64,000 nucleotides of DNA, taken from NCBI RefSeq assembly GCF_900188175.1, contig NZ_FZOQ01000001.1:186001-250000 (forward strand). The letters are read 5' to 3'. The stretch's first letter is position 1, and every line of letters begins with the position of its first letter. The position numbers and the translations under genes are program-made. The notes beneath the pieces were generated by a model. The model did not search any database and had not been told where the DNA came from. It saw only the letters and a list, made by a program, of their open reading frames with translations. This DNA is from Pontibacter ummariensis. GTDB lineage: Bacteria; Bacteroidota; Bacteroidia; Cytophagales; Hymenobacteraceae. Below, piece after piece: positions 1 to 64,000 of the stretch.

Positions 1-59
1 AAGACCGTACAAATGCTGTGGCGTTTTCCACTTTTATGGCAAAGGTTTTGCTTCCTTTC

Positions 60-71
60 TTGTTGCAACAA
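60..71. promoter_or_regulatory. 12-bp perfect palindrome upstream of TetR gene (possible operator)
   Basis: TTGTTGCAACAA is a perfect inverted repeat. Its left part, TTGTTGCAA, recurs as a direct copy at 172-180, 31 bases before the TetR start codon. A possible Bacteroidetes -7 element (TACTTTTG, 114-121) lies between the two copies, but no well-spaced -33 TTTG was found. TetR proteins often bind palindromes near their own promoters, so autoregulation is possible; nothing in the sequence proves it. Confidence 0.25.
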
Positions 72-210
72 AGGTTCTTGCCCTCATTGCTTTCTTAATA
101 CATTTTATCGTTTTACTTTTGCAAATTGTAACAGTAAACCGCACTTTCCTGGTCAGATGTTTAAAGCTGGCTTGTTGCAAGAAAGGGCAAGAGATAACTC
201 ATTTTTGAAA

Positions 211-747
211 ATGGTCAAGACAAAAAAAGAAATTATACTGGATACAGCCCTGGACCTGTTTGCCGAGAAGGGCTATGACGCCACTCCCACCAGCCTGATT
301 GCCCGGGAGGCCGGCGTGTCGGAGGGGCTGATTTTTAAGCACTATATCAACAAGGAGAACCTGCTAGAGGCAGTAGTGAAGGCGGGGTATCGGCGCATCA
401 CGGATAAGAGCAAAGGCCTGGTGTCGGAGGATGATCCGGAGAAGCTGATCATGAACGTGCTGGATATGCCCTTCAAGTTGGTGGAAGAGGAAAAGAACTT
501 CTGGCGCATGCAGTTCCGCCTGGTGGATGAGGAGATTTCCCAGCGTCACCACGCCCGCTACTCGCAGTCGGTGATGCAGACCCTGGTTGGTGCTTTTAAA
601 AGGTTGGGCTACAAGGAACCTGAGTTGGAGACAGAGGTACTGATGCTCATCATCGAAGGTTTGTGGAGGCACTACCTGCTGAACGAGGACAAGGAGCACT
701 TCGGTAAAATGATCAACCTGATCAAAGCCAAGTACAGACAAGGATAA
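211..747 (+). CDS. TetR/AcrR family transcriptional regulator
   Basis: A 178-residue one-component regulator. Residues 5-50 form the TetR N-terminal DNA-binding domain: helix 1 (KEIILDTALDLFAEKGYD), then a helix-turn-helix around 27-46 (TSLIAREAGVSEGLIFKHY), the classic TetR signature. The remaining ~125 residues are a helical ligand-binding and dimerisation domain whose ligand cannot be read. The open frame extends upstream to 13, but that part reads like untranslated DNA, and the ATG at 211 places the HTH at the usual distance from the N-terminus. The gene stands alone and converges on the GH20 gene across a shared strong hairpin. Its target is unknown; an efflux or lipid-stress operon left of the window is as likely as anything here. 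Confidence 0.93.
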   Translation: MVKTKKEIILDTALDLFAEKGYDATPTSLIAREAGVSEGLIFKHYINKENLLEAVVKAGYRRITDKSKGLVSEDDPEKLIMNVLDMPFKLVEEEKNFWRMQFRLVDEEISQRHHARYSQSVMQTLVGAFKRLGYKEPELETEVLMLIIEGLWRHYLLNEDKEHFGKMINLIKAKYRQG

Positions 748-840
748 CAGGCAGGTATAGAAGAAGAGGAACACTTTTCTTTCCGGGCTTCCTGTGCCCA
801 TTTTTATACCCTCCCAGCTTAAGATGAAAACAAGGCGTAG

Positions 841-883
841 CCAAACAGAAAGGCCGCTTGCTATAAGCGGCCTTTCTGTTTGG
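841..883. terminator. 19-bp perfect hairpin between convergent genes
   Basis: Stem 841-859 pairs perfectly with 865-883 around a 5-base loop, with a GC-rich core and A/T-rich base. It lies between the TetR stop (747) and the stop of the minus-strand GH20 gene (909), so it probably terminates both transcripts. There is no long T-run after either arm. Confidence 0.8.
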
Positions 884-908
884 GGTAATGCTTTAAAAAT
901 GCTTGCGC

Positions 909-3167
909 CTAGTTCACCTCAATCTCATCTAAGAATAACCAGGCTTTTTCACCAGCACCCTGCTTTCCTTCCGGAACAGTTTGTGTGTTCCGCACGGCCA
1001 CTTTCACAAAGCGGGTTGTAGCGGGTTCAAACGCTACTTTTACGATAGCCTTTGGTCCGGTTAGCTGCGTTACTGCATACGTGCTGCCCAGCGGCACAAA
1101 CGTTTTACCATCCACAGAGCCATATACCTCCACTGCTTTCGGTGGGTAAATGTAGCTGCCTCCGGCTTGGAGCGCATGCACTACGACGTTGTTGATGGGC
1201 TGTGCTGCCCCCAGGTCTATGGTGGCCTCTACATCGCTGCCGGAGTACCCGATTGATTCCTGGTTCCGGCTTCCTTTCTCATTAATGATGCCGTCAATCA
1301 GCGTGAAGGCACCATTTCCCGGATAGTAATCAGACGGGAGCTGGCTTAAAGTAATGGCTTTGCCGGTTGCTTTATTGAAGTTGAGGTTAATGGTCAGGGA
1401 GTCAATAAGCTTGTTGTCCTTGTAGTACATGCCCATCACTTTGGCCGTCTCCTTTATCAGCAGCGGAGCGTTGTACTCCTGTTCAGGCTGAACCCCCTTA
1501 ATCGCGTACACCAGTTTGCCTAAATCTTTCTTTCCGTCAAGTTGCACGGTAATGCCTTCGTAGTTTGCTGCAGGTAAGAGCTTGGCATAAATATCATAAT
1601 AAGCGTTGCTGTACCTGGCTCCCCACAGGTCGTAACGCTTAAACTGCGTCAGCAATCTTTTCTCAAAGTCGTTCCAGTTTTTCTTCTCAGGCGCTGTCCA
1701 CAGCACCTCACTCAGGGCACTCATCCGCGGAAAGATCTGATACTCTACTTTAGCCGGGGTCTTCATATACTCTGTCCACACGTTTGCTTGTGCACCCAAG
1801 ATGTACTTGCTCTGTTCGGCAGTAAGCTCCTTAGGAACCGGCTCATAGCTATAGGCTTTTTCCACAGTTGTGAACCCCCCAATTGTCACGGAGTCCTCGC
1901 GTTGGCTTTGGGAATGGTCGAAGTAAACGTGGCTACCGGGTGTCATGATCACGTAGTGGTTCTGCTGCGCGGCGGCAATGCCACCCGCTTCTCCACGCCA
2001 GCTCATCACGATGGCATTCGGGGCCAGGCCACCTTCCAATATCTCATCCCAGCCAATGATCGTGCGGCCTTTGCTGTTGATGTACTTCTCCATGCGCTGG
2101 ATAAAGTAGCTCTGTAGTTCATGCTCGTCGTGCAGGCCCTCGTCCTTTATCCTTTTCTGACACAGAGAGCAGGCCTTCCAGTTTGCTTTTGGGCTTTCGT
2201 CACCACCAATGTGGATGTACTTCGAGGGGAAAATGGCCATTACCTCGTCCAACACATCCTGCAGGAAGGTGAAGGTAGAGTCTTTGCCGGCGCAGTACAC
2301 GTCATCAAACACCCCCCAGGTCTGCTCTACTTTGTAAGGACCCGTACCGGGGCAACCTAACCAGGAGTAAGCGGTAAGCGCCGCACTGGAATGGCCTGGC
2401 ATTTCGATTTCAGGAATCACTGTAATGTGCCTGTCTGCCGCATACTTTACAATCTCTTTGGCCTCTTCCTGCGTGTAGAAGCCTCCGTAGCGCTTGTTGT
2501 CGTTGCCGGTTCCGGGATAGCGGCCAATGATGGTTCCATCCCGGAAGGCACCAACTTTCGTAAGCTCGGGGTACTTCTTGATCTCGATTCGCCAGCCCTG
2601 GTCTTCTGTTAAGTGCCAGTGGAAGTAATTCATCTTGTGTAGAGCCAGGTAGTCGATATACTTTTTAATAAAGGATATCGGAAACATGTGGCGGCCTACA
2701 TCCAGGTGCATGCCCCGGTAGTTAAAGCGGGGAACGTCCTGTATGGCCACTGCCGGGATCGACAAGGCCCTGCTTTTCTCCACAGGCAATAACTGAATCA
2801 GTGACTGCAGACCATGGAAAGTGCCGGCATAGGTATCACCTGCTATGGTCACGCCATCCTTCGTAACATCCAGGGCATAGGCATCCTTGGCGTTTGTGCC
2901 GGACGGCTTGCGCGTTTGTAACCTGATGTAATTTTTGGGCTCTTTTTTTTCGATAGGGAGCGTAAAGCCATACACTTCCTGCAGGTAAGCATTCAGGAAG
3001 TCAGCAGCCTTCCGGTCTTCTTTATCCTTGGCCACGATCGTGGTGCTCTGGGAGAGGGTAAAGTTACCTGGCTTAACCTGAACACTGGCAGGCTTCGGAA
3101 TAATAGAGATGTCCTGTGCTGTTGCCATTTGGGCTACAAGCACTAGTAAGAACAAGAGTCGTTTCAT
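909..3167 (-). CDS. Exported GH20 beta-N-acetylhexosaminidase
   Basis: A 752-residue glycoside hydrolase that should remove terminal beta-GlcNAc (or GalNAc) from chitooligosaccharides or glycoconjugates by substrate-assisted catalysis. Residues 1-17 are a Sec signal peptide (MKRLLFLLVLVAQMATAQ). An N-terminal GH20b-like domain (about 20-145) precedes the catalytic TIM barrel (about 150-500), which starts with FNYRGMHLDVGRH and carries the catalytic pair D323-E324 in IHIGGDES. The C-terminal ~120 residues look like an F5/8-type C or CBM32-like sugar-binding domain. It is the last gene of the GlcNAc operon, 27 bp behind the permease, and would act in the periplasm or at the surface to feed it. 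Family assignment is firm; natural substrate (chitin, peptidoglycan or glycans) is inferred. Confidence 0.96.
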   Translation of the reverse strand: MKRLLFLLVLVAQMATAQDISIIPKPASVQVKPGNFTLSQSTTIVAKDKEDRKAADFLNAYLQEVYGFTLPIEKKEPKNYIRLQTRKPSGTNAKDAYALDVTKDGVTIAGDTYAGTFHGLQSLIQLLPVEKSRALSIPAVAIQDVPRFNYRGMHLDVGRHMFPISFIKKYIDYLALHKMNYFHWHLTEDQGWRIEIKKYPELTKVGAFRDGTIIGRYPGTGNDNKRYGGFYTQEEAKEIVKYAADRHITVIPEIEMPGHSSAALTAYSWLGCPGTGPYKVEQTWGVFDDVYCAGKDSTFTFLQDVLDEVMAIFPSKYIHIGGDESPKANWKACSLCQKRIKDEGLHDEHELQSYFIQRMEKYINSKGRTIIGWDEILEGGLAPNAIVMSWRGEAGGIAAAQQNHYVIMTPGSHVYFDHSQSQREDSVTIGGFTTVEKAYSYEPVPKELTAEQSKYILGAQANVWTEYMKTPAKVEYQIFPRMSALSEVLWTAPEKKNWNDFEKRLLTQFKRYDLWGARYSNAYYDIYAKLLPAANYEGITVQLDGKKDLGKLVYAIKGVQPEQEYNAPLLIKETAKVMGMYYKDNKLIDSLTINLNFNKATGKAITLSQLPSDYYPGNGAFTLIDGIINEKGSRNQESIGYSGSDVEATIDLGAAQPINNVVVHALQAGGSYIYPPKAVEVYGSVDGKTFVPLGSTYAVTQLTGPKAIVKVAFEPATTRFVKVAVRNTQTVPEGKQGAGEKAWLFLDEIEVN

Positions 3168-3194
3168 ACTATTCTGTGTTTAGGGGAAGATTAA

Positions 3195-4517
3195 CTACAA
3201 AGGAAGGTCGCCGGATACTTGCGCTCTAGTCCTGATCTTGTGACCGTAAACAGCGAAGTATAAAATGAACAGGTAGCAAGGCACCATGATCCAGTACGCC
3301 TGGTGCGGGTCAATGGTGTCGGCCAGCCAGCCGTAAACCAGCGGCAGCACGGCGCCACCGGCAATACCCATGATCAGGAGAGAAGACCCAATCTTGGTGA
3401 AGCGCCCCAAGTCAGCAATAGCCAGTGGCCAGATAGCAGGCCACATCAGGGCGTTTGCCAGGCCCAGCAACGAGATGAACAGCACCGAGACATAGCCATC
3501 GGTAAAGAGTGCCACCAAGGCAAAGACCACCCCCAGCACCGCAGACACCTGTAGGGCCTTGGATTGGGAGATGTATTTAGGGATCGCGAAAATACCGATA
3601 ACGTAACCTATGAGCATGGCAACCATGGTGTAAGTTGTGAAGACCTTTGCCTCTGAGAGCGCAATACCTTGTGCGGCACCATAACTGATAACGGTATCAC
3701 CGGCCATTACCTCCACACCTACATAGAGGAAAAGTGTAAAGGCACCAAGCAACAGGTGCGGGAACTGAAAGACGCTCTTCTTGTTCGAGTTGGCAGAGGC
3801 AACAGTTTCGTCTTCCTGGTCTGTGTCCACTTCTGGTAAAGCAGAGAAAGAAACCAGAACAGCCAGTACTACCAGCACACCTGCCATAATGAGATAAGGC
3901 GTAATTACTTCTGAAGCTAAGTTATCCAGCTCTAAGGCCTGCTGTGCGGCACTCATGCCGGCGAGGCTCTTTTCCAGTTCATCTGCATTCTCTAAAATGA
4001 TGGCTCCCATGATCAGCGGAGCAAGAGCACCTGCCACTTTGTTGCAGATACCCATGATGCTGATGCGCTTGGCAGCACTTTCGCGGGGGCCCAGAATGGT
4101 GACATAAGGGTTAACGGCTGTTTGGAGTATTGCCAAACCAGTACCCTGTATAAACAGGCCGATCAGGAAAAAGGAGTAAGTCCGGGTCATAGCGGCCGGA
4201 ATAAACACCAGCGCCCCTACGGCAATAACGCCGAGCCCGACAGACATCCCCCGCTTAAAGCCAGTCGCCTTCAAAACCCAGGCAGAAGGGATGGCCATCA
4301 CGAGGTAGGCAACATAAAAGGCAAAAGCCACCAGGTATGACTCAAAGTTGTTGAGCTCGCAGGCTATTCTAAGGTAAGGGATCAGAACTGAGTTAAGCCA
4401 GGTGATAAAGCCAAATATGAAAAACAGGGTTCCGATGATGAGCATGGAGCGTACGCTGCCCTCATGCTGTGAGGCAGGCGTTTGCTTTTCCTCTTTTGTT
4501 AATGAGTTTTGTGCCAT
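3195..4517 (-). CDS. MFS sugar permease, FucP/GluP/NagP type
   Basis: A 440-residue inner-membrane transporter with about 12 hydrophobic segments. The first, LIIGTLFFIFGFITWLN, with the following LIPYLR is typical of the FucP/glucose-galactose transporter family, which uses proton or sodium symport. The internal QTAVNPYVTILGP motif is also characteristic. A hydrophilic loop near 225-250 separates the two halves. Placed between a ROK kinase (94 bp upstream) and the GH20 gene, it is most likely the GlcNAc importer, as NagP is in other GlcNAc operons (established analogy). Fucose or glucose cannot be excluded from sequence alone. Confidence 0.93.
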   Translation of the reverse strand: MAQNSLTKEEKQTPASQHEGSVRSMLIIGTLFFIFGFITWLNSVLIPYLRIACELNNFESYLVAFAFYVAYLVMAIPSAWVLKATGFKRGMSVGLGVIAVGALVFIPAAMTRTYSFFLIGLFIQGTGLAILQTAVNPYVTILGPRESAAKRISIMGICNKVAGALAPLIMGAIILENADELEKSLAGMSAAQQALELDNLASEVITPYLIMAGVLVVLAVLVSFSALPEVDTDQEDETVASANSNKKSVFQFPHLLLGAFTLFLYVGVEVMAGDTVISYGAAQGIALSEAKVFTTYTMVAMLIGYVIGIFAIPKYISQSKALQVSAVLGVVFALVALFTDGYVSVLFISLLGLANALMWPAIWPLAIADLGRFTKIGSSLLIMGIAGGAVLPLVYGWLADTIDPHQAYWIMVPCYLFILYFAVYGHKIRTRAQVSGDLPL

Positions 4518-4611
4518 TGGGTAATGCCGGTTAGATATTGATTTCTTAAAGCTAATTGTTTTGGTTTAATCAAGGTAGCAATGTCGCTTGTTTTGAACAG
4601 TGCTTTTTAGG

Positions 4612-5493
4612 CTAAGGCAGGGCCAGGTTAGCCGGATAACTGTGCTTGTGTCTCATCTGGAAGAGCGCCACGGCTCCCAGAATGGCAACATTATCCATGG
4701 CCGAAGGCTCGATTACCAGTTTGTCCCGGATCCTTTTAAAAGGGAAGGCCTGCACTTGTTTTAGCATGGCTTCCTTAAAAAGCGGAAAAGACTTGCTGAT
4801 AGAGCCTCCTAAGAATATGGCCTCTGGTGAAAGCAGGTGCAAGACGAGGTTGATGGCGTTCCCCAAGTGATAGCCATACTGCTCGTAAGCTTCGAGGGCC
4901 TTTGTGTCACCTTGCTTTGCTCTCTTTTTTAGTTCATTGCCCTCTACGCCGTATTGCTGGAGGAAAAACTTGCCACCGCAATAATCCTCCACCACCTGGT
5001 TCAGGTAAGGGATGCTTCCTATCTCGCCTGCACTGGAGAACGAGCCACTATAGAGGTCGCCATTGATGATAATGCCAGCGCCAAGGCCTGTCCCAAGTGT
5101 TAAGCCCACTACATTTTGGTAAGCCTGTGCTTTCCCAAACACTTTCTCGCCCAGCACAAACGTGTTGGCATCGTTGGTGAGGTACACGGGTACATTAAAG
5201 TAGTCCTGCAGGTTCTCTTTGAGGGGCACTTCCTGCCAGGCCGGGATATTCGTGATATCGTATACTTTGCCCGCAGCCTCATCTACCAGGCCCGGGACGC
5301 CGATCCCGATCCCGGCTACCTGCTCATCCATTAGTTGTGCTATGCCGCCTTTGATGTTCGCAATAATTTGCTCCTCGGGCGCCTGTGCTTCTGTGGGTAT
5401 CTTTACTTCGGCTACAATAGAGCTCCCCCGGACTACGCCCATGTGGATCTTGGTGGCACCAATGTCAATACCGATTATCTTTTGTTCTTCCAT
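4612..5493 (-). CDS. ROK-family sugar kinase (probable GlcNAc or glucose kinase)
   Basis: A 293-residue cytoplasmic kinase of the ASKHA fold. The phosphate-binding loop is GIDIGATK (8-15), the catalytic Asp is D108 in TNDAN, and the second ATP motif is LGTGLGAG. Unlike classical ROK proteins it lacks the zinc-binding CxCGxxGCxE motif; only DYCGGKFF remains in that area, as in some Bacteroidota glucokinase-like ROK proteins. It should phosphorylate the sugar brought in by the adjacent permease, giving the 6-phosphate used by the NagB protein encoded 101 bp upstream. GlcNAc specificity is inferred from context. Confidence 0.9.
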   Translation of the reverse strand: MEEQKIIGIDIGATKIHMGVVRGSSIVAEVKIPTEAQAPEEQIIANIKGGIAQLMDEQVAGIGIGVPGLVDEAAGKVYDITNIPAWQEVPLKENLQDYFNVPVYLTNDANTFVLGEKVFGKAQAYQNVVGLTLGTGLGAGIIINGDLYSGSFSSAGEIGSIPYLNQVVEDYCGGKFFLQQYGVEGNELKKRAKQGDTKALEAYEQYGYHLGNAINLVLHLLSPEAIFLGGSISKSFPLFKEAMLKQVQAFPFKRIRDKLVIEPSAMDNVAILGAVALFQMRHKHSYPANLALP

Positions 5494-5594
5494 TGTTGTA
5501 TGTTAAAGGAGTTCGCATTGTCATGTTCACTCCAACTCGTTTGTCTAAGTAGCGGGCTGCACAGGTTAACTGAGCAGCCCGGGTAGGAGCTTCC

Positions 5595-7514
5595 CTAGTA
5601 ACGGAACCGGACAAAGGCCTCCATTGCCTCATAGTCTGCCAGGCCCAGCTGGTCGTAGTGTCGGGCAGTCTCACGATTGCGCTCCTCTGCCCGCACCCAG
5701 AACTCCCGTGCATCATCACCGGGGAACACAGGGCGGTCCTTTTGCGACTGGTGCTTAAAGATAGCAAAGCGTTTGCGCTCCACTTCCTGTGGCGAAAGTG
5801 GCACGGCCATTTCGATCTCATGCGTGTCGAACTCGTGCCAGGCACCGCGGTACATCCACAGCCAGCAGTCCTCTATCCAGTCCTCAGTTTCGCGCAGGCG
5901 GCGCAGTGCCTCCAATATAATTCTAAAGCAGACGATGTGCGTGCCATGTGGGTCGGCAAAATCACCGGCAGCGAAGATCTGGTGTGGCTTCACTTCACGC
6001 AGCAGTGCCATGGTCAACTCAATGTCTTCGTCTGTTACAGGGTTTTTGCGCAGCTTGCCTTCCTCGTAGAAGGGCAGGGCCATAAAGTGTATGCGCTTGT
6101 CTGGCAGGCCTGCGAAACGGGCTGCCGCAAAGGCCTCGCTTTTGCGGATAAAGCCTTTCACGTTCCGAATCTCCTGGGTGTCCGGCTGGTTCGGCTGCTT
6201 GGTGCTGAAGAACTGGCGCATGTCCTCGTAAAGGTCTTTTAATTTGCCGCTGTCTTCCCCTATGCTTCTGTCGAAGTCAATGGCAAACTCCATGTAGCGG
6301 AGCACATCATCGTCCCACACAGCAGTATTGCCCGATGTCTGGTAGGCCACGTGTACCTCGTGCCCCTGGTCTACCAGGCGGATAAAGGTACCGCCCATGG
6401 AGATCACGTCATCATCGGGGTGAGGCGAAAAGATTACTACTCGCTTCTTGGCCGGTTCTGCCCGCTCTGGACGCTGCTTGTCATCAGCTTGGGGCTTACC
6501 GCCTGGCCAGCCCGTGATGGTGCGCTGTAGTTGATTGAAGATATCGATATTGATGTTGTAAGCCGGGCCTCGCTCCGTGGCCAGTTGAGCCATGCCGTGG
6601 TTGTTGTAATCCTCCTCCGTTAGTTTCAGGATTGGCTTCTTCACTGTTTCTGAGAGCCAGATCACAGCCTTCTTCGTTAGCTGCTCATCCCACACGCAGT
6701 CCTTCACGAGCCATGGCGTATCGAAGCGGGTTAGTTCAGAGGCGGCGTCCTCGTCCAGCACGAACTCCACGTTGTCGGAAAGTTGCAGGTAGGTAGCCGG
6801 CACCTCAGACGAAATCTCTCCCTCGACTGCTTTTTTAATGATTGGTGCTTTCTTTCTGCTCCAGGCCATGAGGATGATCTCACGGGCCTTAAAGATGGTG
6901 CCGATCCCCATGGTGATGGCCTTGGTTGGCACGTTCTCCTTACCGCCAAAGTCGCGGGAGGCATCCCTTCTGGTCAGGTCATCAAGCGTCACCAAGCGGG
7001 TGCCGGAGTTAGGTGCGGAGCCCGGTTCGTTAAAGCCGATGTGACCCGTACGGCCAATGCCCAGGATTTGTAAATCAAGGCCGTTTAGCTCCTCGATCAT
7101 GTGCTCGTAGTTCAGGCAGTAAGCTGCTATCTCATCCCGTTCCAGCGTGCCATCCGGAATGTGCACGTTCTCCCGAGGTATATCCACATGGTCGAACAGG
7201 TTCTCATTCATGAACGTCACATAGCTCTGGGCTGCGTCGGGCTGCATCGGGTAGTACTCATCCAGGTTAAAGGTGATCACGTTCCGGAAGCTCAGTCCTT
7301 CCTCACGGTGCAGGCGCACCAGTTCAGCATACACACCCACAGGGGTGGCGCCTGTAGCCAGTCCCAACACAGCTTGCTCCCCTTTCTTCTGTTTGGCGAG
7401 GATAAGATCTGCAATGCGGCGGGCAACCCTGACAGAGGCTGTTTGCTCATCGGGGTACACGGTTACGGGAAGCTTTTCGAAGCGTGTTTCTTCAAGAAGG
7501 TTTAATCGGGCCAT
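5595..7514 (-). CDS. nagB: Glucosamine-6-phosphate deaminase fused to PIG-L/LmbE-like domain
   Basis: A 639-residue two-domain cytoplasmic enzyme. Residues ~15-265 are NagB, which converts glucosamine-6-P to fructose-6-P and ammonia. It has the substrate loop GLATGATPVG (51-60), the catalytic Asp in FNLDEYY (D85), and GHIGFNEPGS with H158 and E163. Residues ~355-620 are a PIG-L/LmbE-type Zn-dependent N-deacetylase-like domain with PHPDD (364-368) and a DPHGTH motif further on. This fused form is known in Bacteroidota. The second gene of the operon, 111 bp after the repressor gene. No separate NagA deacetylase is in the window, so the PIG-L half may supply that step; this is inference. The deaminase call is very safe, the role of the second domain is not. 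Confidence 0.95.
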   Translation of the reverse strand: MARLNLLEETRFEKLPVTVYPDEQTASVRVARRIADLILAKQKKGEQAVLGLATGATPVGVYAELVRLHREEGLSFRNVITFNLDEYYPMQPDAAQSYVTFMNENLFDHVDIPRENVHIPDGTLERDEIAAYCLNYEHMIEELNGLDLQILGIGRTGHIGFNEPGSAPNSGTRLVTLDDLTRRDASRDFGGKENVPTKAITMGIGTIFKAREIILMAWSRKKAPIIKKAVEGEISSEVPATYLQLSDNVEFVLDEDAASELTRFDTPWLVKDCVWDEQLTKKAVIWLSETVKKPILKLTEEDYNNHGMAQLATERGPAYNINIDIFNQLQRTITGWPGGKPQADDKQRPERAEPAKKRVVIFSPHPDDDVISMGGTFIRLVDQGHEVHVAYQTSGNTAVWDDDVLRYMEFAIDFDRSIGEDSGKLKDLYEDMRQFFSTKQPNQPDTQEIRNVKGFIRKSEAFAAARFAGLPDKRIHFMALPFYEEGKLRKNPVTDEDIELTMALLREVKPHQIFAAGDFADPHGTHIVCFRIILEALRRLRETEDWIEDCWLWMYRGAWHEFDTHEIEMAVPLSPQEVERKRFAIFKHQSQKDRPVFPGDDAREFWVRAEERNRETARHYDQLGLADYEAMEAFVRFRY

Positions 7515-7625
7515 TTTTGTTAACGTATGTGTTTCTTAGTTTCTGTTTGGTGTATGTAAGCTGTTCTTTTCTGTCGTTCCCCGGAAAGGGAAGTGCCAGG
7601 TGGCAGAGCTGTGGCTGTGGTCTTG

Positions 7626-8876
7626 TTATTTGGCCAGTTCAATCTGGCTTTCGAAAATGTTTTCCATAACAGTGGCTACCGAACCTAAAATACCTGCATC
7701 CTTGCCAAGGCCAGAGAGGGCGATGTTCGTCGTTTCCCTGAGCTGTGGCATGCAGTAGGTGTTGATAGCTTGTTGTATCGGTACGGTGATGTATTGTTTG
7801 GCTTCGGCAATTTTGCCGCCCAGTATGACTAGTTCGGGGTTAAAGAGCTGTATCAGGATCGCGATTCCCTTGCCCAGGTGCATCCCTGTTTCGGCAAGGA
7901 TGCTGATGGCGTACTGGTCGCCCTGGTTCGCGGCGTCAATTACTACCTGGGGCTCTATCTGTTCTATCTCCTGGTCCGACAACCTGTTCAAAAGGGAACT
8001 TTGCCCGGACTTGATGCCCTCTTTGGCCATGCGTGCCATCGCAATGCCCGAAGCAACTGTTTCCAGGCAGCCTCGCTTGCCGCAATGGCACAATGCCCCA
8101 TTTTCTAACAAAGGTATGTGCCCCAGCTCTCCTGCAAAGCCGGAAGATCCGCTGCGGAGCTTGCCGTCCACAATAACACCGAGGCCAATGCCCCAATCCA
8201 TGGAAATGACCAGTACGTTTTTCTTGTTCTGGGCAAGGCCGAACCGGAACTCCGCCAGAGTGGCGCTCTTTACGTCGTTTTGGATGTACACAGGCTTGTT
8301 AAACTTCTTCTCCAACACTTGCTGCAGGGTGTCAGAGTTCGGAGGTGTTAGTAAGTAGGTATAGTTGCTGCCCACATTGGGCGATACCAAGCCGGGCATA
8401 CTGATGCCTATACCCATTAGCTTGTTTGTATTGATTCCGGAAGACAGGATTAAGTTGGTCGCGTACTGGTAAAGCTGCTCAACAGCGCTTAAGTCTTTGG
8501 ATATCTTAAAAGAAAAAGTTTGCGTGCCTGCAATGTTATTGTTGTTGTTGTCAAAGATCGCCATCCTGGTCTTAAAGCGGTCCATGTCGATACTCAGCAC
8601 AAACAGGGAGTTGTCTTTTAGTCCATATAAGTCTGGCTTTCGTCCTCCCACCGACTTGCCTCGTCCCTGTTTCTCTACCAGTCCTTCTGCCATCAATTCA
8701 TTTAGCAAAGCCGTAGAGGTTGGCGAACTGATATGAAAGCGGTTGCAAATGTCTGTATTGGTTTTTGCCCCTTTTACATAAAGGTGCTTTATAATCTTTA
8801 TTTTCTGGAGGTGCTTTTTTCTTTCGACGTTGTTGAGCGTCTCAATAAAGCTGTTCTCTGTTAGTAAGGATACCAT
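7626..8876 (-). CDS. ROK-family transcriptional regulator (NagC/XylR type)
   Basis: A 416-residue regulator. A MarR-like winged helix occupies ~20-90 (TNTDICNRFHISSPTSTALL as recognition region, wing with GGRKP). A ROK sugar-binding domain follows, with catalytic-position D201 in QNDV and an intact zinc motif CHCGKRGCLE (C263, C265, C270). It is the first gene of the GlcNAc operon and is divergent from the SusC gene at 9668, so it may control both. The sensed ligand is probably GlcNAc or GlcNAc-6-P, by analogy with NagC. The ATG at 8876 is 36 bp from a tandem repeat that could be its operator. Confidence 0.93.
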   Translation of the reverse strand: MVSLLTENSFIETLNNVERKKHLQKIKIIKHLYVKGAKTNTDICNRFHISSPTSTALLNELMAEGLVEKQGRGKSVGGRKPDLYGLKDNSLFVLSIDMDRFKTRMAIFDNNNNNIAGTQTFSFKISKDLSAVEQLYQYATNLILSSGINTNKLMGIGISMPGLVSPNVGSNYTYLLTPPNSDTLQQVLEKKFNKPVYIQNDVKSATLAEFRFGLAQNKKNVLVISMDWGIGLGVIVDGKLRSGSSGFAGELGHIPLLENGALCHCGKRGCLETVASGIAMARMAKEGIKSGQSSLLNRLSDQEIEQIEPQVVIDAANQGDQYAISILAETGMHLGKGIAILIQLFNPELVILGGKIAEAKQYITVPIQQAINTYCMPQLRETTNIALSGLGKDAGILGSVATVMENIFESQIELAK

Positions 8877-9667
8877 TTCGTTCCGCTGAAGTACAATCTA
8901 CGGACTTAAATTGAATATTATTTTAGTAAAATCAAACCACTTTAGTAAAAATATAGAGTAAGTCATGTTGATTAAGCCAAAGTTTTTTAAAAATATCCTC
9001 GCCTTAGTGCTGCCCTTAGGCTTTGGCGTGCCAAGTTGATTCTGAGAGTTTCGCTTTTAAAAAAGCCTTGTGGAAGGGGGTTGCTTTTATATAGCATATT
9101 CGACAACCACATATGCCATTCTATCGTTTTATTGGCTTATCTATAAAATAAAGTTAAGTGAGTGCTCATATTTTTATTAATACCATAAAGTATTTTGTTT
9201 TTACGGTGTTTAGGACTCCCTTGTCATGCTTATCTTAAATACTGAACTATTTAAAAGTTTATAATTAAATATAGGCTGTCCTTTTAGTGTATCATAACAT
9301 CTGTTATATATAGAGTTGTTATAACATTGATTTACAGTGTTTATACTTCGAATGTGGCTGGCTTTAGATAGTTGTTGCTTTATTTATTGTATAACGGGGG
9401 CTTGTTTAGTTCAATTTGGTTAAAAAAATATCACCAAAAAGTAGACACTATTGATTTTTATTATAGATTTGGGTTTGAATATATGTTTGAGTAACTAATC
9501 ACTATGCTTATGTAGCACTTATACGCCTCCTTGCCTATTCTAGCTTCCTGGTAATATCATTCATTTTGCAGTGCATGTAAAGGCTTGTCTTACCGTGTAC
9601 TGGCAGATGTCTTAATTGATATGGTCTGTAGAAATCCGATGTCTTTATAATCTCAAAACAACACAGT
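8877..9667. other. 790-bp AT-rich divergent intergenic region
   Basis: No convincing gene is present. The stretch is much richer in A/T than its surroundings and separates the divergent ROK regulator and SusC. Besides the TTTAGTAAAA pair it contains two strings matching the Bacteroidetes -7 consensus TAnnTTTG (TAGATTTG 9464-9471, TATGTTTG 9482-9489), but neither has a -33 TTTG at the usual 19-21 bp. A 24-codon frame at 8965-9039 encodes a hydrophobic signal-like peptide and is probably chance. A long SusC leader with regulatory structure is possible. Confidence 0.5.
8922..8950. promoter_or_regulatory. Tandem TTTAGTAAAA repeat, candidate ROK operator
   Basis: TTTAGTAAAA occurs at 8922-8931 and 8941-8950, a 19-bp period (about two helical turns), just upstream of the ROK regulator start. 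Two same-face half-sites next to the gene for a DNA-binding protein suggest autoregulation. No equally good copy was found before SusC or inside the operon, so the assignment is only a candidate. Confidence 0.4.
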
Positions 9668-12600
9668 ATGAAAAAGAGATACCTGAACACTTGGGCAATC
9701 CCCAAGAACACCCATTCGAAGAGTGTACCTCAAAAAAAGGTGCTCGCTCTTCTCTTAGCTGCTGCGTGCTTGTCGCAGGGCCCTATGGGGGCAGAGGCCC
9801 TTGCAGGTAATTTAGATGCATCTTATGATGGTAATAGGGCTGGCCTGCTTGTGAAGCAGGGTACGGAGGTAAGAGGAAGGGTTGTTGGCCCGGATGGAGC
9901 AGGGGTGCCGGGAGCTACCGTCGTTGTGAAAGGAACTACCACCGGTACTGCCACAGACATGAACGGTAACTTTACCCTGAACGTGCCAAGTGGTAACGGA
10001 ACCCTTGTTGTTTCCTTTATTGGCTACAAAACCCAGGAAGTGCCAATCAACAACCGTTCAACTGTGAACGTGTCGCTGGCAGTGGATACAAAAGCGCTGG
10101 AGGAAGTTGTGGTGGTGGGGTATGGTACTCAGGAGCGTGCTGACGTGACTGGTGCTATATCCTCTGTAACCGGGGAAGCCATGGAAAGGGTACCAACGCC
10201 GACTGTTGCCCAACAGCTGCAGGGGCAGGTACCAGGCGTGCAGGTAACGGCTAACTCTGGCTCACCAGGTGCAGGATCCAGCATACGCATCAGGGGTGCT
10301 GGTACTATCGGTAACAACAACCCGCTTTACGTAGTGGACGGGGTGCAGGTAGAGGGTAACATCAACTACTTGAACAGTAATGACATTGCCACGATTGAGA
10401 TCTTAAAAGACGCTTCTGCCACTGCCATATACGGATCCAGAGCAGCGAACGGGGTGGTTGTGGTAACAACCAAAAAAGGAAAGGCGGGGAGCCCTGAGAT
10501 TAACTTCTCTGGTTACAGAGGCTGGCAAACTCCCTGGAGACAATTGGATATGACCAATGCTGCTGAATACGCAGCGTTAGACAACTTAGCCAGACAAGCA
10601 GCAAATATTCCGACCAATCCAGCCTGGGCAAACCCAGAGGCTTTAGGAGAGGGCACAGACTACCAAGAAGAATTATTCAGAACAGCCCCTATTTCGAATT
10701 ACCAGTTATCCTGGTCTGGCGGTAGCGATAACTCCACGTTCTATGTGTCTGCTGGCTATTTTCAGCAAGACGGTATTGTGATCGGAAGTGATTTTGAGCG
10801 CTATACCTTCCGTATCAACACAGACCATAAAATCGGAGAGCGTGTAAAGATTGGTAACACCTTGTTGCTGAGTACCACAGATGAGTCGCTTATCCCAAAC
10901 AACACTGACTTGAACACAGGCGTGCTCTCGCGCGGTATCCGCCAGCTGCCAACAGTGCCTGTTCGTAACCCCGATGGTTCTTTTGCCGGTCCTACCAGTA
11001 ACTTTGAGGGTGAATCAGAAAACCCGGTATGGTTAGCGCTTGAGTCCTATAACACAGACAGAAATTACCGTGTGCTGGGCTCCGTTTACGGTGAGGTGGA
11101 GATCGTGGAAGACCTGGTTTTCCGTTCTAACTTTAACCTAGACTTCAACTACTTCCGAAACAAGAACTTCGATCCGGCTTATGCCATCGGTAACAGGATA
11201 AACAATGCTAACTCGTTGAGTGTAAACAATAGTACATTCACCGGGTGGCAGTGGAGTAACCTCTTAAACTACGAAAAGACTTTCGGGCTGCATGAGGTCT
11301 CAGTGCTGGCCGGTATCGAGGCACAGGAGAACCGCTATGAGAACAACTTTGCCAGAGGCGGTGGCTTCCTGAAGAACGATGAGATCCAGTTCCTGAACCA
11401 GGCGACCAAAGATTTCTTCGTGAGTGGTGGAGCCAATGAATCAGCCATTTTCTCACAGTTGGCAAGAGTGAACTATAGCTATGCGGATAAGTACCTGTTG
11501 ACAGCGTCTGTCAGAAGAGACGGTTCTTCTAAGTTCGCGAATAACCGCTACGGTGTTTTCCCTTCTGCATCAGTAGGCTGGAGACTATCTGAAGAAGGCT
11601 TCTTTAGAGACAATGTTGATTTCGTAAGCAACCTGAAACTGCGCGCCAGCTGGGGTGAGACAGGTAACCAGAATATCTTCAGTAACTACCCTACCTATGG
11701 TGTGATTGTCGGAGATGGTCGTTATGCCTTGGGAGAGACCCAGATTCAGGTGCCCGGCTTCTACCAGGCTGTTCAGGTGAATCCCGACATCCGTTGGGAA
11801 ACAACAGTGCAGACTAACTTTGGTTTAGAGGCAGGTTTCCTGTCTAACAAGATCACCTTCTCTGCGGATTATTTCATTAAGACGACTGAAGACCTGTTGC
11901 TGCAGCTGCCAATTCCGTCGAGTACTGGTCCTGGCGCCGCTTTCACGAACGCCGGTAGCATCCGCAACAGAGGTTGGGAGTTAGCTTTGGGCTATCGTAA
12001 CATGGACCACGAGTTCGGTTACAGCTTTAACCTGAACTTTACCACCATTGATAACGAGGTGCTGGACCTAGGCGGGCTGGTGCTGACTGAAGGTAACAGC
12101 CGTACGCAGGAGGGCCTGCCAATCGCACAGTTCTTTGGCTTTGAGACTGCAGGCATTATCAGAACGCAGGAGCAGTTAAACGAGGTGCAGCCAATACAGC
12201 CTGACGCTGAGTTAGGTGACATTATCTTCGTAGACCGCAATGGCGATGGCCAAATCACCGGTGACGACAGAACCTTTATCGGTAACCCGCTACCTGACTT
12301 TACCGCAGGCTTTACTGGTGAGTTTACCTATAAGAACTTCGACCTGAACTTCCTGTTCAACAGCAGCTTTGGGAATGACATCTGGAGCGCCATCAGCCTG
12401 TATGGTTACTCTGCTGACCCAGGTAACAAGTTCTCTGTGCTGATCAACAATACCTTTACTCCGGAAAACCCGGATGCAGAGTTCCCAAGACTGATTGCCG
12501 GTGATCCGAACAATAACCTGAGGCCAGACTCTGACAGATGGATAAGAGATGGATCTTACATCCGATTGAAGAATTTGCAGCTGGGCTATAACGTACCAAC

Positions 12601-12817
12601 AGCTTTCTCCAGCAAAGCAAAGATCGACCGCCTGAGAGTGTATGTAAGTGCTGCCAACCTGTTTACCTGGACACGCTACGACGACGGGTTTGATCCGGAG
12701 ATTGGTTCTGCAAGATTCCTGCAAGGGCAATCAAACAGTGTACTGGAAATTGGCGTTGACCGTGGTATCTATCCACAGTCCAGAACATTCTTAGTTGGTG
12801 TAAACATTGGTATTTAA
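9668..12817 (+). CDS. SusC/RagA-type TonB-dependent outer-membrane transporter
   Basis: A 1049-residue outer-membrane importer that would take up an oligosaccharide or other large nutrient with its SusD partner, powered by TonB-ExbBD. A long signal peptide covers ~1-45. A CarboxypepD_reg-like domain is at ~68-145 (VRGRVVGPDGAGVPGATV), followed by a TonB box (EEVVVVGYG), the plug (~155-270, with PLYVVDGVQ and ASATAIYGSRAANGVV) and a 22-strand-type barrel. No STN signalling domain, so it is not expected to talk directly to an anti-sigma factor. SusD follows after 24 bp. Divergent from the GlcNAc repressor, so GlcNAc-containing glycan is one plausible substrate. Confidence 0.96.
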   Translation: MKKRYLNTWAIPKNTHSKSVPQKKVLALLLAAACLSQGPMGAEALAGNLDASYDGNRAGLLVKQGTEVRGRVVGPDGAGVPGATVVVKGTTTGTATDMNGNFTLNVPSGNGTLVVSFIGYKTQEVPINNRSTVNVSLAVDTKALEEVVVVGYGTQERADVTGAISSVTGEAMERVPTPTVAQQLQGQVPGVQVTANSGSPGAGSSIRIRGAGTIGNNNPLYVVDGVQVEGNINYLNSNDIATIEILKDASATAIYGSRAANGVVVVTTKKGKAGSPEINFSGYRGWQTPWRQLDMTNAAEYAALDNLARQAANIPTNPAWANPEALGEGTDYQEELFRTAPISNYQLSWSGGSDNSTFYVSAGYFQQDGIVIGSDFERYTFRINTDHKIGERVKIGNTLLLSTTDESLIPNNTDLNTGVLSRGIRQLPTVPVRNPDGSFAGPTSNFEGESENPVWLALESYNTDRNYRVLGSVYGEVEIVEDLVFRSNFNLDFNYFRNKNFDPAYAIGNRINNANSLSVNNSTFTGWQWSNLLNYEKTFGLHEVSVLAGIEAQENRYENNFARGGGFLKNDEIQFLNQATKDFFVSGGANESAIFSQLARVNYSYADKYLLTASVRRDGSSKFANNRYGVFPSASVGWRLSEEGFFRDNVDFVSNLKLRASWGETGNQNIFSNYPTYGVIVGDGRYALGETQIQVPGFYQAVQVNPDIRWETTVQTNFGLEAGFLSNKITFSADYFIKTTEDLLLQLPIPSSTGPGAAFTNAGSIRNRGWELALGYRNMDHEFGYSFNLNFTTIDNEVLDLGGLVLTEGNSRTQEGLPIAQFFGFETAGIIRTQEQLNEVQPIQPDAELGDIIFVDRNGDGQITGDDRTFIGNPLPDFTAGFTGEFTYKNFDLNFLFNSSFGNDIWSAISLYGYSADPGNKFSVLINNTFTPENPDAEFPRLIAGDPNNNLRPDSDRWIRDGSYIRLKNLQLGYNVPTAFSSKAKIDRLRVYVSAANLFTWTRYDDGFDPEIGSARFLQGQSNSVLEIGVDRGIYPQSRTFLVGVNIGI

Positions 12818-12841
12818 TTAAAGCATTAATTCAAACGAACC

Positions 12842-14449
12842 ATGATAAATTTTAAGAGAAAACTTCATCTGTCCCTTCTAGCTGGGGGGCTTATTACAGG
12901 TGGAATGGTGTTGCAGGCATGTGAGGAAGAGTTTTTGGATAGGAAGCCTTTGTCTGAATTAACTACTGCAAACTTTTATACCTCAGCCGCCGATGCGCTG
13001 GCTGCGCTCAATGCTGCTTATGACCCTTTGCAGTGGGACGTGCACTCCCGCATGGACTGGATATTTGGTGACGTGGTAGGTGGAGACACCGACAAAGGTA
13101 GCACCGACGACCAGGACTATAGTGAAATTCTCCAGTTCCAGAACTTTACACAGGTGGCAAGCGCTCCGCTGTTAATGGACTTCTGGAGCCAGTCCTATGA
13201 CGGTGTGTACCGCGCAAACCTGGTGTTGGAGCGTGTGCCAGATATTGATATGGATCCGCAGCTGAAGGCTCGTATACTGGGAGAAGCTAAATTCCTGAGA
13301 GCCCAGTATTACTTTGACCTGGTAAGAGCCTGGGGACGTGTCCCGATCATTACAACTGTACTCAATCCGGATGAAGTTTTCGTGGCGCGTCCGGAGTCTA
13401 TCGCTGAGAACTGGGAGCAAATAGAGCAGGATTTAAGAGACGCTGCTGAAGTGCTTCCTTGGGTGTATGGTGGAGGAGACGTGGGTAGAGCAACAAAAGG
13501 CGCTGCCCTGGCGCTTCTGGCCAAAGTTAACCTTTTCCAATCTACGCCTGAGGGGTGCAGCAGCACGCCTTACGCTACAACAGACCAGTACCAGGAGGTA
13601 GTAGATCTAACCGGTGAAATCATCGCCTCCGGAAACTATATGTTGTTGCCAGACTTTCCTGGCCTGTTTACCTTACAGGGAGAGAACAGTCCGGAGCACA
13701 TCTTTTCTGTGCAGGGTGTAGCTGGTACCGGTGGCTGGAACAACGAAAACGATGGACTAGCCCTGAACCAGTGGATCGCACCGCGTACTTCGAACTTCTC
13801 TGGTTGGGGTTTCAGTACCCCGATCGGGCCAATTACGCCGGAAGGTTACGGTGGTAACCCGAAGATCAAAGTGAACAACATCTACGAAGCCTTCGAGCCT
13901 TGTGACCCTCGTCTGGAGTACTCTATCTTAGAGCCAGGCGATATCATCGACCACGGCGGTGATAAAGTGTATGAGTATGACAACACCTGGTCGCGTACGG
14001 GGTACAGTATTCAGAAGTTCCTGATCCCGGAGGCAGAGTTAGCGGGTGCTGCCAACTCACCGCTGAACATCCCATTGATCCGTTATGCAGATGTACTGTT
14101 GTGGCATGCTGAGGCCCTGAACGAACTAGGCAGAACAGACGAGGCGCTGGAGTTTGTGAACATGATCAGAGCCCGTGCGCGTGCCAGCATGCCGGGCGCT
14201 ACTTGCCCACTGCCTCTTGAAAACGTAAGCCAGGCAGAGCTGCGCGACCTGATCATTTTAGAGCGACGCAGAGAACTGGCCTTCGAAGGACACCGTTTCT
14301 TTGACCTGGTTAGAACTTGTAGAGCATCTGAGGTGCTGAATGCGATGGGCAGACCATTTGTGGAAGGCAAGCACAACCTGTTCCCTATTCCACAGGCTGA
14401 GATTGACAGAAACCCTGCCTTGCAGGGAGATCAAAACCCTGGCTTTTAA
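12842..14449 (+). CDS. SusD/RagB-family surface lipoprotein
   Basis: A 535-residue glycan-binding lipoprotein forming the lid over the SusC pore. The lipobox is LQAC with lipidated C27, followed by acidic residues (EEE), the type of sequence associated with surface export of Bacteroidota lipoproteins. The N-terminal SusD-like TPR domain (FLDRKPLSELTTANFYTS) and the C-terminal RagB part (ILERRRELAFEGHRFFDLVR) are both intact. It lies 24 bp after SusC and ends just before a strong terminator. Ligand not readable. Confidence 0.96.
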   Translation: MINFKRKLHLSLLAGGLITGGMVLQACEEEFLDRKPLSELTTANFYTSAADALAALNAAYDPLQWDVHSRMDWIFGDVVGGDTDKGSTDDQDYSEILQFQNFTQVASAPLLMDFWSQSYDGVYRANLVLERVPDIDMDPQLKARILGEAKFLRAQYYFDLVRAWGRVPIITTVLNPDEVFVARPESIAENWEQIEQDLRDAAEVLPWVYGGGDVGRATKGAALALLAKVNLFQSTPEGCSSTPYATTDQYQEVVDLTGEIIASGNYMLLPDFPGLFTLQGENSPEHIFSVQGVAGTGGWNNENDGLALNQWIAPRTSNFSGWGFSTPIGPITPEGYGGNPKIKVNNIYEAFEPCDPRLEYSILEPGDIIDHGGDKVYEYDNTWSRTGYSIQKFLIPEAELAGAANSPLNIPLIRYADVLLWHAEALNELGRTDEALEFVNMIRARARASMPGATCPLPLENVSQAELRDLIILERRRELAFEGHRFFDLVRTCRASEVLNAMGRPFVEGKHNLFPIPQAEIDRNPALQGDQNPGF

Positions 14450-14491
14450 TGTTTTAATTTAACAAAAGGACCTTTTAAGGTTTCATGTTAG

Positions 14492-14536
14492 AAATAAAGA
14501 AAAAGGATCGCGAACTGCGATCCTTTTTCTTTATTT
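14492..14536 (+). terminator. 20-bp perfect stem terminator after SusD
   Basis: 14492-14511 pairs perfectly with 14517-14536 around the 5-base loop GAACT. The right arm is T-rich (CCTTTTTCTTTATTT), so it has intrinsic-terminator form, and it is A-rich on the left so it could work on both strands. It ends only about 10-25 bases before the start of the next gene. Confidence 0.85.
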
Positions 14537-14546
14537 TAGCTAAGTG

Positions 14547-15119
14547 ATGAAACGGACCTATATGAAGAACTTTTTTTGCAAACACATTCTTTACTTTTTA
14601 CCGATCCTCTGTGGATTGTTTCTTGCTGCCTGTGGCGATGATGACATGCCCGATCCGACAGTGGTCACCACAAGCGGTATGTCGGCCGTGGTGAATGGTG
14701 CCGATTGGTCCTCTTCTAATGGGAACTTTAAGTTAGGGAACCGCACGATCACAGATGGTGCCAGTGCTTTTGTTGGATCAGGAGATACGCTTACGATCAT
14801 CGGCGTACAGGCCCTGCCGACAGATACAACAGCCATTATGCTCTCTGTGAAGCTTAGCCCGGAGAAGGTAGGCACGTACCAGCTTAGAAGCGGAACAGCT
14901 GGCCAGGGAAAAGCTTACTTTCTGACAAAAGTATCTGGTAATGCCCTGGCAGAAACAAAAGAGAAGTACGGTGCCGGCATTACCAACGGCAATCTCCGCA
15001 TCACGAGTTACGATGCCGCAAACTACAGCGTGTCCGGAGATTTTGCGTTCAGCATGTCTGCCACCGGCGAAACGACCTATACTGTAGTAGCCGGGGAAAT
15101 AGATAATGTCACTTTTTAA
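14547..15119 (+). CDS. Small lipoprotein, DUF6252-like
   Basis: A 190-residue predicted lipoprotein (lipobox LAAC followed by GDDD). The mature part begins MSAVVNGADWSS and alternates short beta segments, including TYQL and NLRITSYD, which resembles the DUF6252 group of small Bacteroidota lipoproteins that often accompany Sus-type loci; function unknown. The frame opens with GTG at 14544, then ATG at 14547; a further ATG at 14562 gives a more ordinary 23-residue signal peptide and may be the true start. There is no room for a normal promoter between the SusD terminator and this gene, so expression probably depends on read-through. It lies between SusD and the FG-GAP lipoprotein and may be surface-located with them. 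Confidence 0.75.
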   Translation: MKRTYMKNFFCKHILYFLPILCGLFLAACGDDDMPDPTVVTTSGMSAVVNGADWSSSNGNFKLGNRTITDGASAFVGSGDTLTIIGVQALPTDTTAIMLSVKLSPEKVGTYQLRSGTAGQGKAYFLTKVSGNALAETKEKYGAGITNGNLRITSYDAANYSVSGDFAFSMSATGETTYTVVAGEIDNVTF

Positions 15120-15236
15120 GAAGTAATTGTGTTCTCTGTTTTTCAGAAACTTAATGCGCCTGCAATTTTTTAGCAGTAGGCCTTGTTGATGCCTTGATAG
15201 CCTTTCCTGGCGACTTTCGCCATAAGCCCTATTACC

Positions 15237-18200
15237 ATGATATCGAATTTTTGTCGTTTTCCTGTTCTTAAAAGAGCCCTCGTTTTTTCTCTTGCAGCTG
15301 CAGGCTTTGCCAGCTGCAATCAGGAAGAAAAGATGTTCGAGTTAAAGTCCCCGTCCGATACCGGCATTATCTTCCGGAACACCCTTACGTCCAACGACTC
15401 CATCAACCTGCTTAACTTCGAGTACTTTTATAATGGAGGCGGGGTCGCTGTCGGGGATGTAAACAACGATGGCCTGCAGGATATCTTCTTTACCGGTAAC
15501 ATGGTGTCCAGTAAGTTGTACCTGAACAAAGGCGAACTGAAGTTCGAGGATGTGACCCAGCAGGCAGGCGTAGAAACAGGCAGCTGGGCTACAGGGGCTT
15601 CCATTGTCGATATCAACAACGATGGCTTGCTGGACATTTATGTTTGTGTGTCTGGCTACAAAGACCCTCAGCGCCGCAAGAACCTGCTCTTTGTTAACAA
15701 AGGCATGGATGCAGGCAATCAACCACGGTTCGAGGAAGAAGCAGAAAAGTACGGACTTGCAGACACCGGCTACTCGACCCAAGCCGTGTTTTTTGATTAT
15801 GACAAGGACGGGGACCTGGACATGTACCTGGCTACAGTAAACCGTTCTGATACGAATCCGAATGTGATGGCCTCCAAAGCAGGCAAGGGCAAGGACTCTA
15901 GCGTGGACAGGCTGTACCGGAACAACGGCAACAACACGTTTACGAACGTTGCCGCCGAGTCCGGGATTGTAAAAGAAGGGTATGGGCTGGGCGTGGCTAT
16001 TGGTGACGTAAATCAGGACGGCTGGCCAGATATTTATGTGACAAACGACTTCATTTACGACGACCTGCTGTACATTAACAACCAGGATGGCACCTTTACT
16101 GAGCGCATACGCGACTACCTGAAGCATACAAGTCATTTCTCGATGGGAACGGACATGGCTGACTTCAACAACGACGGCTTGCTGGACATCATCAGCGTGG
16201 ATATGATGCCGGACGACAGCAGACGGCAAAAGCTCATGAACGGGGTTAAAAACTACGATGAGTTTCAGCTGGCGCTCCAGAGAGGGTACATGCCGCAGTA
16301 CGTCCGGAATAACCTGCAGCTAAACAATGGGAACGGTTCTTTTAGTGAGATCAGCCAGTTAGCCGGTGTGCACTATACAGACTGGAGCTGGAGCCCTTTG
16401 TTTGCTGATTTTGATAATGATGGTGTTCGGGATCTGTTTATTACAAACGGTATTCGCAAAGACATCACCCACCTTGATTTCGCCACCTACTACCTGACAC
16501 AGGCCCGGTCCAGCTTTGGAAGTAAGGACATCGAAACCCACTTACTGAAGATAGCTGAGACAATGGAGGGAAGTAAAAAGCACAATTTCATGTATCGGAA
16601 TAAGGGCGACCTGACCTTTCAGGATGAGTCGGAGAGTTGGGGCTTTGGCCGGGAGTCTTTTTCAACTGGCAGTGTCTATGCCGACCTGGATAACGATGGA
16701 GACCTCGACATCGTGACGAGCAATGTAGATGAGGAACCTTTCGTGTACCAGAACATGGTAGCGGAGCGTGCCAGGGAAGCGAAGGATAAAGCTGAAAACA
16801 GGCATTACCTTCGGGTAAAGTTTGAGGGTAATGCAACCAATAAAACTGGAATTGGCGCAAAGGTAGCGCTGCGGTATGGCGATAAGATGCAGGTGGCAGA
16901 GCAATATCCTTTCAGGGGCTTCCAGTCCACGGTAGAAAACACGCTGCACTTTGGCTTAGGGCCAACGGAGCGGGTAGATGCGGTTGAGGTAACATGGCCC
17001 GATGGCAGCTATCAACTGCTGAAAGATGTAAAAGCAGATCAGGTACTTACAGTATATCACAAAGATGCATCCCAAAGAAAGACAAACGCACCTTCCGGAA
17101 ACAAAGATATTTTATTCACCGAGGTAACAGCTGCCCTGGGCGTTTCCTATAAGGATAACAGCTTAGCGTATGTGGACTTTAAACTACAGCCCTTATTACC
17201 GCACAAATATTCTCAGAACGGACCAGGCATTTCGGTGGGCGATGTGAACGGGGATGACCTGGAAGATTTTTACGTGGGAGGTGGTGCTACCTCGTCCGGC
17301 ATGTTGTTTCTGCAAAGTAAAGACGGGGAGTTCAGGTCAAAGCCTTTGACACTGGAGGAGAAGCCAGGCGAGGACATGGGCAGTCTGTTCTTTGATGCGG
17401 ACGGTGACGGTGACCTGGACCTGTACGTGGTAAGCGGCGGAAGTGAATACACCACAAGAGATAAAGCCTACCAGGACCGCCTGTACAAGAACGACGGCAA
17501 AGGTAGCTTTACGCTTGATACCAATGTGCTGCCTGTGATAGATGCCAGTGGCTCCTGCGTGGCAGCGGCAGACTATGACAAGGATGGCGACCTGGACCTG
17601 TTTATAGGAGGAAGGGTACAGCCAAGGGCTTTTCCCTTACCAGCGAAGAGCTATCTCCTGCAGAACAATGGTGGTAGGTTTAAAGATGTAACCAGTACAG
17701 CCGGGCCGATGCTAGCTGACTTGGGCATGGTTACCGCAGCCCTCTGGACAGACTTTGACAGTGACGGTGCTGTAGACCTGATCGTAGCAGGGGAGTGGAT
17801 GCCGCTAACGTTTCTGAAAAACACTGGTGGAAAGCTAAAAGACGTTACAGGCAGCACCGGATTGCGTGGTACGCATGGTTGGTGGAACAGCCTGGCAGCC
17901 GGTGACTTCGACAACGATGGCGATATGGATTACGTGGCCGGTAACCTCGGCCTGAACTCCCGGTTCAAAGCCTCAGCGGCACAGCCTGTGCAGGTGTACG
18001 CAAAGGACTTTGACAAGAGCGGGACAACAGACGCCCTCATGACCCATTATATACAGGGAACGAAGCAGCTGGTGCACGGCCGTGATGACATGACAGACCA
18101 GATGGTATCCCTGCGGCGTGAGTTCAGGACTTATGAAGACTACGCAAGCAAGTCATTTGATGAGATATTTACCCCGGAAAGGCTACAGGGAGCGTATGTG

Positions 18201-18824
18201 GCCAAGAGTGAAAACTTTCAGAGCAGTTACATCGAGAACCTGGGCAAGGGCAAGTTCAGGATCTCGGCGCTACCAATACGGGCTCAGTTTGCTCCGGTGT
18301 GTGGCATTGTGGTGAATGATTATGACGGGGATGGCAACCTGGACCTATTGCTTAGCGGAAACTCCTATGCTACGGAAGTGGTGGTAGGGCGCTACGATGC
18401 CTTTACCGGCTTGTATCTGAGAGGAAATGGCAAAGGACAGTTTTTACCGGTAGATGTCAACCGGAGTGGGTTTATGGTTGATGCAGATGCCAAGGGCATG
18501 GCAGAAATAAACACCGGAAGCGGGGTGCCGCTCATCATTGTCGGGGCCCATAACGATAGTGTAAGGGTTTTTCAGCCGGCAGTACGGACAACTGATCTGC
18601 AAGCTGTTGCGGTTACACCAGCCGATGCTTATGCTCACATCACGCTGGCTAACGGCAAGAAAAGGAAGCAGGAGTTTTACTTTGGCTCGGGGTATCTTTC
18701 CCAGTCTTCAAGAGCCTTATGGCTACCAGCCGGGGTAAGGTCTGTTCAGATAGTAGACAAGGCAGGGATAGCACGGACAGTGCCAGCGAGGCAAACAAAC
18801 CTTGCTGCTGCAGAGCTGAAGTGA
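15237..18824 (+). CDS. FG-GAP/VCBS-repeat, ASPIC/UnbV-domain lipoprotein (paralogue A)
   Basis: A 1195-residue lipoprotein (FASC, C27) made mainly of FG-GAP/VCBS beta-propeller repeats, each with a calcium-loop motif of the form DxNxDGxxD (for example GDVNNDGLQD, ADFNNDGLLD, DYDKDGDLD). An ASPIC/UnbV domain is near 520-610 (GIGAKVALRYGD, EVTWPDGS). A second block of repeats follows, and the last ~90 residues carry the shared ending FGSGYLSQSSR. These proteins are annotated as CRTAC1-like or VCBS proteins; their biochemical role is not established, but location points to a surface accessory of the preceding SusC/SusD pair. It starts 117 bp after the small lipoprotein and converges on paralogue B. 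Confidence 0.93.
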   Translation: MISNFCRFPVLKRALVFSLAAAGFASCNQEEKMFELKSPSDTGIIFRNTLTSNDSINLLNFEYFYNGGGVAVGDVNNDGLQDIFFTGNMVSSKLYLNKGELKFEDVTQQAGVETGSWATGASIVDINNDGLLDIYVCVSGYKDPQRRKNLLFVNKGMDAGNQPRFEEEAEKYGLADTGYSTQAVFFDYDKDGDLDMYLATVNRSDTNPNVMASKAGKGKDSSVDRLYRNNGNNTFTNVAAESGIVKEGYGLGVAIGDVNQDGWPDIYVTNDFIYDDLLYINNQDGTFTERIRDYLKHTSHFSMGTDMADFNNDGLLDIISVDMMPDDSRRQKLMNGVKNYDEFQLALQRGYMPQYVRNNLQLNNGNGSFSEISQLAGVHYTDWSWSPLFADFDNDGVRDLFITNGIRKDITHLDFATYYLTQARSSFGSKDIETHLLKIAETMEGSKKHNFMYRNKGDLTFQDESESWGFGRESFSTGSVYADLDNDGDLDIVTSNVDEEPFVYQNMVAERAREAKDKAENRHYLRVKFEGNATNKTGIGAKVALRYGDKMQVAEQYPFRGFQSTVENTLHFGLGPTERVDAVEVTWPDGSYQLLKDVKADQVLTVYHKDASQRKTNAPSGNKDILFTEVTAALGVSYKDNSLAYVDFKLQPLLPHKYSQNGPGISVGDVNGDDLEDFYVGGGATSSGMLFLQSKDGEFRSKPLTLEEKPGEDMGSLFFDADGDGDLDLYVVSGGSEYTTRDKAYQDRLYKNDGKGSFTLDTNVLPVIDASGSCVAAADYDKDGDLDLFIGGRVQPRAFPLPAKSYLLQNNGGRFKDVTSTAGPMLADLGMVTAALWTDFDSDGAVDLIVAGEWMPLTFLKNTGGKLKDVTGSTGLRGTHGWWNSLAAGDFDNDGDMDYVAGNLGLNSRFKASAAQPVQVYAKDFDKSGTTDALMTHYIQGTKQLVHGRDDMTDQMVSLRREFRTYEDYASKSFDEIFTPERLQGAYVAKSENFQSSYIENLGKGKFRISALPIRAQFAPVCGIVVNDYDGDGNLDLLLSGNSYATEVVVGRYDAFTGLYLRGNGKGQFLPVDVNRSGFMVDADAKGMAEINTGSGVPLIIVGAHNDSVRVFQPAVRTTDLQAVAVTPADAYAHITLANGKKRKQEFYFGSGYLSQSSRALWLPAGVRSVQIVDKAGIARTVPARQTNLAAAELK

Positions 18825-18836
18825 GGCGCTAAAAAG

Positions 18837-21125
18837 TTAAGAATGATTTGAAAGGTGGGCACGGTGTAAGTCGTGCCCACCTTTTTTCTTTTTCAGGTTT
18901 AGCTTCTTTATATCCAGCTTGTTTACCTGGTCGTGGCCTTCTGTTATCTGAATGAACTGGTTGGCCCCAATGTTGTCAAACACCTGGGTGCGGTTAGAGC
19001 CAGCCCACTTAACTTCCAGCTTATCAATCTTAGTGGCCTGCCCGAGTCCCAGTTCTGCCCGCAGGGTAGAGGCCCCAAAGCTTCCTCCGGAGTTTATATC
19101 GCGGTAAATGGTTCTTGGCTTGCCTCCGTCCGTAAAGGTTATTTTCAGGCGGGTGCCGATAGCCGCTTTGTTTGCCTTTGTCCCCTCCAGCTTTATTTTG
19201 ATCCAGTTGTTTGCAGCAGGGGAGCTTTCCTGATAGGTATTCTTAAAAAGAGCGTTCCGGTAGTTGTCGCCCTCAAAAGCACCGCCCATAACGGTGTAGA
19301 TGTCCTGGTCGCCATCGTTGTCCAGGTCACCGGCCGATACAGCATGCCCTTTCTGTAAATGGCCTACGCCCGCAGCGGTCGTTACGTCCTGAAAGTTCTT
19401 GCCTTCGTTGTTGCGGAACAGCTTGTTAGGGATAATGGACTCAAAGCTCGGATCACCGGTACCCAGGTACATGTCCAGCCAGCCATCGTTGTCAATGTCC
19501 ATGAAATTGCTGCCCATGGTGTACAGTCCCTTGCTTATCCCCACCGCTTTGGATACGTCCGTAAAGGTACCGTTTCGGTTATTGCGGTAGAGTCTGGCTT
19601 TTTCGGCATCGCTCGGCAGGCCCAGGTACTCGGCCGCTACATTGTAAGATACGCTGGGATCTGAGCTGAACTTAAAGCCCGACACGAAAATGTCGAGCCA
19701 GCCGTCATTGTCGTAGTCATAAAACCAGGTAGGGAAAGATAGCATCGGCTTGTGCAAGCCAGCCTTTTGTGTGACATCCTCAAACCGCAGCTGCTCCTTT
19801 TTTCCTAAGCCCAGGTTCCGGAACAAATAGTTCTGGCCGTATAGTGTAGACACGTAAATATCCTGCCAGCCGTCGTTGTCGTAGTCGCCGGAGGTTACGC
19901 CTTTTACGTACTGTACTAGTTCCACACCAGCCTCTTTGGCGATGTTTTTAAATACCCCCCGGTGGTTAAGGTACAGCTCGCAGGGGTTGGGGCTAAACTT
20001 GTCAGCCGTTTCGTTGCCAATGAACAGGTCCAGCCAGCCATCGTTGTTAAAGTCAGCCCAGGTAGCCGTCTGGGTCGGGTAAAAGGAGAGTAAACCTGCC
20101 TCTGCCGTTACGTCCGTAAAGGTGCCGTTACCGTTGTTGCGCAGCAATGAATTCGGTTGTTTGCCCTGATTCTCGAACCAGGCGCCGCGGAGCACCAGCA
20201 CGTCCACATAGCCGTCGTTATTGTAGTCAGCCTGCATCATGTTCAGGCTGTTGGTGATACCTTTCAGCCTAGCTCCTTCTGTCTGATCGGTGAAGGTACC
20301 GTCCCCATTGCTGTGGAAAAAGCGAATCTGGTCCCGCAGGCCATAGGAGGAGGCCATGATATCAAGGTAGCCGTCGTTGTCGAAGTCCTCCAGAATAGAG
20401 CCACCGGAAATATCATCCACATCCACACCCAGCTCTCCTGCTATTTCTTCAAAACGGGCTACAGGATGGGCTAACTCGTTTTCCAAAGGGATGAGCCACT
20501 TCTCCGGTACACTTTGCGGGTATTCTCCAAGCGTCATGTAGGCAATGTTCAGCAGCCAGCGGTACTGGAGGGCATCGGGGTTCCGGCTTAATAGCGAGGT
20601 GTAATGCTCAATCGCTTTCCGTGATCCGGTTGGGAGCTGGTGGAAACCGGCGCTAGCGATAGGGAAGATGCAGGACGCCGAGGTGTGGTTGATGAGGCAG
20701 TTTTCCTGCTCACCTAGGCGCAGATAGGCTTGGGCAATATCCCCTTCCAGTTTATCTGCCAGGTCCGCGTCTTTTGGCGTAAAGCTATAAGCGATTTGCG
20801 GTAGCTCCTGGTACAGCTTTTCGAATAACTCCGCTGCCTCTGCCGGTTTTCCTGCGCGGAGTAATTCAACGGCTTTCTGGTACTCGTAGTCAAACTTCTT
20901 TCTGCCGGTGGCTTTGCCTGCCAACTCATCAAAATGAGTTACGCGGGCATGATTGGCAAACCTGTTGTCCGGGATATAGAACCTTTGTGCCACCTCTTCC
21001 AGTAGTGTGGCCATCGCCTCATTTCCATTGTCCGGCTCTTTCTCTCCGCAGGAGGAGAGCAGGAGGGCAGCGGATAGAAAGGCGTAGGATGTTTGTTTAA
21101 AATATCTTCGAAGCTGACGCGTCAT
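18837..21125 (-). CDS. TPR-like plus FG-GAP/UnbV lipoprotein (paralogue B)
   Basis: A 762-residue lipoprotein (LSSC, C26), shorter than the other paralogues and with a different domain order. Residues ~50-215 are helical and TPR-like (AVELLRAGKPAEAAELFEKLYQ). FG-GAP repeats with D-x-N/D-x-DG loops fill ~235-640, and the ASPIC/UnbV domain is C-terminal (~655-740; NKAAIGTRLKITF, LGLGQATKIDKLEVKW). The last ~15 residues are basic and coincide with the terminator of the convergent gene, so they may be a late extension. The gene follows paralogue C by 36 bp and is probably cotranscribed with it. Resembles ASPIC/UnbV proteins found widely in Bacteroidota; function unknown. Confidence 0.92.
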   Translation of the reverse strand: MTRQLRRYFKQTSYAFLSAALLLSSCGEKEPDNGNEAMATLLEEVAQRFYIPDNRFANHARVTHFDELAGKATGRKKFDYEYQKAVELLRAGKPAEAAELFEKLYQELPQIAYSFTPKDADLADKLEGDIAQAYLRLGEQENCLINHTSASCIFPIASAGFHQLPTGSRKAIEHYTSLLSRNPDALQYRWLLNIAYMTLGEYPQSVPEKWLIPLENELAHPVARFEEIAGELGVDVDDISGGSILEDFDNDGYLDIMASSYGLRDQIRFFHSNGDGTFTDQTEGARLKGITNSLNMMQADYNNDGYVDVLVLRGAWFENQGKQPNSLLRNNGNGTFTDVTAEAGLLSFYPTQTATWADFNNDGWLDLFIGNETADKFSPNPCELYLNHRGVFKNIAKEAGVELVQYVKGVTSGDYDNDGWQDIYVSTLYGQNYLFRNLGLGKKEQLRFEDVTQKAGLHKPMLSFPTWFYDYDNDGWLDIFVSGFKFSSDPSVSYNVAAEYLGLPSDAEKARLYRNNRNGTFTDVSKAVGISKGLYTMGSNFMDIDNDGWLDMYLGTGDPSFESIIPNKLFRNNEGKNFQDVTTAAGVGHLQKGHAVSAGDLDNDGDQDIYTVMGGAFEGDNYRNALFKNTYQESSPAANNWIKIKLEGTKANKAAIGTRLKITFTDGGKPRTIYRDINSGGSFGASTLRAELGLGQATKIDKLEVKWAGSNRTQVFDNIGANQFIQITEGHDQVNKLDIKKLNLKKKKGGHDLHRAHLSNHS
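18851..18890 (+). terminator. Terminator overlapping the 3' end of the opposite gene
   Basis: A 13-bp perfect stem (18851-18863 with 18872-18884) with an 8-base loop runs into a T-rich tail (TTTTTTCTTTTTC). It terminates the plus-strand FG-GAP transcript ending at 18824. The hairpin lies inside the last codons of the minus-strand paralogue B (stop at 18837-18839), so the same bases encode that protein's odd Lys/His-rich tail. Confidence 0.8.
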
Positions 21126-21161
21126 TTTGAATGCTATTGAAGCCCCGGTAGGAGGTTATAA

Positions 21162-24100
21162 TTACTTGATTTTTCTGCTTGCTCCCTTAAAGTCATAAGC
21201 AACGACAGAGGTGGCATGTTGTGGGATCAGGACGTTTCTGGAGGACTGAGACAGGTAGCCTGAACCATAGTAAAGTTCTTTTATGAGTTTTTTGCCAGAA
21301 TCCAGGCTTATCTCCACTCTGGCGTCAGAAGGCCTGGTAGTTAGCACCTGGCCTTTCCTTCCCGCCGGGTTTGTGGTGTAGGCTTGCAGCGGTCCGTTGT
21401 TATTCGCTGCAAGAACCAGCGGCCTGCCATCTGGGAGCATTAACTCTGCCATTCCCTTTGCATCGCCGTCTACTAAAAAGCCGCTTTGTTGTAAGGAGAC
21501 AGGCTGGAATTCTCCCTTGCCGTTGCCTTTCAAAAGGAGGCCAGTAAAAGCATCGTAGGCACCGCTGATTACCTCTGTTGCCTGTGAGTTACCGGAGAGC
21601 AGGGCGTCCAGGTTACCGTCGCCGTCATAATCGTTTATGGTGATGCCAAACACCGGGGCAAACTGCGCCTGCATCGGCAAGGCTTTGATCTGGAACTTAC
21701 CGCCCCCTAGGTTCTCGATGTAAGAGGTTTGCATGTTTACGCTTCTAAGCACATAAGAGCGTTGCATTTCTGCCGGTAGCAATACTTCCGTAACAGAGGC
21801 ACGGGCATAGCTCTCGTACGTAGTAAAGCGCCTGCGCATGGACACCATCTGGTCAAAGATATCATCGCGGGGGCGTGCGGGCACATTCTTGCCCATGACA
21901 TAGTGCGCCAGTATGGGGTCCATGCTGCCGTTATTGTCATAGTCGGCGGCGTATACACTTACAGGTTCAGCGTCCGATGCCTTTAATTTGGTGTTCAGGC
22001 CGAGGTTACCCGCAATGTAATCGATGTCGCCGTCGTTGTCTAAATCACCTCCTGCCAGGCTGTTCCACCAGCCGCTGGTATTAGGCAATCCGGTAGCAGT
22101 CGCTACGTTCTGAAGTTTGCCGTTCACATTCCGGAAGAAAGTGATGGGCATGCCTTCTCCGGTAACGATCAGGTCAACCGCCCTGTCGTTGTCGAAATCA
22201 GTCCAGAGGGCAGCCGTTAGCATTCCCAGGTTGTATAGCTCAGGACATATCTGCTTGGTGGCATCCCGGAACTTCCCACCTTCATTTAGCAGGACATAGC
22301 TTACAGCCGGGGCAGGGTAGTGCTGTGGGTACATCCTGCCTCCAACAAATAAATCCAGGTCTCCATCACCATCCATGTCTGCAGCCGTCACAAACGAGCC
22401 ACTGGAGGTGGTGTTAGGGAGTGCCTGGGCGTCCAGCGTGTACCTGCCCTTACCATCATTCTTGTAAAGTTTGTCCTGGTAGTACTGGGAGTTGGCTGGA
22501 AACTCGCTTCCGCCGCTTACCACGTACAGGTCCAGGTCACCGTCACCATCCGCATCAAAGAACAGACTGCCCATGTCTTCTTCATACTTTGTCTGATCAG
22601 TGATGGCAGTGCTTGTAAAGGTGCCGTTTTTCGACTGCAGAAAAATCCTGCCTGGATACTTAAAGGCCCCCCCTACATAAAAGTCTTCCAGGTTATCCCC
22701 GTTCACATCGCCCACCGAAATGCCCGGTCCGTTCTGAGAATATTTGTGCGGGAGCAGCGGCTGTATCTTAAAGTCGATGTAAGGCTCCTCTATATGGGTG
22801 TAAGTTATCCGATACTCCGGGCTGGCATTGTGGAACAGTGGCGACGAAGGCTTCGTTCGCTCTTGAGTAGCAACGGCATCCTGGTGATGAAGCGTTAGTA
22901 CCTGGTTGCCTTTTACATCCTCCAGGCGCTGTACCTTCCCGTCCGGCCAGGTAACTTCCAGGGCTGTCACCGTTGCATCCTGCCCTAACCCAAAGTGTAA
23001 GTAAGGTTCAACCGTAGACATAAAGCCACGGTACGGAGAGTGCTCCTGGTACTGCTCTTTGTCTCCCTGTATCAATTTTACCTTAGCTCCATACCCTGCC
23101 GCATTTGCTTTGTCTCCCTGTAGTTTTATCCGCAGGAAATTGTTCTTGAGCTGCTTTTGGGCATTGTTGCGGTACACAAAGGCCTTTCCATTGATGTTGT
23201 TGGTCACCAGGTCCAGGTCTCCGTCTCCATCCAGGTCGGCATAGGCCGCTCCGTTTGAGAAGGAGGGTGTTTCCAATCCCCAGGCTTTGGTCTCATTGCT
23301 GAAAGTGAAGTCTCCTTTGTTCCGGTACATGTAATTCGACTTCTCCGCATTTGGCAGCTGGTTCACTACCTCCAGCAACTGCTTGTTCAGTATATCCAGG
23401 GGCACAGAGCTGTTAAGGCCCTGCATGCGGTACATGATAAAGTCGCGGTTGGTGATATCCTTTGGAAAACCGTTGGTAATGTGCAGGTCTTTGTAGCCAT
23501 CGTTGTCGAAGTCAGCCAACAGGGGGCTCCAGCTCCAGTCAGTGCTATGCACACCTGCCAGTTGCCCTATTTCGCTGAAGGTCCCGTTGCCATTGTTCAG
23601 CTGAAGCGTGTTGCGCATGTACTGCGGCGTATAGCCATTCTGGATTTCCGCCATAAAGCGGTCATAGTTCATGCCCCCAAACATCAGCTTTGTGCGTAGG
23701 TTGTCTTCCGGCAGCATGTCCACGGTGATGATGTCAACCAGCCCGTCGTTATTGAAATCAGCTACGTCGTTGCCCATCGCTGACTGGCTCTGATGCTTGA
23801 AGTAAGCGGCCGCTCTGTCGGTAAAAGTGCCGTTGCCATTGTTCAGGTACAGGGCGTCATTCGACAAATAATCATTCGACACGTACACGTCTGGCCAGCC
23901 ATCCTGGTTAATGTCGCTGATGGCTACGCCCAAGCCGTGTCCTTCCACCAGGATACCTGCTGCCTTCGAAACATCCGTAAAGGTATTATTCCCGTTGTTT
24001 CGGTAGAGCTTATCCGTGTTCTTGCTGGAGCCATCCCGCAACTGGGGGCGCAGCAGGTTTGGGTTTGTTTCTTCCAGGGTATGGTTGAGCAGGTAGAGGT

Positions 24101-24707
24101 CCAGGTCCCCGTCCTTGTCATAGTCAAAAAAGGCAGCATGCGTGGAGTAGCTGCTGTCGTCCAGCCCGTATTGCTGCGCGGCCTCTGTAAAGGTATTATC
24201 CTGGTTATTGATGTAGAGTAGGTTCTTGCGCTTGTCAGGAGTGGTCCTGCCCGTCACGCAGACATAGATGTCCTGGTAGCCGTCATTGTTTACGTCCGCA
24301 ACAGCCACGCCGCTTGCCCAGCGGCCGGATGTACGGATACCCGCCTGCTCGGTAATATCCTCAAACTTTAAGTTGCCTTTGTTCAGGTATAGCCTGCTGG
24401 GCACCATGTTGCCCGCAAAGAAAATATCTTGCTGCCCGTCGTTGTTAAAGTCCCCGACGGCCACCCCGCCTCCGTTATAGAAATACTCAAACTCCAGCAC
24501 GTTCAGGGCCGGTGTCTCTGTGAGCGTGTTCGCAAAGGATACCCCTGTTTCCGAATCAGGAAGCCGCTGGAACAGGGTAGGTTCCGCTGCCTGGGCCTGC
24601 CCTGTGGTTGTCTCCGTTGCAGGCCTGTTTTCGGAGCAGGCAGCAGCCAACAGGGCAATGGCAGCAAGCGTTATTCCTTTGAATTTATAAGTGGGAGAGG
24701 TAGGCAT
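21162..24707 (-). CDS. FG-GAP/VCBS-repeat, ASPIC/UnbV-domain lipoprotein (paralogue C)
   Basis: A 1181-residue lipoprotein (lipobox AAAC, C24) colinear with paralogues A, D and E. The N-terminal module begins TGVSFANTLTETPALN and FYNGGGVAVGDFNNDGQQD, followed by repeated Asp-rich calcium loops. An ASPIC/UnbV domain is near 525-610 (GYGAKVKLIQGD, LEVTWPDGK), followed by a second propeller block beginning LLPHKYSQNGPG and the shared ending YYGSGYLSQSSR. It is followed by paralogue B after 36 bp and preceded by the haloperoxidase gene, from which a hairpin separates it. Probably surface-exposed; ligand unknown. Confidence 0.93.
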   Translation of the reverse strand: MPTSPTYKFKGITLAAIALLAAACSENRPATETTTGQAQAAEPTLFQRLPDSETGVSFANTLTETPALNVLEFEYFYNGGGVAVGDFNNDGQQDIFFAGNMVPSRLYLNKGNLKFEDITEQAGIRTSGRWASGVAVADVNNDGYQDIYVCVTGRTTPDKRKNLLYINNQDNTFTEAAQQYGLDDSSYSTHAAFFDYDKDGDLDLYLLNHTLEETNPNLLRPQLRDGSSKNTDKLYRNNGNNTFTDVSKAAGILVEGHGLGVAISDINQDGWPDVYVSNDYLSNDALYLNNGNGTFTDRAAAYFKHQSQSAMGNDVADFNNDGLVDIITVDMLPEDNLRTKLMFGGMNYDRFMAEIQNGYTPQYMRNTLQLNNGNGTFSEIGQLAGVHSTDWSWSPLLADFDNDGYKDLHITNGFPKDITNRDFIMYRMQGLNSSVPLDILNKQLLEVVNQLPNAEKSNYMYRNKGDFTFSNETKAWGLETPSFSNGAAYADLDGDGDLDLVTNNINGKAFVYRNNAQKQLKNNFLRIKLQGDKANAAGYGAKVKLIQGDKEQYQEHSPYRGFMSTVEPYLHFGLGQDATVTALEVTWPDGKVQRLEDVKGNQVLTLHHQDAVATQERTKPSSPLFHNASPEYRITYTHIEEPYIDFKIQPLLPHKYSQNGPGISVGDVNGDNLEDFYVGGAFKYPGRIFLQSKNGTFTSTAITDQTKYEEDMGSLFFDADGDGDLDLYVVSGGSEFPANSQYYQDKLYKNDGKGRYTLDAQALPNTTSSGSFVTAADMDGDGDLDLFVGGRMYPQHYPAPAVSYVLLNEGGKFRDATKQICPELYNLGMLTAALWTDFDNDRAVDLIVTGEGMPITFFRNVNGKLQNVATATGLPNTSGWWNSLAGGDLDNDGDIDYIAGNLGLNTKLKASDAEPVSVYAADYDNNGSMDPILAHYVMGKNVPARPRDDIFDQMVSMRRRFTTYESYARASVTEVLLPAEMQRSYVLRSVNMQTSYIENLGGGKFQIKALPMQAQFAPVFGITINDYDGDGNLDALLSGNSQATEVISGAYDAFTGLLLKGNGKGEFQPVSLQQSGFLVDGDAKGMAELMLPDGRPLVLAANNNGPLQAYTTNPAGRKGQVLTTRPSDARVEISLDSGKKLIKELYYGSGYLSQSSRNVLIPQHATSVVAYDFKGASRKIK

Positions 24708-24721
24708 AGGCTCTGGTAATT

Positions 24722-24768
24722 AAAAAAGCAGTAAGCGGGTGCGTGAGACCAGTGCCAACTGCTTTTTT
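24722..24768. terminator. A/T-flanked hairpin between haloperoxidase and paralogue C
   Basis: AAAAAAGCAGT (24722-24732) pairs with ACTGCTTTTTT (24758-24768) around a 25-base loop. Runs of A and T on both sides make it a terminator on either strand. On the minus strand it would end the haloperoxidase message before paralogue C, implying partial read-through or a separate promoter for C. Confidence 0.6.
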
Positions 24769-24801
24769 ATGATAATGCTTTTAATTAAAAGGACAGGTAA
24801 C

Positions 24802-26151
24802 TTACAACTGGGCTGTCTGGTCCATCCTGCGCGTTCTTAGCTTGGTGAGAATCAGATTGCCTACCGTTTTTCCTTGCTCAGCGCCCAGATCACAGGCGGG
24901 GCGGAAGTGAATGCCACCGTATATTCTGCTTTCTCCTACTTCTATGGCAGCCTCGTTAAAGGAGTTGAACGTACGGGTAGGCAGCCCTATGGCTAGCTGT
25001 GTAGAGTCTACAAAAGCATAGTTGTCTCCAAACTTATGCGTCAGAACAGTGGCCGCCGCCGCTGAGATAACGCTGTGGCCGCTCGGGTACTCCGGAAACG
25101 GAGGGGTTTGCAGGATTGGGTCCCAGTCCGCGTCTATGTAGCGCTCGATGTAAGTATCCGGACGAATGGAGTTATAGGCGTATTTCGCGTCCCAGCAGCT
25201 GATGAAGCCGTCAGCCAGCGCCGTGGCAACCATCACATACGTTTCGGCAGCCTCCATCATGTCCAGCTTGTTTTTTCGGATTGCAGAGCTGGTGATCGAC
25301 ATCCAGTGGCCCGGAGGCGTTAGTTTCTGCTTGAAGTACATCACATGCCCTGTTGTGTAGGAAACGTTCGGGTTATCGTCCCAGAAGCGGGCGATCAGGA
25401 GCTTTTCGTCGTCTATGTTTTTCACGATTTCATACACCTCCATGGCATCCTTGTAAAAGTCAGAGGTGGCGAGGGAGTCAAAAGCAGTAGGCGTTTTGGG
25501 CTTGCACTGCGCCGCAGAATCCATGGCAAAAGGCCTGATCTTGTTCCAGTGAGGCTCTACCGCCGGCATGTAATCCGGGGCAGTGGGCTGCCAGGCGCCG
25601 GGCTCGTTTGAAACCACATGGCGTGTAAGCGCGCGTGTTTCCACGTACCCGTCTTTCTTCGCCCAGGCCAGGATGTGCTCGCCTACCTGCCGCCCATAGT
25701 CGATCGAATTGTGCAGGACCTCTTCCCGGATACCGATCTCTTTGACCTGTGCCAGGTACGCTGCTTCGTACTCCTGCACCTTCAGCTCGTCCAGCACCAA
25801 CTTTTGCCCAACAGTAGAGAAGGCGATGATGCTGGAAACAGGCAGGTACAGTTCTTTCCCCTCTTCAGGCTGTGGCACATTCACTAAGCCGTTCAGTTGG
25901 CTGGAGAGCGACTGGTAAGCGGGATAGGCAGGCGCCAGTGCCTCGTACGCCGCTATATTCGGATAGGAGTAAATACGGCTGGCCACGGGCGGCGAGAAGA
26001 TATCCTTGATGATGATCTCACTTAAGTGCCTGTTCCATACCACCAGCTGTGACTGCGAAAACCTGTCTAAGCCTGCCACATCATGTTTTTCCTCACAGCT
26101 AAACACGAAGGGTACTACCAGCAAAAGGAGTAATAGCTTTACACGTTGCAT
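24802..26151 (-). CDS. Vanadium haloperoxidase / PAP2-superfamily lipoprotein
   Basis: A 449-residue predicted lipoprotein (VFSC, C19) with the full vanadate/phosphate-binding signature of the vanadium haloperoxidase-PAP2 superfamily: K323 and R330-P331 in KYAYNSIRP, PSGH at 356-359, and R409 with H415 in SRIYGGIH. Its length and spacing match bacterial vanadium-dependent haloperoxidase-like proteins rather than short PAP2 lipid phosphatases, but halogenating activity versus acid-phosphatase activity cannot be decided by eye. The frame opens at 26283; the ATG at 26151 (or 26169) gives a proper lipoprotein signal. It sits between FG-GAP paralogues D and C on the same strand, which suggests a shared envelope function. 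Confidence 0.88.
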   Translation of the reverse strand: MQRVKLLLLLLVVPFVFSCEEKHDVAGLDRFSQSQLVVWNRHLSEIIIKDIFSPPVASRIYSYPNIAAYEALAPAYPAYQSLSSQLNGLVNVPQPEEGKELYLPVSSIIAFSTVGQKLVLDELKVQEYEAAYLAQVKEIGIREEVLHNSIDYGRQVGEHILAWAKKDGYVETRALTRHVVSNEPGAWQPTAPDYMPAVEPHWNKIRPFAMDSAAQCKPKTPTAFDSLATSDFYKDAMEVYEIVKNIDDEKLLIARFWDDNPNVSYTTGHVMYFKQKLTPPGHWMSITSSAIRKNKLDMMEAAETYVMVATALADGFISCWDAKYAYNSIRPDTYIERYIDADWDPILQTPPFPEYPSGHSVISAAAATVLTHKFGDNYAFVDSTQLAIGLPTRTFNSFNEAAIEVGESRIYGGIHFRPACDLGAEQGKTVGNLILTKLRTRRMDQTAQL

Positions 26152-26355
26152 AACCTTAGCGCTTCTCATAACCTGAATTAGTAAGAATGTATCGATATTA
26201 TAACTGGGTTGAAGTCTTGTATAACTTGTATAAAAGGGCTCAGGCGCTGCCAAAGCCTGTTTACAGGTGTTGTAAGTAAGCAATTACTTTGCTTAGAAAC
26301 AAGTTCCGGGTTCAGGCACAATTATTGAAATTTTCACGTCTTTTATAATGCCAGG

Positions 26356-29300
26356 CTAAGGATGAAGCGCCAGGCTTTCTTGCTGTAAGGCCACCTCCCT
26401 GCCTTTTCCCTTAAAGTCGTAGATGGTTATAGCTCGTGCTCCTGCCGGTACAGCTAGTGTTCTGGACGATTGTGACAGGTAAGTAGCCCCGTAGTAGAAC
26501 TCCTGCCGTACCTCTCTGCCGTCCTGCAGGGTTATGCTGGCCCAGGCATCCGCAGGGCTTAGTTGTACGACTCTTTTCTGCTGCCCGTACCTGAACGCTT
26601 TAATCGTGCCCTGGTTGGAGGAGGACAACACCATGGTTTGGCCTGTTGGTAGGGCAAGCTCGGCAAGGGCCTTCGCATCTGAGTCCACAAAGAAGCCGCT
26701 GCGGGTAACGGGCACCGGGGCAAAACCTCCTTTGCCGTTTCCGTGCAGGTACAACCCAATGGAGGCATCATACCAACCTGTCTGTATTTCGGTGCCATAG
26801 TTGTTCCCGGTGAGCAGCAGGTCCAGGTTGCCGTCTCCGTTGTAGTCATTTACTGCCATGCCAAAGGCGGGTGCCACCTGCGCCTGTACCGGCAGGGGGT
26901 GCACCTTAAACGTGCCCTTACCCAGGTTCTGGATATAACTACTTTGCAAATGCGTGCTTTTGGCGGTAATGGCTCCTCTTAGCCATTCTTCCGGGAAAAG
27001 CTCCTCATAGCCAATCCTGGCATAAGAGTCAAAGGACTGATACTTTCTGCGCAGGGTTACCATCTGGTCTGTCATGGCATCGCGGGGATGCGCCGGGTAG
27101 TTTTTGCCCATCAGGTAATGCCCTAACACAGGGTCTATACTGCCGTTGCTGTCGAAGTCCTTGGCCGTGATGGAGACAGGCGCTTTCGCAGAAGCCTTGT
27201 AATCCGAGTTAAGGCCGAAGTTACCACCAATATAGTCAATGTCCCCGTCGTTGTCGAAGTCACCGGCCGCCAGGCTGTTCCACCAGCCAACAGCGTCCTG
27301 CAGTCCTGAATCCTGGGTCACATTTGCAAACTTGCCGTTTTTGTTCTTAAACAGGCTCACCGGCATCCATTCGCCAGCCACCATCAGGTCTACCTGCCCG
27401 TCGTTATCTGCATCGGTCCAAAGGGCTGCGGTAATTAAGCCGTATTGTGTTAACTCCGGGCATACCTGAGCCGTTACGTCTGTAAAATGGCCTCCATTGT
27501 TTTGCAGAATATAGCTTTTGGCAGGCAATGGATAGCGCTGGGGCACTACTCTGCCTCCCACAAACAGATCCAGGTCACCGTCCCTGTCATAGTCTGCGGC
27601 TATCACGCAGGAGCCGCTGGACCTCGTGTCTGGCAAGGCGGAGGTGCTTTTTTCAAAGGCTCCCTTGCCATCGTTCCGGTACAGGCGGTCCTGGTATTCG
27701 GCAGCCCCTTCCTGAAACTCACTACCACCGCTCACCACATACAGGTCCAGGTCGCCATCATTGTCCGCATCAAAGAACAGGGCGCCCATATCGTCGCTAT
27801 GCTTATCGGTGTCTGTAAAAGGAGCTTCTTTGAATTTTCCTCCGGTTAGCTGCAGGTACAGTTTCCCGGCAGCGTCAGAGGAGCCGCCTACATAAAAGTC
27901 TTCCAGGCCGTCACCGTTCACGTCTCCTACCGCCAGGCCAGGCCCGCCCTGCGAGTACTTCTGCATGAGCAGGGGCTGTAGTTTAAAGTCTACAAAGTCG
28001 TACTCCTTGTGCTTATAGCCAATGCCTGTTACGGTGCTGTCCAGTGGCTGGAAAAGGGTTGCGATAGGAGCAGAAGCCGGTGCTGTGGCCGGGGCTACGG
28101 CATCTGCATGCTTCAGGGTTAGTACCTGGTCTGCTTTCACGTTTTGCAGGGTCTGCTGCCGGCCATCGGGCCACACAATTTCCAGGGTGTTTACCAAGGT
28201 GTCTTTCCCGAGGCCAAAGTGGGCAACGTTCTCTACGGTCGACTTGTAGCCCCGGTATACGGAGTGATCATGGTACAGCTGCCGCTCCCCATATCTCAAG
28301 GTGAGCTTTACACCCATGCCGGCTTTGTTTTTCTGGTCCCCCTCAAACTTCACGCGTAGGTAATGCCGGTCAGGAAGGGTATTCGCATTATTGCTGTAGA
28401 TAAAGGCTTGCTGGTCTATGTTGTTCATGATCAGGTCCAGGTCGCCATCATTGTCCAGGTCGGCAAAGGCAGTACCGTTGGTGTAGGAGGGAGCATCCAG
28501 GCCCCATTCCACTGACTTATCAGCAAAAGAGAGGTTTCCTGTATTCTGGTACACATAGTTGTGTACTTTCACCCCGGGGAGCTCCTTGATTAGCTTGGCC
28601 ATCGTTTGGGACTTGTGGGCTTCGTCCCCGAACTGGCTTTCCTGGCGCTTGTAGATGATAAAGTCGAGGTTGGTAACGTCCTTCCGGTAACCGTTGGTGA
28701 TCAGCAGGTCACGTTGCCCGTCATTGTCGTAGTCCGCGAACAAGGGAGCCCAGCTCCAGTCTGTTCTGTGGATACCCGCTAGCTGGCCCACTTCGCTGAA
28801 GGTGCCATTGCCGTTGTTGAGTTGCAAGGTGTTGCGAATGTATTGTGGCTGGTAGCCTAACGAAAGGTTATGCTTGAAACGGTCGTAGTTGGCCGCCGCT
28901 ATCATTGTTTTTTCCCGGAGGTTGTCAGGTGGCAGCATGTCTACCGTCACAATGTCCAGGAGACCATCGTTATTGAAGTCGGCAATGTCTGTACCCATGG
29001 CGTTCCAGCTCTGATGCTTCAGGTACTGCCTGGATTGATCTGAGAAAGTACCGTCTCCATTGTTGATGTACAGCAGGTCGTTTGTGATAAAGTCATTGGC
29101 GGCGTAAACATCGGGCCAGCCATCGTTGTTGATATCTGCGATGCCTATCCCCAGGCCATACCCTTCGATCAGGATGCCAGCTTCTCTGGAAACGTTCGTA
29201 AACGTGTTGTTGCCGTTGTTCCGGTAAAGCCTGTCTGTGCTCAGGCCCTGTCCGTCTACTTTCTTAGGCCGTGCATTATTGCGCGGGAAGCTCTCCAGGG

Positions 29301-29868
29301 CGTTCGTGAGCAGGTACATGTCAAGGTCCCCGTCCTTGTCATAGTCGAAAAAAGCAGCCTGTGTGCTGTACCCGGTATCCGCTACCCCATAGGCCTTAGC
29401 AGATTCCGTAAAGGTGCCGTCGCCGTTGTTGATAAACAGCATGTTTGGTTTGTCCGGCGTTTTGTTGGGGCCAGCCACGCAGGCATAGATATCGATATGG
29501 CCGTCGCTGTTTACATCGGCCATGGACACACCTGTTACCCAACGGTCAGTCATCACCCCGGCTTTTTCTGTAACGTCCTCAAACTTCATGTTTCCCTTGT
29601 TCAGGTAAAGTTTGCTGGACACCATGTTGCCCCCGAAGAAGATGTCCTGCAGGCCATCGTTGTTGATGTCCCCGATGGCAACGCCTGCTCCGTTATAGAG
29701 GTAGTCATACTCCACGGCGTTAAGGGTGTCGTTTTCAAGCAAGGTGTTGCTAAAGGTAATGCCTGTGTCTTCCGGAGAAAGCAAGTGAAAGAGCTGGTCC
29801 CCCTTATCCTGGTTACAGCTGCCAAGCAGGAGAGAGGTACCTATGAAATAGAAGAATAAACGCTTCAT
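26356..29868 (-). CDS. FG-GAP/VCBS-repeat, ASPIC/UnbV-domain lipoprotein (paralogue D)
   Basis: A 1170-residue lipoprotein (LGSC, C18). The frame extends to 29910, but the ATG at 29868 directly precedes the signal peptide MKRLFFYFIGTSLLLGSC. It has the family layout: an N-terminal module (TGITFSNTLLENDTLN), many DxNxDGxxD loops, an ASPIC/UnbV domain near 510-600 (GMGVKLTLRYGE, LEIVWPDGR), a second propeller block starting LLMQKYSQGGPG, and the ending YYGATYLSQSSR. It is the first gene of the minus-strand lipoprotein block; the haloperoxidase starts 204 bp beyond its end. Substrate or partner unknown. Confidence 0.93.
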   Translation of the reverse strand: MKRLFFYFIGTSLLLGSCNQDKGDQLFHLLSPEDTGITFSNTLLENDTLNAVEYDYLYNGAGVAIGDINNDGLQDIFFGGNMVSSKLYLNKGNMKFEDVTEKAGVMTDRWVTGVSMADVNSDGHIDIYACVAGPNKTPDKPNMLFINNGDGTFTESAKAYGVADTGYSTQAAFFDYDKDGDLDMYLLTNALESFPRNNARPKKVDGQGLSTDRLYRNNGNNTFTNVSREAGILIEGYGLGIGIADINNDGWPDVYAANDFITNDLLYINNGDGTFSDQSRQYLKHQSWNAMGTDIADFNNDGLLDIVTVDMLPPDNLREKTMIAAANYDRFKHNLSLGYQPQYIRNTLQLNNGNGTFSEVGQLAGIHRTDWSWAPLFADYDNDGQRDLLITNGYRKDVTNLDFIIYKRQESQFGDEAHKSQTMAKLIKELPGVKVHNYVYQNTGNLSFADKSVEWGLDAPSYTNGTAFADLDNDGDLDLIMNNIDQQAFIYSNNANTLPDRHYLRVKFEGDQKNKAGMGVKLTLRYGERQLYHDHSVYRGYKSTVENVAHFGLGKDTLVNTLEIVWPDGRQQTLQNVKADQVLTLKHADAVAPATAPASAPIATLFQPLDSTVTGIGYKHKEYDFVDFKLQPLLMQKYSQGGPGLAVGDVNGDGLEDFYVGGSSDAAGKLYLQLTGGKFKEAPFTDTDKHSDDMGALFFDADNDGDLDLYVVSGGSEFQEGAAEYQDRLYRNDGKGAFEKSTSALPDTRSSGSCVIAADYDRDGDLDLFVGGRVVPQRYPLPAKSYILQNNGGHFTDVTAQVCPELTQYGLITAALWTDADNDGQVDLMVAGEWMPVSLFKNKNGKFANVTQDSGLQDAVGWWNSLAAGDFDNDGDIDYIGGNFGLNSDYKASAKAPVSITAKDFDSNGSIDPVLGHYLMGKNYPAHPRDAMTDQMVTLRRKYQSFDSYARIGYEELFPEEWLRGAITAKSTHLQSSYIQNLGKGTFKVHPLPVQAQVAPAFGMAVNDYNGDGNLDLLLTGNNYGTEIQTGWYDASIGLYLHGNGKGGFAPVPVTRSGFFVDSDAKALAELALPTGQTMVLSSSNQGTIKAFRYGQQKRVVQLSPADAWASITLQDGREVRQEFYYGATYLSQSSRTLAVPAGARAITIYDFKGKGREVALQQESLALHP

Positions 29869-30008
29869 ATGATGCATAGCAAGTAAGGCATAAGCAGTAG
29901 TATCTCTCACTCAAATAACCCGCATTCGCCTTTTTAGTGGAGAATAACCTGCTGGAAATAGAGATTCAACTACCAAGATAACTCTCAAATTAAAAAATTA
30001 ATCACAGA

Positions 30009-30016
30009 CAAAACTA
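30009..30016 (-). promoter_or_regulatory. Possible -7 element (TAGTTTTG) for paralogue D
   Basis: The minus strand reads TAGTTTTG here, matching the Bacteroidetes -7 consensus TAnnTTTG, about 140 bases before the start codon at 29868. No -33 TTTG stands at the standard distance, so this is a weak candidate. Confidence 0.25.
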
Positions 30017-30105
30017 CATTTTGCAAAATAAGACGCCGTGCTAATTGCGTAATAGTTTGCTTTACAGCGGTATAAAGCATGTTTGATTACTTACTTAGCA
30101 GTTGT

Positions 30106-30270
30106 TGCTGAAATAAAGTTCATTTCAGCAGTCTTGTAAAGGTAATGCGAAATGAACTTTCCCTGCTCCATATTTTCCAAATCCTGTGCTAAAAAATCTT
30201 TGTTTAAACAAAGATATCGCCTGGATGAACATACTTTTTCTGTTTCTCTGCTGCATGCGTTGCTGCAGAG
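30106..30270. repeat. Cluster of inverted repeats in gene-poor DNA
   Basis: Four structures are packed together. (1) TGCTGAAAT 30106-30114 pairs with ATTTCAGCA 30122-30130. (2) AAAGTTCATTTC 30115-30126 pairs with GAAATGAACTTT 30149-30160, mutually exclusive with (1). (3) A 20-bp perfect palindrome at 30196-30215 is centred on TTTAAA. (4) An imperfect hairpin at 30246-30270 has CTCTGC/GCAGAG ends. No coding sequence is convincing across 29911-30365. This could be an attenuator-like leader, operators, or the scar of a lost mobile element. Confidence 0.55.
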
Positions 30271-30365
30271 CTTCTATATTATATTAAAAAAGCTGGGGGA
30301 ATTCGTTGAAACAAATAAATATTTTTTTAAGTTTATTGTAGCCTTGGCGTTGTTCCGAAGGCGTT

Positions 30366-30912
30366 TTGTGCAAATCGTGCGAGGTAAAAGCTAAGCCAGG
30401 CTTGCCACGGCGCCGACCGGCGGGCATAATAGGCCCTTCTCTTCTTAACTTAGGCGCACGGCTTAGTTTCAGGGATTTCCAGCAAGCGATGCTTGCGGGT
30501 AGGGGTGGCATGCCGGCCTTTCGGCACATAAAAAAGGATGCCTTAGAGAACCTGTACAGCTACTTGCAAGGCGAGGATGCGAAGGGGAAAGCAAAAGGAC
30601 TGGCGGAGCACTTGGAGACCAGGAGCTGCGCCGGATGGAGGAAGAAGGAGGGCGCTTCGGTCGCCCTTACCCGGCAGAAGCTGTTGCACCTGCTGATCGC
30701 TATTATACGCAGGGCTGTGGGAGGGGAAGCTCCCTGCCGGCATTGAGGGACTGCCTACTATGTACGAGGTGAAAGGCCGCCATTACCTGATGGTAACGGC
30801 AACCACCCCACTGAAGTGGGCACTCGAAGAGGAGAGTAAGGAAGGAGTTGAAAAGCCACAGGGTGGCTATGTCGTTTTTGCCTTACCCCAGCTTGCCTCC
30901 CTTAAAAAGTAA
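30366..30912 (+). pseudogene. Decayed tail of a PQQ-dependent sugar dehydrogenase
   Basis: Three broken pieces in different frames still spell parts of a quinoprotein glucose dehydrogenase-like enzyme. At about 30391-30423 one frame gives LSQACHGADRRA, a haem-c CxxCH site that has lost its first Cys. From 30432 the next frame gives GPSLLNLGARLS, GRGGMPAF and LENLYSYLQG, the rest of the cytochrome c domain. From about 30715 another frame gives LWEGKLPAG, PTMYEVKGRHY and GGYVVFALPQ, the C-terminal propeller blade, ending at the stop 30910-30912. Over 100 residues normally between these parts are missing. At least two frameshifts and an internal deletion make it nonfunctional. A related intact gene begins at 63628. 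Confidence 0.75.
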
Positions 30913-30924
30913 ACGTCTTTTAAT

Positions 30925-31286
30925 AACAACAGGCTGGCCCTGGTGCTGCTGACCGAGAACCATTTCAGCATAGAGATGGAGCCCGACATACACCTCCTGA
31001 TTAACCGGGAGGCAGGGCCGAAAAACCTTTACACCCTGCCCGACTTTGGTAATTATCCCGTAGAGACCATGTTCCAGTCTTTGGAGAAGATACTGTCACA
31101 TGCTTATATGATCTCGGCAAAGGCGGCAGAGTTTAACAAGGACCTGGAGCGCATCTCTTATGATTTCGACATGTGCGTGCAGCTAGCGGAGCGGTTCGGG
31201 TTTACAGGAGTTTACTGTGGGAGCAGGAGGTGGACTATGAAAAAGTGGGAGACTGGCTAGTGGAGCATGTGAAAAAGAACATTTAA
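30925..31286 (+). pseudogene. Decayed C-terminal part of a TIM-barrel sugar isomerase/epimerase
   Basis: The first frame reads a C-terminal piece of a xylose isomerase-like sugar phosphate isomerase/epimerase: LLTENHFSIEMEPD, TLPDFGNYP, ILSHAYMISAKAAEF, SYDFDMCVQLAERFGFTGVY. In intact family members ENH and LPDFGN contribute metal or substrate residues. After GFTGVY the frame must shift to continue as LLWEQEVDYEKVGDWLVEHV with a stop at 31284-31286. The N-terminal half is absent, with the preceding DNA being the PQQ relic. Nonfunctional remnant; the ancestral substrate cannot be told. Confidence 0.65.
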
Positions 31287-31442
31287 AAGCCAGAATGCCG
31301 GTAGGAGGGAGGTCGCCGTTTTTCTCCTGTCGTCTACGCGGCCTATAGAAGACAGCAGCCCCTGTGAGTGCCCGTTGCTCTCTGGCCGGAAGACCGGCTA
31401 CCTGTCCTTATAAAAGCAAAGTTGAACCATAAATATGCTTAG

Positions 31443-32279
31443 ATGAAACTGTACCGCACACAACAAGGCCTTGTGATCGAAAAAGAGGAATCACTGTATC
31501 CTGTAAAAGAACAGCCCTGGGATGAATTCGTAAACGACGACCAGCTGTATGGCAAAATGCTGGAGCTAACACAAAACCAAGCGCCTGACCCGGAAGCACG
31601 CGAGTGGCTGCGGCATCAGTTGCTTGCGCCTGTTCAGAGCCAGGAAATATGGGCAAGCGGGGTAACCTACTATCGCAGCAAAGTGGGGCGGCAGGAAGAG
31701 TCGAAAGGAAGTGGTGGCGGAGAGTTTTATGCCCTCGTGTATGAGGCAGAAAGACCGGAGCTCTTCTTTAAGGCTACGGCTTACAGAACGGTAGGGCCGG
31801 GAGGAAAGGTGAGCATTCGAAAAGACTCTACCTGGGATGTCCCGGAACCGGAGCTTACCCTGGTACTTACCTCCTCTGGGAAAATCGTGGGCTACACGAT
31901 CGGTAACGACATGAGCTCACGCAGTATCGAGGGAGAAAACCCCCTGTATCTGCCACAGGCAAAGACCTATGACGGAAGTGCCGCAGTCGGTCCCTGTATT
32001 CTCGTGACGGAGAAACCTTTGCCAAAAGACACACTTATTCAGATGGAGATCAGGCGGGAGGAGGCCACCGTGTTTGAGGGATGCGTTGAGCTGGCACAGA
32101 TGAAGCGCAAACCGGAAGAGCTCGCTTCTTTCCTTTACCGTGAATGCTCTTTCCCTAGCGGTAGCCTGCTCATGACGGGAACGGGCATCGTGCCTGAAAA
32201 CGAGTTTACCTTGCAACAGGGCGATGAGATCAGAATTACAATTGAGCCTATTGGCACCCTTGTGAACTACGTGAAGTAG
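31443..32279 (+). CDS. FAH-family 2-keto-3-deoxy-pentonate dehydratase-like enzyme
   Basis: A 278-residue cytoplasmic enzyme of the fumarylacetoacetate hydrolase fold. The metal ligands are visible as PEPEL (E135, E137) and in GYTIGNDMSSR (D156), followed by ENPLYLPQAKTYDG. That motif set and the context match 2-keto-3-deoxy-D-arabinonate (or L-arabinonate) dehydratases, which yield 2-oxoglutarate semialdehyde; a 2,4-diketo-3-deoxy acid hydrolase is the main alternative. No signal peptide. The aldehyde dehydrogenase starts 13 bp later, so the product is likely passed straight on. First gene of the trio, directly after the pseudogene region. Confidence 0.88.
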   Translation: MKLYRTQQGLVIEKEESLYPVKEQPWDEFVNDDQLYGKMLELTQNQAPDPEAREWLRHQLLAPVQSQEIWASGVTYYRSKVGRQEESKGSGGGEFYALVYEAERPELFFKATAYRTVGPGGKVSIRKDSTWDVPEPELTLVLTSSGKIVGYTIGNDMSSRSIEGENPLYLPQAKTYDGSAAVGPCILVTEKPLPKDTLIQMEIRREEATVFEGCVELAQMKRKPEELASFLYRECSFPSGSLLMTGTGIVPENEFTLQQGDEIRITIEPIGTLVNYVK

Positions 32280-32292
32280 TCGGATAAACACC

Positions 32293-33900
32293 ATGTCAAG
32301 CAATCAAGCACCTTATACTATGGAATTAACAGGACGAAATATCATTGGCCACGCCGTGGTGGGAGAGGGCAAAGAGACCTTTTTTGCTGTAAACCCAAGC
32401 AGCGGAACGGAAATTGAGCCGGGCTTCCGCGAAGCTAGCCTGGAGGAGATTGATGAGGCTATACAAGAAGCAGCCAAGGCCTTTCAGGAGTACCGGAACA
32501 AAACTGGGCAAGAAAAGGCCGAATTGCTCGAAGCGATTGCTGAGGAGATCATGGCCCTTGGGGAGGGGCTGATCACACGATGCATGGAGGAAACAGGCCT
32601 GCCCGAGGCACGCCTGGTCGGGGAGCGTGGCAGAACAGTAAATCAGTTAAAGCTTTTTGCCCAGTTGTTACGCGAAGGCTCCTGGGTGGACGCACGGATA
32701 GATACCGCTGACCCTGAGCGCAAGCCACTCCCGAAGCCTGACATAAGAAGCATGCTCCGGCCTTTGGGCCCAGTGGGCGTGTTTGGGGCAAGCAATTTCC
32801 CGTTGGCTTTCTCAGTAGCGGGAGGCGACACTGCCTCTGCCCTGGCAGCTGGTTGCACGGTAGTCGTGAAGGCGCACCAGGCACACCCGGGTACATCAGA
32901 AATGGTTGGCCGGGCAATACAGCGGGCCATGCAGCAGTGCCATATGCCAGAGGGTACGTTTTCGATGGTGCAGGGAGCCTCTACGGAAGTGGGGCAGGCC
33001 ATCGTACGGCATCCCCAGATAAAAGCGATCGGGTTTACGGGGTCCTTCCGGGGAGGCAAGGCCTTGTTTGATGAGGCCAACAAGAGAGTGGAACCCATAC
33101 CGGTATATGCTGAGATGGGGAGCACGAACCCTGTCTTCATCCTTCCCCGTGCTTTGCAGGAAAGAAAAGATAACATGGCCCGTGACCTGGCTGCATCAGT
33201 AACCCTTGGTGTAGGGCAATTCTGTACGAATCCAGGCCTGATCTTCTTACAGGACGCTGCGGAGGAGAAGGAGTTCCGGCAGCTGTTGGCCCAACACATC
33301 GGCGACATGAGCGGAGGGGTGATGCTCACTTCCGGTATCCGGGGCAATTACGAGCGGGGCATTGAGCAGCTAAGTAAAATAAAAGGGGTGGAGGTCTTGG
33401 CAAAAGGAAAGGCGGACACTTCTGCCTGCCACGGCACCGCCTATTTATTGCACACCTCCGTTCAACGGTTTTTAGAGGAGGAGGCGCTGGAAGAGGAGGT
33501 GTTCGGCCCTTCTTCTCTCACAGTTACAGCTAAGGATAAAGAGGAGCTTTTGCAGGCAGCCGAGCGGCTGCGGGGGCACCTGACGGTTACAGTGCATGGC
33601 ACAGAGGAGGACCTTTTAGAGCACCGGGACCTGATCGATGTACTGGAGCAGAAGGCTGGACGATTGATTCTGAACGGATACCCGACAGGTGTGGAGGTTG
33701 GCTATGCCATGGTACACGGAGGGCCATTTCCGGCTACGACCGACAGCAGAACGACATCGGTGGGGGCTGCAGCCATCACCCGTTTTGCCCGGCCGGTATG
33801 CTATCAGGCCTTTCCGATGGCCTTACTGCCGGACGAACTAAAAGACGAGAACCCGCTCCAGATCTGGCGGCTTGTTAATGGCGCGTTAAAAAAAGGCTGA
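32293..33900 (+). CDS. 2-oxoglutarate semialdehyde dehydrogenase (aldehyde dehydrogenase)
   Basis: A 535-residue NAD(P)-dependent aldehyde dehydrogenase, cytoplasmic. Active-site residues are all present: N168 in GASNFPLAFS, K193 in VVKAHQAHPG, general base E274 in AEMGS, and nucleophile C311 in GQFCTNPG. The form with FGASNFPLAFSVAGGDT is typical of ketoglutarate-semialdehyde dehydrogenases of sugar-acid pathways. It lies 13 bp after the FAH gene and would convert the semialdehyde to 2-oxoglutarate. An internal ATG at 32320 is an alternative start. Succinate-semialdehyde or another omega-aldehyde substrate is possible but less likely given neighbours. Confidence 0.92.
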   Translation: MSSNQAPYTMELTGRNIIGHAVVGEGKETFFAVNPSSGTEIEPGFREASLEEIDEAIQEAAKAFQEYRNKTGQEKAELLEAIAEEIMALGEGLITRCMEETGLPEARLVGERGRTVNQLKLFAQLLREGSWVDARIDTADPERKPLPKPDIRSMLRPLGPVGVFGASNFPLAFSVAGGDTASALAAGCTVVVKAHQAHPGTSEMVGRAIQRAMQQCHMPEGTFSMVQGASTEVGQAIVRHPQIKAIGFTGSFRGGKALFDEANKRVEPIPVYAEMGSTNPVFILPRALQERKDNMARDLAASVTLGVGQFCTNPGLIFLQDAAEEKEFRQLLAQHIGDMSGGVMLTSGIRGNYERGIEQLSKIKGVEVLAKGKADTSACHGTAYLLHTSVQRFLEEEALEEEVFGPSSLTVTAKDKEELLQAAERLRGHLTVTVHGTEEDLLEHRDLIDVLEQKAGRLILNGYPTGVEVGYAMVHGGPFPATTDSRTTSVGAAAITRFARPVCYQAFPMALLPDELKDENPLQIWRLVNGALKKG

Positions 33901-33923
33901 TTTGCCGACAAATAGCATCGCTG

Positions 33924-33957
33924 CCAGGCCCTGTTTTATGAAACAGCTTTTACTGGG
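33924..33957 (+). terminator. Weak hairpin between dehydrogenase and IlvD-type gene
   Basis: CTGTTT (33931-33936) pairs with AAACAG (33941-33946) over a 4-base loop, within an outer CCAG/CTGG, followed by CTTTTA. It may reduce read-through into the dehydratase gene, which begins 147 bp after the previous stop. Confidence 0.3.
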
Positions 33958-34047
33958 CTATCAGCTGAGAATGATTGGGCGGTTGTGCAATGGCCTGAAG
34001 TTTTATAAAAGACCTGATTTTTAAATTTAATTGTATGGAGCTTTTTT

Positions 34048-35769
34048 ATGGCATCAGATAAAAAGTTAAGAAGTTACGATTGGTTCGGCAAGTCCGATAA
34101 GATGGGCTTCGTGCACCGGTCCTGGTTGCGTAACCAGGGCTATCCGGATGACTATTTTCAGGGTAGGCCGGTTATTGGCATCTGCAACACCTGGTCGGAG
34201 CTTACGCCGTGCAACGGGCACCTCCGTGACTTTGCGGAGGTTGTGAAAAGAGGGGTGGTAGAGGCCGGTGGCTTTCCGCTGGAGTTTCCGGTTACTTCCT
34301 TAGGAGAGACCATCATGCGGCCCACCACCATGCTTTTCCGTAACCTGGCGGCCATGGATACAGAAGAGTCTATCCGGGCTAACCCGCTGGATGGGGTAGT
34401 GCTGCTTACCGGATGTGACAAAACGACGCCTTCTACCTTGATGGGGGCCTGCAGCGTTGATTTGCCTACCATTGTAGTGCCGGGAGGCCCTATGCTGAAT
34501 GGCCGGTTCAAAGGAGAATGCGTGGGCTCAGGGTCATTTAACTGGCTGCACAAGGAGAAGCAAAAGGTGGCGAACTATTCTGATGCCGAAATCCATGAAA
34601 TGGAAATTGGGGCGGCTCGCAGCCAGGGGCATTGTATGACCATGGGGACGGCCTCTACGATGGCCTGTATGGTAGAGGCACTGGGCCTGACCCTGCCTGG
34701 AGCTGCGGCCATACCTGCCGTTGACTCGCGCAAAAAGGTCATGGCCCAGATGTCAGGCAGAAGAATCGTGGAGATGGTGCGGGAGGACCTAAGGCTCTCA
34801 AAGGTCCTTACCCGGAAAGCTTTCGAGAATGCCATTGTGGTGAACGCGGCGGTTGGCGGGTCTACTAACTTTATCATTCACCTCTTGGCCATTGCCGGGC
34901 GGCTTGGGGTAGAGCTAGACCTGGAGGACTTTGACGCCATAGGAAGCAAAGTTCCCTTGTTGGTCAACCTAAAACCTTCGGGTAAGTACCTGATGGAGGA
35001 TTTTTACTATGCCGGGGGCTTGCCGGTGGTACTGAAAGAAATACAGCAGTACCTGCACAACGAGGTGATCACAGTCAACGGCCGCCCGATAGGAGAAAAC
35101 AATGCAGACATCTGTTGTTATAACTGCGATGTGATTAGCTCGGTAGAGGAGCCTTTTCAGCGGGAAGCGGGCATTGCTGTACTCAAAGGCAACCTGTGCG
35201 AACAGGGGGCTGTGATCAAGCCCTCAGCGGCAACACCCGAATTGATGAAGCATCGGGGGCGTGCTGTGGTTTTTGAGACAATAGAAGACTACCACCAGCG
35301 CATCGACGATCCGGACCTGGACATAGATGAGACCTGCGTGATCGTGCTGAAAGGAGTGGGGCCCAAAGGCTACCCGGGCATGCCCGAAGTGGGGAACGTA
35401 GACCTTCCGGAGAAGCTCCTGCGGAAAGGAGTACGGGATATGGTGCGTATTTCGGATGGCAGGATGAGCGGCACAGCGGCTGGAACTGTCGTATTGCACG
35501 TGTCGCCGGAGTCGGCTGTTGGTGGCAACTTAGCCCTGGTGCAGGACGGAGACATGATTGAACTTGATGTAGAGCGCAGAAGGCTGCACCTGGATGTAAG
35601 CGAGCAAGAGCTGCAAAAGCGCCGGGCTGCCTGGGTAGCTCCCGCGCCCAGGGCCACAAGAGGCTACGTTAAAATATACATCGACCACGTACAGCAGGCG
35701 CATTTGGGGGCAGACCTCGATATCTTACAAGGCAGTTCGGGGGCAGAGGTAACGCGAGACCTGCATTAG
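34048..35769 (+). CDS. IlvD/Edd-family pentonate (L-arabinonate/D-xylonate) dehydratase
   Basis: A 573-residue iron-sulfur dehydratase that should convert an aldonate to its 2-keto-3-deoxy acid. The three cluster cysteines are at C55 (TPCNG), C123 (TGCDKTTPS) and C196 (GHCMTMGTAS), at spacing typical of [2Fe-2S] sugar-acid dehydratases of the IlvD/Edd group. The N-terminus (RSYDWFGKSDKMGFVHRSW) also matches the arabinonate/xylonate branch rather than dihydroxy-acid dehydratase. A GGAG ribosome site lies 7 bp before the ATG. Together with the FAH and aldehyde dehydrogenase genes it completes the sequence aldonate, keto-deoxy acid, semialdehyde, 2-oxoglutarate. Sugar stereochemistry cannot be told. 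Confidence 0.93.
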   Translation: MASDKKLRSYDWFGKSDKMGFVHRSWLRNQGYPDDYFQGRPVIGICNTWSELTPCNGHLRDFAEVVKRGVVEAGGFPLEFPVTSLGETIMRPTTMLFRNLAAMDTEESIRANPLDGVVLLTGCDKTTPSTLMGACSVDLPTIVVPGGPMLNGRFKGECVGSGSFNWLHKEKQKVANYSDAEIHEMEIGAARSQGHCMTMGTASTMACMVEALGLTLPGAAAIPAVDSRKKVMAQMSGRRIVEMVREDLRLSKVLTRKAFENAIVVNAAVGGSTNFIIHLLAIAGRLGVELDLEDFDAIGSKVPLLVNLKPSGKYLMEDFYYAGGLPVVLKEIQQYLHNEVITVNGRPIGENNADICCYNCDVISSVEEPFQREAGIAVLKGNLCEQGAVIKPSAATPELMKHRGRAVVFETIEDYHQRIDDPDLDIDETCVIVLKGVGPKGYPGMPEVGNVDLPEKLLRKGVRDMVRISDGRMSGTAAGTVVLHVSPESAVGGNLALVQDGDMIELDVERRRLHLDVSEQELQKRRAAWVAPAPRATRGYVKIYIDHVQQAHLGADLDILQGSSGAEVTRDLH

Positions 35770-35782
35770 GTTACTGTGTAAG

Positions 35783-35833
35783 AAGGGGCAGCGGTAGCAG
35801 CGGAAAAGTACTGGCTGCCCTTCCTGTTCTTTC
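35783..35833 (+). terminator. Imperfect hairpin after the pentonate dehydratase
   Basis: GGGCAGC (35786-35792) pairs with GCTGCCC (35814-35820), with some extra pairing inside the loop, followed by the T-rich TTCCTGTTCTTTCTT. It lies between the convergent dehydratase and sigma factor genes. The rest of 35834-36045 shows no gene or clear site. Confidence 0.45.
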
Positions 35834-36045
35834 TTATAAGATGCATTTGCTTGAGCTGGTGTCCCAATAAAACTAGGCTTACTTGGTATAAGGTAACTAT
35901 AGAAGTTTAACCTGTGTTAAGACATTAAAAGAAAGGCTTACTTCTGGCTTTTTATGATAGCTGCATGATAGCTGCCTGTCTGGCTAACCTCTTTGTCGGA
36001 ATTAAAGGGAAGGGGAATGTTTATGCCTGAACTGCCAAAAGTACA

Positions 36046-36636
36046 TTAAGAAAGAGAGCTGAAAAGCAGAATAGCATAGGCGATTTCGTAAGTCTTAAGC
36101 TTTTCCTTTATTGCCTTCAGTGCCTTGTTCAGGTGGTTCTCAATGTTGCTGTTGCTTGTGTTTAGCAGCTGCGCTATCTCGCTGTTGCTTTTGCCCTCTA
36201 CGCGGCTCATCACAAACACTTGTCGTCTAACCGGGGGCAGGGCGTCAGAAGCCTCTTCCAATAGCCTGGCCAGGTCCTCGTATGCCACTTTCTCTTCTGT
36301 AAAGCAACCCGCATTCACACCTGCCGCAGTCATGTACTGGGCGAATGCAAACTCATAGGCCTTGTGCCGTGCTTTGTTGTACACTATGTTCTTGGCAATG
36401 CGGAACAGGTATCCGTCGAAGTTCTGCTCTGGGTTAAGCTGGTGCCGGTGGTCCCATACCTTCAGAAATACCTCCTGCACGATTTCCTCTGCTTCCTCTC
36501 GCTGCCTGACCAGGCGCAGGGCAAACGTAAAGAGCTTGGGCTCGAATGCCTGGTAAAGATTTTCAAATGCGGACATGTCATCTGCCTTTAAGGCCGCTAT
36601 GCTGCTGGCCAAGGACACGGGGGGGGGTGGCTTCAT
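36046..36636 (-). CDS. ECF (sigma-70 family) RNA polymerase sigma factor
   Basis: A 196-residue extracytoplasmic-function sigma factor. Sigma region 2 is at ~25-95 (FENLYQAFEPKLFTFALRLV, then EEIVQEVFLKVWDHR), region 4 at ~130-185 (LPPVRRQVFVMSRVEGKSNSEIAQLLN, with a helix-turn-helix). It is probably held by the FecR protein encoded divergently at 36825 and released when the STN-type SusC at 38004 binds its substrate, as in known FecI/FecR and Bacteroides cell-surface signalling. Usual gene order is sigma-fecR-susC on one strand; here the sigma gene is inverted. The shared 188-bp region should hold both promoters. No clear -7 element found there. Confidence 0.95.
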   Translation of the reverse strand: MKPPPPVSLASSIAALKADDMSAFENLYQAFEPKLFTFALRLVRQREEAEEIVQEVFLKVWDHRHQLNPEQNFDGYLFRIAKNIVYNKARHKAYEFAFAQYMTAAGVNAGCFTEEKVAYEDLARLLEEASDALPPVRRQVFVMSRVEGKSNSEIAQLLNTSNSNIENHLNKALKAIKEKLKTYEIAYAILLFSSLS

Positions 36637-36824
36637 AATGTCTGGTCGCTTTGTGAGAAATATACCAATGAGGGCACAGCTTTATACGAGCTATACTAAA
36701 AGTAGGAATTAAATAAAGTAAAAAATAAAATACGATAATTGCAAAAGTGAGTACTTAATTATTTTTTTTTAAAGTGAGGTGGTGGAGCGCGTCGTTCAGG
36801 TGTAATCTATACAAACACTACAAT

Positions 36825-37853
36825 ATGAACAGAGACTTACTTGACAGGTTTTACAGGGGCGAGTGCTCGCAGGAGGAGGTAAGAGCCGTGTTGAAGTGGT
36901 TTCAGGCGAACAACCTGGCACCACAGCAAGAGCAGGAGCTTTACGCCATGTGGCATGAAGCTGGTCAGGTAAGTGCGGGAGAGCAGCCACTACATGACGC
37001 CGGAAGTGCCTACAGTAAAATCCTATCGCGCATAAAAGACGCAAAACAGGAGGAGGAAAGCTGTGTTACCTACTCGTTTCCCCGGCAACAGCCGCAGTTC
37101 TGGCTTAAAGTTGCCGCTGCTATCGTACTGCCACTGTGCCTTGCCTGGGCTTTTGTGCACTACACCACTTCCCGAAGCACGCCTGTAGCTACCTATGTCT
37201 CCGTAACGGCTGAGCCTGGCGTTAAGAAAACAATACACTTACCCGATGGCTCCAGGGTGAAGCTGAACTCAGGGAGCGAGGTAACTTTCCGGAAAGACTT
37301 TGCCCTGCATGGGAAGCGTGATATCCAGCTTCGTGGCGAGGCCTTCTTCGAAGTAGCCAAAGATAGCCTCCGTCCTTTTATTGTGCACACAGGGGCCATA
37401 TCCACAGAAGCCCTGGGCACTTCTTTCAACATTAACTATGACATCTGTAACGGCGCAACCAGGGTGGCACTGGCTACGGGGGGCGTGAGGGTAGACAAGC
37501 AGGGCCATAATCAGCGTCAGGAGCTCTCCCGCCTGGTGCCCGGGCAGCAGTTGGCCTACGATAAAGCATCGCGTAAATACAGCGTCTCAGGATACAACGC
37601 GACAGAAGTGCTGGGCTGGCAGGAAGGCGTGTTGTACTTTAAAAAGGACAGCATGGACCAAGTCGTCAAAAAGCTTGAAAAATGGTACGGTGTGGATATA
37701 GAGGTAGAGGCAAAGCACCTGCAGGATAACGCATGGAACTACACCGGCGCGTACGATAACGAGAGCTTGGAGCGAGTGCTGGAGGGCATCGGCTTTGTGA
37801 AGGACTTCACCTACGAGCGAACCAAGGACAAAGTAAAAATAGTGTTTAACTAA
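36825..37853 (+). CDS. FecR-type anti-sigma factor / sigma regulator
   Basis: A 342-residue inner-membrane regulator. The cytoplasmic N-terminus (1-90) should bind the sigma factor; a single membrane span is at ~94-111 (WLKVAAAIVLPLCLAWAF). The periplasmic part carries the FecR domain (VKKTIHLPDGSRVKLNSGS, LRGEAFFEVAKD) and a C-terminal DUF4974-like domain (VVKKLEKWYGVDIEVEA) that meets the STN domain of SusC. The frame runs up to 36774, but the ATG at 36825 starts the conserved N-terminus. It leads into the SusC gene 150 bp later. Confidence 0.93.
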   Translation: MNRDLLDRFYRGECSQEEVRAVLKWFQANNLAPQQEQELYAMWHEAGQVSAGEQPLHDAGSAYSKILSRIKDAKQEEESCVTYSFPRQQPQFWLKVAAAIVLPLCLAWAFVHYTTSRSTPVATYVSVTAEPGVKKTIHLPDGSRVKLNSGSEVTFRKDFALHGKRDIQLRGEAFFEVAKDSLRPFIVHTGAISTEALGTSFNINYDICNGATRVALATGGVRVDKQGHNQRQELSRLVPGQQLAYDKASRKYSVSGYNATEVLGWQEGVLYFKKDSMDQVVKKLEKWYGVDIEVEAKHLQDNAWNYTGAYDNESLERVLEGIGFVKDFTYERTKDKVKIVFN

Positions 37854-37889
37854 GCCTTAAAACATATGATAAAGGAGACGGGATGAAAA

Positions 37890-37918
37890 ACAGCCAGTCC
37901 AAGAATAAGACTGGCTGT
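37890..37918. other. 10-bp hairpin between FecR and SusC genes
   Basis: ACAGCCAGTC (37890-37899) pairs with GACTGGCTGT (37909-37918). A T-run follows only on the minus strand, so it is not an obvious terminator for FecR; it may adjust the FecR to SusC expression ratio or stabilise the message. Confidence 0.4.
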
Positions 37919-38003
37919 GATGCCTCCATAAGAAGTCTGTTGGCGCATAATTCTGAGGAGGCAGTTGTTTAACGAATACATTCAAATTAAACATCTCAAA
38001 TTT

Positions 38004-41000
38004 ATGGAAAAAAGTCTTTACTACCAATTAGGGAGTGTAGCAAGAAAGGTTCTGCCAGTAGTTGTTCTGCTTCTGACGACTGTCTTCCCCGTATCTGCAG
38101 CAGTAGATTCGGCGCCTCTGCTGCCGGACATGCGGAAAGAAAAAGTTACGTTGTCGCTCACTGAGGCTTCGTTGGAGGAGTTTATAAAGAGCGTGGAAGC
38201 GCAAACGGCCTTTCGGTTTACATTTGATGAGAAGGAACTGGCAGGTAAAAGGTTGATTTCTATAAATGCCAGAAACGAGCCCCTCAGTACGGTCCTGGAG
38301 CGGATCACAGCTAAAACAGGGCTGGAGTTTAAGCTGATCAATAACAACATTCACGTCCGCCTTCCCAAAAACCACAAGTCCCAGTCTGGCAAGTTGCCAG
38401 CCGCCAGTGCATACGCGCAGCAGGAGCCGCTAACAGGGCGCGTGACGGACAGCAAAGGGGTAGGGCTGCCCGGCGTGAGTATTGCGGTTAAAGGCACCAG
38501 CAAAGGAACCGTAACAGATGCTGACGGTACTTTCTCTCTGGCCGCTTCGCCTAAAGATGTGCTTGTGTTCTCTTATATCGGTTTTGCAACAAAGGAGGTG
38601 ACCGTCGGGAACCAAAATAAACTGGAGGTGGCCCTGAGCGAAGACGCCAAGGCCCTGGAGGAAGTCGTTGTAACAGCACTGGGAATCAAAAGAGAAGCAA
38701 AGAAGCTCGGCTATGCCACTGCTACAGTAGACCCCGAGGCGCTTTTAAGCAGCCGCTCAACAAACGTGGGTAATAACCTGGTTGGTAAAGTCTCCGGTGT
38801 AAACGTACAGACGCCTCCCACCGGTCCGGGTGGTTCAGCTAAAATCAGGATTCGCGGGCAGTCCTCGTTCGGTGGTAACAACTCCCCCCTGATTGTGGTA
38901 AACGGTGTGCCGATTAACAACGAACCACAAGGACGCGGTAACGGTGCCGACGAGGGCTTTGCCGGAGAAGCAAAGTCTGACACAGGGGATGGCTTGCAGA
39001 GTATAAACCCCGAGGATATTGAATCCATGACCGTGTTGAAAGGAGCGGCTGCCGCTGCGCTGTACGGCTTTCGGGCAAAAGATGGTGCCATTATTATCAC
39101 CACTAAGTCCGGCAAAGGACAGACAGGTATCGGGGTCACCCTTTCCTCTACTGTTCAGGCCGATCAGGCTTTAGATTTCACAGACTTCCAGTATGAGTAT
39201 GGCCAGGGCGAAAACGGCGTGCGCCCACAAAGTGAGAGCGACGCACGCTCTTCTGGCGTTTGGAGTTTTGGGGAGCGTTTTGACGGACAGCCTACCTGGC
39301 AGGTCGACGGGAAGCAGCATCCTTACTCGCCTTTCAGGGATCGCACCGGTGCTTTTTACCGCACAGGTTTGATGGTGCAGAATACAGTGGCGCTGGCCGG
39401 CGGGAACGAGAACGGAAACTTCCGGGTCTCTTTTTCCAATACTGACTCAGAGGGCATTATTCCAAAGTCTGGCTTTACCAGAAGGTCTTTAAACCTGGGT
39501 TTAAACTATAACTTAACTAAGAAGCTCTCTACGCTCGTTAACGTTAACTACACGAACGAATACAACAAAAACCCACCCGTTGTTTCGCAGCAGGACTTTA
39601 ACGTGAACTCCACCCTCTATACGCTGGCAAACAGTATAGACCCAAGGTGGATGAAGGACGCTTATAAAAACGCTGAGACGGGCAATGAGATCAACCCGGC
39701 GCGATTCACGAACCGTACCAACATGTATTGGTCTATAAACGAGCGTTTCGAAAACCGTAAACGGGACCGCCTCTTTGGCAACATGGCGTTGCGGTATGAG
39801 TTTACTCCTTGGCTTTACGCACAGGGCCGCATCGGGCAGGACTACTTTACCGTGAACCACGAAGTGAACCGTCCAACAGGCACCGCTTTCTTACCGCCTC
39901 CTCCGTCAGGTTTTAACGGCAACTATTACCAGGACACAGAAACATTCAGGGAATTGAACATGGACTTCCTCGTAGGGGCAAACCATGCTTTTGGTGATTT
40001 TAGCATCGACGCCACCTTTGGTGGTAACTCCATGGACCAGACTGCCCAAACCCTGAGCACGTCGGTGACTAACTTCTATGTGCGGGACCTGTACACGATT
40101 AATAACGGACAGATAAAGGCGCCAGACTATTCTTATTACAAGAAGAGAGTAAATTCCTTGTATGGAACAGTAGACTTTGGCTTCCGCGAGTATCTTTTCC
40201 TGACGCTGACAGGCCGTAACGACTGGTTCTCTACCCTGAACCCAGAGTCAAACAGTTACCTATATCCATCGGTAAGCACCAGTTTCGTCTTTAGCCAGGC
40301 GTTTGCATCCTCGTTGCCTACCTGGATTAACTTTGGCAAACTCCGTGCTGCTTATGCAGAAGTAGGCGGCGACACAGACCCTTATACCAACCAGCTTTTC
40401 TATGGGCTAAATAACAACACTTTAAATAGTGTTCCGCTCGGCAGCATTGCCGGTACGGTGAGCCCCAACCCGAATCTAAGACCTCTGAAAGTAAAAGAAG
40501 CTGAAGTAGGCTTAGAGCTAAGGCTGTTTGATAGCCGCGTAAACCTCGACCTGGCGGCGTACCGCAAGAACACAGAAGACGAGATCCTGAACGTGGACAT
40601 TTCCAACGCCTCCGGTTACGGGCAGACAAAAGTGAACGTGGGTAGGCTTCGAAACCAGGGGGTGGAAATGCTGTTGGGCATAATGCCAGTGAGGAACAGC
40701 AGCATTACCTGGGAAACTGCCTTTAACCTGACCTACAACAAGAGCGAAGTACTGGAACTGGCAAATAACCAGCAGCGAATCGACGTAGGTACAGGTGAAT
40801 ACATCGGTATCGTATCGCATGAGGTGGGTATGCCGCTGGGCTCCCTGCGGGGGGTTGACTTCAGGCGCGATGAGCAGGGACGAATTGTTACTTCCCAGGG
40901 CAGAATGCTGGGAGGAGAGATCGTGACGTACGGTAGCGCGGTGCCTACCCACACTGGCGGCTGGCTGAACACCTTTAATTTCAAAGGCTTCCGCCTGTTT

Positions 41001-41462
41001 GCTCAGGTCGATTTCAAAGCCGGCCATAAGCTGATCTCGAACTCTAACTTTAACTGGTACCGTCATGGCCTGCACAAGGCTACGCTGGAAGGCCGCGAGG
41101 GCGGGGTGATTTTCCCGAGCGTAACACCGGAAGGGGAGCCAAACACAACGGCTGTAATTCCCGGAACATTCTACAACGGCGTGCGCAGCTTCAGTATCGC
41201 TACCCCATTTGTGTATAACGCCAGTTTTGTTCGGTGGCGCACTGTGTCTCTTGGCTATGACCTGTCCAAGCTCCTGGGCGATAGCTTCATTAAAGGGCTT
41301 AACGTCAACGCCTACGTCAACAACGTGTTGATGATCAAAAAGTACGTCGACAACCTTGATCCGGAGTCTCAATATTCTGCTTCTGATAATCTGGCGGGGC
41401 TTGAAGCACACTCGCTTCCCACAACCCGCAGCTACGGCGTGAATATTAACATCAAATTATAA
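38004..41462 (+). CDS. SusC-type TonB-dependent transducer with STN domain
   Basis: A 1152-residue outer-membrane transporter and signal transducer. Signal peptide ~1-32; an STN (secretin/TonB N-terminal) domain at ~46-120 (VTLSLTEASLEEFIKSVE, ISINARNEPLSTVLERI) that contacts FecR in the periplasm; a CarboxypepD_reg-like domain (LTGRVTDSKGVGLPGVSI); a TonB box region (LEEVVVTALG); a plug with IRGQSSFGGNNSPLIVVNGVP; and a C-terminal barrel. The frame extends to 37965 but the ATG at 38004 begins the signal peptide. The sequence is of the SusC group usually paired with SusD-like-2 proteins, and such a gene follows after 21 bp. It should both import its substrate and induce its own operon. Confidence 0.96.
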   Translation: MEKSLYYQLGSVARKVLPVVVLLLTTVFPVSAAVDSAPLLPDMRKEKVTLSLTEASLEEFIKSVEAQTAFRFTFDEKELAGKRLISINARNEPLSTVLERITAKTGLEFKLINNNIHVRLPKNHKSQSGKLPAASAYAQQEPLTGRVTDSKGVGLPGVSIAVKGTSKGTVTDADGTFSLAASPKDVLVFSYIGFATKEVTVGNQNKLEVALSEDAKALEEVVVTALGIKREAKKLGYATATVDPEALLSSRSTNVGNNLVGKVSGVNVQTPPTGPGGSAKIRIRGQSSFGGNNSPLIVVNGVPINNEPQGRGNGADEGFAGEAKSDTGDGLQSINPEDIESMTVLKGAAAAALYGFRAKDGAIIITTKSGKGQTGIGVTLSSTVQADQALDFTDFQYEYGQGENGVRPQSESDARSSGVWSFGERFDGQPTWQVDGKQHPYSPFRDRTGAFYRTGLMVQNTVALAGGNENGNFRVSFSNTDSEGIIPKSGFTRRSLNLGLNYNLTKKLSTLVNVNYTNEYNKNPPVVSQQDFNVNSTLYTLANSIDPRWMKDAYKNAETGNEINPARFTNRTNMYWSINERFENRKRDRLFGNMALRYEFTPWLYAQGRIGQDYFTVNHEVNRPTGTAFLPPPPSGFNGNYYQDTETFRELNMDFLVGANHAFGDFSIDATFGGNSMDQTAQTLSTSVTNFYVRDLYTINNGQIKAPDYSYYKKRVNSLYGTVDFGFREYLFLTLTGRNDWFSTLNPESNSYLYPSVSTSFVFSQAFASSLPTWINFGKLRAAYAEVGGDTDPYTNQLFYGLNNNTLNSVPLGSIAGTVSPNPNLRPLKVKEAEVGLELRLFDSRVNLDLAAYRKNTEDEILNVDISNASGYGQTKVNVGRLRNQGVEMLLGIMPVRNSSITWETAFNLTYNKSEVLELANNQQRIDVGTGEYIGIVSHEVGMPLGSLRGVDFRRDEQGRIVTSQGRMLGGEIVTYGSAVPTHTGGWLNTFNFKGFRLFAQVDFKAGHKLISNSNFNWYRHGLHKATLEGREGGVIFPSVTPEGEPNTTAVIPGTFYNGVRSFSIATPFVYNASFVRWRTVSLGYDLSKLLGDSFIKGLNVNAYVNNVLMIKKYVDNLDPESQYSASDNLAGLEAHSLPTTRSYGVNINIKL

Positions 41463-41483
41463 CATCACATTAAAGGCCACATC

Positions 41484-43058
41484 ATGATAAAGAACATATA
41501 TAAATCGACGGTTCTGGTTGCACTGCTGTTTAGCGCATGGGGGTGTGATGATAATTTCGAGGAAATAAACACTAACCCAATTCAACCCACTACCCTCAAC
41601 CCGGAGTACCTGTTCTCAGACGCCCAGCGGACCTCTGCAGTGAATACGCTGACGTATCAGGCGCCCATTGTACAGCAGGTGCAGATACCTTACTCCGGAA
41701 ACCCCGCGGGGGGTAACCTGAACGTGGTGAATGAAACGAACACCGCGCCTATTTTTAACACCCTGTACACGGAGTCGATCCGGAACCTAACGGATGTTAT
41801 CAACAAGACGCAGGACAATCCGGAGCGGAGTAACCTCTACAACATGGCCAGGATCTGGCGGGCGTACTGCTTTCAGGTACTGGTAGACACGTACGGCGAC
41901 GTGCCTTACTCTGAGGCAGGAAAAGGTTTTCTGGAGAGCAGTTATTTGCCTGCCTACGAGGAGTCATCGGCTATTTACGAGGATATTCTGAAGGAGTACC
42001 AGCAAGCTACCGATGCGCTGGACCCAAGCAAGGACGTGGTGTTGGGCGACCTGTTCTATCAGGGCAACATCGACAAGTGGAAAAAGCTGGGCAATTCCCT
42101 TTTGCTACGTGCCGGCATGCGGTATACCGAGACGAACGAGGGGAAAGCCCAGTCAATAGTGGCAATAGCTGTAGACCCGGCGAGAGGCGGGGTGATGACT
42201 TCCACAGAGGACGACGCCTTTGTTCCCTTCAGTTCCATTTTCACGCACCCCATGTCGTCCCAGCTACTGGCCACAGAGCGGCATAACTATTATGTAGGGG
42301 CTCCTTTTGTTGAGTTCTTGCAAACGAAAGAAGATCCGCGGCTACGGTACATCGCCGTAAAGTATGAAAACCCGGTGAATCCCTTGGAAACGGCAGGGGC
42401 CGAAAACACAAACCCAGCCGAGCAGCAGGGGATGCCTTACGGTTTTGATGAAACGAACATCGCTACAGCACCTGGCTTCCCTGGTAAGATCGGCTCGGCC
42501 TTCGCTTACTCACAGCTAAACCGAAGAACAGTACTGCGGCTCGACAGACCGGAGTTTCTGGTTACTTATGCCCAAACGTCCCTACTCTTGGCTGAGGCTG
42601 CACACAGAGGCTACCTGCCGGGTGGTGAAGCAGCGGCCCAGGACTATTACGAGACGGGTGTGAAGGCGCACATGAAGCAGATGGAAGCTTATAGCGGAGA
42701 GACTGAAAGCTCCACTATAAACATCTCTTCTGAGCAAGTAAGCGCTTATCTGGCGCAGCCTGGCGTTGCCTATGATCCTGCCCATGCTTTGGAGCAGATA
42801 AACGAACAGTACTGGGTAGCTTCTTTTCTTCAGTTCCAGGAAGGGTGGTCTAACTTCCGCAGATCAGGTTTTCCAGGGCTAAAGCCAATTAACTACACCG
42901 GACAGGACCCTTCTGTAAACGCTACCGGAGGTGGTTTTATCCGCAGGTTAACTTACCCCCTCAGAGAGCGGTCAGTAAACACGGCCAACGTGGAGGCGGC
43001 CATTGCGCGCATGGGTGGTAATACCCTTGGCACCCGGATTTTCTGGGATGCCCAGTAA
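41484..43058 (+). CDS. SusD-like lipoprotein (SusD-like-2 type)
   Basis: A 524-residue substrate-binding lipoprotein (AWGC, C21, followed by DDNFEE). The opening EEINTNPIQPTTLNPEYLFSD and the later ARIWRAYCFQVLVDTYGDVPYSEA are typical of the SusD-like-2 (PF12771-type) branch, different from the RagB branch seen in the other two pairs of this window. It lies 21 bp behind its SusC and forms the lid of that importer. Ligand unknown, though downstream genes point to a sugar or sugar acid. Confidence 0.94.
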   Translation: MIKNIYKSTVLVALLFSAWGCDDNFEEINTNPIQPTTLNPEYLFSDAQRTSAVNTLTYQAPIVQQVQIPYSGNPAGGNLNVVNETNTAPIFNTLYTESIRNLTDVINKTQDNPERSNLYNMARIWRAYCFQVLVDTYGDVPYSEAGKGFLESSYLPAYEESSAIYEDILKEYQQATDALDPSKDVVLGDLFYQGNIDKWKKLGNSLLLRAGMRYTETNEGKAQSIVAIAVDPARGGVMTSTEDDAFVPFSSIFTHPMSSQLLATERHNYYVGAPFVEFLQTKEDPRLRYIAVKYENPVNPLETAGAENTNPAEQQGMPYGFDETNIATAPGFPGKIGSAFAYSQLNRRTVLRLDRPEFLVTYAQTSLLLAEAAHRGYLPGGEAAAQDYYETGVKAHMKQMEAYSGETESSTINISSEQVSAYLAQPGVAYDPAHALEQINEQYWVASFLQFQEGWSNFRRSGFPGLKPINYTGQDPSVNATGGGFIRRLTYPLRERSVNTANVEAAIARMGGNTLGTRIFWDAQ

Positions 43059-43108
43059 GAGCATGGCGCAGCTTAAGCCTTACAGGTGCTGATTTAAATA
43101 TTTTGAGA

Positions 43109-43170
43109 AGGGCTTTGTTAAACGGAGGGTAGAGCAGTCAGAAACTGTTTTACTCTCTGTTTAAGGCCCT
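43109..43170 (+). other. Long imperfect hairpin after SusD
   Basis: AGGGC at 43109-43113 pairs with GCCCT at 43166-43170, and further inside TTAAAC pairs with GTTTAA, then GAG-GTA with TAC-TC and CAG with CTG, giving a stem of about 22 pairs with bulges. There is no T-run, so it is more likely an RNA-stabilising or processing element between SusD and the RraA-like gene than a full terminator. The rest of 43171-43290 shows no gene. Confidence 0.45.
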
Positions 43171-43290
43171 GTTTAGCCGCAAGTGCCGTGTTGCCTTTGA
43201 AACACCCCATAGCCACAGTTGTGGTTGTATCCCTGGTAAAAGTTATAGTATCTGTTGAAAGTATTGATAAATCTAAAACTGGACTATTGT

Positions 43291-44241
43291 ATGATAAAGC
43301 TTTACTTGTGCGCTCTCTTCGTATTGCTATGGAGCACTTCTACTGTATCGGTGGCGCAACAGATTTCCCGGAACGAGCTCATCTTTCTGACCCCGGAGTG
43401 GAAAGGGGAGCGGTTTGCGGATGGCCGCCCGAAAGTGCCTGACGCTATCATCCAGCGAATGAAGCTGGTGACGCACGAAGAGGCCTGGGCGGTGATGAAA
43501 GGCGAAAACTATAAGTACCAGTATGCCGAGGGTTGGTTGGTGGTGAACCCTGACAGCGTGCTCGTAGGGCGGGCGCTCACGGCCACCTTTATGCCTGGTC
43601 GGCCCGACATCCATCGCGTGATAGACAAAAAAGGCCATGAGAAAGACGGCCGGATCAAATCACAGAATTCCTGGCCCATCGACATGCTGGTGAAGGGGGA
43701 CGTGTACGTGGTAGACCAGTTCGGGGCACATGAAGACGGCCCAACCATTGGGGATAACCTGGCCAACTCTATCTATGCGAAGTCTGGGAACGGTATTGTT
43801 TATGAAGGCGCAGTCCGGGACATAGCCGGGTTAAAAGAGCTTGGCTCCTTCACCTCCTTTGTGAGAAGCTACCATCCGTCGCATCACCTGAATAATCCGG
43901 ACGGAGAGCTTAACACGACCCTGGTCGGCATTAACACCCCCACCCGCATCGGCAAGGTGATGGTAATGCCCGGTGACATCGTGCTAGGGCGCGATGGCGG
44001 GGTCACCTTTATACCTCCCCATTTGGCCGAGAAGGTAGTCAAAACATCCGAAGTCGTCAGACTCAGGGACATGTTCGGCCACCAGCGCCTGCGTGAGCAG
44101 AAATACACGGCTGGCCAGATCGATACCCGTTGGTCGCCTGAGATAGAGAAAGACTTCTCTGCCTGGCTGAACGACCATATTAACGAGCTACCGGTTCCGA
44201 AAGAGCAAATCCAGGAACTGTTAAAAACCCGCACCTGGTAA
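43291..44241 (+). CDS. Exported RraA-like protein 1 (aldolase-type fold)
   Basis: A 316-residue RraA/HMG-CHA-aldolase-fold protein with a Sec signal peptide (~1-22, MIKLYLCALFVLLWSTSTVS). The core has GDVYVVD (136-142), a GDNLANSIYAKSGNG segment and the Arg-Asp pair R176-D177 in EGAVRDIAG, which in 4-hydroxy-4-methyl-2-oxoglutarate aldolases binds substrate and metal. The conserved N-terminal WKGERFADGRPKVPD is shared by all three copies here. A retro-aldol role on 2-keto acids is likely but unproven; RNase E regulation (the RraA name) is very unlikely outside the cytoplasm. The frame begins at a TTG at 43255, but the ATG at 43291 fits the signal peptide. Enolase-family protein 1 starts 21 bp later. 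Confidence 0.9.
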   Translation: MIKLYLCALFVLLWSTSTVSVAQQISRNELIFLTPEWKGERFADGRPKVPDAIIQRMKLVTHEEAWAVMKGENYKYQYAEGWLVVNPDSVLVGRALTATFMPGRPDIHRVIDKKGHEKDGRIKSQNSWPIDMLVKGDVYVVDQFGAHEDGPTIGDNLANSIYAKSGNGIVYEGAVRDIAGLKELGSFTSFVRSYHPSHHLNNPDGELNTTLVGINTPTRIGKVMVMPGDIVLGRDGGVTFIPPHLAEKVVKTSEVVRLRDMFGHQRLREQKYTAGQIDTRWSPEIEKDFSAWLNDHINELPVPKEQIQELLKTRTW

Positions 44242-44262
44242 GGGGCATTGTATCACTAAAAG

Positions 44263-45561
44263 ATGAATAAAAGAAACATGGCAACGAAACAATCCAGACG
44301 TTCATTTCTGGCTAAAAGCAGCATGGCTGGCCTGGCTAGCTTTACGCTGATGTCCTCGTTCGGGCAAGGGTTAGAAACAGCAATTGATAAGGCGCCTCTG
44401 GCGTCAAGCCCCTCAGACCTGAAGATAACAGATATCAGATCGGCCTATATCCGAAACGGGCATAGTCTTTTTGTAAAGATACACACAAACCAGGGAATCT
44501 GGGGCTGTGGCGAAGCCGTGGATGCCACTCCCGGTACCTACCACCTGGTAAAGATGTTTGGGGAGCGCATTAAGGGCAAGAACCCGCTGAACGTGCACCG
44601 CATCTTTGAGGACGTACGGAAGGCAGGCTTTTTTGAAGGAGCACAGGGCGGCATGTACGTCGCGGTGCTGTCAGCGGTTGAAACCGCCTTATGGGACCTG
44701 GCTGGAAAATCCCTGGGGGTGCCCGTGTACCAGTTATTGGGCGGTAAGTTCAGGGACAAAATCAGGGTGTATTGCGACACCGCGGCTTACCGGGAGCGAA
44801 ACCCAACACCAGAGATGTTTGGTGCCGCCGCCAAAGATGTGGTAAACAGAGGGTATACGGCCGTGAAGCTGGATATCGACGAGGCAAGCGATCCTAATAA
44901 ATATGACCACTATAACTGGACCGCTAGTCCAGCAGAACTGGAGCGGATGTATAATCAGATTGCCGCAGTGCGAGAGGCGGTAGGGCCTCATATAGACATC
45001 TGCGTAGACATGCACGGGCGCTACGACGCAACTACCGGGCACCGGGTAGCTAAAATGATGGAGCCGCTTAACCTGATGTTTTTAGAGGAACCTGTTCCTG
45101 CAGAGAACGCAGACGCGCTCAAGCTCATTACCGATTCCACCAGTACCCCAATTTGCGTGGGCGAGAACCTCTACCTGGCACACGGCTTCCGCCGGTTGCT
45201 GGAGATTGGCGCCGCGGATATGATCATGCCGGACATACAAAAGGCTGGTGGGCTAGGGGAGGCGCAAAGAATAGCCAACCTGGCGAACCTGTACTATGTG
45301 CCGTTTTCCCCGCACATGGTGGGCTCTTATTTAGCCGCCATGGCGTCCTGCCATGTTTGTGCCTCGGTGCCAAACTTTGCTATCCTGGAGTGGCAGCTGT
45401 ATTTCCACACAGACCCTATGTTTAAAGAAATTGTAACATTCGACGGTCCTATGACAGTGGACGGGCACATCATGCTCTCCAACAAGCCTGGTATCGGTGT
45501 GGAAATAAACGAGGAGGGGATGAAAAAGTACGCTACGAAAGGCTATCCCTTCTTTGCCTAG
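44263..45561 (+). CDS. Tat-exported enolase-superfamily sugar-acid dehydratase 1
   Basis: A 432-residue member of the mandelate racemase/muconate lactonising enzyme group. The N-terminus has a twin-arginine motif (SRRSFLAKS) followed by a moderately hydrophobic stretch, indicating folded export by Tat. Metal ligands are D249, E275 and E301, with H251 (DMHGR) and H351 (SPHMVGS); the 26-26-50 residue spacing equals that of D-galactonate dehydratase (D183, E209, E235, H285 with H185). This strongly suggests an acid-sugar dehydratase giving a 2-keto-3-deoxy acid. It lies 21 bp after RraA-like 1. Alternative start ATG at 44278. Substrate unknown. Confidence 0.92.
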   Translation: MNKRNMATKQSRRSFLAKSSMAGLASFTLMSSFGQGLETAIDKAPLASSPSDLKITDIRSAYIRNGHSLFVKIHTNQGIWGCGEAVDATPGTYHLVKMFGERIKGKNPLNVHRIFEDVRKAGFFEGAQGGMYVAVLSAVETALWDLAGKSLGVPVYQLLGGKFRDKIRVYCDTAAYRERNPTPEMFGAAAKDVVNRGYTAVKLDIDEASDPNKYDHYNWTASPAELERMYNQIAAVREAVGPHIDICVDMHGRYDATTGHRVAKMMEPLNLMFLEEPVPAENADALKLITDSTSTPICVGENLYLAHGFRRLLEIGAADMIMPDIQKAGGLGEAQRIANLANLYYVPFSPHMVGSYLAAMASCHVCASVPNFAILEWQLYFHTDPMFKEIVTFDGPMTVDGHIMLSNKPGIGVEINEEGMKKYATKGYPFFA

Positions 45562-45862
45562 CTACCTTTCAAAAAAAGCCACCCAAGATCTAATGATATG
45601 TTGAAAGTAGATAGTGGATAGCCTCAGACTGAGGTTTCGTAACAGGGGGTGTAAGTTATCTGCGCGCAGATGTAGTGGTGCTATTTGTAGTAACGATAGC
45701 ACTGCAGGTGTAAAGCCAGGAGCTGACGGCAGGCATCTCACCTGATGGAAAACGGACATCTGCTGTTTGATCTGCAGGCAGGGATGTATAGGTAGGCTGT
45801 GTTCTGCTTATTGTTCAAATTGAATCATGTAAAATAATAAGTACTAAAAGCTTTAGATCCTT
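45562..45862. other. 300-bp gene-free region rich in inverted repeats
   Basis: No gene is seen. Three structures stand close together: CCTCA/TGAGG with a 3-base loop (45622-45634), the 14-bp perfect palindrome ATCTGCGCGCAGAT (45658-45671), and GTGCTAT/ATAGCAC with an 11-base loop (45678-45702). The palindrome is a possible operator for the following gene; the group could also be an RNA leader. The last 60 bases are A/T-rich and probably contain the promoter and ribosome-binding region of enolase-family gene 2. Confidence 0.45.
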
Positions 45863-47362
45863 ATGAAAAGCATCATCAACCAAATTACAGAGAAGTTTAA
45901 AGCAGAGGAAAAAGCAGAGGCAGCTGCTATGCAGGCAGAAATGCAGAACCCCTCTACGGGTGAGGACCGGCGCAACTTTCTTAAGAAGGCAGCCCTGGGC
46001 GGGCTTGCTCTGGGCGGGCTTATGTCTGCCCCTATAGAAGATGTTATGGCCCACACCACCTCCAGGGTTAACCGTAACTCAAAGCCTTCTGAGCTTAAAA
46101 TTACGGATATGCGGGTAGCTGTACTAAACGTGACAGGTCGCCAGCCCGTGATCCGGATTGATACTAACCAGGGCATTTACGGCTTAGGTGACGTCCGCGA
46201 TGGAGGTGACGAGCGCTATGCGCTTATGCTCAAGAGCCGCCTCTTGGGCGAAAACCCCTGTAACGTGGAAATGCTTTGGAAGAAGATCCGGCAGTTTGGC
46301 TATCACGGCCGGCAGGGAGGTGGAGTGTGTGCTGTAGAAATGGCCCTTTGGGACCTGGCAGGTAAGGCTTACGGAGTACCTGCCTGGCAGCTGCTCGGTG
46401 GCAGGTACCGCGATAAAATACGGTTATATGCCGATACGCCGGGAGCTAGGAATCCTGAAGAATTTGCCAAGACCATGGACAAAAGGGTGAAGGACCAAGG
46501 GTTTACCTGGCTAAAAATGGACCTGGGCATACATGTGGTTGCTGAGCAACCAGGTGCAATAGTTAACAGCAAGTTCTGGTCGGGTGAGGATGGAAAGATG
46601 AAGGGGCAATATGACACAAGAGACTACATGAGTTATGGCAGCACCCTGCATCCTTTTACGCAGGTGCAGATTACCGAAAAAGGGCTGGAAGGTCTGGCTG
46701 AGTATGTGGAGCAGGTGCGTAATGCGGTAGGTTATGAAATACCGCTATCATCTGATCACTTCGGACACTTTGATGTAAATAACTCTATTCGCTTTGCCAG
46801 AAAAATGGAGCCTTACCGATTGGCTTGGGTAGAAGATATGGTGCCATGGTTCAACACAGAGCAATGGAAGGTTGTGACGCAGGCTATTGAAACGCCTACC
46901 ATCACAGGGGAGGACATTTTCTCACTGAAAGGGTTCAAGCCACTTATTGATGCACAGGCAGTAGATCTGATCCACCCTGATTTGGGAACCTCCGGTGGTC
47001 TTTTGGAGACAAAAAGAATTGGAGATTATGCCGAAGAGAATGGAATAGCCATGGCGATGCACCAGGCTGGTTCTCCAATCACGTTCATGGCTAACGTGCA
47101 TTGTGCCGCCGCTACCCAGAACTTCCTGTCCTTAGAACACCATTCCGTAGATGATCCGTGGTGGGAAAAACTGGTGAAGCCAACAGGCAAGCAACCGCTG
47201 ATAACCAAAGGTTTTGCAAACGTTCCACTGGATGCTCCGGGCTTGGGTATTGAACTGAATGATGAGGTGATGAAGCAGCACCTACACCCAACTGCGAAGG
47301 GCTATTTTGAGCCTACCCCTGAGTGGAATGAGAAGCGTTCGCACGACAGGCTCTGGAGCTAA
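45863..47362 (+). CDS. Tat-exported enolase-superfamily protein 2
   Basis: A 499-residue enolase-superfamily protein. A charged ~34-residue leader with helical character precedes the twin-arginine motif (DRRNFLKKAALGGLALGG), an unusually long n-region for a Tat signal. Metal ligands are D298, E324 and E350, and the base H400 (AMHQAGSP), again with 26-26-50 spacing. The position two residues after D298 is F300, not His as in protein 1 and galactonate dehydratase; His stand at 299 and 302 instead (SSDHFGHFD). K218-x-D220 marks the second-strand motif. Chemistry may therefore be an epimerisation or a dehydration with a different acid. Closely related to protein 3 at 49525. Its own transcription unit, with a terminator behind it. 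Confidence 0.9.
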   Translation: MKSIINQITEKFKAEEKAEAAAMQAEMQNPSTGEDRRNFLKKAALGGLALGGLMSAPIEDVMAHTTSRVNRNSKPSELKITDMRVAVLNVTGRQPVIRIDTNQGIYGLGDVRDGGDERYALMLKSRLLGENPCNVEMLWKKIRQFGYHGRQGGGVCAVEMALWDLAGKAYGVPAWQLLGGRYRDKIRLYADTPGARNPEEFAKTMDKRVKDQGFTWLKMDLGIHVVAEQPGAIVNSKFWSGEDGKMKGQYDTRDYMSYGSTLHPFTQVQITEKGLEGLAEYVEQVRNAVGYEIPLSSDHFGHFDVNNSIRFARKMEPYRLAWVEDMVPWFNTEQWKVVTQAIETPTITGEDIFSLKGFKPLIDAQAVDLIHPDLGTSGGLLETKRIGDYAEENGIAMAMHQAGSPITFMANVHCAAATQNFLSLEHHSVDDPWWEKLVKPTGKQPLITKGFANVPLDAPGLGIELNDEVMKQHLHPTAKGYFEPTPEWNEKRSHDRLWS

Positions 47363-47373
47363 GCTTACAGGGG

Positions 47374-47415
47374 AAGCGTCGTAGCGTGCAAGCATGCGAC
47401 GGAGCTTTCTTTTCT
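47374..47415 (+). terminator. Hairpin with T-rich tail after enolase-family gene 2
   Basis: AAGCGTCG near 47374-47381 pairs with CGAC-GGAGCTT near 47397-47407 (bulged), with an inner TGC/GCA pair, followed by TTCTTTTC. It starts 12 bp after the stop codon and probably ends the transcript. Confidence 0.55.
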
Positions 47416-47527
47416 CCTGATTGATGGTAAATCATGATTTCTTACAGGTGTGGAGGGAGCCTTATGTAAGCTTCGCTCCGCTCCAGGCCTGCTACTACTT
47501 CTTATTCGGAAATAAAACGGTAATATC

Positions 47528-48460
47528 ATGAGGAAGAATGCCCTGTTACTTATTGCCTTCATCTTTTGCGGGCTTGCTGCCCATGCCCAGCGTGTGGGGG
47601 CCTCGCCTGATTATGTTAAAACGCTGACTTCGCAATGGCAAGGAGAGCGGTTCGCGGACGGCAGGCCCAAAGTACCTGACATCGTGCTGGAGCGACTGCA
47701 AAATGCGACGCTGGAGCAGATTTGGGGATACCTGGGGAACAGAGGGTACCGCAACCAGGTGGCCAAAGACTGGGTGATCCTGAATCCGGGGCAAACCATG
47801 GTGGGCCGGGTGGTAACGGCGCAGTTCATGCCTTCCAGGCCGGACCTTGACAGCCTGGTAAGGGCCCAGGGCAAAGCGGAAGGCCGTTCCCAGAAGGGCG
47901 GGATAAACATTTGGCCGATTGACGTCCTGACCCAGGGCGACATTTATGTGGCAGACGGGTACGGCAAGGTGAAAGACGGAACCCTGATCGGCTCGAGCCT
48001 GGGCAACGCCATTTACGGTAAAACAGGCAAAGGTGTGATTTTCTACGGCTCAGTAAGAGACATGCAGGAGCTGAAAGACACCGAGGGCTTCAATGCCTGG
48101 GTGAAAGGGCATGACCCTTCCTACATAAAAGACATGACACCCACCTCCATTAACGCTCCCATCCGCATTGGTGAGGTGACCGTGTTTCCCGGTGACGTCG
48201 TTTTTGCGAATGAGTACGGCGTGGTCTTTATTCCGGCTCACCTGGTGGAGGGGCTTGTGTCTGCCTCTGAAATGACGGCCCTGCGTGATGAGTTTGAGCG
48301 GCTGCTCTTGCAGCAGGGGAAATACCCCTCCGGAGAGATTCACGGCACCTGGTCCGACAAGATCAAGAATGAGTTCAGGGCATGGGTTGGCAAGTATCCC
48401 AAGAAACTGGCCATAACCTCTAAAGACGTGGAAGCTTACCTGGCAAAACAAGATCATTAA
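47528..48460 (+). CDS. Exported RraA-like protein 2
   Basis: A 310-residue RraA-fold protein with a Sec signal peptide ending in AHA-Q (residues 1-20). It shares QGERFADGRPKVPD with the other copies, GDIYVADGYGK at 137-147, and the Arg-Asp pair R177-D178 in YGSVRDMQE. The C-terminal ~60 residues (EIHGTWSDKIKNEFRAWVGK) form an extension beyond the normal RraA core and are conserved in all three. Probably a periplasmic metal-dependent aldolase or decarboxylase acting on a 2-keto acid. 84 bp before RraA-like 3, likely cotranscribed. Confidence 0.9.
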   Translation: MRKNALLLIAFIFCGLAAHAQRVGASPDYVKTLTSQWQGERFADGRPKVPDIVLERLQNATLEQIWGYLGNRGYRNQVAKDWVILNPGQTMVGRVVTAQFMPSRPDLDSLVRAQGKAEGRSQKGGINIWPIDVLTQGDIYVADGYGKVKDGTLIGSSLGNAIYGKTGKGVIFYGSVRDMQELKDTEGFNAWVKGHDPSYIKDMTPTSINAPIRIGEVTVFPGDVVFANEYGVVFIPAHLVEGLVSASEMTALRDEFERLLLQQGKYPSGEIHGTWSDKIKNEFRAWVGKYPKKLAITSKDVEAYLAKQDH

Positions 48461-48544
48461 TTCCGCCTTTAGCTTGTCGGGCAGGTGCCTGCACCTGCTG
48501 CTTCAGGCGTTTAGATAGCGCTAATCCCTTTAAAACCACAGACA

Positions 48545-49477
48545 ATGAAATTTAATATTGCAGCACTTTTACCTCTTTTCTTCTGCCTTAGCTACAACAC
48601 TCCTTCGTTTGCGCAGACGATCCCAAAAGAGGAGTTGATCTTCCTCACTTCTGAGTGGAAAGGAGAACGCTTCCCGGACGGGCGCCCTAAAATCCCTGAC
48701 GCGCTACTCGAAAGGGCTAAGAGAATCGGCATCGATGATGCCTGGACAGTCCTGAAGAACGAGGGCTATACCAATCAGTTTGCCGGAGAGTGGAAAATGG
48801 TGAAGGAGGACGTGCCGGTGGTTGGCCGTGCCGTTACCGCCATGTTTTTGCCCAGCCGCCCAGACGTGGAGAAGAATGTCAAGGAGCGTGGGATCACCAA
48901 GCAGGGCCGGAAGGGCAACACAAATGCCTGGCCCATCGAGGTGCTGACGAAAGGGGACGTTTACGTGGCCGATGGCTTTGGAAAGATTGGCGGAGGCACA
49001 CTCATGGGGGCAACCCTGGCAAACTCCATCTACAGCAAGTCGGGCAACGGCGTGGTGTTTAACGGCAGCGCAAGAGACCTGCAGGAAATACAGAATATTG
49101 AAGGTTTTAATGCTTTTGTGCGTGACTTTCACCCTTCTTTCTTAGAGGAAATGGTACTCATGGGGCTTAACACCCCTATCCGGATCGGGAGCGCCATTGT
49201 GCTGCCCGGAGACCTGGTGATTGCGCAAAGAGAGGGAGTCCTTTTTGTGCCGGCGCACCTGGCAGAGCAGGTCGTTGGCACGGCAGAGTTCGTGACGCGG
49301 AAGGACAAGTTCGGCTTTGAGATGGTCAAGTCCGGGCGCTACACCACGGGCCAGATCGACAGCCAGTGGAACGACCAGCTGAAAACTGAATTTCTTGACT
49401 GGCTAGGCAAGCACCCAGAGCTAGGACCCATGACGAGGGCTGAGCTTGACAAGGTCATGAGCAAGAGAACCTGGTAG
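48545..49477 (+). CDS. Exported RraA-like protein 3
   Basis: A 310-residue RraA-fold protein; signal peptide ~1-24 (SFAQ at the cleavage region). The same landmarks are present: WKGERFPDGRPKIPD, GDVYVADGFGK (138-147), and R177-D178 in NGSARDLQE. It ends MSKRTW, nearly the same as RraA-like 1 (KTRTW), so these two are the closer pair. Enolase-family gene 3 starts 47 bp later. Expected to act outside the cytoplasm on the product of that dehydratase; substrate not readable. Confidence 0.9.
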   Translation: MKFNIAALLPLFFCLSYNTPSFAQTIPKEELIFLTSEWKGERFPDGRPKIPDALLERAKRIGIDDAWTVLKNEGYTNQFAGEWKMVKEDVPVVGRAVTAMFLPSRPDVEKNVKERGITKQGRKGNTNAWPIEVLTKGDVYVADGFGKIGGGTLMGATLANSIYSKSGNGVVFNGSARDLQEIQNIEGFNAFVRDFHPSFLEEMVLMGLNTPIRIGSAIVLPGDLVIAQREGVLFVPAHLAEQVVGTAEFVTRKDKFGFEMVKSGRYTTGQIDSQWNDQLKTEFLDWLGKHPELGPMTRAELDKVMSKRTW

Positions 49478-49524
49478 TTAGATTAAAATTTGGCTGTATA
49501 GTTTCATCGTTGAAAAAGAAGATC

Positions 49525-51045
49525 ATGAAGAGTATTCTGCAACAAATCTCTGAGAAGTTCAGAGCACAGGAAAAAGAAGATACCGCTGCTATACAGGCAG
49601 AGATCAGCAATCCGGCAACCAGTAACGACCGGCGAAACTTCCTTAAAAAAACGGCCCTGGGCGGAATAGCCCTGGGTGGCTTTATGGGAATGTCACTGGA
49701 AGACACGCTGGCCCAGACGACATCCAAGGTTAGCAGGGCCTCCAGTCCTGCGGATCTGAAGATAACGGACATGCGCTATGCTGTAGCGTTCATCAAAAAT
49801 GAACCTGCTGCCAAGGGGAGCACCTCCGGGCAGTGTGCCATTATCCGTATCGACACGAACCAGGGTATTTATGGTTTAGGCGAGGTGAGAGACGGCGCAG
49901 ACGTACGCTATGCGCTCATGCTTAAAAGCCGGCTTTTGGGCCAGAACCCCTGCAACGTAGAGCAAATATTTAAGTCTGTTAAGCAGTTTGGAGGGCATGG
50001 GCGTGCTGCCGGAGGTGTCTGTGGGGTGGAAATGGCGCTTTGGGATTTATGCGGGAAAGCCTACGGCGTGCCTGCCTGGCAGCTGCTAGGGGGCAGGTAC
50101 CGGGACAAAGTACGCCTGTACGCCGACACGCCCGAGTCGACAGACGTTTCTGAAATGAAGGAGAAAGTCAGGGTGCGGCTCGAGGACCAGGGCTTTACCT
50201 GGCTCAAGATGGACCTGTCGATCCGGTCTTTGCAGAATATAAAGGGAGCTACTGTAAACACCGGGTTCTGGAATGCAGGAACGGCTTCGCAGTTCAATGA
50301 TCCATCCATTACCTCTTATGCCAATACCCTGCATCCTTTTACCCAGATCCAGATCACTGATAAGGGGTTGGAGCACATGGCGAGCGTGGTGGAGAACGTC
50401 AGGAGCGTTATAGGCTATGAGGTTCCCCTTTCATCAGACCATTACGGGCATTTTGATGTAAACACTTCTATTCGCCTGGGCAGAGCAGTGGAGAAGTATA
50501 GGCTGGCGTGGTTGGAGGATATGGTGCCCTGGTTTTACACAGACCAGTGGATCACAGTTACGCAGGCACTTGAAACGCCTACCATTACCGGCGAGGACAT
50601 TTTCCTGAAAGAGGAGTTCAAGAAGCTGGTCGACAAGCAAGCCGTCGATCTGATCCATCCTGACCTGGCCTCCTCCGGTGGGCTGCTCGAGACCAAAAGG
50701 ATAGGGGACTATGCAGAAGAGGGAGGTGTTGCCATGGCCATGCACTTTGCCGGAACCCCGGTCTCTTTTATGGCTAACGTGCATTGTGCCGCTGCCACTC
50801 AAAATTTCTTGGCCCTGGAGCACCATTCGCCGGATGTGCCTTTCTGGGAGTCTCTGGTAAAAACCACCGATGGCCGAAAGTTATATGAGAAGGGTTTTGC
50901 GAAGGTGCCGGATATGGCTCCCGGCCTTGGCGTGGAGTTAAACGAAGAGGTCTTTAAGCAGCATTTACACCTGGCCGACAGGAGCTATTTCAGGCCTACT
51001 CCGGAGTGGGATGAGAAGCGCTCGCATGACAGACTGTGGAGCTGA
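49525..51045 (+). CDS. Tat-exported enolase-superfamily protein 3
   Basis: A 506-residue close paralogue of protein 2 with the same charged leader (MKSILQQISEKFRAQEK) and twin-arginine motif (DRRNFLKKTALGG). Ligands D305, E331, E357 and base H407 keep 26-26-50 spacing; the residue two after D305 is Y307 and His stand at 306 and 309. Relative to protein 2 it has a 10-residue insertion near 91-103 and another near 245-260, close to the substrate cap, suggesting a different substrate. The frame opens with a TTG at 49510; ATG 49525 matches the paralogue's start. Follows RraA-like 3 by 47 bp. Confidence 0.9.
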   Translation: MKSILQQISEKFRAQEKEDTAAIQAEISNPATSNDRRNFLKKTALGGIALGGFMGMSLEDTLAQTTSKVSRASSPADLKITDMRYAVAFIKNEPAAKGSTSGQCAIIRIDTNQGIYGLGEVRDGADVRYALMLKSRLLGQNPCNVEQIFKSVKQFGGHGRAAGGVCGVEMALWDLCGKAYGVPAWQLLGGRYRDKVRLYADTPESTDVSEMKEKVRVRLEDQGFTWLKMDLSIRSLQNIKGATVNTGFWNAGTASQFNDPSITSYANTLHPFTQIQITDKGLEHMASVVENVRSVIGYEVPLSSDHYGHFDVNTSIRLGRAVEKYRLAWLEDMVPWFYTDQWITVTQALETPTITGEDIFLKEEFKKLVDKQAVDLIHPDLASSGGLLETKRIGDYAEEGGVAMAMHFAGTPVSFMANVHCAAATQNFLALEHHSPDVPFWESLVKTTDGRKLYEKGFAKVPDMAPGLGVELNEEVFKQHLHLADRSYFRPTPEWDEKRSHDRLWS

Positions 51046-51247
51046 GGCAGCTAAGAGCCTTGCTGGCCTTGTATTCCCTTGATCAACTTACCCTTTAGAA
51101 TAAACATCAGACAGGATAGCTTATGAAAGATACCCGCTTACACTCACCTTAAGGGCTACACTTAAAGAACTTCTTTAGACCCTTAACGGGAGCCGAACCT
51201 GGAGGCGGCTAATTGAATTCTTCCTATCAAACTTAACTGAATAAACT

Positions 51248-52378
51248 GTGAGAGACATCAACGTTTATAAAATAGCCCTGGGCTTGGCTACAGTGTGCCT
51301 GGCAGCAGCCTTGTTTCTGGTCGTAACCGGAAACACAGGACAGGCAGGTCCTTTCTTTATCGCTTTCTTTGCTGCACTGGCCCTTGGCTTTAGGGGCTAT
51401 GCCCACCTGAAAGGCTTTGCCTATACCGTCATGATTTTCGCTGCCGTGACAACGGCCCTTTATTACCCCGGCTACTTTGTGGAGGTAAACGGGGTTAACC
51501 TGGCCGTGCTTATTACGCCGCTTATTCAGTTGATCATGTTCGGGATGGGCACCTCTATGAGCGTGCAGGATTTTGTGGGGGTGGCCAAAATGCCCAAAGG
51601 CGTATTGATCGGTATTCTGTGCCAGTTCACGATCATGCCTTTTTTAGGTTTTACCCTCGCCAACCTGAGTGGGTTCTCTCCTGAAATAGCCGCGGGTATT
51701 ATTCTGATTGGCTGCTCCCCCAGCGGCTTAGCTTCGAATGTGATGAATTACCTGGCGAAGGCCAACCTCGCTTTGTCGATCACTATCACGGCAATCACCA
51801 CGTTACTGGCACCGCTCTTCACGCCGCTGCTGATGAAGTTGCTGGCCGGGGCAATGGTCGAGATACAGATCCTGGATATGATGTGGGACATCTTCAAAAT
51901 GGTGATCATCCCCATTGGGGCCGGGCTTCTGTTTAACAAGTTGCTAAGCGGCAAAGCAAAGTGGCTGGATGATGCGATGCCTGTGGTCTCTATGCTCGGC
52001 ATTGCCTTTATCATTGTCATCATCACAGCGGCAGGCAGAGACAGCCTCCTCGACATTGGCGCGATGCTCATACTTATTGTAATGGTGCACAACATCGCGG
52101 GCTATATCCTTGGGTACTGGGCCGGGAAGCTGTTCCGAATGGATGAACGCGATTGCCGTACGATCGCCATTGAGGTAGGCATGCAAAACGGAGGCCTGGC
52201 ATCCGGAATTGCCAAGGGAATGGGAAAGATCGCCACAGTGGGGCTGGCTCCGGCGGTGTTTGGTCCGCTCATGAACATAACCGGCTCCATCCTGGCCTCT
52301 TACTGGCACCGCAGGCCGCCGGTAGGGGAACATGAGGAGAAAGTAGACAAGGATGCTGCCGAACTAGTGAAGCAGTAG
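51248..52378 (+). CDS. BASS-family (bile acid:sodium symporter-like) transporter
   Basis: A 376-residue inner-membrane protein with about 10 hydrophobic segments. The BASS landmarks are LIMFGMGTSMSVQDF, the crossover helix GCSPSGLASNVMNYLAKAN, and EVGMQNGGLASGIA near the end. Despite the name, bacterial members move varied organic anions, including keto acids and pantoate. Placed between the exported enolase/RraA genes and the last SusC/SusD pair, it is a good candidate for importing a keto acid made outside the cytoplasm. The start is a GTG at 51248, preceded by no clear Shine-Dalgarno. 202 bp after enolase-family gene 3. Confidence 0.9.
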   Translation: MRDINVYKIALGLATVCLAAALFLVVTGNTGQAGPFFIAFFAALALGFRGYAHLKGFAYTVMIFAAVTTALYYPGYFVEVNGVNLAVLITPLIQLIMFGMGTSMSVQDFVGVAKMPKGVLIGILCQFTIMPFLGFTLANLSGFSPEIAAGIILIGCSPSGLASNVMNYLAKANLALSITITAITTLLAPLFTPLLMKLLAGAMVEIQILDMMWDIFKMVIIPIGAGLLFNKLLSGKAKWLDDAMPVVSMLGIAFIIVIITAAGRDSLLDIGAMLILIVMVHNIAGYILGYWAGKLFRMDERDCRTIAIEVGMQNGGLASGIAKGMGKIATVGLAPAVFGPLMNITGSILASYWHRRPPVGEHEEKVDKDAAELVKQ

Positions 52379-52470
52379 CCTGTCGTCCCCGCTGCTATAT
52401 CCTTGTCCTAACATAGGGCGCAAGCAGGAACTCCTGTCTCTGTAGTTAAACTATAAATATAAATAGTCAT

Positions 52471-52899
52471 ATGAAAAATTATATGTTTTATAGTCTCCTG
52501 TTTCTTCTGCTACCCGTAATTGGCGTTGCCCAATCCAAAGATGAAAGTGACGTGGCTGCCTTGGTCGAAAAGTTCAACCGGGCCATGGTAAGTGCCGACA
52601 GAGGGCAGTTGGAAGAGCTGACGGCTGAGGAGCTGAGTTATGGCCATTCCAGCGGAAAGGTGCAGGATAAGGCAGCGTTTGTAGATGACGTGGTAACGGG
52701 GCCTTTCGACTTCCTGACAATAGAGGTAGCGGAACAGTCTATCAGAATGGCAGGGGAAACAGCCATCGTGCGGCATGTGTTTTCATCAAAGGCTACAAAT
52801 AACGGGGCTCTAACAGACATTAGGATCGGGAACGTGCTCGTGTGGCAGAAACAAAAGGGACAGTGGAAATTGATCGCCAGGCAGGCATTTAAGATGTAG
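52471..52899 (+). CDS. Exported DUF4440/NTF2-like small protein
   Basis: A 142-residue protein with a signal peptide (1-20, ending VIGVA-Q). The mature part fits the SnoaL/NTF2-like cone fold of DUF4440: an N-terminal helix (VAALVEKFNRAMVSADRGQLEEL), LSYGHSSGKVQDKAAFVDDV, and a last strand pair (VLVWQKQKGQWKLIARQAF). Such proteins bind small ligands or act as isomerases; no specific catalytic residue is evident. 92 bp after the BASS gene; probably its operon partner. Confidence 0.85.
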   Translation: MKNYMFYSLLFLLLPVIGVAQSKDESDVAALVEKFNRAMVSADRGQLEELTAEELSYGHSSGKVQDKAAFVDDVVTGPFDFLTIEVAEQSIRMAGETAIVRHVFSSKATNNGALTDIRIGNVLVWQKQKGQWKLIARQAFKM

Positions 52900-53059
52900 T
52901 GTTATTCTTGGGGGCCTTGCTGTTTCTTGTTTCTTTATATAGTACAAGGTTTGTATGCTAGGCCCCTCCCCTTGAGGATAGCACCATGAACGGCAGAAGT
53001 CTGTTGCGACATTGAACAAAACAAGTAATTTATATAAAAATACTGCCTCGTAAAATTTT

Positions 53060-53073
53060 TTATTTCGAAATAA
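53060..53073. promoter_or_regulatory. 14-bp perfect palindrome upstream of third SusC
   Basis: TTATTTCGAAATAA lies 120 bp before the SusC start codon, framed by CCTC (53046-53049) and GAGG (53074-53077). The arms TTATTT/AAATAA recall the arms of NagC/Mlc operators, but the spacing between arms is far shorter. A candidate operator for an unknown regulator. The rest of 52900-53193 is A/T-rich with no gene. Confidence 0.35.
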
Positions 53074-53193
53074 GAGGCTATTTTAGTATGTCTTCTGCAA
53101 CAAGTGATTAATCACGAATTTAATGTGCCGTGCCAAAGCTTTAGGCTTTAAAGGATAGTTGTTTCTGTTTTTGTTAAAATTTTAAATGCCTAT

Positions 53194-56100
53194 ATGAAAA
53201 GACTTACTCAAAACTGGCAGAAGGCTTTCTGCGGGCTGGCTATAGTCAGCACATTTAATGTGGTTGCGGAAGCAGCTGTGTTAGATCTAAAAGAGCCGAC
53301 ATCATCTAAGGCCAGCCCCTTTAAGCTAAAGGATGCTGGATCATACTTTGATTGGCCGCTGACAGGAAGGGTTGTCTCTGCCTCGGGGGTCCCGCTACCC
53401 GGTGTAACAGTACTGGTAAAAGGAACGACCAGAGGGACAGCAACAGGCCCTGACGGCTCTTTCAGTATTGAGGCACCTGAGCAGGCAGGTACGCTGGTCT
53501 TTTCATTTATTGGTTTTACTACGGTAGAAAAGCCTTTTACAGGGCCAGGAGCCATCAACGTTACCATGACGGATGACACGAAAGCCCTGCAGGAGGTTGT
53601 GGTAGTGGGCTATGGCGTGCAGAAAAAAGAGGCTGTTACCGGTGCTATCACCTCCGTGTCTTCCAAGCAAATAGCCGAACTGCCGGTGCCAAGTGTGGCG
53701 CAGGCGATGCAAGGAAGGGCAGCAGGCGTAACAGTAGTGAACACCGGCACGCCCGGTACATCTCCTATTGTACGCATCAGGGGCATTGGTTCCGTTAACT
53801 TTAACGCGGAGCCCCTTTATGTGGTAGACGGTGTGCCTACTGGTGGCCTTAACGGTATCGACACGAAAGACATTGAGTCGGTGGAGGTGCTGAAAGATGC
53901 TGCTGCAACTGCTATTTATGGATCACGGGCAGCGAACGGCGTGGTGATCGTCACGACCAAGTCTGGAGGCAAAGACGGTAAAATGCGGGTGTCCATCGAC
54001 TCGAACGTGGGTACACAGCACGCCACCAAGAGGCTCGACCTGTTAAACACAGAGCAGTACGTGCAGTATGCCACCATGCTGATCAAAAACTCGGATCCCA
54101 ATGCGAACTTACCCGCCAGGTTAAGCCCGGCCGAGTTTAACAAGCCTATCTATGAGGGAGCCACGCAGACCTACGCCCAAACCAATACCGACTGGCAGGA
54201 CGAGCTCTTTACCTCGGGCATCATCACACAGAACAACATTACCTTGTCGGGCGGCAACGAGCGGTCTCAGTTCTTTACGAATGCCGGCTACTTTAAGCAG
54301 GATGGCATCATGCATGGCGTTGGTTTCGAGCGTTACAGCCTGAGAATCAACTCAAGCCACGTCTTAGGGAAGATCTTTACGGTAGGGCAAAACCTGATGG
54401 GCTCTTTCGGGGATCAACGCTATGACAATGCCGGTAACAGAAGCAAGCTGGTCAACGCGATCCGTTCCCAGCCTTATATACCGGTTTATGACCCAACCAA
54501 ACTTGGCGGTTTCAGAGAGTCCGACGCCCTGGATAGCTCTGACCCCACTAACCCGGTGCGGGAAGCGATCATGGACGAGTACTACAACCGCAATGTGAAG
54601 ATATTGGGTAACGTCTTTTTAGAGGCGAAGCTTACCGACTGGCTGCGTTTCCGGTCGACAGGCGGTATAGACTACTACAATAACCTGAATGCCGTTTACC
54701 TGCCCATCTACAACACAGGGGGCTTGGTTTCAAGACCGAACGCAACCATTCAGAACAACAGAGTTACAGGCCGCTCTTTGCTGATCACAAACCAGCTGAC
54801 TTTTGACAAGACCTTTGGCGACCATTACGTGAACGCCATCGCCGTGCAGGAGCGCCAGGGCTTTAAGAACATCTTCGAAAACATGTCTGGCAGCCAGCCA
54901 AACAACACTGTAAAGACCCTGACAAACGCCGCTAACCTGGCTGTGAACGGAGGCTACGAGGAAAGCCTGATCATCTCCTACCTGAGCCGTGTTAACTACG
55001 AGTACAAGAGCAAGTATTTGCTTAGCGCCTCCATGCGATACGACGGTTCTTCTAAGTTTGCGCCAGGAAACAAGTGGGGCGCTTTCCCGGGTGCCTCTGT
55101 TGGCTGGCGTCTGACAGAAGAGGAGTTTATGAAGGGCATTACACCCCTGTCTGAGCTTAAGCTAAGAGCGAGCTACGGTAAAGTAGGCTTTAACGGCTTG
55201 GGTAACTACCCTTGGATGGTGCTGGCACAGGTGAACGCCGCGGCTTATCCATTCACTTCGGACGGTAACCCTGTGTTAGGCTCTTTCTATTCTGGCATAG
55301 CGAACCGGGACCTGAAATGGGAGATTACCAGCATGGTCAACGGTGGTATCGACGTGGGTTTGTTCAACAATAGAGTCACCTTCTCTGCAGAGTATTTTGA
55401 ACGAACCACGGATGACCAGTATGGCCTGATTCTGAGTGTGCCTACTCCTAACTCCTTCGGTTTTGGTGGCGCCGGTGTGTTTGCCAACGTGGGTACCATG
55501 AAAAACAAAGGGTTCGAGTTCCAGGCGGGCTATAACGAAAGCGAGAAAGAGTTTAAGTGGAGCGTGAACGCGAACCTAAGCCGAATCAGAAACGAGGTGG
55601 TAAAGCTAACCGCTGCGAGTGCCGTGATAGATGCCGGGGGTAACCAGGACTTCGGGTCTAACCAGATTACCCGCACCATGGCCGGCCAACCGATACAGTC
55701 GTTCTACGGCTGGCAGGTAGACCGCTTGTTCCAGAGTGATGACGATGTCGCCAACTCACCGAAGCAGGAGAACGGTACAAAGGCCGGGGACATCAAGTTC
55801 AAGGACCTTAACAACGACGGTGTCATCAACGATGCGGACAGAACGTTTTTGGGAAGCTACCTGCCCAACTTCAGCTATGGCCTTAATGCCACTGCGGGTT
55901 ACAGAAACTTTGACTTAACCCTGTTCTTTCAGGGGGTGCAGGGGAATGAGATCTATAACGCCAGCCGGGTAATTATTGAAGGAGGACAGCGCTTGTTTAA
56001 CGCCGGCACGCAGGTACTGGATGCCTGGACCCCTACCAACACTGATACAGACATTCCCCGCATGGTCGCAGGTGACCCTAACCGCAACAACCGCGTATCC

Positions 56101-56373
56101 GACAGGTTTATCGAGGATGGCTCTTACCTGAGGTTAAAGAACCTGGTGATCGGTTATACGATTCCGCAGGAGACGCTTAGCGCGTTTACAGGAGGAAGAG
56201 TAAGCGGTGTAAGGGTATACTTCACGTCTCAGAACCTGTTCACCATTACCAAATACAGTGGCTTAGATCCGGAAGTTGGAACCCTGCAGGGCGGGTTGCT
56301 AACAAACGGTATCGACTTTGGCCAGTATCCGACCCCTAGAACCTTGATGGGTGGCATTCAGATCACTTTATAG
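53194..56373 (+). CDS. SusC/RagA-type TonB-dependent outer-membrane transporter
   Basis: A 1059-residue outer-membrane importer. Signal peptide about 1-28; CarboxypepD_reg-like domain ~57-135 (LTGRVVSASGVPLPGVTV); TonB box (LQEVVVVGYG); plug with VRIRGIGSVNFNAEPLYVVDGVP and AAATAIYGSRAANGVV; C-terminal barrel. No STN domain. It is similar in architecture to the SusC at 9668, and likewise is followed by a RagB-type SusD (51 bp later) and an FG-GAP lipoprotein. Substrate likely an oligosaccharide handled by the downstream epimerase and dehydrogenase. Confidence 0.96.
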   Translation: MKRLTQNWQKAFCGLAIVSTFNVVAEAAVLDLKEPTSSKASPFKLKDAGSYFDWPLTGRVVSASGVPLPGVTVLVKGTTRGTATGPDGSFSIEAPEQAGTLVFSFIGFTTVEKPFTGPGAINVTMTDDTKALQEVVVVGYGVQKKEAVTGAITSVSSKQIAELPVPSVAQAMQGRAAGVTVVNTGTPGTSPIVRIRGIGSVNFNAEPLYVVDGVPTGGLNGIDTKDIESVEVLKDAAATAIYGSRAANGVVIVTTKSGGKDGKMRVSIDSNVGTQHATKRLDLLNTEQYVQYATMLIKNSDPNANLPARLSPAEFNKPIYEGATQTYAQTNTDWQDELFTSGIITQNNITLSGGNERSQFFTNAGYFKQDGIMHGVGFERYSLRINSSHVLGKIFTVGQNLMGSFGDQRYDNAGNRSKLVNAIRSQPYIPVYDPTKLGGFRESDALDSSDPTNPVREAIMDEYYNRNVKILGNVFLEAKLTDWLRFRSTGGIDYYNNLNAVYLPIYNTGGLVSRPNATIQNNRVTGRSLLITNQLTFDKTFGDHYVNAIAVQERQGFKNIFENMSGSQPNNTVKTLTNAANLAVNGGYEESLIISYLSRVNYEYKSKYLLSASMRYDGSSKFAPGNKWGAFPGASVGWRLTEEEFMKGITPLSELKLRASYGKVGFNGLGNYPWMVLAQVNAAAYPFTSDGNPVLGSFYSGIANRDLKWEITSMVNGGIDVGLFNNRVTFSAEYFERTTDDQYGLILSVPTPNSFGFGGAGVFANVGTMKNKGFEFQAGYNESEKEFKWSVNANLSRIRNEVVKLTAASAVIDAGGNQDFGSNQITRTMAGQPIQSFYGWQVDRLFQSDDDVANSPKQENGTKAGDIKFKDLNNDGVINDADRTFLGSYLPNFSYGLNATAGYRNFDLTLFFQGVQGNEIYNASRVIIEGGQRLFNAGTQVLDAWTPTNTDTDIPRMVAGDPNRNNRVSDRFIEDGSYLRLKNLVIGYTIPQETLSAFTGGRVSGVRVYFTSQNLFTITKYSGLDPEVGTLQGGLLTNGIDFGQYPTPRTLMGGIQITL

Positions 56374-56424
56374 TTTCTTGTTCAAGACATCAGAAATAGC
56401 CTTTTAATTTAACCTAAACTGATA

Positions 56425-57969
56425 ATGAGAAAAATATATATATCCGCATGCTTGCTGGGGGCCTTTTTCCTGACAAACTGCCACGACGAGTTAGACAAGG
56501 TGAACCCTAACTACCTAACCACCGAGTCCTACTTTAAAACTGTAGAGGAATTAGATAAAGGGGTAGTTGGTATTTATTCTGTTGCCCACTCTAACCTCCT
56601 GGTCGCAAGAGAGTGGTTCTTTACGCACGTGTTGCGAAGCCCCGACTTTGCCACAGGAGGTGCCCAGTTGGAGGCACCCAGAGCCCAGATCCTAAACGGG
56701 GGCACCTCCCCCGATAACTCCGTGGTGGGCTCTATCTGGACGGGGTTCTATACCCTCATCCACAGGGCAAACACTGTGATTCTTAACGGCCCCAACGCCA
56801 GCGGCGATGCTGCCAAAAGAGACCTGATAGTGGCCGAGGCGAAGTTTTTAAGAGCCTGGGCCTACTATGAGCTTGTGAACTTCTTTGGTCCTGTTCCGCT
56901 GTATACAGAGCCGGTAAACACCGTGGACGGCTTTAAGCCGAGGACAGCCGTTGCCGACATTTACAGCCTGATTATGGCGGATCTGAAGGTGGCGCAGGAA
57001 ACTTTGCCAGCCACGCGCGATGGCGCTGAACAAGGCCGGGCTACTTCTGGTGCCGCCACTTTCTTGATGGGAAAGGCTTACATGCAGCAGGGGGACTATG
57101 CAACTGCAAAAGCTGAGTTGGAAAAGCTGCTGGGCAGGTATACCCTCACCGACAACTACCTCGACAACTTTATGGAAGAAACAGAATATAATTCTGAGTC
57201 TATTTGGGAGATAGGTTTTCAAGGCAGGAGTGACAACGGGTATAACTGGGGTAACGGAGACGGACCTACAGCACCACAGGCCTCTGTGCGCAACCAGGAG
57301 ATCAACCCGATTTCGTGGCGTAACCTGATCCCCTCAAACGACTTCCTGAACGAGTTCGAGACACCGGAGAACGGTGCCGCTAAGCGGGATCCGCGTTTAG
57401 ACTATACGGTTTACTTCCCGGGCGACACGTTCAACAACGGCAACAGTGTGCTGACAGAAGCCATGCAGGGGGGAGCCGGCTCGTCTATAATAAACGGGAC
57501 GCCCATTAAAGTTAGCTGGCAGAAATACACCAACCTCTACAAGTCTGACTTAGGGTACCAGCCAGGCGGCATCAACACCAGAATCTTCCGTTTTGCCGAA
57601 GCGCTGTTATTGTTGGCTGAGTGTGAGAACCACTTAGGGAACCAGGAAAAAGCCGTGGAGTACCTGAACATGATCCGCGACCGGGCAGACGTGATGATGC
57701 CGCACTATCCTACTGCCCAGTACCCAACAGGAACCAAAGAGCAGGTGTTTGCGGCTATCATGCACGAAAGCCAGGTAGAGCGTGGCGGTGAAGAAGGACG
57801 CGATATTGACATATTGCGCTGGATAAAAGAAGGAAAAGCTTCGCCTCCGTACACGACCTATACCTTTAACCCTGCCCGGGATTTTGTGCTGCCCATTCCG
57901 CAGGACGAGATAAGCCGGAATCCGCAACTTGGCGCGGGGGGGATCAGCCAGCAAAATCCTAACTATTAA
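56425..57969 (+). CDS. SusD/RagB-family surface lipoprotein
   Basis: A 514-residue lipoprotein (LTNC, C19) with an acidic start (HDELDKVNP). The SusD N-terminal domain (YLTTESYFKTVEELDKGVVGIY) and RagB C-terminal motif (HESQVERGGEEGRDIDILRWIK) are recognisable. It pairs with the SusC gene 51 bp upstream and is closed by a strong hairpin 9 bp after the stop. Confidence 0.95.
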   Translation: MRKIYISACLLGAFFLTNCHDELDKVNPNYLTTESYFKTVEELDKGVVGIYSVAHSNLLVAREWFFTHVLRSPDFATGGAQLEAPRAQILNGGTSPDNSVVGSIWTGFYTLIHRANTVILNGPNASGDAAKRDLIVAEAKFLRAWAYYELVNFFGPVPLYTEPVNTVDGFKPRTAVADIYSLIMADLKVAQETLPATRDGAEQGRATSGAATFLMGKAYMQQGDYATAKAELEKLLGRYTLTDNYLDNFMEETEYNSESIWEIGFQGRSDNGYNWGNGDGPTAPQASVRNQEINPISWRNLIPSNDFLNEFETPENGAAKRDPRLDYTVYFPGDTFNNGNSVLTEAMQGGAGSSIINGTPIKVSWQKYTNLYKSDLGYQPGGINTRIFRFAEALLLLAECENHLGNQEKAVEYLNMIRDRADVMMPHYPTAQYPTGTKEQVFAAIMHESQVERGGEEGRDIDILRWIKEGKASPPYTTYTFNPARDFVLPIPQDEISRNPQLGAGGISQQNPNY

Positions 57970-57978
57970 GTTATAGGC

Positions 57979-58018
57979 TACAAGAGCCCCTGACGCGAGT
58001 CGGTCAGGGGCTCTTGTA
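57979..58018 (+). terminator. 16-bp perfect stem terminator after third SusD
   Basis: 57979-57994 pairs perfectly with 58003-58018 around an 8-base loop; the core is CCCCTGAC/GTCAGGGG. It lacks a long T-run but its stability and place 9 bp after the stop codon argue for termination or 3'-end protection. The following 58019-58231 holds no gene and probably carries a promoter for the FG-GAP gene. Confidence 0.75.
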
Positions 58019-58231
58019 CAATGTGCTCTGTTCTGTTTATGGTTTTAAATGAATGTAGAGCCGCAGCCAAACCCTGGAAGCTGGCTCTTACGCACTTCCC
58101 AAAAGCATCCTTTAACTAAAACAGAGGCTTCTTCGCTATGTGTTCCTGTGATGCTGTTGCTAAAAACAGGGCAGGTTTAGCGTGTAGCCCTTGGTTTTAG
58201 GGAAAGGCCTTTTTCATGATTGAACTCTTGC

Positions 58232-61200
58232 ATGATGAAAGTAAAGTACCTGTTGTTTTTTTCTCTATCTATCTTCCTGTTGCCTGGCTGTAGCATGCTT
58301 CAGCAAGAAGAGCCCTTGTTTTCTTTGCTGGAGCCGGACACCACTGGTATTGCCTTCTCGAACTCCATCACAGAAACAGACTCTTTTAATGTGCTTACCT
58401 ATGGCTATATCTACAACGGAGGTGGGGTTGCGGTGGGTGACGTTAACAACGATGGCCTGCAGGACCTGTACTTTTCCGGCAACATGGTCTCAAGTAAGCT
58501 GTACCTGAACAAAGGAGACTTCCGGTTTGAAGATGTTACCCTTACGTCCGGAACAGGAACCAGCGTTTGGGCAAATGGGGTGACCATGGTAGACATCAAC
58601 CAGGATGGACTGCTGGACATTTATGTCTGCACCGTGAATCCGGTTCTGGGTCAGCCTCAAACAGCAAATTTGTTGTTTATTAACAAAGGCGTGGGGAAAA
58701 ATGGGCTTCCCACCTTTAGAGAAGAAGCGCAGGCGTATGGCCTGGGGGAAGTGGGATTTAGTACACAGGCCGCTTTTTTTGATTACGATAAGGACGGAGA
58801 CCTGGATGCCTACCTCTTACGCAATGCCCCTGATAAAAATTTAAACCCCAACATCTCACGGCCCAAGATTACCGACGGCACCTCGCCCAGTACCGATAAG
58901 CTGTTCCGGAACAATGGCGACGGGACCTTTTCAGACGTATCGGGTGAAGCAGGGATACTGATCGAAGGCAGGGGGCTTGGGCTGGCCATCAGTGACGTAA
59001 ACCAGGATGGTTGGCCGGACGTGTACGCCTCAAACGACTTTTTAAGCAATGACCTGCTTTGGATAAATAACGGGAATGGCACTTTTACGAACAAAATAGC
59101 CCAGTACCTGAAACACCAGACCTACAACGGGATGGGAACAGATATTGGCGATTATAACAATGACGGGCTACCGGATATCATAGAAGTAGACATGATGCCC
59201 GAGGACAACGCGCGGCAGAAAACGACGATGGAGTCTCCCAATTATGACCGCTTTCGCCTGAACCGCCGCTTAGGGTACGAAGATCAGTATGTGCGCAATA
59301 CCCTGCAGTTAAACAACGGCGACGGCACCTTCAGCGAAGTGGGGCAGCTGGCTGGCGTGTATGCCACCGACTGGAGCTGGAGTGCCCTTTTCGGGGATTA
59401 CGATAACGATGGCTGGCGCGACCTGTTTATTACCAATGGCTATCTGAAAGACATGATTGACCTAGACTATGTGCGCTATAACTCGGAAGCATCTATGTTC
59501 GGTACGGAGGAAGACGTAGAGCAAAAGATACAGGAGGAGTTTAAAAAGTTAAAGAGCATTGTTGTCCCGAACTATATCTACCAGAACCAGAAGGACCTGA
59601 CCTTTAAGAACAAAGCACAGGAGTGGGGCCTGGAAGAGCCGACAACCTCTAACGGCGCGGCTTACGTGGACCTGGACAATGACGGGGACCTGGACCTGGT
59701 CGTAAACAATATCAACAGCCTTGCTTCTGTTTATCAGAACAACGCCGATAAGCTTCTTAAGCAAAATAACTACCTGCAAGTAAAGCTAAAAGGCCAGGCC
59801 CCTAACCGGAGCGGTATTGGCGCTACTATCAGGATTAGAAAAGACGGAGCGCAGCAGTTTTACGAGTATTACCTAACGCGCGGCTTTCAGTCGTCGGTTG
59901 ACCAGACCCTCCATTTTGGGCTAGGGCGGGCAACTGTCGTGGACTCTGTGGAAGTTACCTGGCCAGATGGCAAGTATCAGCTGCTGACCAATATCAGTAG
60001 TAACCAGCTTTTGCAGGTAGACTACAAAAATGCAGTTGAGCAAAAGGCAAGCCCGGCCCCTGGCCCCGGACCCTTGCTGCGGGAGGTAGCCGGGGAGTAT
60101 AACATAGCCTATATGCACGAGGAGGACGATTACGTCGATTTCAAGAACCAGCCCTTGTTGCCTCATAAGCTCTCGCAAAATGGCCCTGGACTGGCTGTAG
60201 GAGATGTGAACGGCGACGGCCTGGACGACTTTTACGTAGGGGCATCCGCCAGGCGCACCGGATCCGTTTTTATACAGAACAGGATGGGGAAGTTCAGCCG
60301 GCAGCCGCTGGGAGAGGAACCGAACAGAGAAGATGACATGGGCGCCCTGTTCTTTGACGCTGACGGGGATGGAGATCAGGACCTCTACATCGCAACAGGT
60401 GGAAACGAGTATGTTGCGGAGTCGGAAAATTACCGGCACCGGCTTTACAAGAATGACGGGAACGGAAACTTTAGGCTCGATGAGCAGGCTTTACCTGCTC
60501 TCGTCTCCAGCAGTTCCTGTGTTGTTGCAGCAGACTACGACCAGGACGGGGACCTGGATTTATTCATCGGGGGCAGAAACACACCCAGAAAATACCCAAT
60601 GCCCGGGCAAAGCGCAATGCTGCGTAACGACGGGGGCACCTTTACCAATGTAACGAAATCGGTTTGCCCTGAGCTGGAGCAGATCGGTATGGTTACCTCG
60701 GCTATCTGGACCGACTTTGATAACGACAGCCAGGCGGATTTAATACTTGTAGGGGAATGGATGCCTATCAGCTTTTTCAGAAATGAGAAAGGAAAGCTGA
60801 CAAACGTTACTTCCTCCATCGGGCTCACGCACACAAATGGCTGGTGGAACAGCATCATTGCAGGCGATTTCGACAATGACGGCGACATGGATTACGTGGC
60901 CGGTAATCTGGGCTTAAACTCACGTTTTAAGGCTTCTGTAGAGGAACCCACCAGTATTTATGCGAAGGACTTTGACAGGGACGGAAACATAGACCCGGTG
61001 ATCGGATACTACCTACATGGGAAAAGCTATCCTGCTGCAGGCCGGGATGCCCTCGTTGATCAGATGGTTTCCATGCGGCGCAGGTTTACAAGCTACGCTG
61101 ACTATGCCAAAGTAACGCTCGAAGAGTTATTCAGCGAAGACGAGTTGAAGGATGCCTATGCAGGCTATAGCTACACGTTTAGCAGCAGCTACTTGGAAAA

Positions 61201-61777
61201 CCTGGGGAACGGGAAGTTCTCTATGATGGCTTTGCCCATGCAAGCGCAGTTTGCCCCAACCTTCGGGATGCTAACCGCAGACATGAATCAGGACAGTAAC
61301 CTCGACCTGGTGCTGGTCGGTAACTCTTACGCTACCGAAACAGGCACGGGGTATTATGACGCCTCTTACGGCACGGTGCTCTTTGGCAATGGCAGGGGGG
61401 GCTTTGTGCCTGCCTCCTGTAAAACAACAGGTTTTTCGGTGGGAGGAGACGCGAAGGGGATCACACGCCTTATGGCAGCAGGAGACAGACTCTTGCTACT
61501 GGTTAGCAGAAATTCGGACCGTCTGAAAGTATTTGAAGAAGTCAGTGCTGTAAGCCACCAGGCAGTGCCCTTGCAGCCTGCCGATGCTTTTGCTGAGCTC
61601 TACTACAAGAGCGGCAAAAAGAGAAGAGAGGAGTTTAACTACGGGGCAGCTTACCTGTCTCAGTCCTCCCGCACGCTTCTTCTCAACCCCAAGACAATAA
61701 AAGAAGCGTTTGTTACCGACTGGCAGGGAAACAGGAGAAAACTACAGCTAGGGCAGGACCTGCTTGTTGTGAGGTAA
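58232..61777 (+). CDS. FG-GAP/VCBS-repeat, ASPIC/UnbV-domain lipoprotein (paralogue E)
   Basis: A 1181-residue lipoprotein (LPGC) colinear with paralogues A, C and D: N-terminal TGIAFSNSITETDSFN and YNGGGVAVGDVNNDGLQD, repeated calcium loops, ASPIC/UnbV near 525-610 (GIGATIRIRKDG, VEVTWPDGK), second block from LLPHKLSQNGPG, ending YGAAYLSQSSR. The frame opens with a TTG at 58220; ATG 58232 or 58235 gives the clean signal peptide. It repeats the arrangement SusC-SusD-FG-GAP seen at 9.7-18.8 kb, which supports a role as an accessory surface protein of the importer. Function otherwise unknown. Confidence 0.93.
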   Translation: MMKVKYLLFFSLSIFLLPGCSMLQQEEPLFSLLEPDTTGIAFSNSITETDSFNVLTYGYIYNGGGVAVGDVNNDGLQDLYFSGNMVSSKLYLNKGDFRFEDVTLTSGTGTSVWANGVTMVDINQDGLLDIYVCTVNPVLGQPQTANLLFINKGVGKNGLPTFREEAQAYGLGEVGFSTQAAFFDYDKDGDLDAYLLRNAPDKNLNPNISRPKITDGTSPSTDKLFRNNGDGTFSDVSGEAGILIEGRGLGLAISDVNQDGWPDVYASNDFLSNDLLWINNGNGTFTNKIAQYLKHQTYNGMGTDIGDYNNDGLPDIIEVDMMPEDNARQKTTMESPNYDRFRLNRRLGYEDQYVRNTLQLNNGDGTFSEVGQLAGVYATDWSWSALFGDYDNDGWRDLFITNGYLKDMIDLDYVRYNSEASMFGTEEDVEQKIQEEFKKLKSIVVPNYIYQNQKDLTFKNKAQEWGLEEPTTSNGAAYVDLDNDGDLDLVVNNINSLASVYQNNADKLLKQNNYLQVKLKGQAPNRSGIGATIRIRKDGAQQFYEYYLTRGFQSSVDQTLHFGLGRATVVDSVEVTWPDGKYQLLTNISSNQLLQVDYKNAVEQKASPAPGPGPLLREVAGEYNIAYMHEEDDYVDFKNQPLLPHKLSQNGPGLAVGDVNGDGLDDFYVGASARRTGSVFIQNRMGKFSRQPLGEEPNREDDMGALFFDADGDGDQDLYIATGGNEYVAESENYRHRLYKNDGNGNFRLDEQALPALVSSSSCVVAADYDQDGDLDLFIGGRNTPRKYPMPGQSAMLRNDGGTFTNVTKSVCPELEQIGMVTSAIWTDFDNDSQADLILVGEWMPISFFRNEKGKLTNVTSSIGLTHTNGWWNSIIAGDFDNDGDMDYVAGNLGLNSRFKASVEEPTSIYAKDFDRDGNIDPVIGYYLHGKSYPAAGRDALVDQMVSMRRRFTSYADYAKVTLEELFSEDELKDAYAGYSYTFSSSYLENLGNGKFSMMALPMQAQFAPTFGMLTADMNQDSNLDLVLVGNSYATETGTGYYDASYGTVLFGNGRGGFVPASCKTTGFSVGGDAKGITRLMAAGDRLLLLVSRNSDRLKVFEEVSAVSHQAVPLQPADAFAELYYKSGKKRREEFNYGAAYLSQSSRTLLLNPKTIKEAFVTDWQGNRRKLQLGQDLLVVR

Positions 61778-61897
61778 CAGGCGAGCTAGTAACGCAGGGG
61801 GCTGTAGGCAGAAACAAAAGGAAGGGCCTTAGAAAAGCCCTTTGCCAGGAGGTATTAGGGGTATTTCGCTCAAGTGATGTTACAAAAAGGTAGTCTC

Positions 61898-63547
61898 ATG
61901 AGAATAAACCAGAACATGTTAATCCTGCTTTCCCTGGCTGTTGTGTTGCCTTTAACTGCTCAACGTCCTGTTGCTAATAGCGTGGTGTCTGACCAGGAGG
62001 CGGTAAGAGCTAAGCTGGCCGCGGTAATTGAGAACTCCATCAAAAGCGAGATGCTCAACAAATGGTACCCGCAGGTAGTGGACAAGCAATATGGAGGCTT
62101 TACCAGTACGTACACCCATGACTGGAAGCCAACGGGCACACAGGATAAAATGATCGTGACGCAGGCCCGCCACATCTGGTCAAATGCCAAGGCAGCTCAG
62201 CTGTACCCGGAGGTGTCGCACTACCTGAGCAGTGCCCGGCATGGTTTTGCCTTTTTACGAGACAAGATGTGGGACAAGCAGCATGGCGGCTTCTACACCT
62301 TGGTTGATCAGCAGGGAAATGTGAGGGCGCAGGCTGGCCGGCATGGCTATGCCGGTGCTGCCAAAACTGCTTACGGGAATGCCTTTGCCATTTATGGCCT
62401 TGCCGCCTATTACCAGGCCTCCGGAGACACAAGCGCCCTGGGCCTTGCCCAAAAAACATTCCGCTGGCTGGAGGAGCACAGCCACGACCCGGTGCACAAA
62501 GGCTATTACCAGGCGCTGGAGGAGAATGGCACACCGATACAGCGAACAGCGCAAATGCCTGCCGACTCAAACGTGGGGTATAAGGACCAGAACAGCTCCA
62601 TCCACTTACTGGAGGCGTTCACAGAGCTGTACCAGGTATGGCCCGATCCCTTGGTGCGGGAACGCCTGCAGGAAATGCTGGTGGTAGTCCGCGATACCAT
62701 CGTGGCGGACAAGGACTATCTAACCCTGTTCCTGACACCGGATTGGCGAGCTGTTTCTTTCCGCGACTCTACAGAAGAGGTAATCCGAAAGAATTACCAC
62801 CTCGACGAAGTGTCCTTTGGGCATGACATCGAAACAGCTTACCTGATGCTGGAGGCGTCCCACGTGCTGGGCCTGGAGGATGACAGCAAAACCATGCAGG
62901 TGGCCAAAAGGATGGCAGACCATACGGTCAGAACGGGTTTTGACAGGACTGTCGGCGGCTTTTATGATGGCGGCTATTATTTCAAGGGTAAAAACGACAT
63001 CACCATTATCAGGGATACCAAGAACTGGTGGGCACAGGCAGAAGGACTCAACACCCTGCTATTGATGGCTGACCACTTCCCGGAGGATGAGTTGCGTTAC
63101 TTCGACCTGTTTCAAAAGCAGTGGGACTACATAGACAAGTACATCATCGACCATGAGCATGGCGACTGGTACCCCGGTGGCCTGGACAAGGAGCCGCAGC
63201 AGAAAACTGCTCTCAAGGCGCAGATATGGAAAGCCTCTTATCACCAGTTCCGGGCACTTGCCAATGTGGTGCAACGCTTAACCCCTGATACAGCTGTACC
63301 CTCTACACCACAGAACCTGAGGGCAAGTACCAACAAAGGCACACTAGTTCTGCAATGGGACAAGGCAACAGACAATAGAAACATGCTGGGTTACAACCTG
63401 TACCTGGACGGTGCGAAAGTCGGCTTCACCCCGCGGACAAACTTCTCTCTCCCTGCCGTTGCCAGACTGAAGGGGAAAAAGCTTACGGTGCGGGCTGTGG
63501 ATTTACAAGGCAATCTGTCTGCTTTCAGCAAGGTGCTCTCCATTTAA
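61898..63547 (+). CDS. Exported AGE-family (cellobiose 2-epimerase-like) enzyme with FN3-like tail
   Basis: A 549-residue enzyme with a signal peptide (1-21, ending LTA-Q), an (alpha/alpha)6 barrel of the N-acylglucosamine 2-epimerase / cellobiose 2-epimerase family, and a C-terminal fibronectin-III-like domain (~467-549; PSTPQNLRA, VLQWDKATDNRNMLGYNLYLDG). Candidate active-site residues are R91, H236, H309 (SFGHDIETAYL), W377 and H449 (SYHQFRALANV), in the order and rough spacing of cellobiose 2-epimerases. Family members are usually cytoplasmic, so export is notable. The frame begins with GTG 61874; ATG 61898 fits the signal peptide. The PQQ dehydrogenase gene starts 80 bp later, suggesting epimerisation and then oxidation of a reducing sugar. 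Exact sugar unknown. Confidence 0.88.
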   Translation: MRINQNMLILLSLAVVLPLTAQRPVANSVVSDQEAVRAKLAAVIENSIKSEMLNKWYPQVVDKQYGGFTSTYTHDWKPTGTQDKMIVTQARHIWSNAKAAQLYPEVSHYLSSARHGFAFLRDKMWDKQHGGFYTLVDQQGNVRAQAGRHGYAGAAKTAYGNAFAIYGLAAYYQASGDTSALGLAQKTFRWLEEHSHDPVHKGYYQALEENGTPIQRTAQMPADSNVGYKDQNSSIHLLEAFTELYQVWPDPLVRERLQEMLVVVRDTIVADKDYLTLFLTPDWRAVSFRDSTEEVIRKNYHLDEVSFGHDIETAYLMLEASHVLGLEDDSKTMQVAKRMADHTVRTGFDRTVGGFYDGGYYFKGKNDITIIRDTKNWWAQAEGLNTLLLMADHFPEDELRYFDLFQKQWDYIDKYIIDHEHGDWYPGGLDKEPQQKTALKAQIWKASYHQFRALANVVQRLTPDTAVPSTPQNLRASTNKGTLVLQWDKATDNRNMLGYNLYLDGAKVGFTPRTNFSLPAVARLKGKKLTVRAVDLQGNLSAFSKVLSI

Positions 63548-63627
63548 GAGCGTCTTAAAAAAACCTTTTTGTTGCCTCCTGGGCTTGCTGCCCAGGGGCT
63601 ATGTCTTCTCCTAATAAGAAACAATTT

Positions 63628-64000
63628 ATGAACCGGACGCTAAAGTATCTTATCGTGTGCCTGTTACTAATAGGGAGTTGTAAATCACTGGAAAAAGAAG
63701 AGGAAACGCACATTCAGGAGCTGGACTGGCCAGCCTATGGAGGCAATACCGCGGGCAACCGCTATTCGCCCTTAACGCAAATTAATAAAGACAACGTACA
63801 GCAGTTACAGGTAGCCTGGACCTACGACACAGGAGAGAACAACAATCCGGAAGAAAGAGGCATCAACATACAGTGCCAGCCTATCATGGCCAACGGCATG
63901 GTGTATGCCACAAGCCCTAAGCTGAAGCTTTTCGCGGTGCGGGCCACCACCGGTGAGGAGGTGTGGAAGTTTGACCCTTTCAAGGACAAGACTGCGAAGT
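63628..64000 (+). CDS. PQQ-dependent sugar dehydrogenase lipoprotein (5' part only)
   Basis: The first 124 codons of a lipoprotein (IGSC) of the quinoprotein glucose/alcohol dehydrogenase family, cut by the window end. After the signal peptide comes DWPAYGGNTAGNRYSPLTQIN and VQQLQVAWTYDTGE, the hallmark first propeller blade of membrane-type PQQ sugar dehydrogenases, then LFAVRATTGEEVWKFDP. ATG 63601 is in frame and is an alternative start. It should oxidise aldoses to lactones outside the cytoplasm and pass electrons to the respiratory chain. The decayed gene at 30366-30912 is a relative. Whether a haem-c domain follows, as in the relic, cannot be seen here. Confidence 0.88.
   Translation, partial: MNRTLKYLIVCLLLIGSCKSLEKEEETHIQELDWPAYGGNTAGNRYSPLTQINKDNVQQLQVAWTYDTGENNNPEERGINIQCQPIMANGMVYATSPKLKLFAVRATTGEEVWKFDPFKDKTAK

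Follow-up and report, generated by a model that had tools for sequence, protein, structure and literature searches.

The clustered RraA-fold and enolase-superfamily genes of Pontibacter ummariensis constitute a real and conserved module whose products carry export signals, and such clusters of sugar-acid enzymes with export signals are also present in a share of the relatives of this Pontibacter. Textbook breakdown of sugar acids takes place inside the cell; from the export signals on the clustered enzymes, it is predicted here to proceed outside the inner membrane. The reading that we favour, tentatively and at close to an even chance, is dehydration of sugar acids by Tat-exported enolase-superfamily enzymes, cleavage of the products by their RraA partners and uptake of the resulting keto acid by a BASS-family symporter. 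No description of an exported RraA/enolase pathway was found in searches of the open-licence PMC literature.

Gene content of the locus

The earlier note had listed, within the window (that is, the whole stretch of 64,000 nucleotides analysed), three RraA-fold proteins with Sec signals, three twin-arginine enolase-superfamily proteins, an AGE epimerase with a Sec signal and a lipoprotein PQQ dehydrogenase, among which lie genes for two Sus importers and one BASS symporter. All of these genes, together with Sec-like, twin-arginine or lipoprotein signals, were confirmed in the sequence, as open reading frames on the plus strand at or very near the coordinates of Table 1. Pfam matches comprised three RraA-like (PF03737), three MR_MLE N- plus C-terminal, one SBF (BASS), two SusC/SusD, GlcNAc_2-epim and PQQ. 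The 5.97-Mb genome has exactly three PF03737 matches, all inside the window, and plasmid searches for additional RraA relatives gave no match. Among the 13 genes of 43291-64000 Pfam detected no aldolase domain of the DHDPS, HpcH or KDPG type, and only the RraA proteins there could act as the KDG aldolase. The PQQ dehydrogenase runs past the window edge; as read from the flank, the complete protein has 737 aa, including a cytochrome-c stretch. It is followed in the flank by a gene for an exported-looking enzyme of 1129 aa with ThuA, GSDH, PKD, cytochrome c and CBM6 domains.

Table 1. Features of the P. ummariensis locus (positions within the window)
Feature	Position	Strand	Remarks
FAH-fold, 2-keto-3-deoxy-D-arabinonate dehydratase-like	31443..32279	+	no signal; putative parallel cytosolic branch
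Aldehyde dehydrogenase	32293..33900	+	no signal; best model 2,5-dioxovalerate (KGSA) dehydrogenase, far below cut-off
IlvD/EDD sugar-acid dehydratase, L-arabinonate dehydratase-like	34048..35769	+	no signal
ECF sigma factor	36046..36636	-	probable regulator together with FecR
FecR anti-sigma	36774..37853	+	
SusC1	37965..41462	+	STN domain; outer-membrane importer
SusD1	41484..43058	+	
RraA1	43291..44241	+	Sec-like signal; RraA/HMG-CHA aldolase family; metal site of D-X20-R-D type
ENO1	44263..45561	+	Tat signal; enolase superfamily, acid-sugar-dehydratase-like; catalytic positions present
ENO2	45863..47362	+	Tat signal; enolase-superfamily dehydratase-like
RraA2	47528..48460	+	Sec-like signal; S-X20-R-D-X2-E; predicted structure of RraA/HMG-CHA aldolase fold
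RraA3	48545..49477	+	Sec-like signal; A-X20-R-D-X2-E; often neighbours RraA2
ENO3	49525..51045 (ORF opens 49510)	+	Tat signal; enolase-superfamily dehydratase-like
BASS-family symporter	51248..52378	+	PanS/ASBT_NM-like; small keto acid as likely cargo
DUF4440/SnoaL-like	52471..52899	+	hydrophobic N-terminus; recurrent BASS partner
SusC2	53194..56373	+	
SusD2	56425..57969	+	
FG-GAP/ASPIC-UnbV protein	58220..61777	+	lipoprotein-like by eye
AGE family (cellobiose 2-epimerase-like)	61874..63547	+	Sec-like N-terminus; FN3-like C-terminal region
PQQ-dependent sugar dehydrogenase, lipoprotein	63601..64000 (start only), on to L004:3814	+	

Export signals

The N-termini of RraA1 (MIKLYLCALFVLLWSTSTVSVAQ), RraA2 (MRKNALLLIAFIFCGLAAHAQ) and RraA3 (MKFNIAALLPLFFCLSYNTPSFAQ) are Sec-like, and that of AGE is hydrophobic and Sec-like as well; twin-arginine motifs are present in ENO1 (SRRSFLAK), ENO2 and ENO3 (both DRRNFLKK), and the PQQ dehydrogenase has a lipobox with Cys27. 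These features are conserved among relatives: across all fetched loci, a simple heuristic recognized a twin-Arg in 130 of 134 distinct full-length enolase-type proteins and a signal-like start in 228 of 232 RraA proteins counted in the same way (225 hydrophobic, 3 twin-Arg). A stricter first rule had given 53/70 and 119/131, respectively, the proteins missed being those in which RR had another residue before it, hydrophobicity was near the limit, the ORF start was wrong or the ORF was truncated. By the final rule, signals were scored in the smaller families as well, namely deacetylase (20/21), DgaE-like (8/11), RidA (10/12), PQQ dehydrogenase (9/9), SMP-30 (10/10), UxuA-like (8/8) and AGE (2/3); the DgaE and RidA misses showed R-R or K-R-R starts by eye. 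All calls come from regular expressions and hydrophobicity heuristics, which also scored one of two KDG kinases as hydrophobic, and therefore only the totals are used. Since the named loci and the order-sample regions overlap, with 14 RraA sequences common to both, pooled counts refer to distinct proteins and the 105-locus counts below to the order sample alone. Judging by the N-termini, the ENO and RraA proteins of the module are very probably exported.

Conservation and co-occurrence

The earlier note had predicted that exported RraA and Tat-enolase genes, with BASS, would co-occur in other genomes, and for RraA and Tat-enolase a neighbourhood search upheld this. Relatives of RraA2 and ENO3 occur in 62 and 54, respectively, of 291 genomes of the order, and 53 of the 54 ENO3-positive genomes have both. 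An enolase-type gene lies within 3 kb of RraA at 69 of 105 loci (61 genomes), against about one of 105 expected by chance, with a median gap of 52 bp in the order sample; a BASS or ACS-type transporter is near 42 of the 105. A genus-mate (G373) keeps the order SusCD-RraA1-ENO1-ENO2-RraA2-RraA3-BASS-DUF4440-SusCD-UnbV-AGE-PQQDH, and G328 has the same order minus PQQDH. At 22 of the 105 loci, a few of them on short contigs, neither an exported dehydratase nor BASS/ACS nor a deacetylase is nearby. AGE was found within 8 kb of none of the 105 RraA loci and PQQ dehydrogenase of four, so that both were ruled out as core members and are occasional, optional partners.

The predicted dehydration step

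ENO1-3 each possess both MR_MLE domains, the metal ligands Asp/Glu/Glu, the catalytic Lys and the Asp-His dyad. The seven catalytic residues (Lys, Asp, Glu, Glu, Asp, His, Glu) are invariant in 43/43 distinct ENO1-type and 90/90 distinct ENO2/3-type proteins (46 and 99 before deduplication), the sole exception being one gap at the last Glu. ENO1 has a His two residues after the first metal Asp, which is absent from ENO2/3, where His stands at +1 and mostly +4. The best NCBIfam scores of ENO1-3 are to galactonate, gluconate and mannonate dehydratases, every one below cut-off.

Other exported producers take the place beside RraA elsewhere. A Tat UxuA-like mannonate dehydratase replaces the enolase at L011, L056, L059 and L069, and at the first of these an SMP-30 lactonase that looks exported is encoded as well, along with a PQQ dehydrogenase; an exported deacetylase and a DgaE-like ammonia-lyase accompany RraA and BASS at L009, L012, L015, L077 and L159, with RidA at all of these except L009. 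The two chemistries differ, and 2-keto-3-deoxy acids are the expected product of both. At L050, ENO3-RraA2-RraA3-MFS forms a single gene run with L-rhamnose isomerase-like, FGGY kinase-like and Lut-like genes (below equivalog cut-offs). Considering the invariant catalytic residues, the conserved clustering and the alternative exported producers beside RraA, dehydration of acid sugars outside the inner membrane is well supported and, in our estimation, probable.

The possible cleavage step

All three RraA proteins have the RraA fold by Pfam, and the RraA2 model (pLDDT 86.9) matched 5x15 and 3noj in Foldseek. The metal motif of the RraA/HMG-CHA aldolases is D-X20-R-D or G-X20-R-D-X2-E/D. RraA1 has the former, while RraA2 and RraA3 carry Ser and Ala at the Gly position and keep the remainder of the latter. 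Across 127 sequences the metal-site Arg is present in 127 and the Asp in 125, and 117 fit either D-X20-R-D or small-residue-X20-R-D-X2-E. According to the available text of PMC5065237, one or the other of two such motifs is retained by the majority of homologues, which are likely class II pyruvate aldolases. NCBIfam matches of RraA1 and RraA2, the two proteins scanned, were all below cut-off. In Candidatus Limiplasma (Bacillota; L080), SDR-like, DhaK, aldo-keto reductase and DhaL genes come after an RraA that lacks a signal. DhaK/DhaL is a triose kinase, and an enolase-type gene, likewise without a signal, lies close by together with a set of genes resembling an ABC sugar importer. The putative aldol step is favoured by the metal-site motif and by this signal-less relative in a triose-kinase operon.

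A glyceraldehyde-3-phosphate-reductase-like gene near some RraA loci gives weak support for cleavage, because Asn replaces the metal-site Asp in the only RraA of L007 and L170, and likewise in one copy at L055. These reductase-linked proteins, together with nine further order-sample loci (of 105) that have a UxuA gene of cytosolic type nearby, lower the odds of cleavage, and we regard RraA as a plausible retro-aldolase with the chances evenly poised. A function of RraA1-3 as RNase E regulators was ruled out by their Sec-like signals, longer N-terminus and enolase partners.

Transport and the putative cytosolic branch

The BASS protein has an SBF domain and similarity to PanS/ASBT_NM, with scores below the PanS equivalog and TIGR00841 cut-offs. 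Its relatives carry pyruvate, glycolate and 2-keto acids (PMC10645422, available text), and the predicted cargo may equally well be pyruvate as the intact 2-keto-3-deoxy acid. PqqE searches returned weak matches only, none over cut-off, as was also the case in all 14 control genomes, so this result is without a positive control.

Upstream of the region considered in the earlier note, the signal-less trio at 31443-35769 looks able to serve, judged by homology, as a parallel Weimberg-type branch handling pentonates inside the cell; homology suggests all three enzyme types of the Weimberg pathway, although IlvD/EDD scores 862 bits against a cut-off of 882 for L-arabinonate dehydratase and the aldehyde dehydrogenase lies far below its own cut-off. 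In G373, where ALDH had no match, FAH and IlvD adjoin a GntP-type gluconate transporter, and this points to a distinct branch that takes in the whole acid. The trio was dropped as a completion of the exported path in view of this arrangement and its lack of signals.

Proposed pathway and alternative explanations

In the proposed scheme, the SusCD pairs, under ECF sigma/FecR control, would carry sugar or sugar acid over the outer membrane; in the periplasm, aldonic acids would be dehydrated by the Tat enzymes, and the RraA partners would likely split the resulting 2-keto-3-deoxy acids into a short aldehyde plus pyruvate, with BASS as the likely importer of the keto acid. In this genome the exported AGE and PQQ dehydrogenase may feed in further aldonates, and pentonates imported whole would pass to the signal-less enzymes just upstream. 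The earlier note had proposed an Entner-Doudoroff-like sequence entirely outside the cytoplasm. This is partly supported: conserved signals and clustering agree with it and external dehydration is probable, but cleavage by RraA is no more than plausible, AGE and PQQ dehydrogenase accompany the core only occasionally, and cytosolic enzymes are found too. In its most far-reaching version, several interchangeable Tat dehydratases would turn aldonates, mannonates and the acids of amino sugars alike into 2-keto-3-deoxy acids, a dedicated pair of Sec-exported RraA proteins, which may form a heteromer, would cut them to pyruvate and aldehyde, and a sodium symporter would take up the pyruvate, so that neither ATP-dependent sugar uptake nor a kinase would be needed. 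We consider it unlikely that such a complete phosphate-free route, with external epimerisation and oxidation, operates in many Bacteroidota.

Part of the chemistry is also cytosolic, as indicated by the upstream trio and by KDG-kinase-like genes beside BASS within the clusters of L011 and L054. It is a real possibility, although we hold it below even, that the RraA proteins act as dehydratases, decarboxylases, epimerases or similar enzymes after exported dehydration, and that BASS or MFS carriers import the intact C5/C6 keto acid, whose breakdown KDG kinase/KDPG aldolase or FAH/aldehyde dehydrogenase would complete in the cytosol. The kinase-like genes at L011/L054 and FAH/ALDH immediately after RraA1-ENO1 in L162 suggest such uptake; FAH also lies near the L142 cluster, and KDG-kinase-like as well as KDPG aldolase genes form part of a hexuronate cluster in the P. 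ummariensis genome itself. A precedent is FlDet, an RraA-family enzyme of Flavobacterium UMI-01, which dehydrates and decarboxylates 2-keto-3-deoxy-D-glucarate and is inactive on KDG and KDPG (PMC8563752, available text). Yet the diacid was the one substrate accepted by FlDet of those assayed there, KdgK, KDPG aldolase, FAH, ALDH or IlvD is near only 2 of the 105 loci, and the operon of L080 links RraA to a triose kinase and an aldo-keto reductase.

Since every NCBIfam match of ENO1-3, RraA1 and RraA2 is below cut-off, and the function of enolase-superfamily members is hard to infer from sequence (PMC4511580, available text), the exported proteins might serve purposes other than sugar-acid catabolism, e.g., racemisation or lactonisation by the enolase-superfamily proteins, or non-enzymatic roles of RraA. 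This is improbable, given that UxuA-type or DgaE-type enzymes replace the enolase beside related RraA proteins, and that RraA is surrounded by genes for lactonase, PQQ dehydrogenase and ACS/BASS transporters as well as by L-rhamnose or glucuronoxylan genes. That unlinked genes have come to lie together by chance within one large Sus-type locus, and that only the order of reading joins them into a pathway, would agree with the rarity of AGE and PQQ dehydrogenase near RraA; for the core module it is strongly disfavoured, and very improbable overall, in the face of the co-occurrence, adjacency and retained gene order described above.

Relation to known systems and significance

The non-phosphorylative Entner-Doudoroff pathway leads from sugar through aldonate and 2-keto-3-deoxyaldonate to pyruvate and an aldehyde, with DHDPS- or HpcH-type aldolases. 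The suggested order of dehydrogenase, lactonase, aldonate dehydratase and putative 2-keto-3-deoxy-acid lyase resembles it; the export signals, the RraA fold of the candidate lyase and the optional dehydrogenase set the module apart. Periplasmic PQQ systems (quinate oxidation by QuiA in Acinetobacter, direct glucose oxidation in Gluconobacter and Pseudomonas) oxidise polyols or sugars externally and take up the acid, ending at the oxidised product or, in the case of quinate, at a ring product that has been dehydrated. In the present module the external steps would extend to sugar-acid dehydration and perhaps to C-C cleavage. Periplasmic sugar metabolism by an exported 3-keto-glycoside pathway (LacABC-type dehydrogenase and DUF1080 hydrolase) has been proposed for Bacteroidetes and others; its enzymes and intermediates differ, and acid dehydration does not appear in the available text (PMC9007349). 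FlDet, the one characterised Bacteroidota RraA-family enzyme found, acts on a 2-keto-3-deoxy sugar acid, as is proposed for RraA1-3; it has 237 aa against 310, its sequenced N-terminus lacks a signal, and the available text describes no enolase partner (PMC8563752). Enolase-superfamily sugar-acid pathways of SAR202 use aldolases of COG3836 and COG0329; the available text mentions no export, and the word 'periplasm' is absent from it (PMC10444878).

Current annotations of the family include 'regulator of RNase E activity RraA', 'putative 4-hydroxy-4-methyl-2-oxoglutarate aldolase' and 'dimethylmenaquinone methyltransferase'. If the proposed pathway is true, a large family of exported proteins that now bears such names would gain a function, and a central, normally cytosolic sugar-acid route would have been moved outside the inner membrane as a compact module. 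Soil and aquatic Bacteroidota would then be predicted to possess a kinase-free carbon and energy strategy, in which small keto acids are taken up.

Organization of the gene block

Re-reading of the window genes confirmed the genes, coordinates and export signals reported in an earlier note on this DNA. The source genome (G000) is a 5.97-Mb draft with completeness given as 100, and its only three PF03737 matches all fall within the window. The main genes of the one-strand run are FecR, SusC1, SusD1, RraA1, ENO1, ENO2, RraA2, RraA3, ENO3, BASS, DUF4440, SusC2, SusD2, FG-GAP/UnbV, AGE, PQQ dehydrogenase and a ThuA/GSDH/PKD/cytochrome c/CBM6 protein; the block is also carried by genus-mate G373. 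Relatives of the last protein adjoin AGE in genome G328 and lie upstream of FAH in G373. PQQ-type dehydrogenases are encoded at the locus despite the lack of PqqE above its cut-off in the whole G000 genome (search without a positive control), and the cofactor may be supplied externally.

Coordinates of the features discussed (L, fetched locus regions)
Feature	Location	Remarks
FAH-fold + aldehyde dehydrogenase + IlvD/EDD trio	window:31443-35769	no signals; upstream of ECF sigma factor
ECF sigma factor	window:36046-36636	strand opposite to the FecR-to-PQQ dehydrogenase run
One-strand run	window:36774 to past window end	
DUF4440 protein	window:52471-52899	hydrophobic N-terminus
ThuA + GSDH + PKD + cytochrome c + CBM6 protein	L004:4053-7442	just beyond window; 1129 aa, exported-looking
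RraA with R-N for R-D at metal site	L007:9251-10195; L170:9421-10365; L174:9660-10610; L055:8756-9706	exported subgroup
Shortened or split RraA2	L078:9022-9956	
Shortened or split ENO2	L018:11054-11713	
Shortened or split RraA1	L019:9621-10582	
Enolase-type/RraA expansion	L057:11-17833	Adhaeribacter aquaticus; unusual 18-kb run, nine enolase-type (one cut at edge) and three RraA genes
Signal-less enolase-RraA set	L080:4167-14519	with ABC sugar importer-like set and DhaK/DhaL triose kinase
Duplicated deacetylase/DgaE/RidA sets	L159:7327-18802	adjoining RraA and BASS

Conservation of the RraA-enolase combination

Relatives of RraA2 were found in 12/198 genomes of the phylum-wide sample (E 1e-15) and in 62/291 of the order sample (E 1e-40; own genome counted). 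Relatives of ENO3 (E 1e-110) occurred in 54 of the same 291 genomes, 53 of them RraA-positive (Fisher P ~2e-47, relatedness between genomes being ignored). One region per RraA place in 61 other order genomes gave 105 loci (98 new and 7 earlier regions), in which an enolase-type gene, defined as a BLAST match to ENO1-3, lay within 3 kb of RraA in 69, against approximately one expected by chance (an estimate based on the 75 PF13378 matches of 12 genomes); in 55 of those 69 loci both genes were on the same strand, with a median gap of 52 bp. The corresponding counts were 44/60 for the named-genome loci, which are close relatives by design and partly the same genomes, and 8/15 for the phylum-sample loci. 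The co-occurrence anticipated by the earlier note was found in other genomes. Its core of exported dehydratase and RraA represents a conserved module, a description of which was not found in paper searches.

Counting genes up to 8 kb from RraA, the 105 loci had SusC in 47 cases, BASS or an ACS-type MFS in 42, a cytosolic-kind UxuA-type gene in nine, and KdgK, KDPG aldolase, FAH, ALDH or IlvD in two; DUF4440 recurs within 8 kb of RraA/BASS in nine. No exported dehydratase, BASS/ACS or deacetylase was nearby in 22, short contigs among them. The fully extracytoplasmic Entner-Doudoroff-like chain proposed earlier, from epimer and aldonate to aldol cleavage and keto acid uptake, is possible as a whole, its last two steps being putative. 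AGE (0/105) and PQQ dehydrogenase (4/105) are not constant partners and are probably optional rather than obligatory members.

Enzyme families and their residues

ENO1-3 resemble the galactonate/gluconate/mannonate dehydratase set, with scores under all equivalog cut-offs. Among solved chains, ENO1 and ENO2, the two searched, come closest to entries that carry only mandelate-racemase-like or putative dehydratase names (e.g., 2qq6, 2poz). Among sequences with a minimum of 400 aa and 40% identity, counting the window references, the catalytic positions were invariant in 43/43 distinct ENO1-type and 90/90 distinct ENO2/3-type proteins, except for a single gap at the final Glu. RraA sequences of 270 aa or more (window and L006-L080) numbered 127: the metal-site Arg was present in all 127 and the Asp in 125; D-X20-R-D occurred in 16, a small residue (Gly/Ser/Ala) followed by X20-R-D-X2-E in 101, and neither form in 10. 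The predicted RraA2 structure (pLDDT 86.9) matched RraAS2 (5x15), HMG/CHA aldolase (3noj) and other RraA folds. The shortened or split copies suggest that some genomes have undergone decay or contain sequencing errors.

Substrates, transport and the RraA reaction

Tat-signal UxuA-like mannonate dehydratases adjoin RraA in L011, L056, L059 and L069 (L056 above and L011 below the NCBIfam subfamily cut-off). L011 combines SusCD, two UxuA-like, RraA, two ENO, BASS, PQQ dehydrogenase, an exported-looking SMP-30 lactonase and a KDG-kinase-like gene. Another variant with RraA and BASS combines a DgaE-like PLP ammonia-lyase with an amidohydrolase/deacetylase that carries a Sec-like signal (L009, L012, L015, L077, L159), mostly with a RidA-family protein (none seen near L009). 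That different producers converge here argues most strongly for RraA and the transporter acting on 2-keto-3-deoxy acids or on products of these, such acids being the presumed substrate from family roles. Deacetylase genes are also duplicated beside RraA and BASS in L176 and L179; together with L159, these might represent an external amino-sugar-acid route.

The solved chain nearest to the window BASS protein is 3zux, which we take to be ASBT_NM. According to passages of PMC10645422, ASBT_NM binds pantoate, not ketopantoate, and plant BASS proteins transport pyruvate, glycolate and 2-keto acids. An ACS-type MFS adjoins RraA in seven named loci (Segetibacter, Ferruginibacter and others), its best match, where scanned, being a D-galactonate transporter model, below cut-off. 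A small carboxylate would fit as the cargo of both.

Whether RraA performs retro-aldol cleavage is evenly balanced. The fold and metal site speak for it, and so does L080 (Candidatus Limiplasma, Bacillota), where the genes after a signal-less RraA encode an SDR-like protein, DhaK, aldo-keto reductase and DhaL, an order compatible with triose release; with a signal-less enolase-type gene and the importer-like set on the other strand, this is apparently a cytosolic counterpart of the exported module. A glyceraldehyde-3-phosphate-reductase-like gene near RraA in L007, L009, L055 and L170 gives weaker support, since Asn replaces the metal-site Asp in the RraA of L007 and L170 and in one of three in L055. 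Against cleavage stand the Flavobacterium RraA-family enzyme FlDet, described in the passages of PMC8563752 as a dehydratase/decarboxylase for 2-keto-3-deoxy-D-glucarate with KDG not a substrate, the KDG-kinase-like genes of L011 and L054, and FAH + ALDH following RraA1-ENO1 in L162. Intact KDG, if imported, could be usable by P. ummariensis, since genes of KDG-kinase-like (56% to the L054 protein), KDPG aldolase, UxaC and KduI type lie in its hexuronate cluster.

The trio upstream of the sigma factor appears to be a cytosolic Weimberg-type route: its FAH-fold protein is nearest to 2-keto-3-deoxy-D-arabinonate dehydratase (2q18, E 1.4e-54) and its IlvD/EDD protein is L-arabinonate dehydratase-like. 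FAH and IlvD genes adjoin a GntP-family gluconate transporter gene in G373; the trio had no match in the G328 stretch examined.

The neighbourhoods of the module vary. L050 (Ferruginibacter paludis) encodes in one direction L-rhamnose isomerase-like, FGGY kinase-like and Lut-like proteins, ENO3, RraA2, RraA3 and an ACS-type transporter (model scores under the equivalog cut-offs); L094 and L100, both with RraA1, ENO1 and an ACS-type transporter, share out GH67, GH115, GH43, UxuA and UxaC (the latter via BLAST), a glucuronoxylan context. Considering this variety, the module is likely generic, its substrate being dictated by the neighbouring genes.
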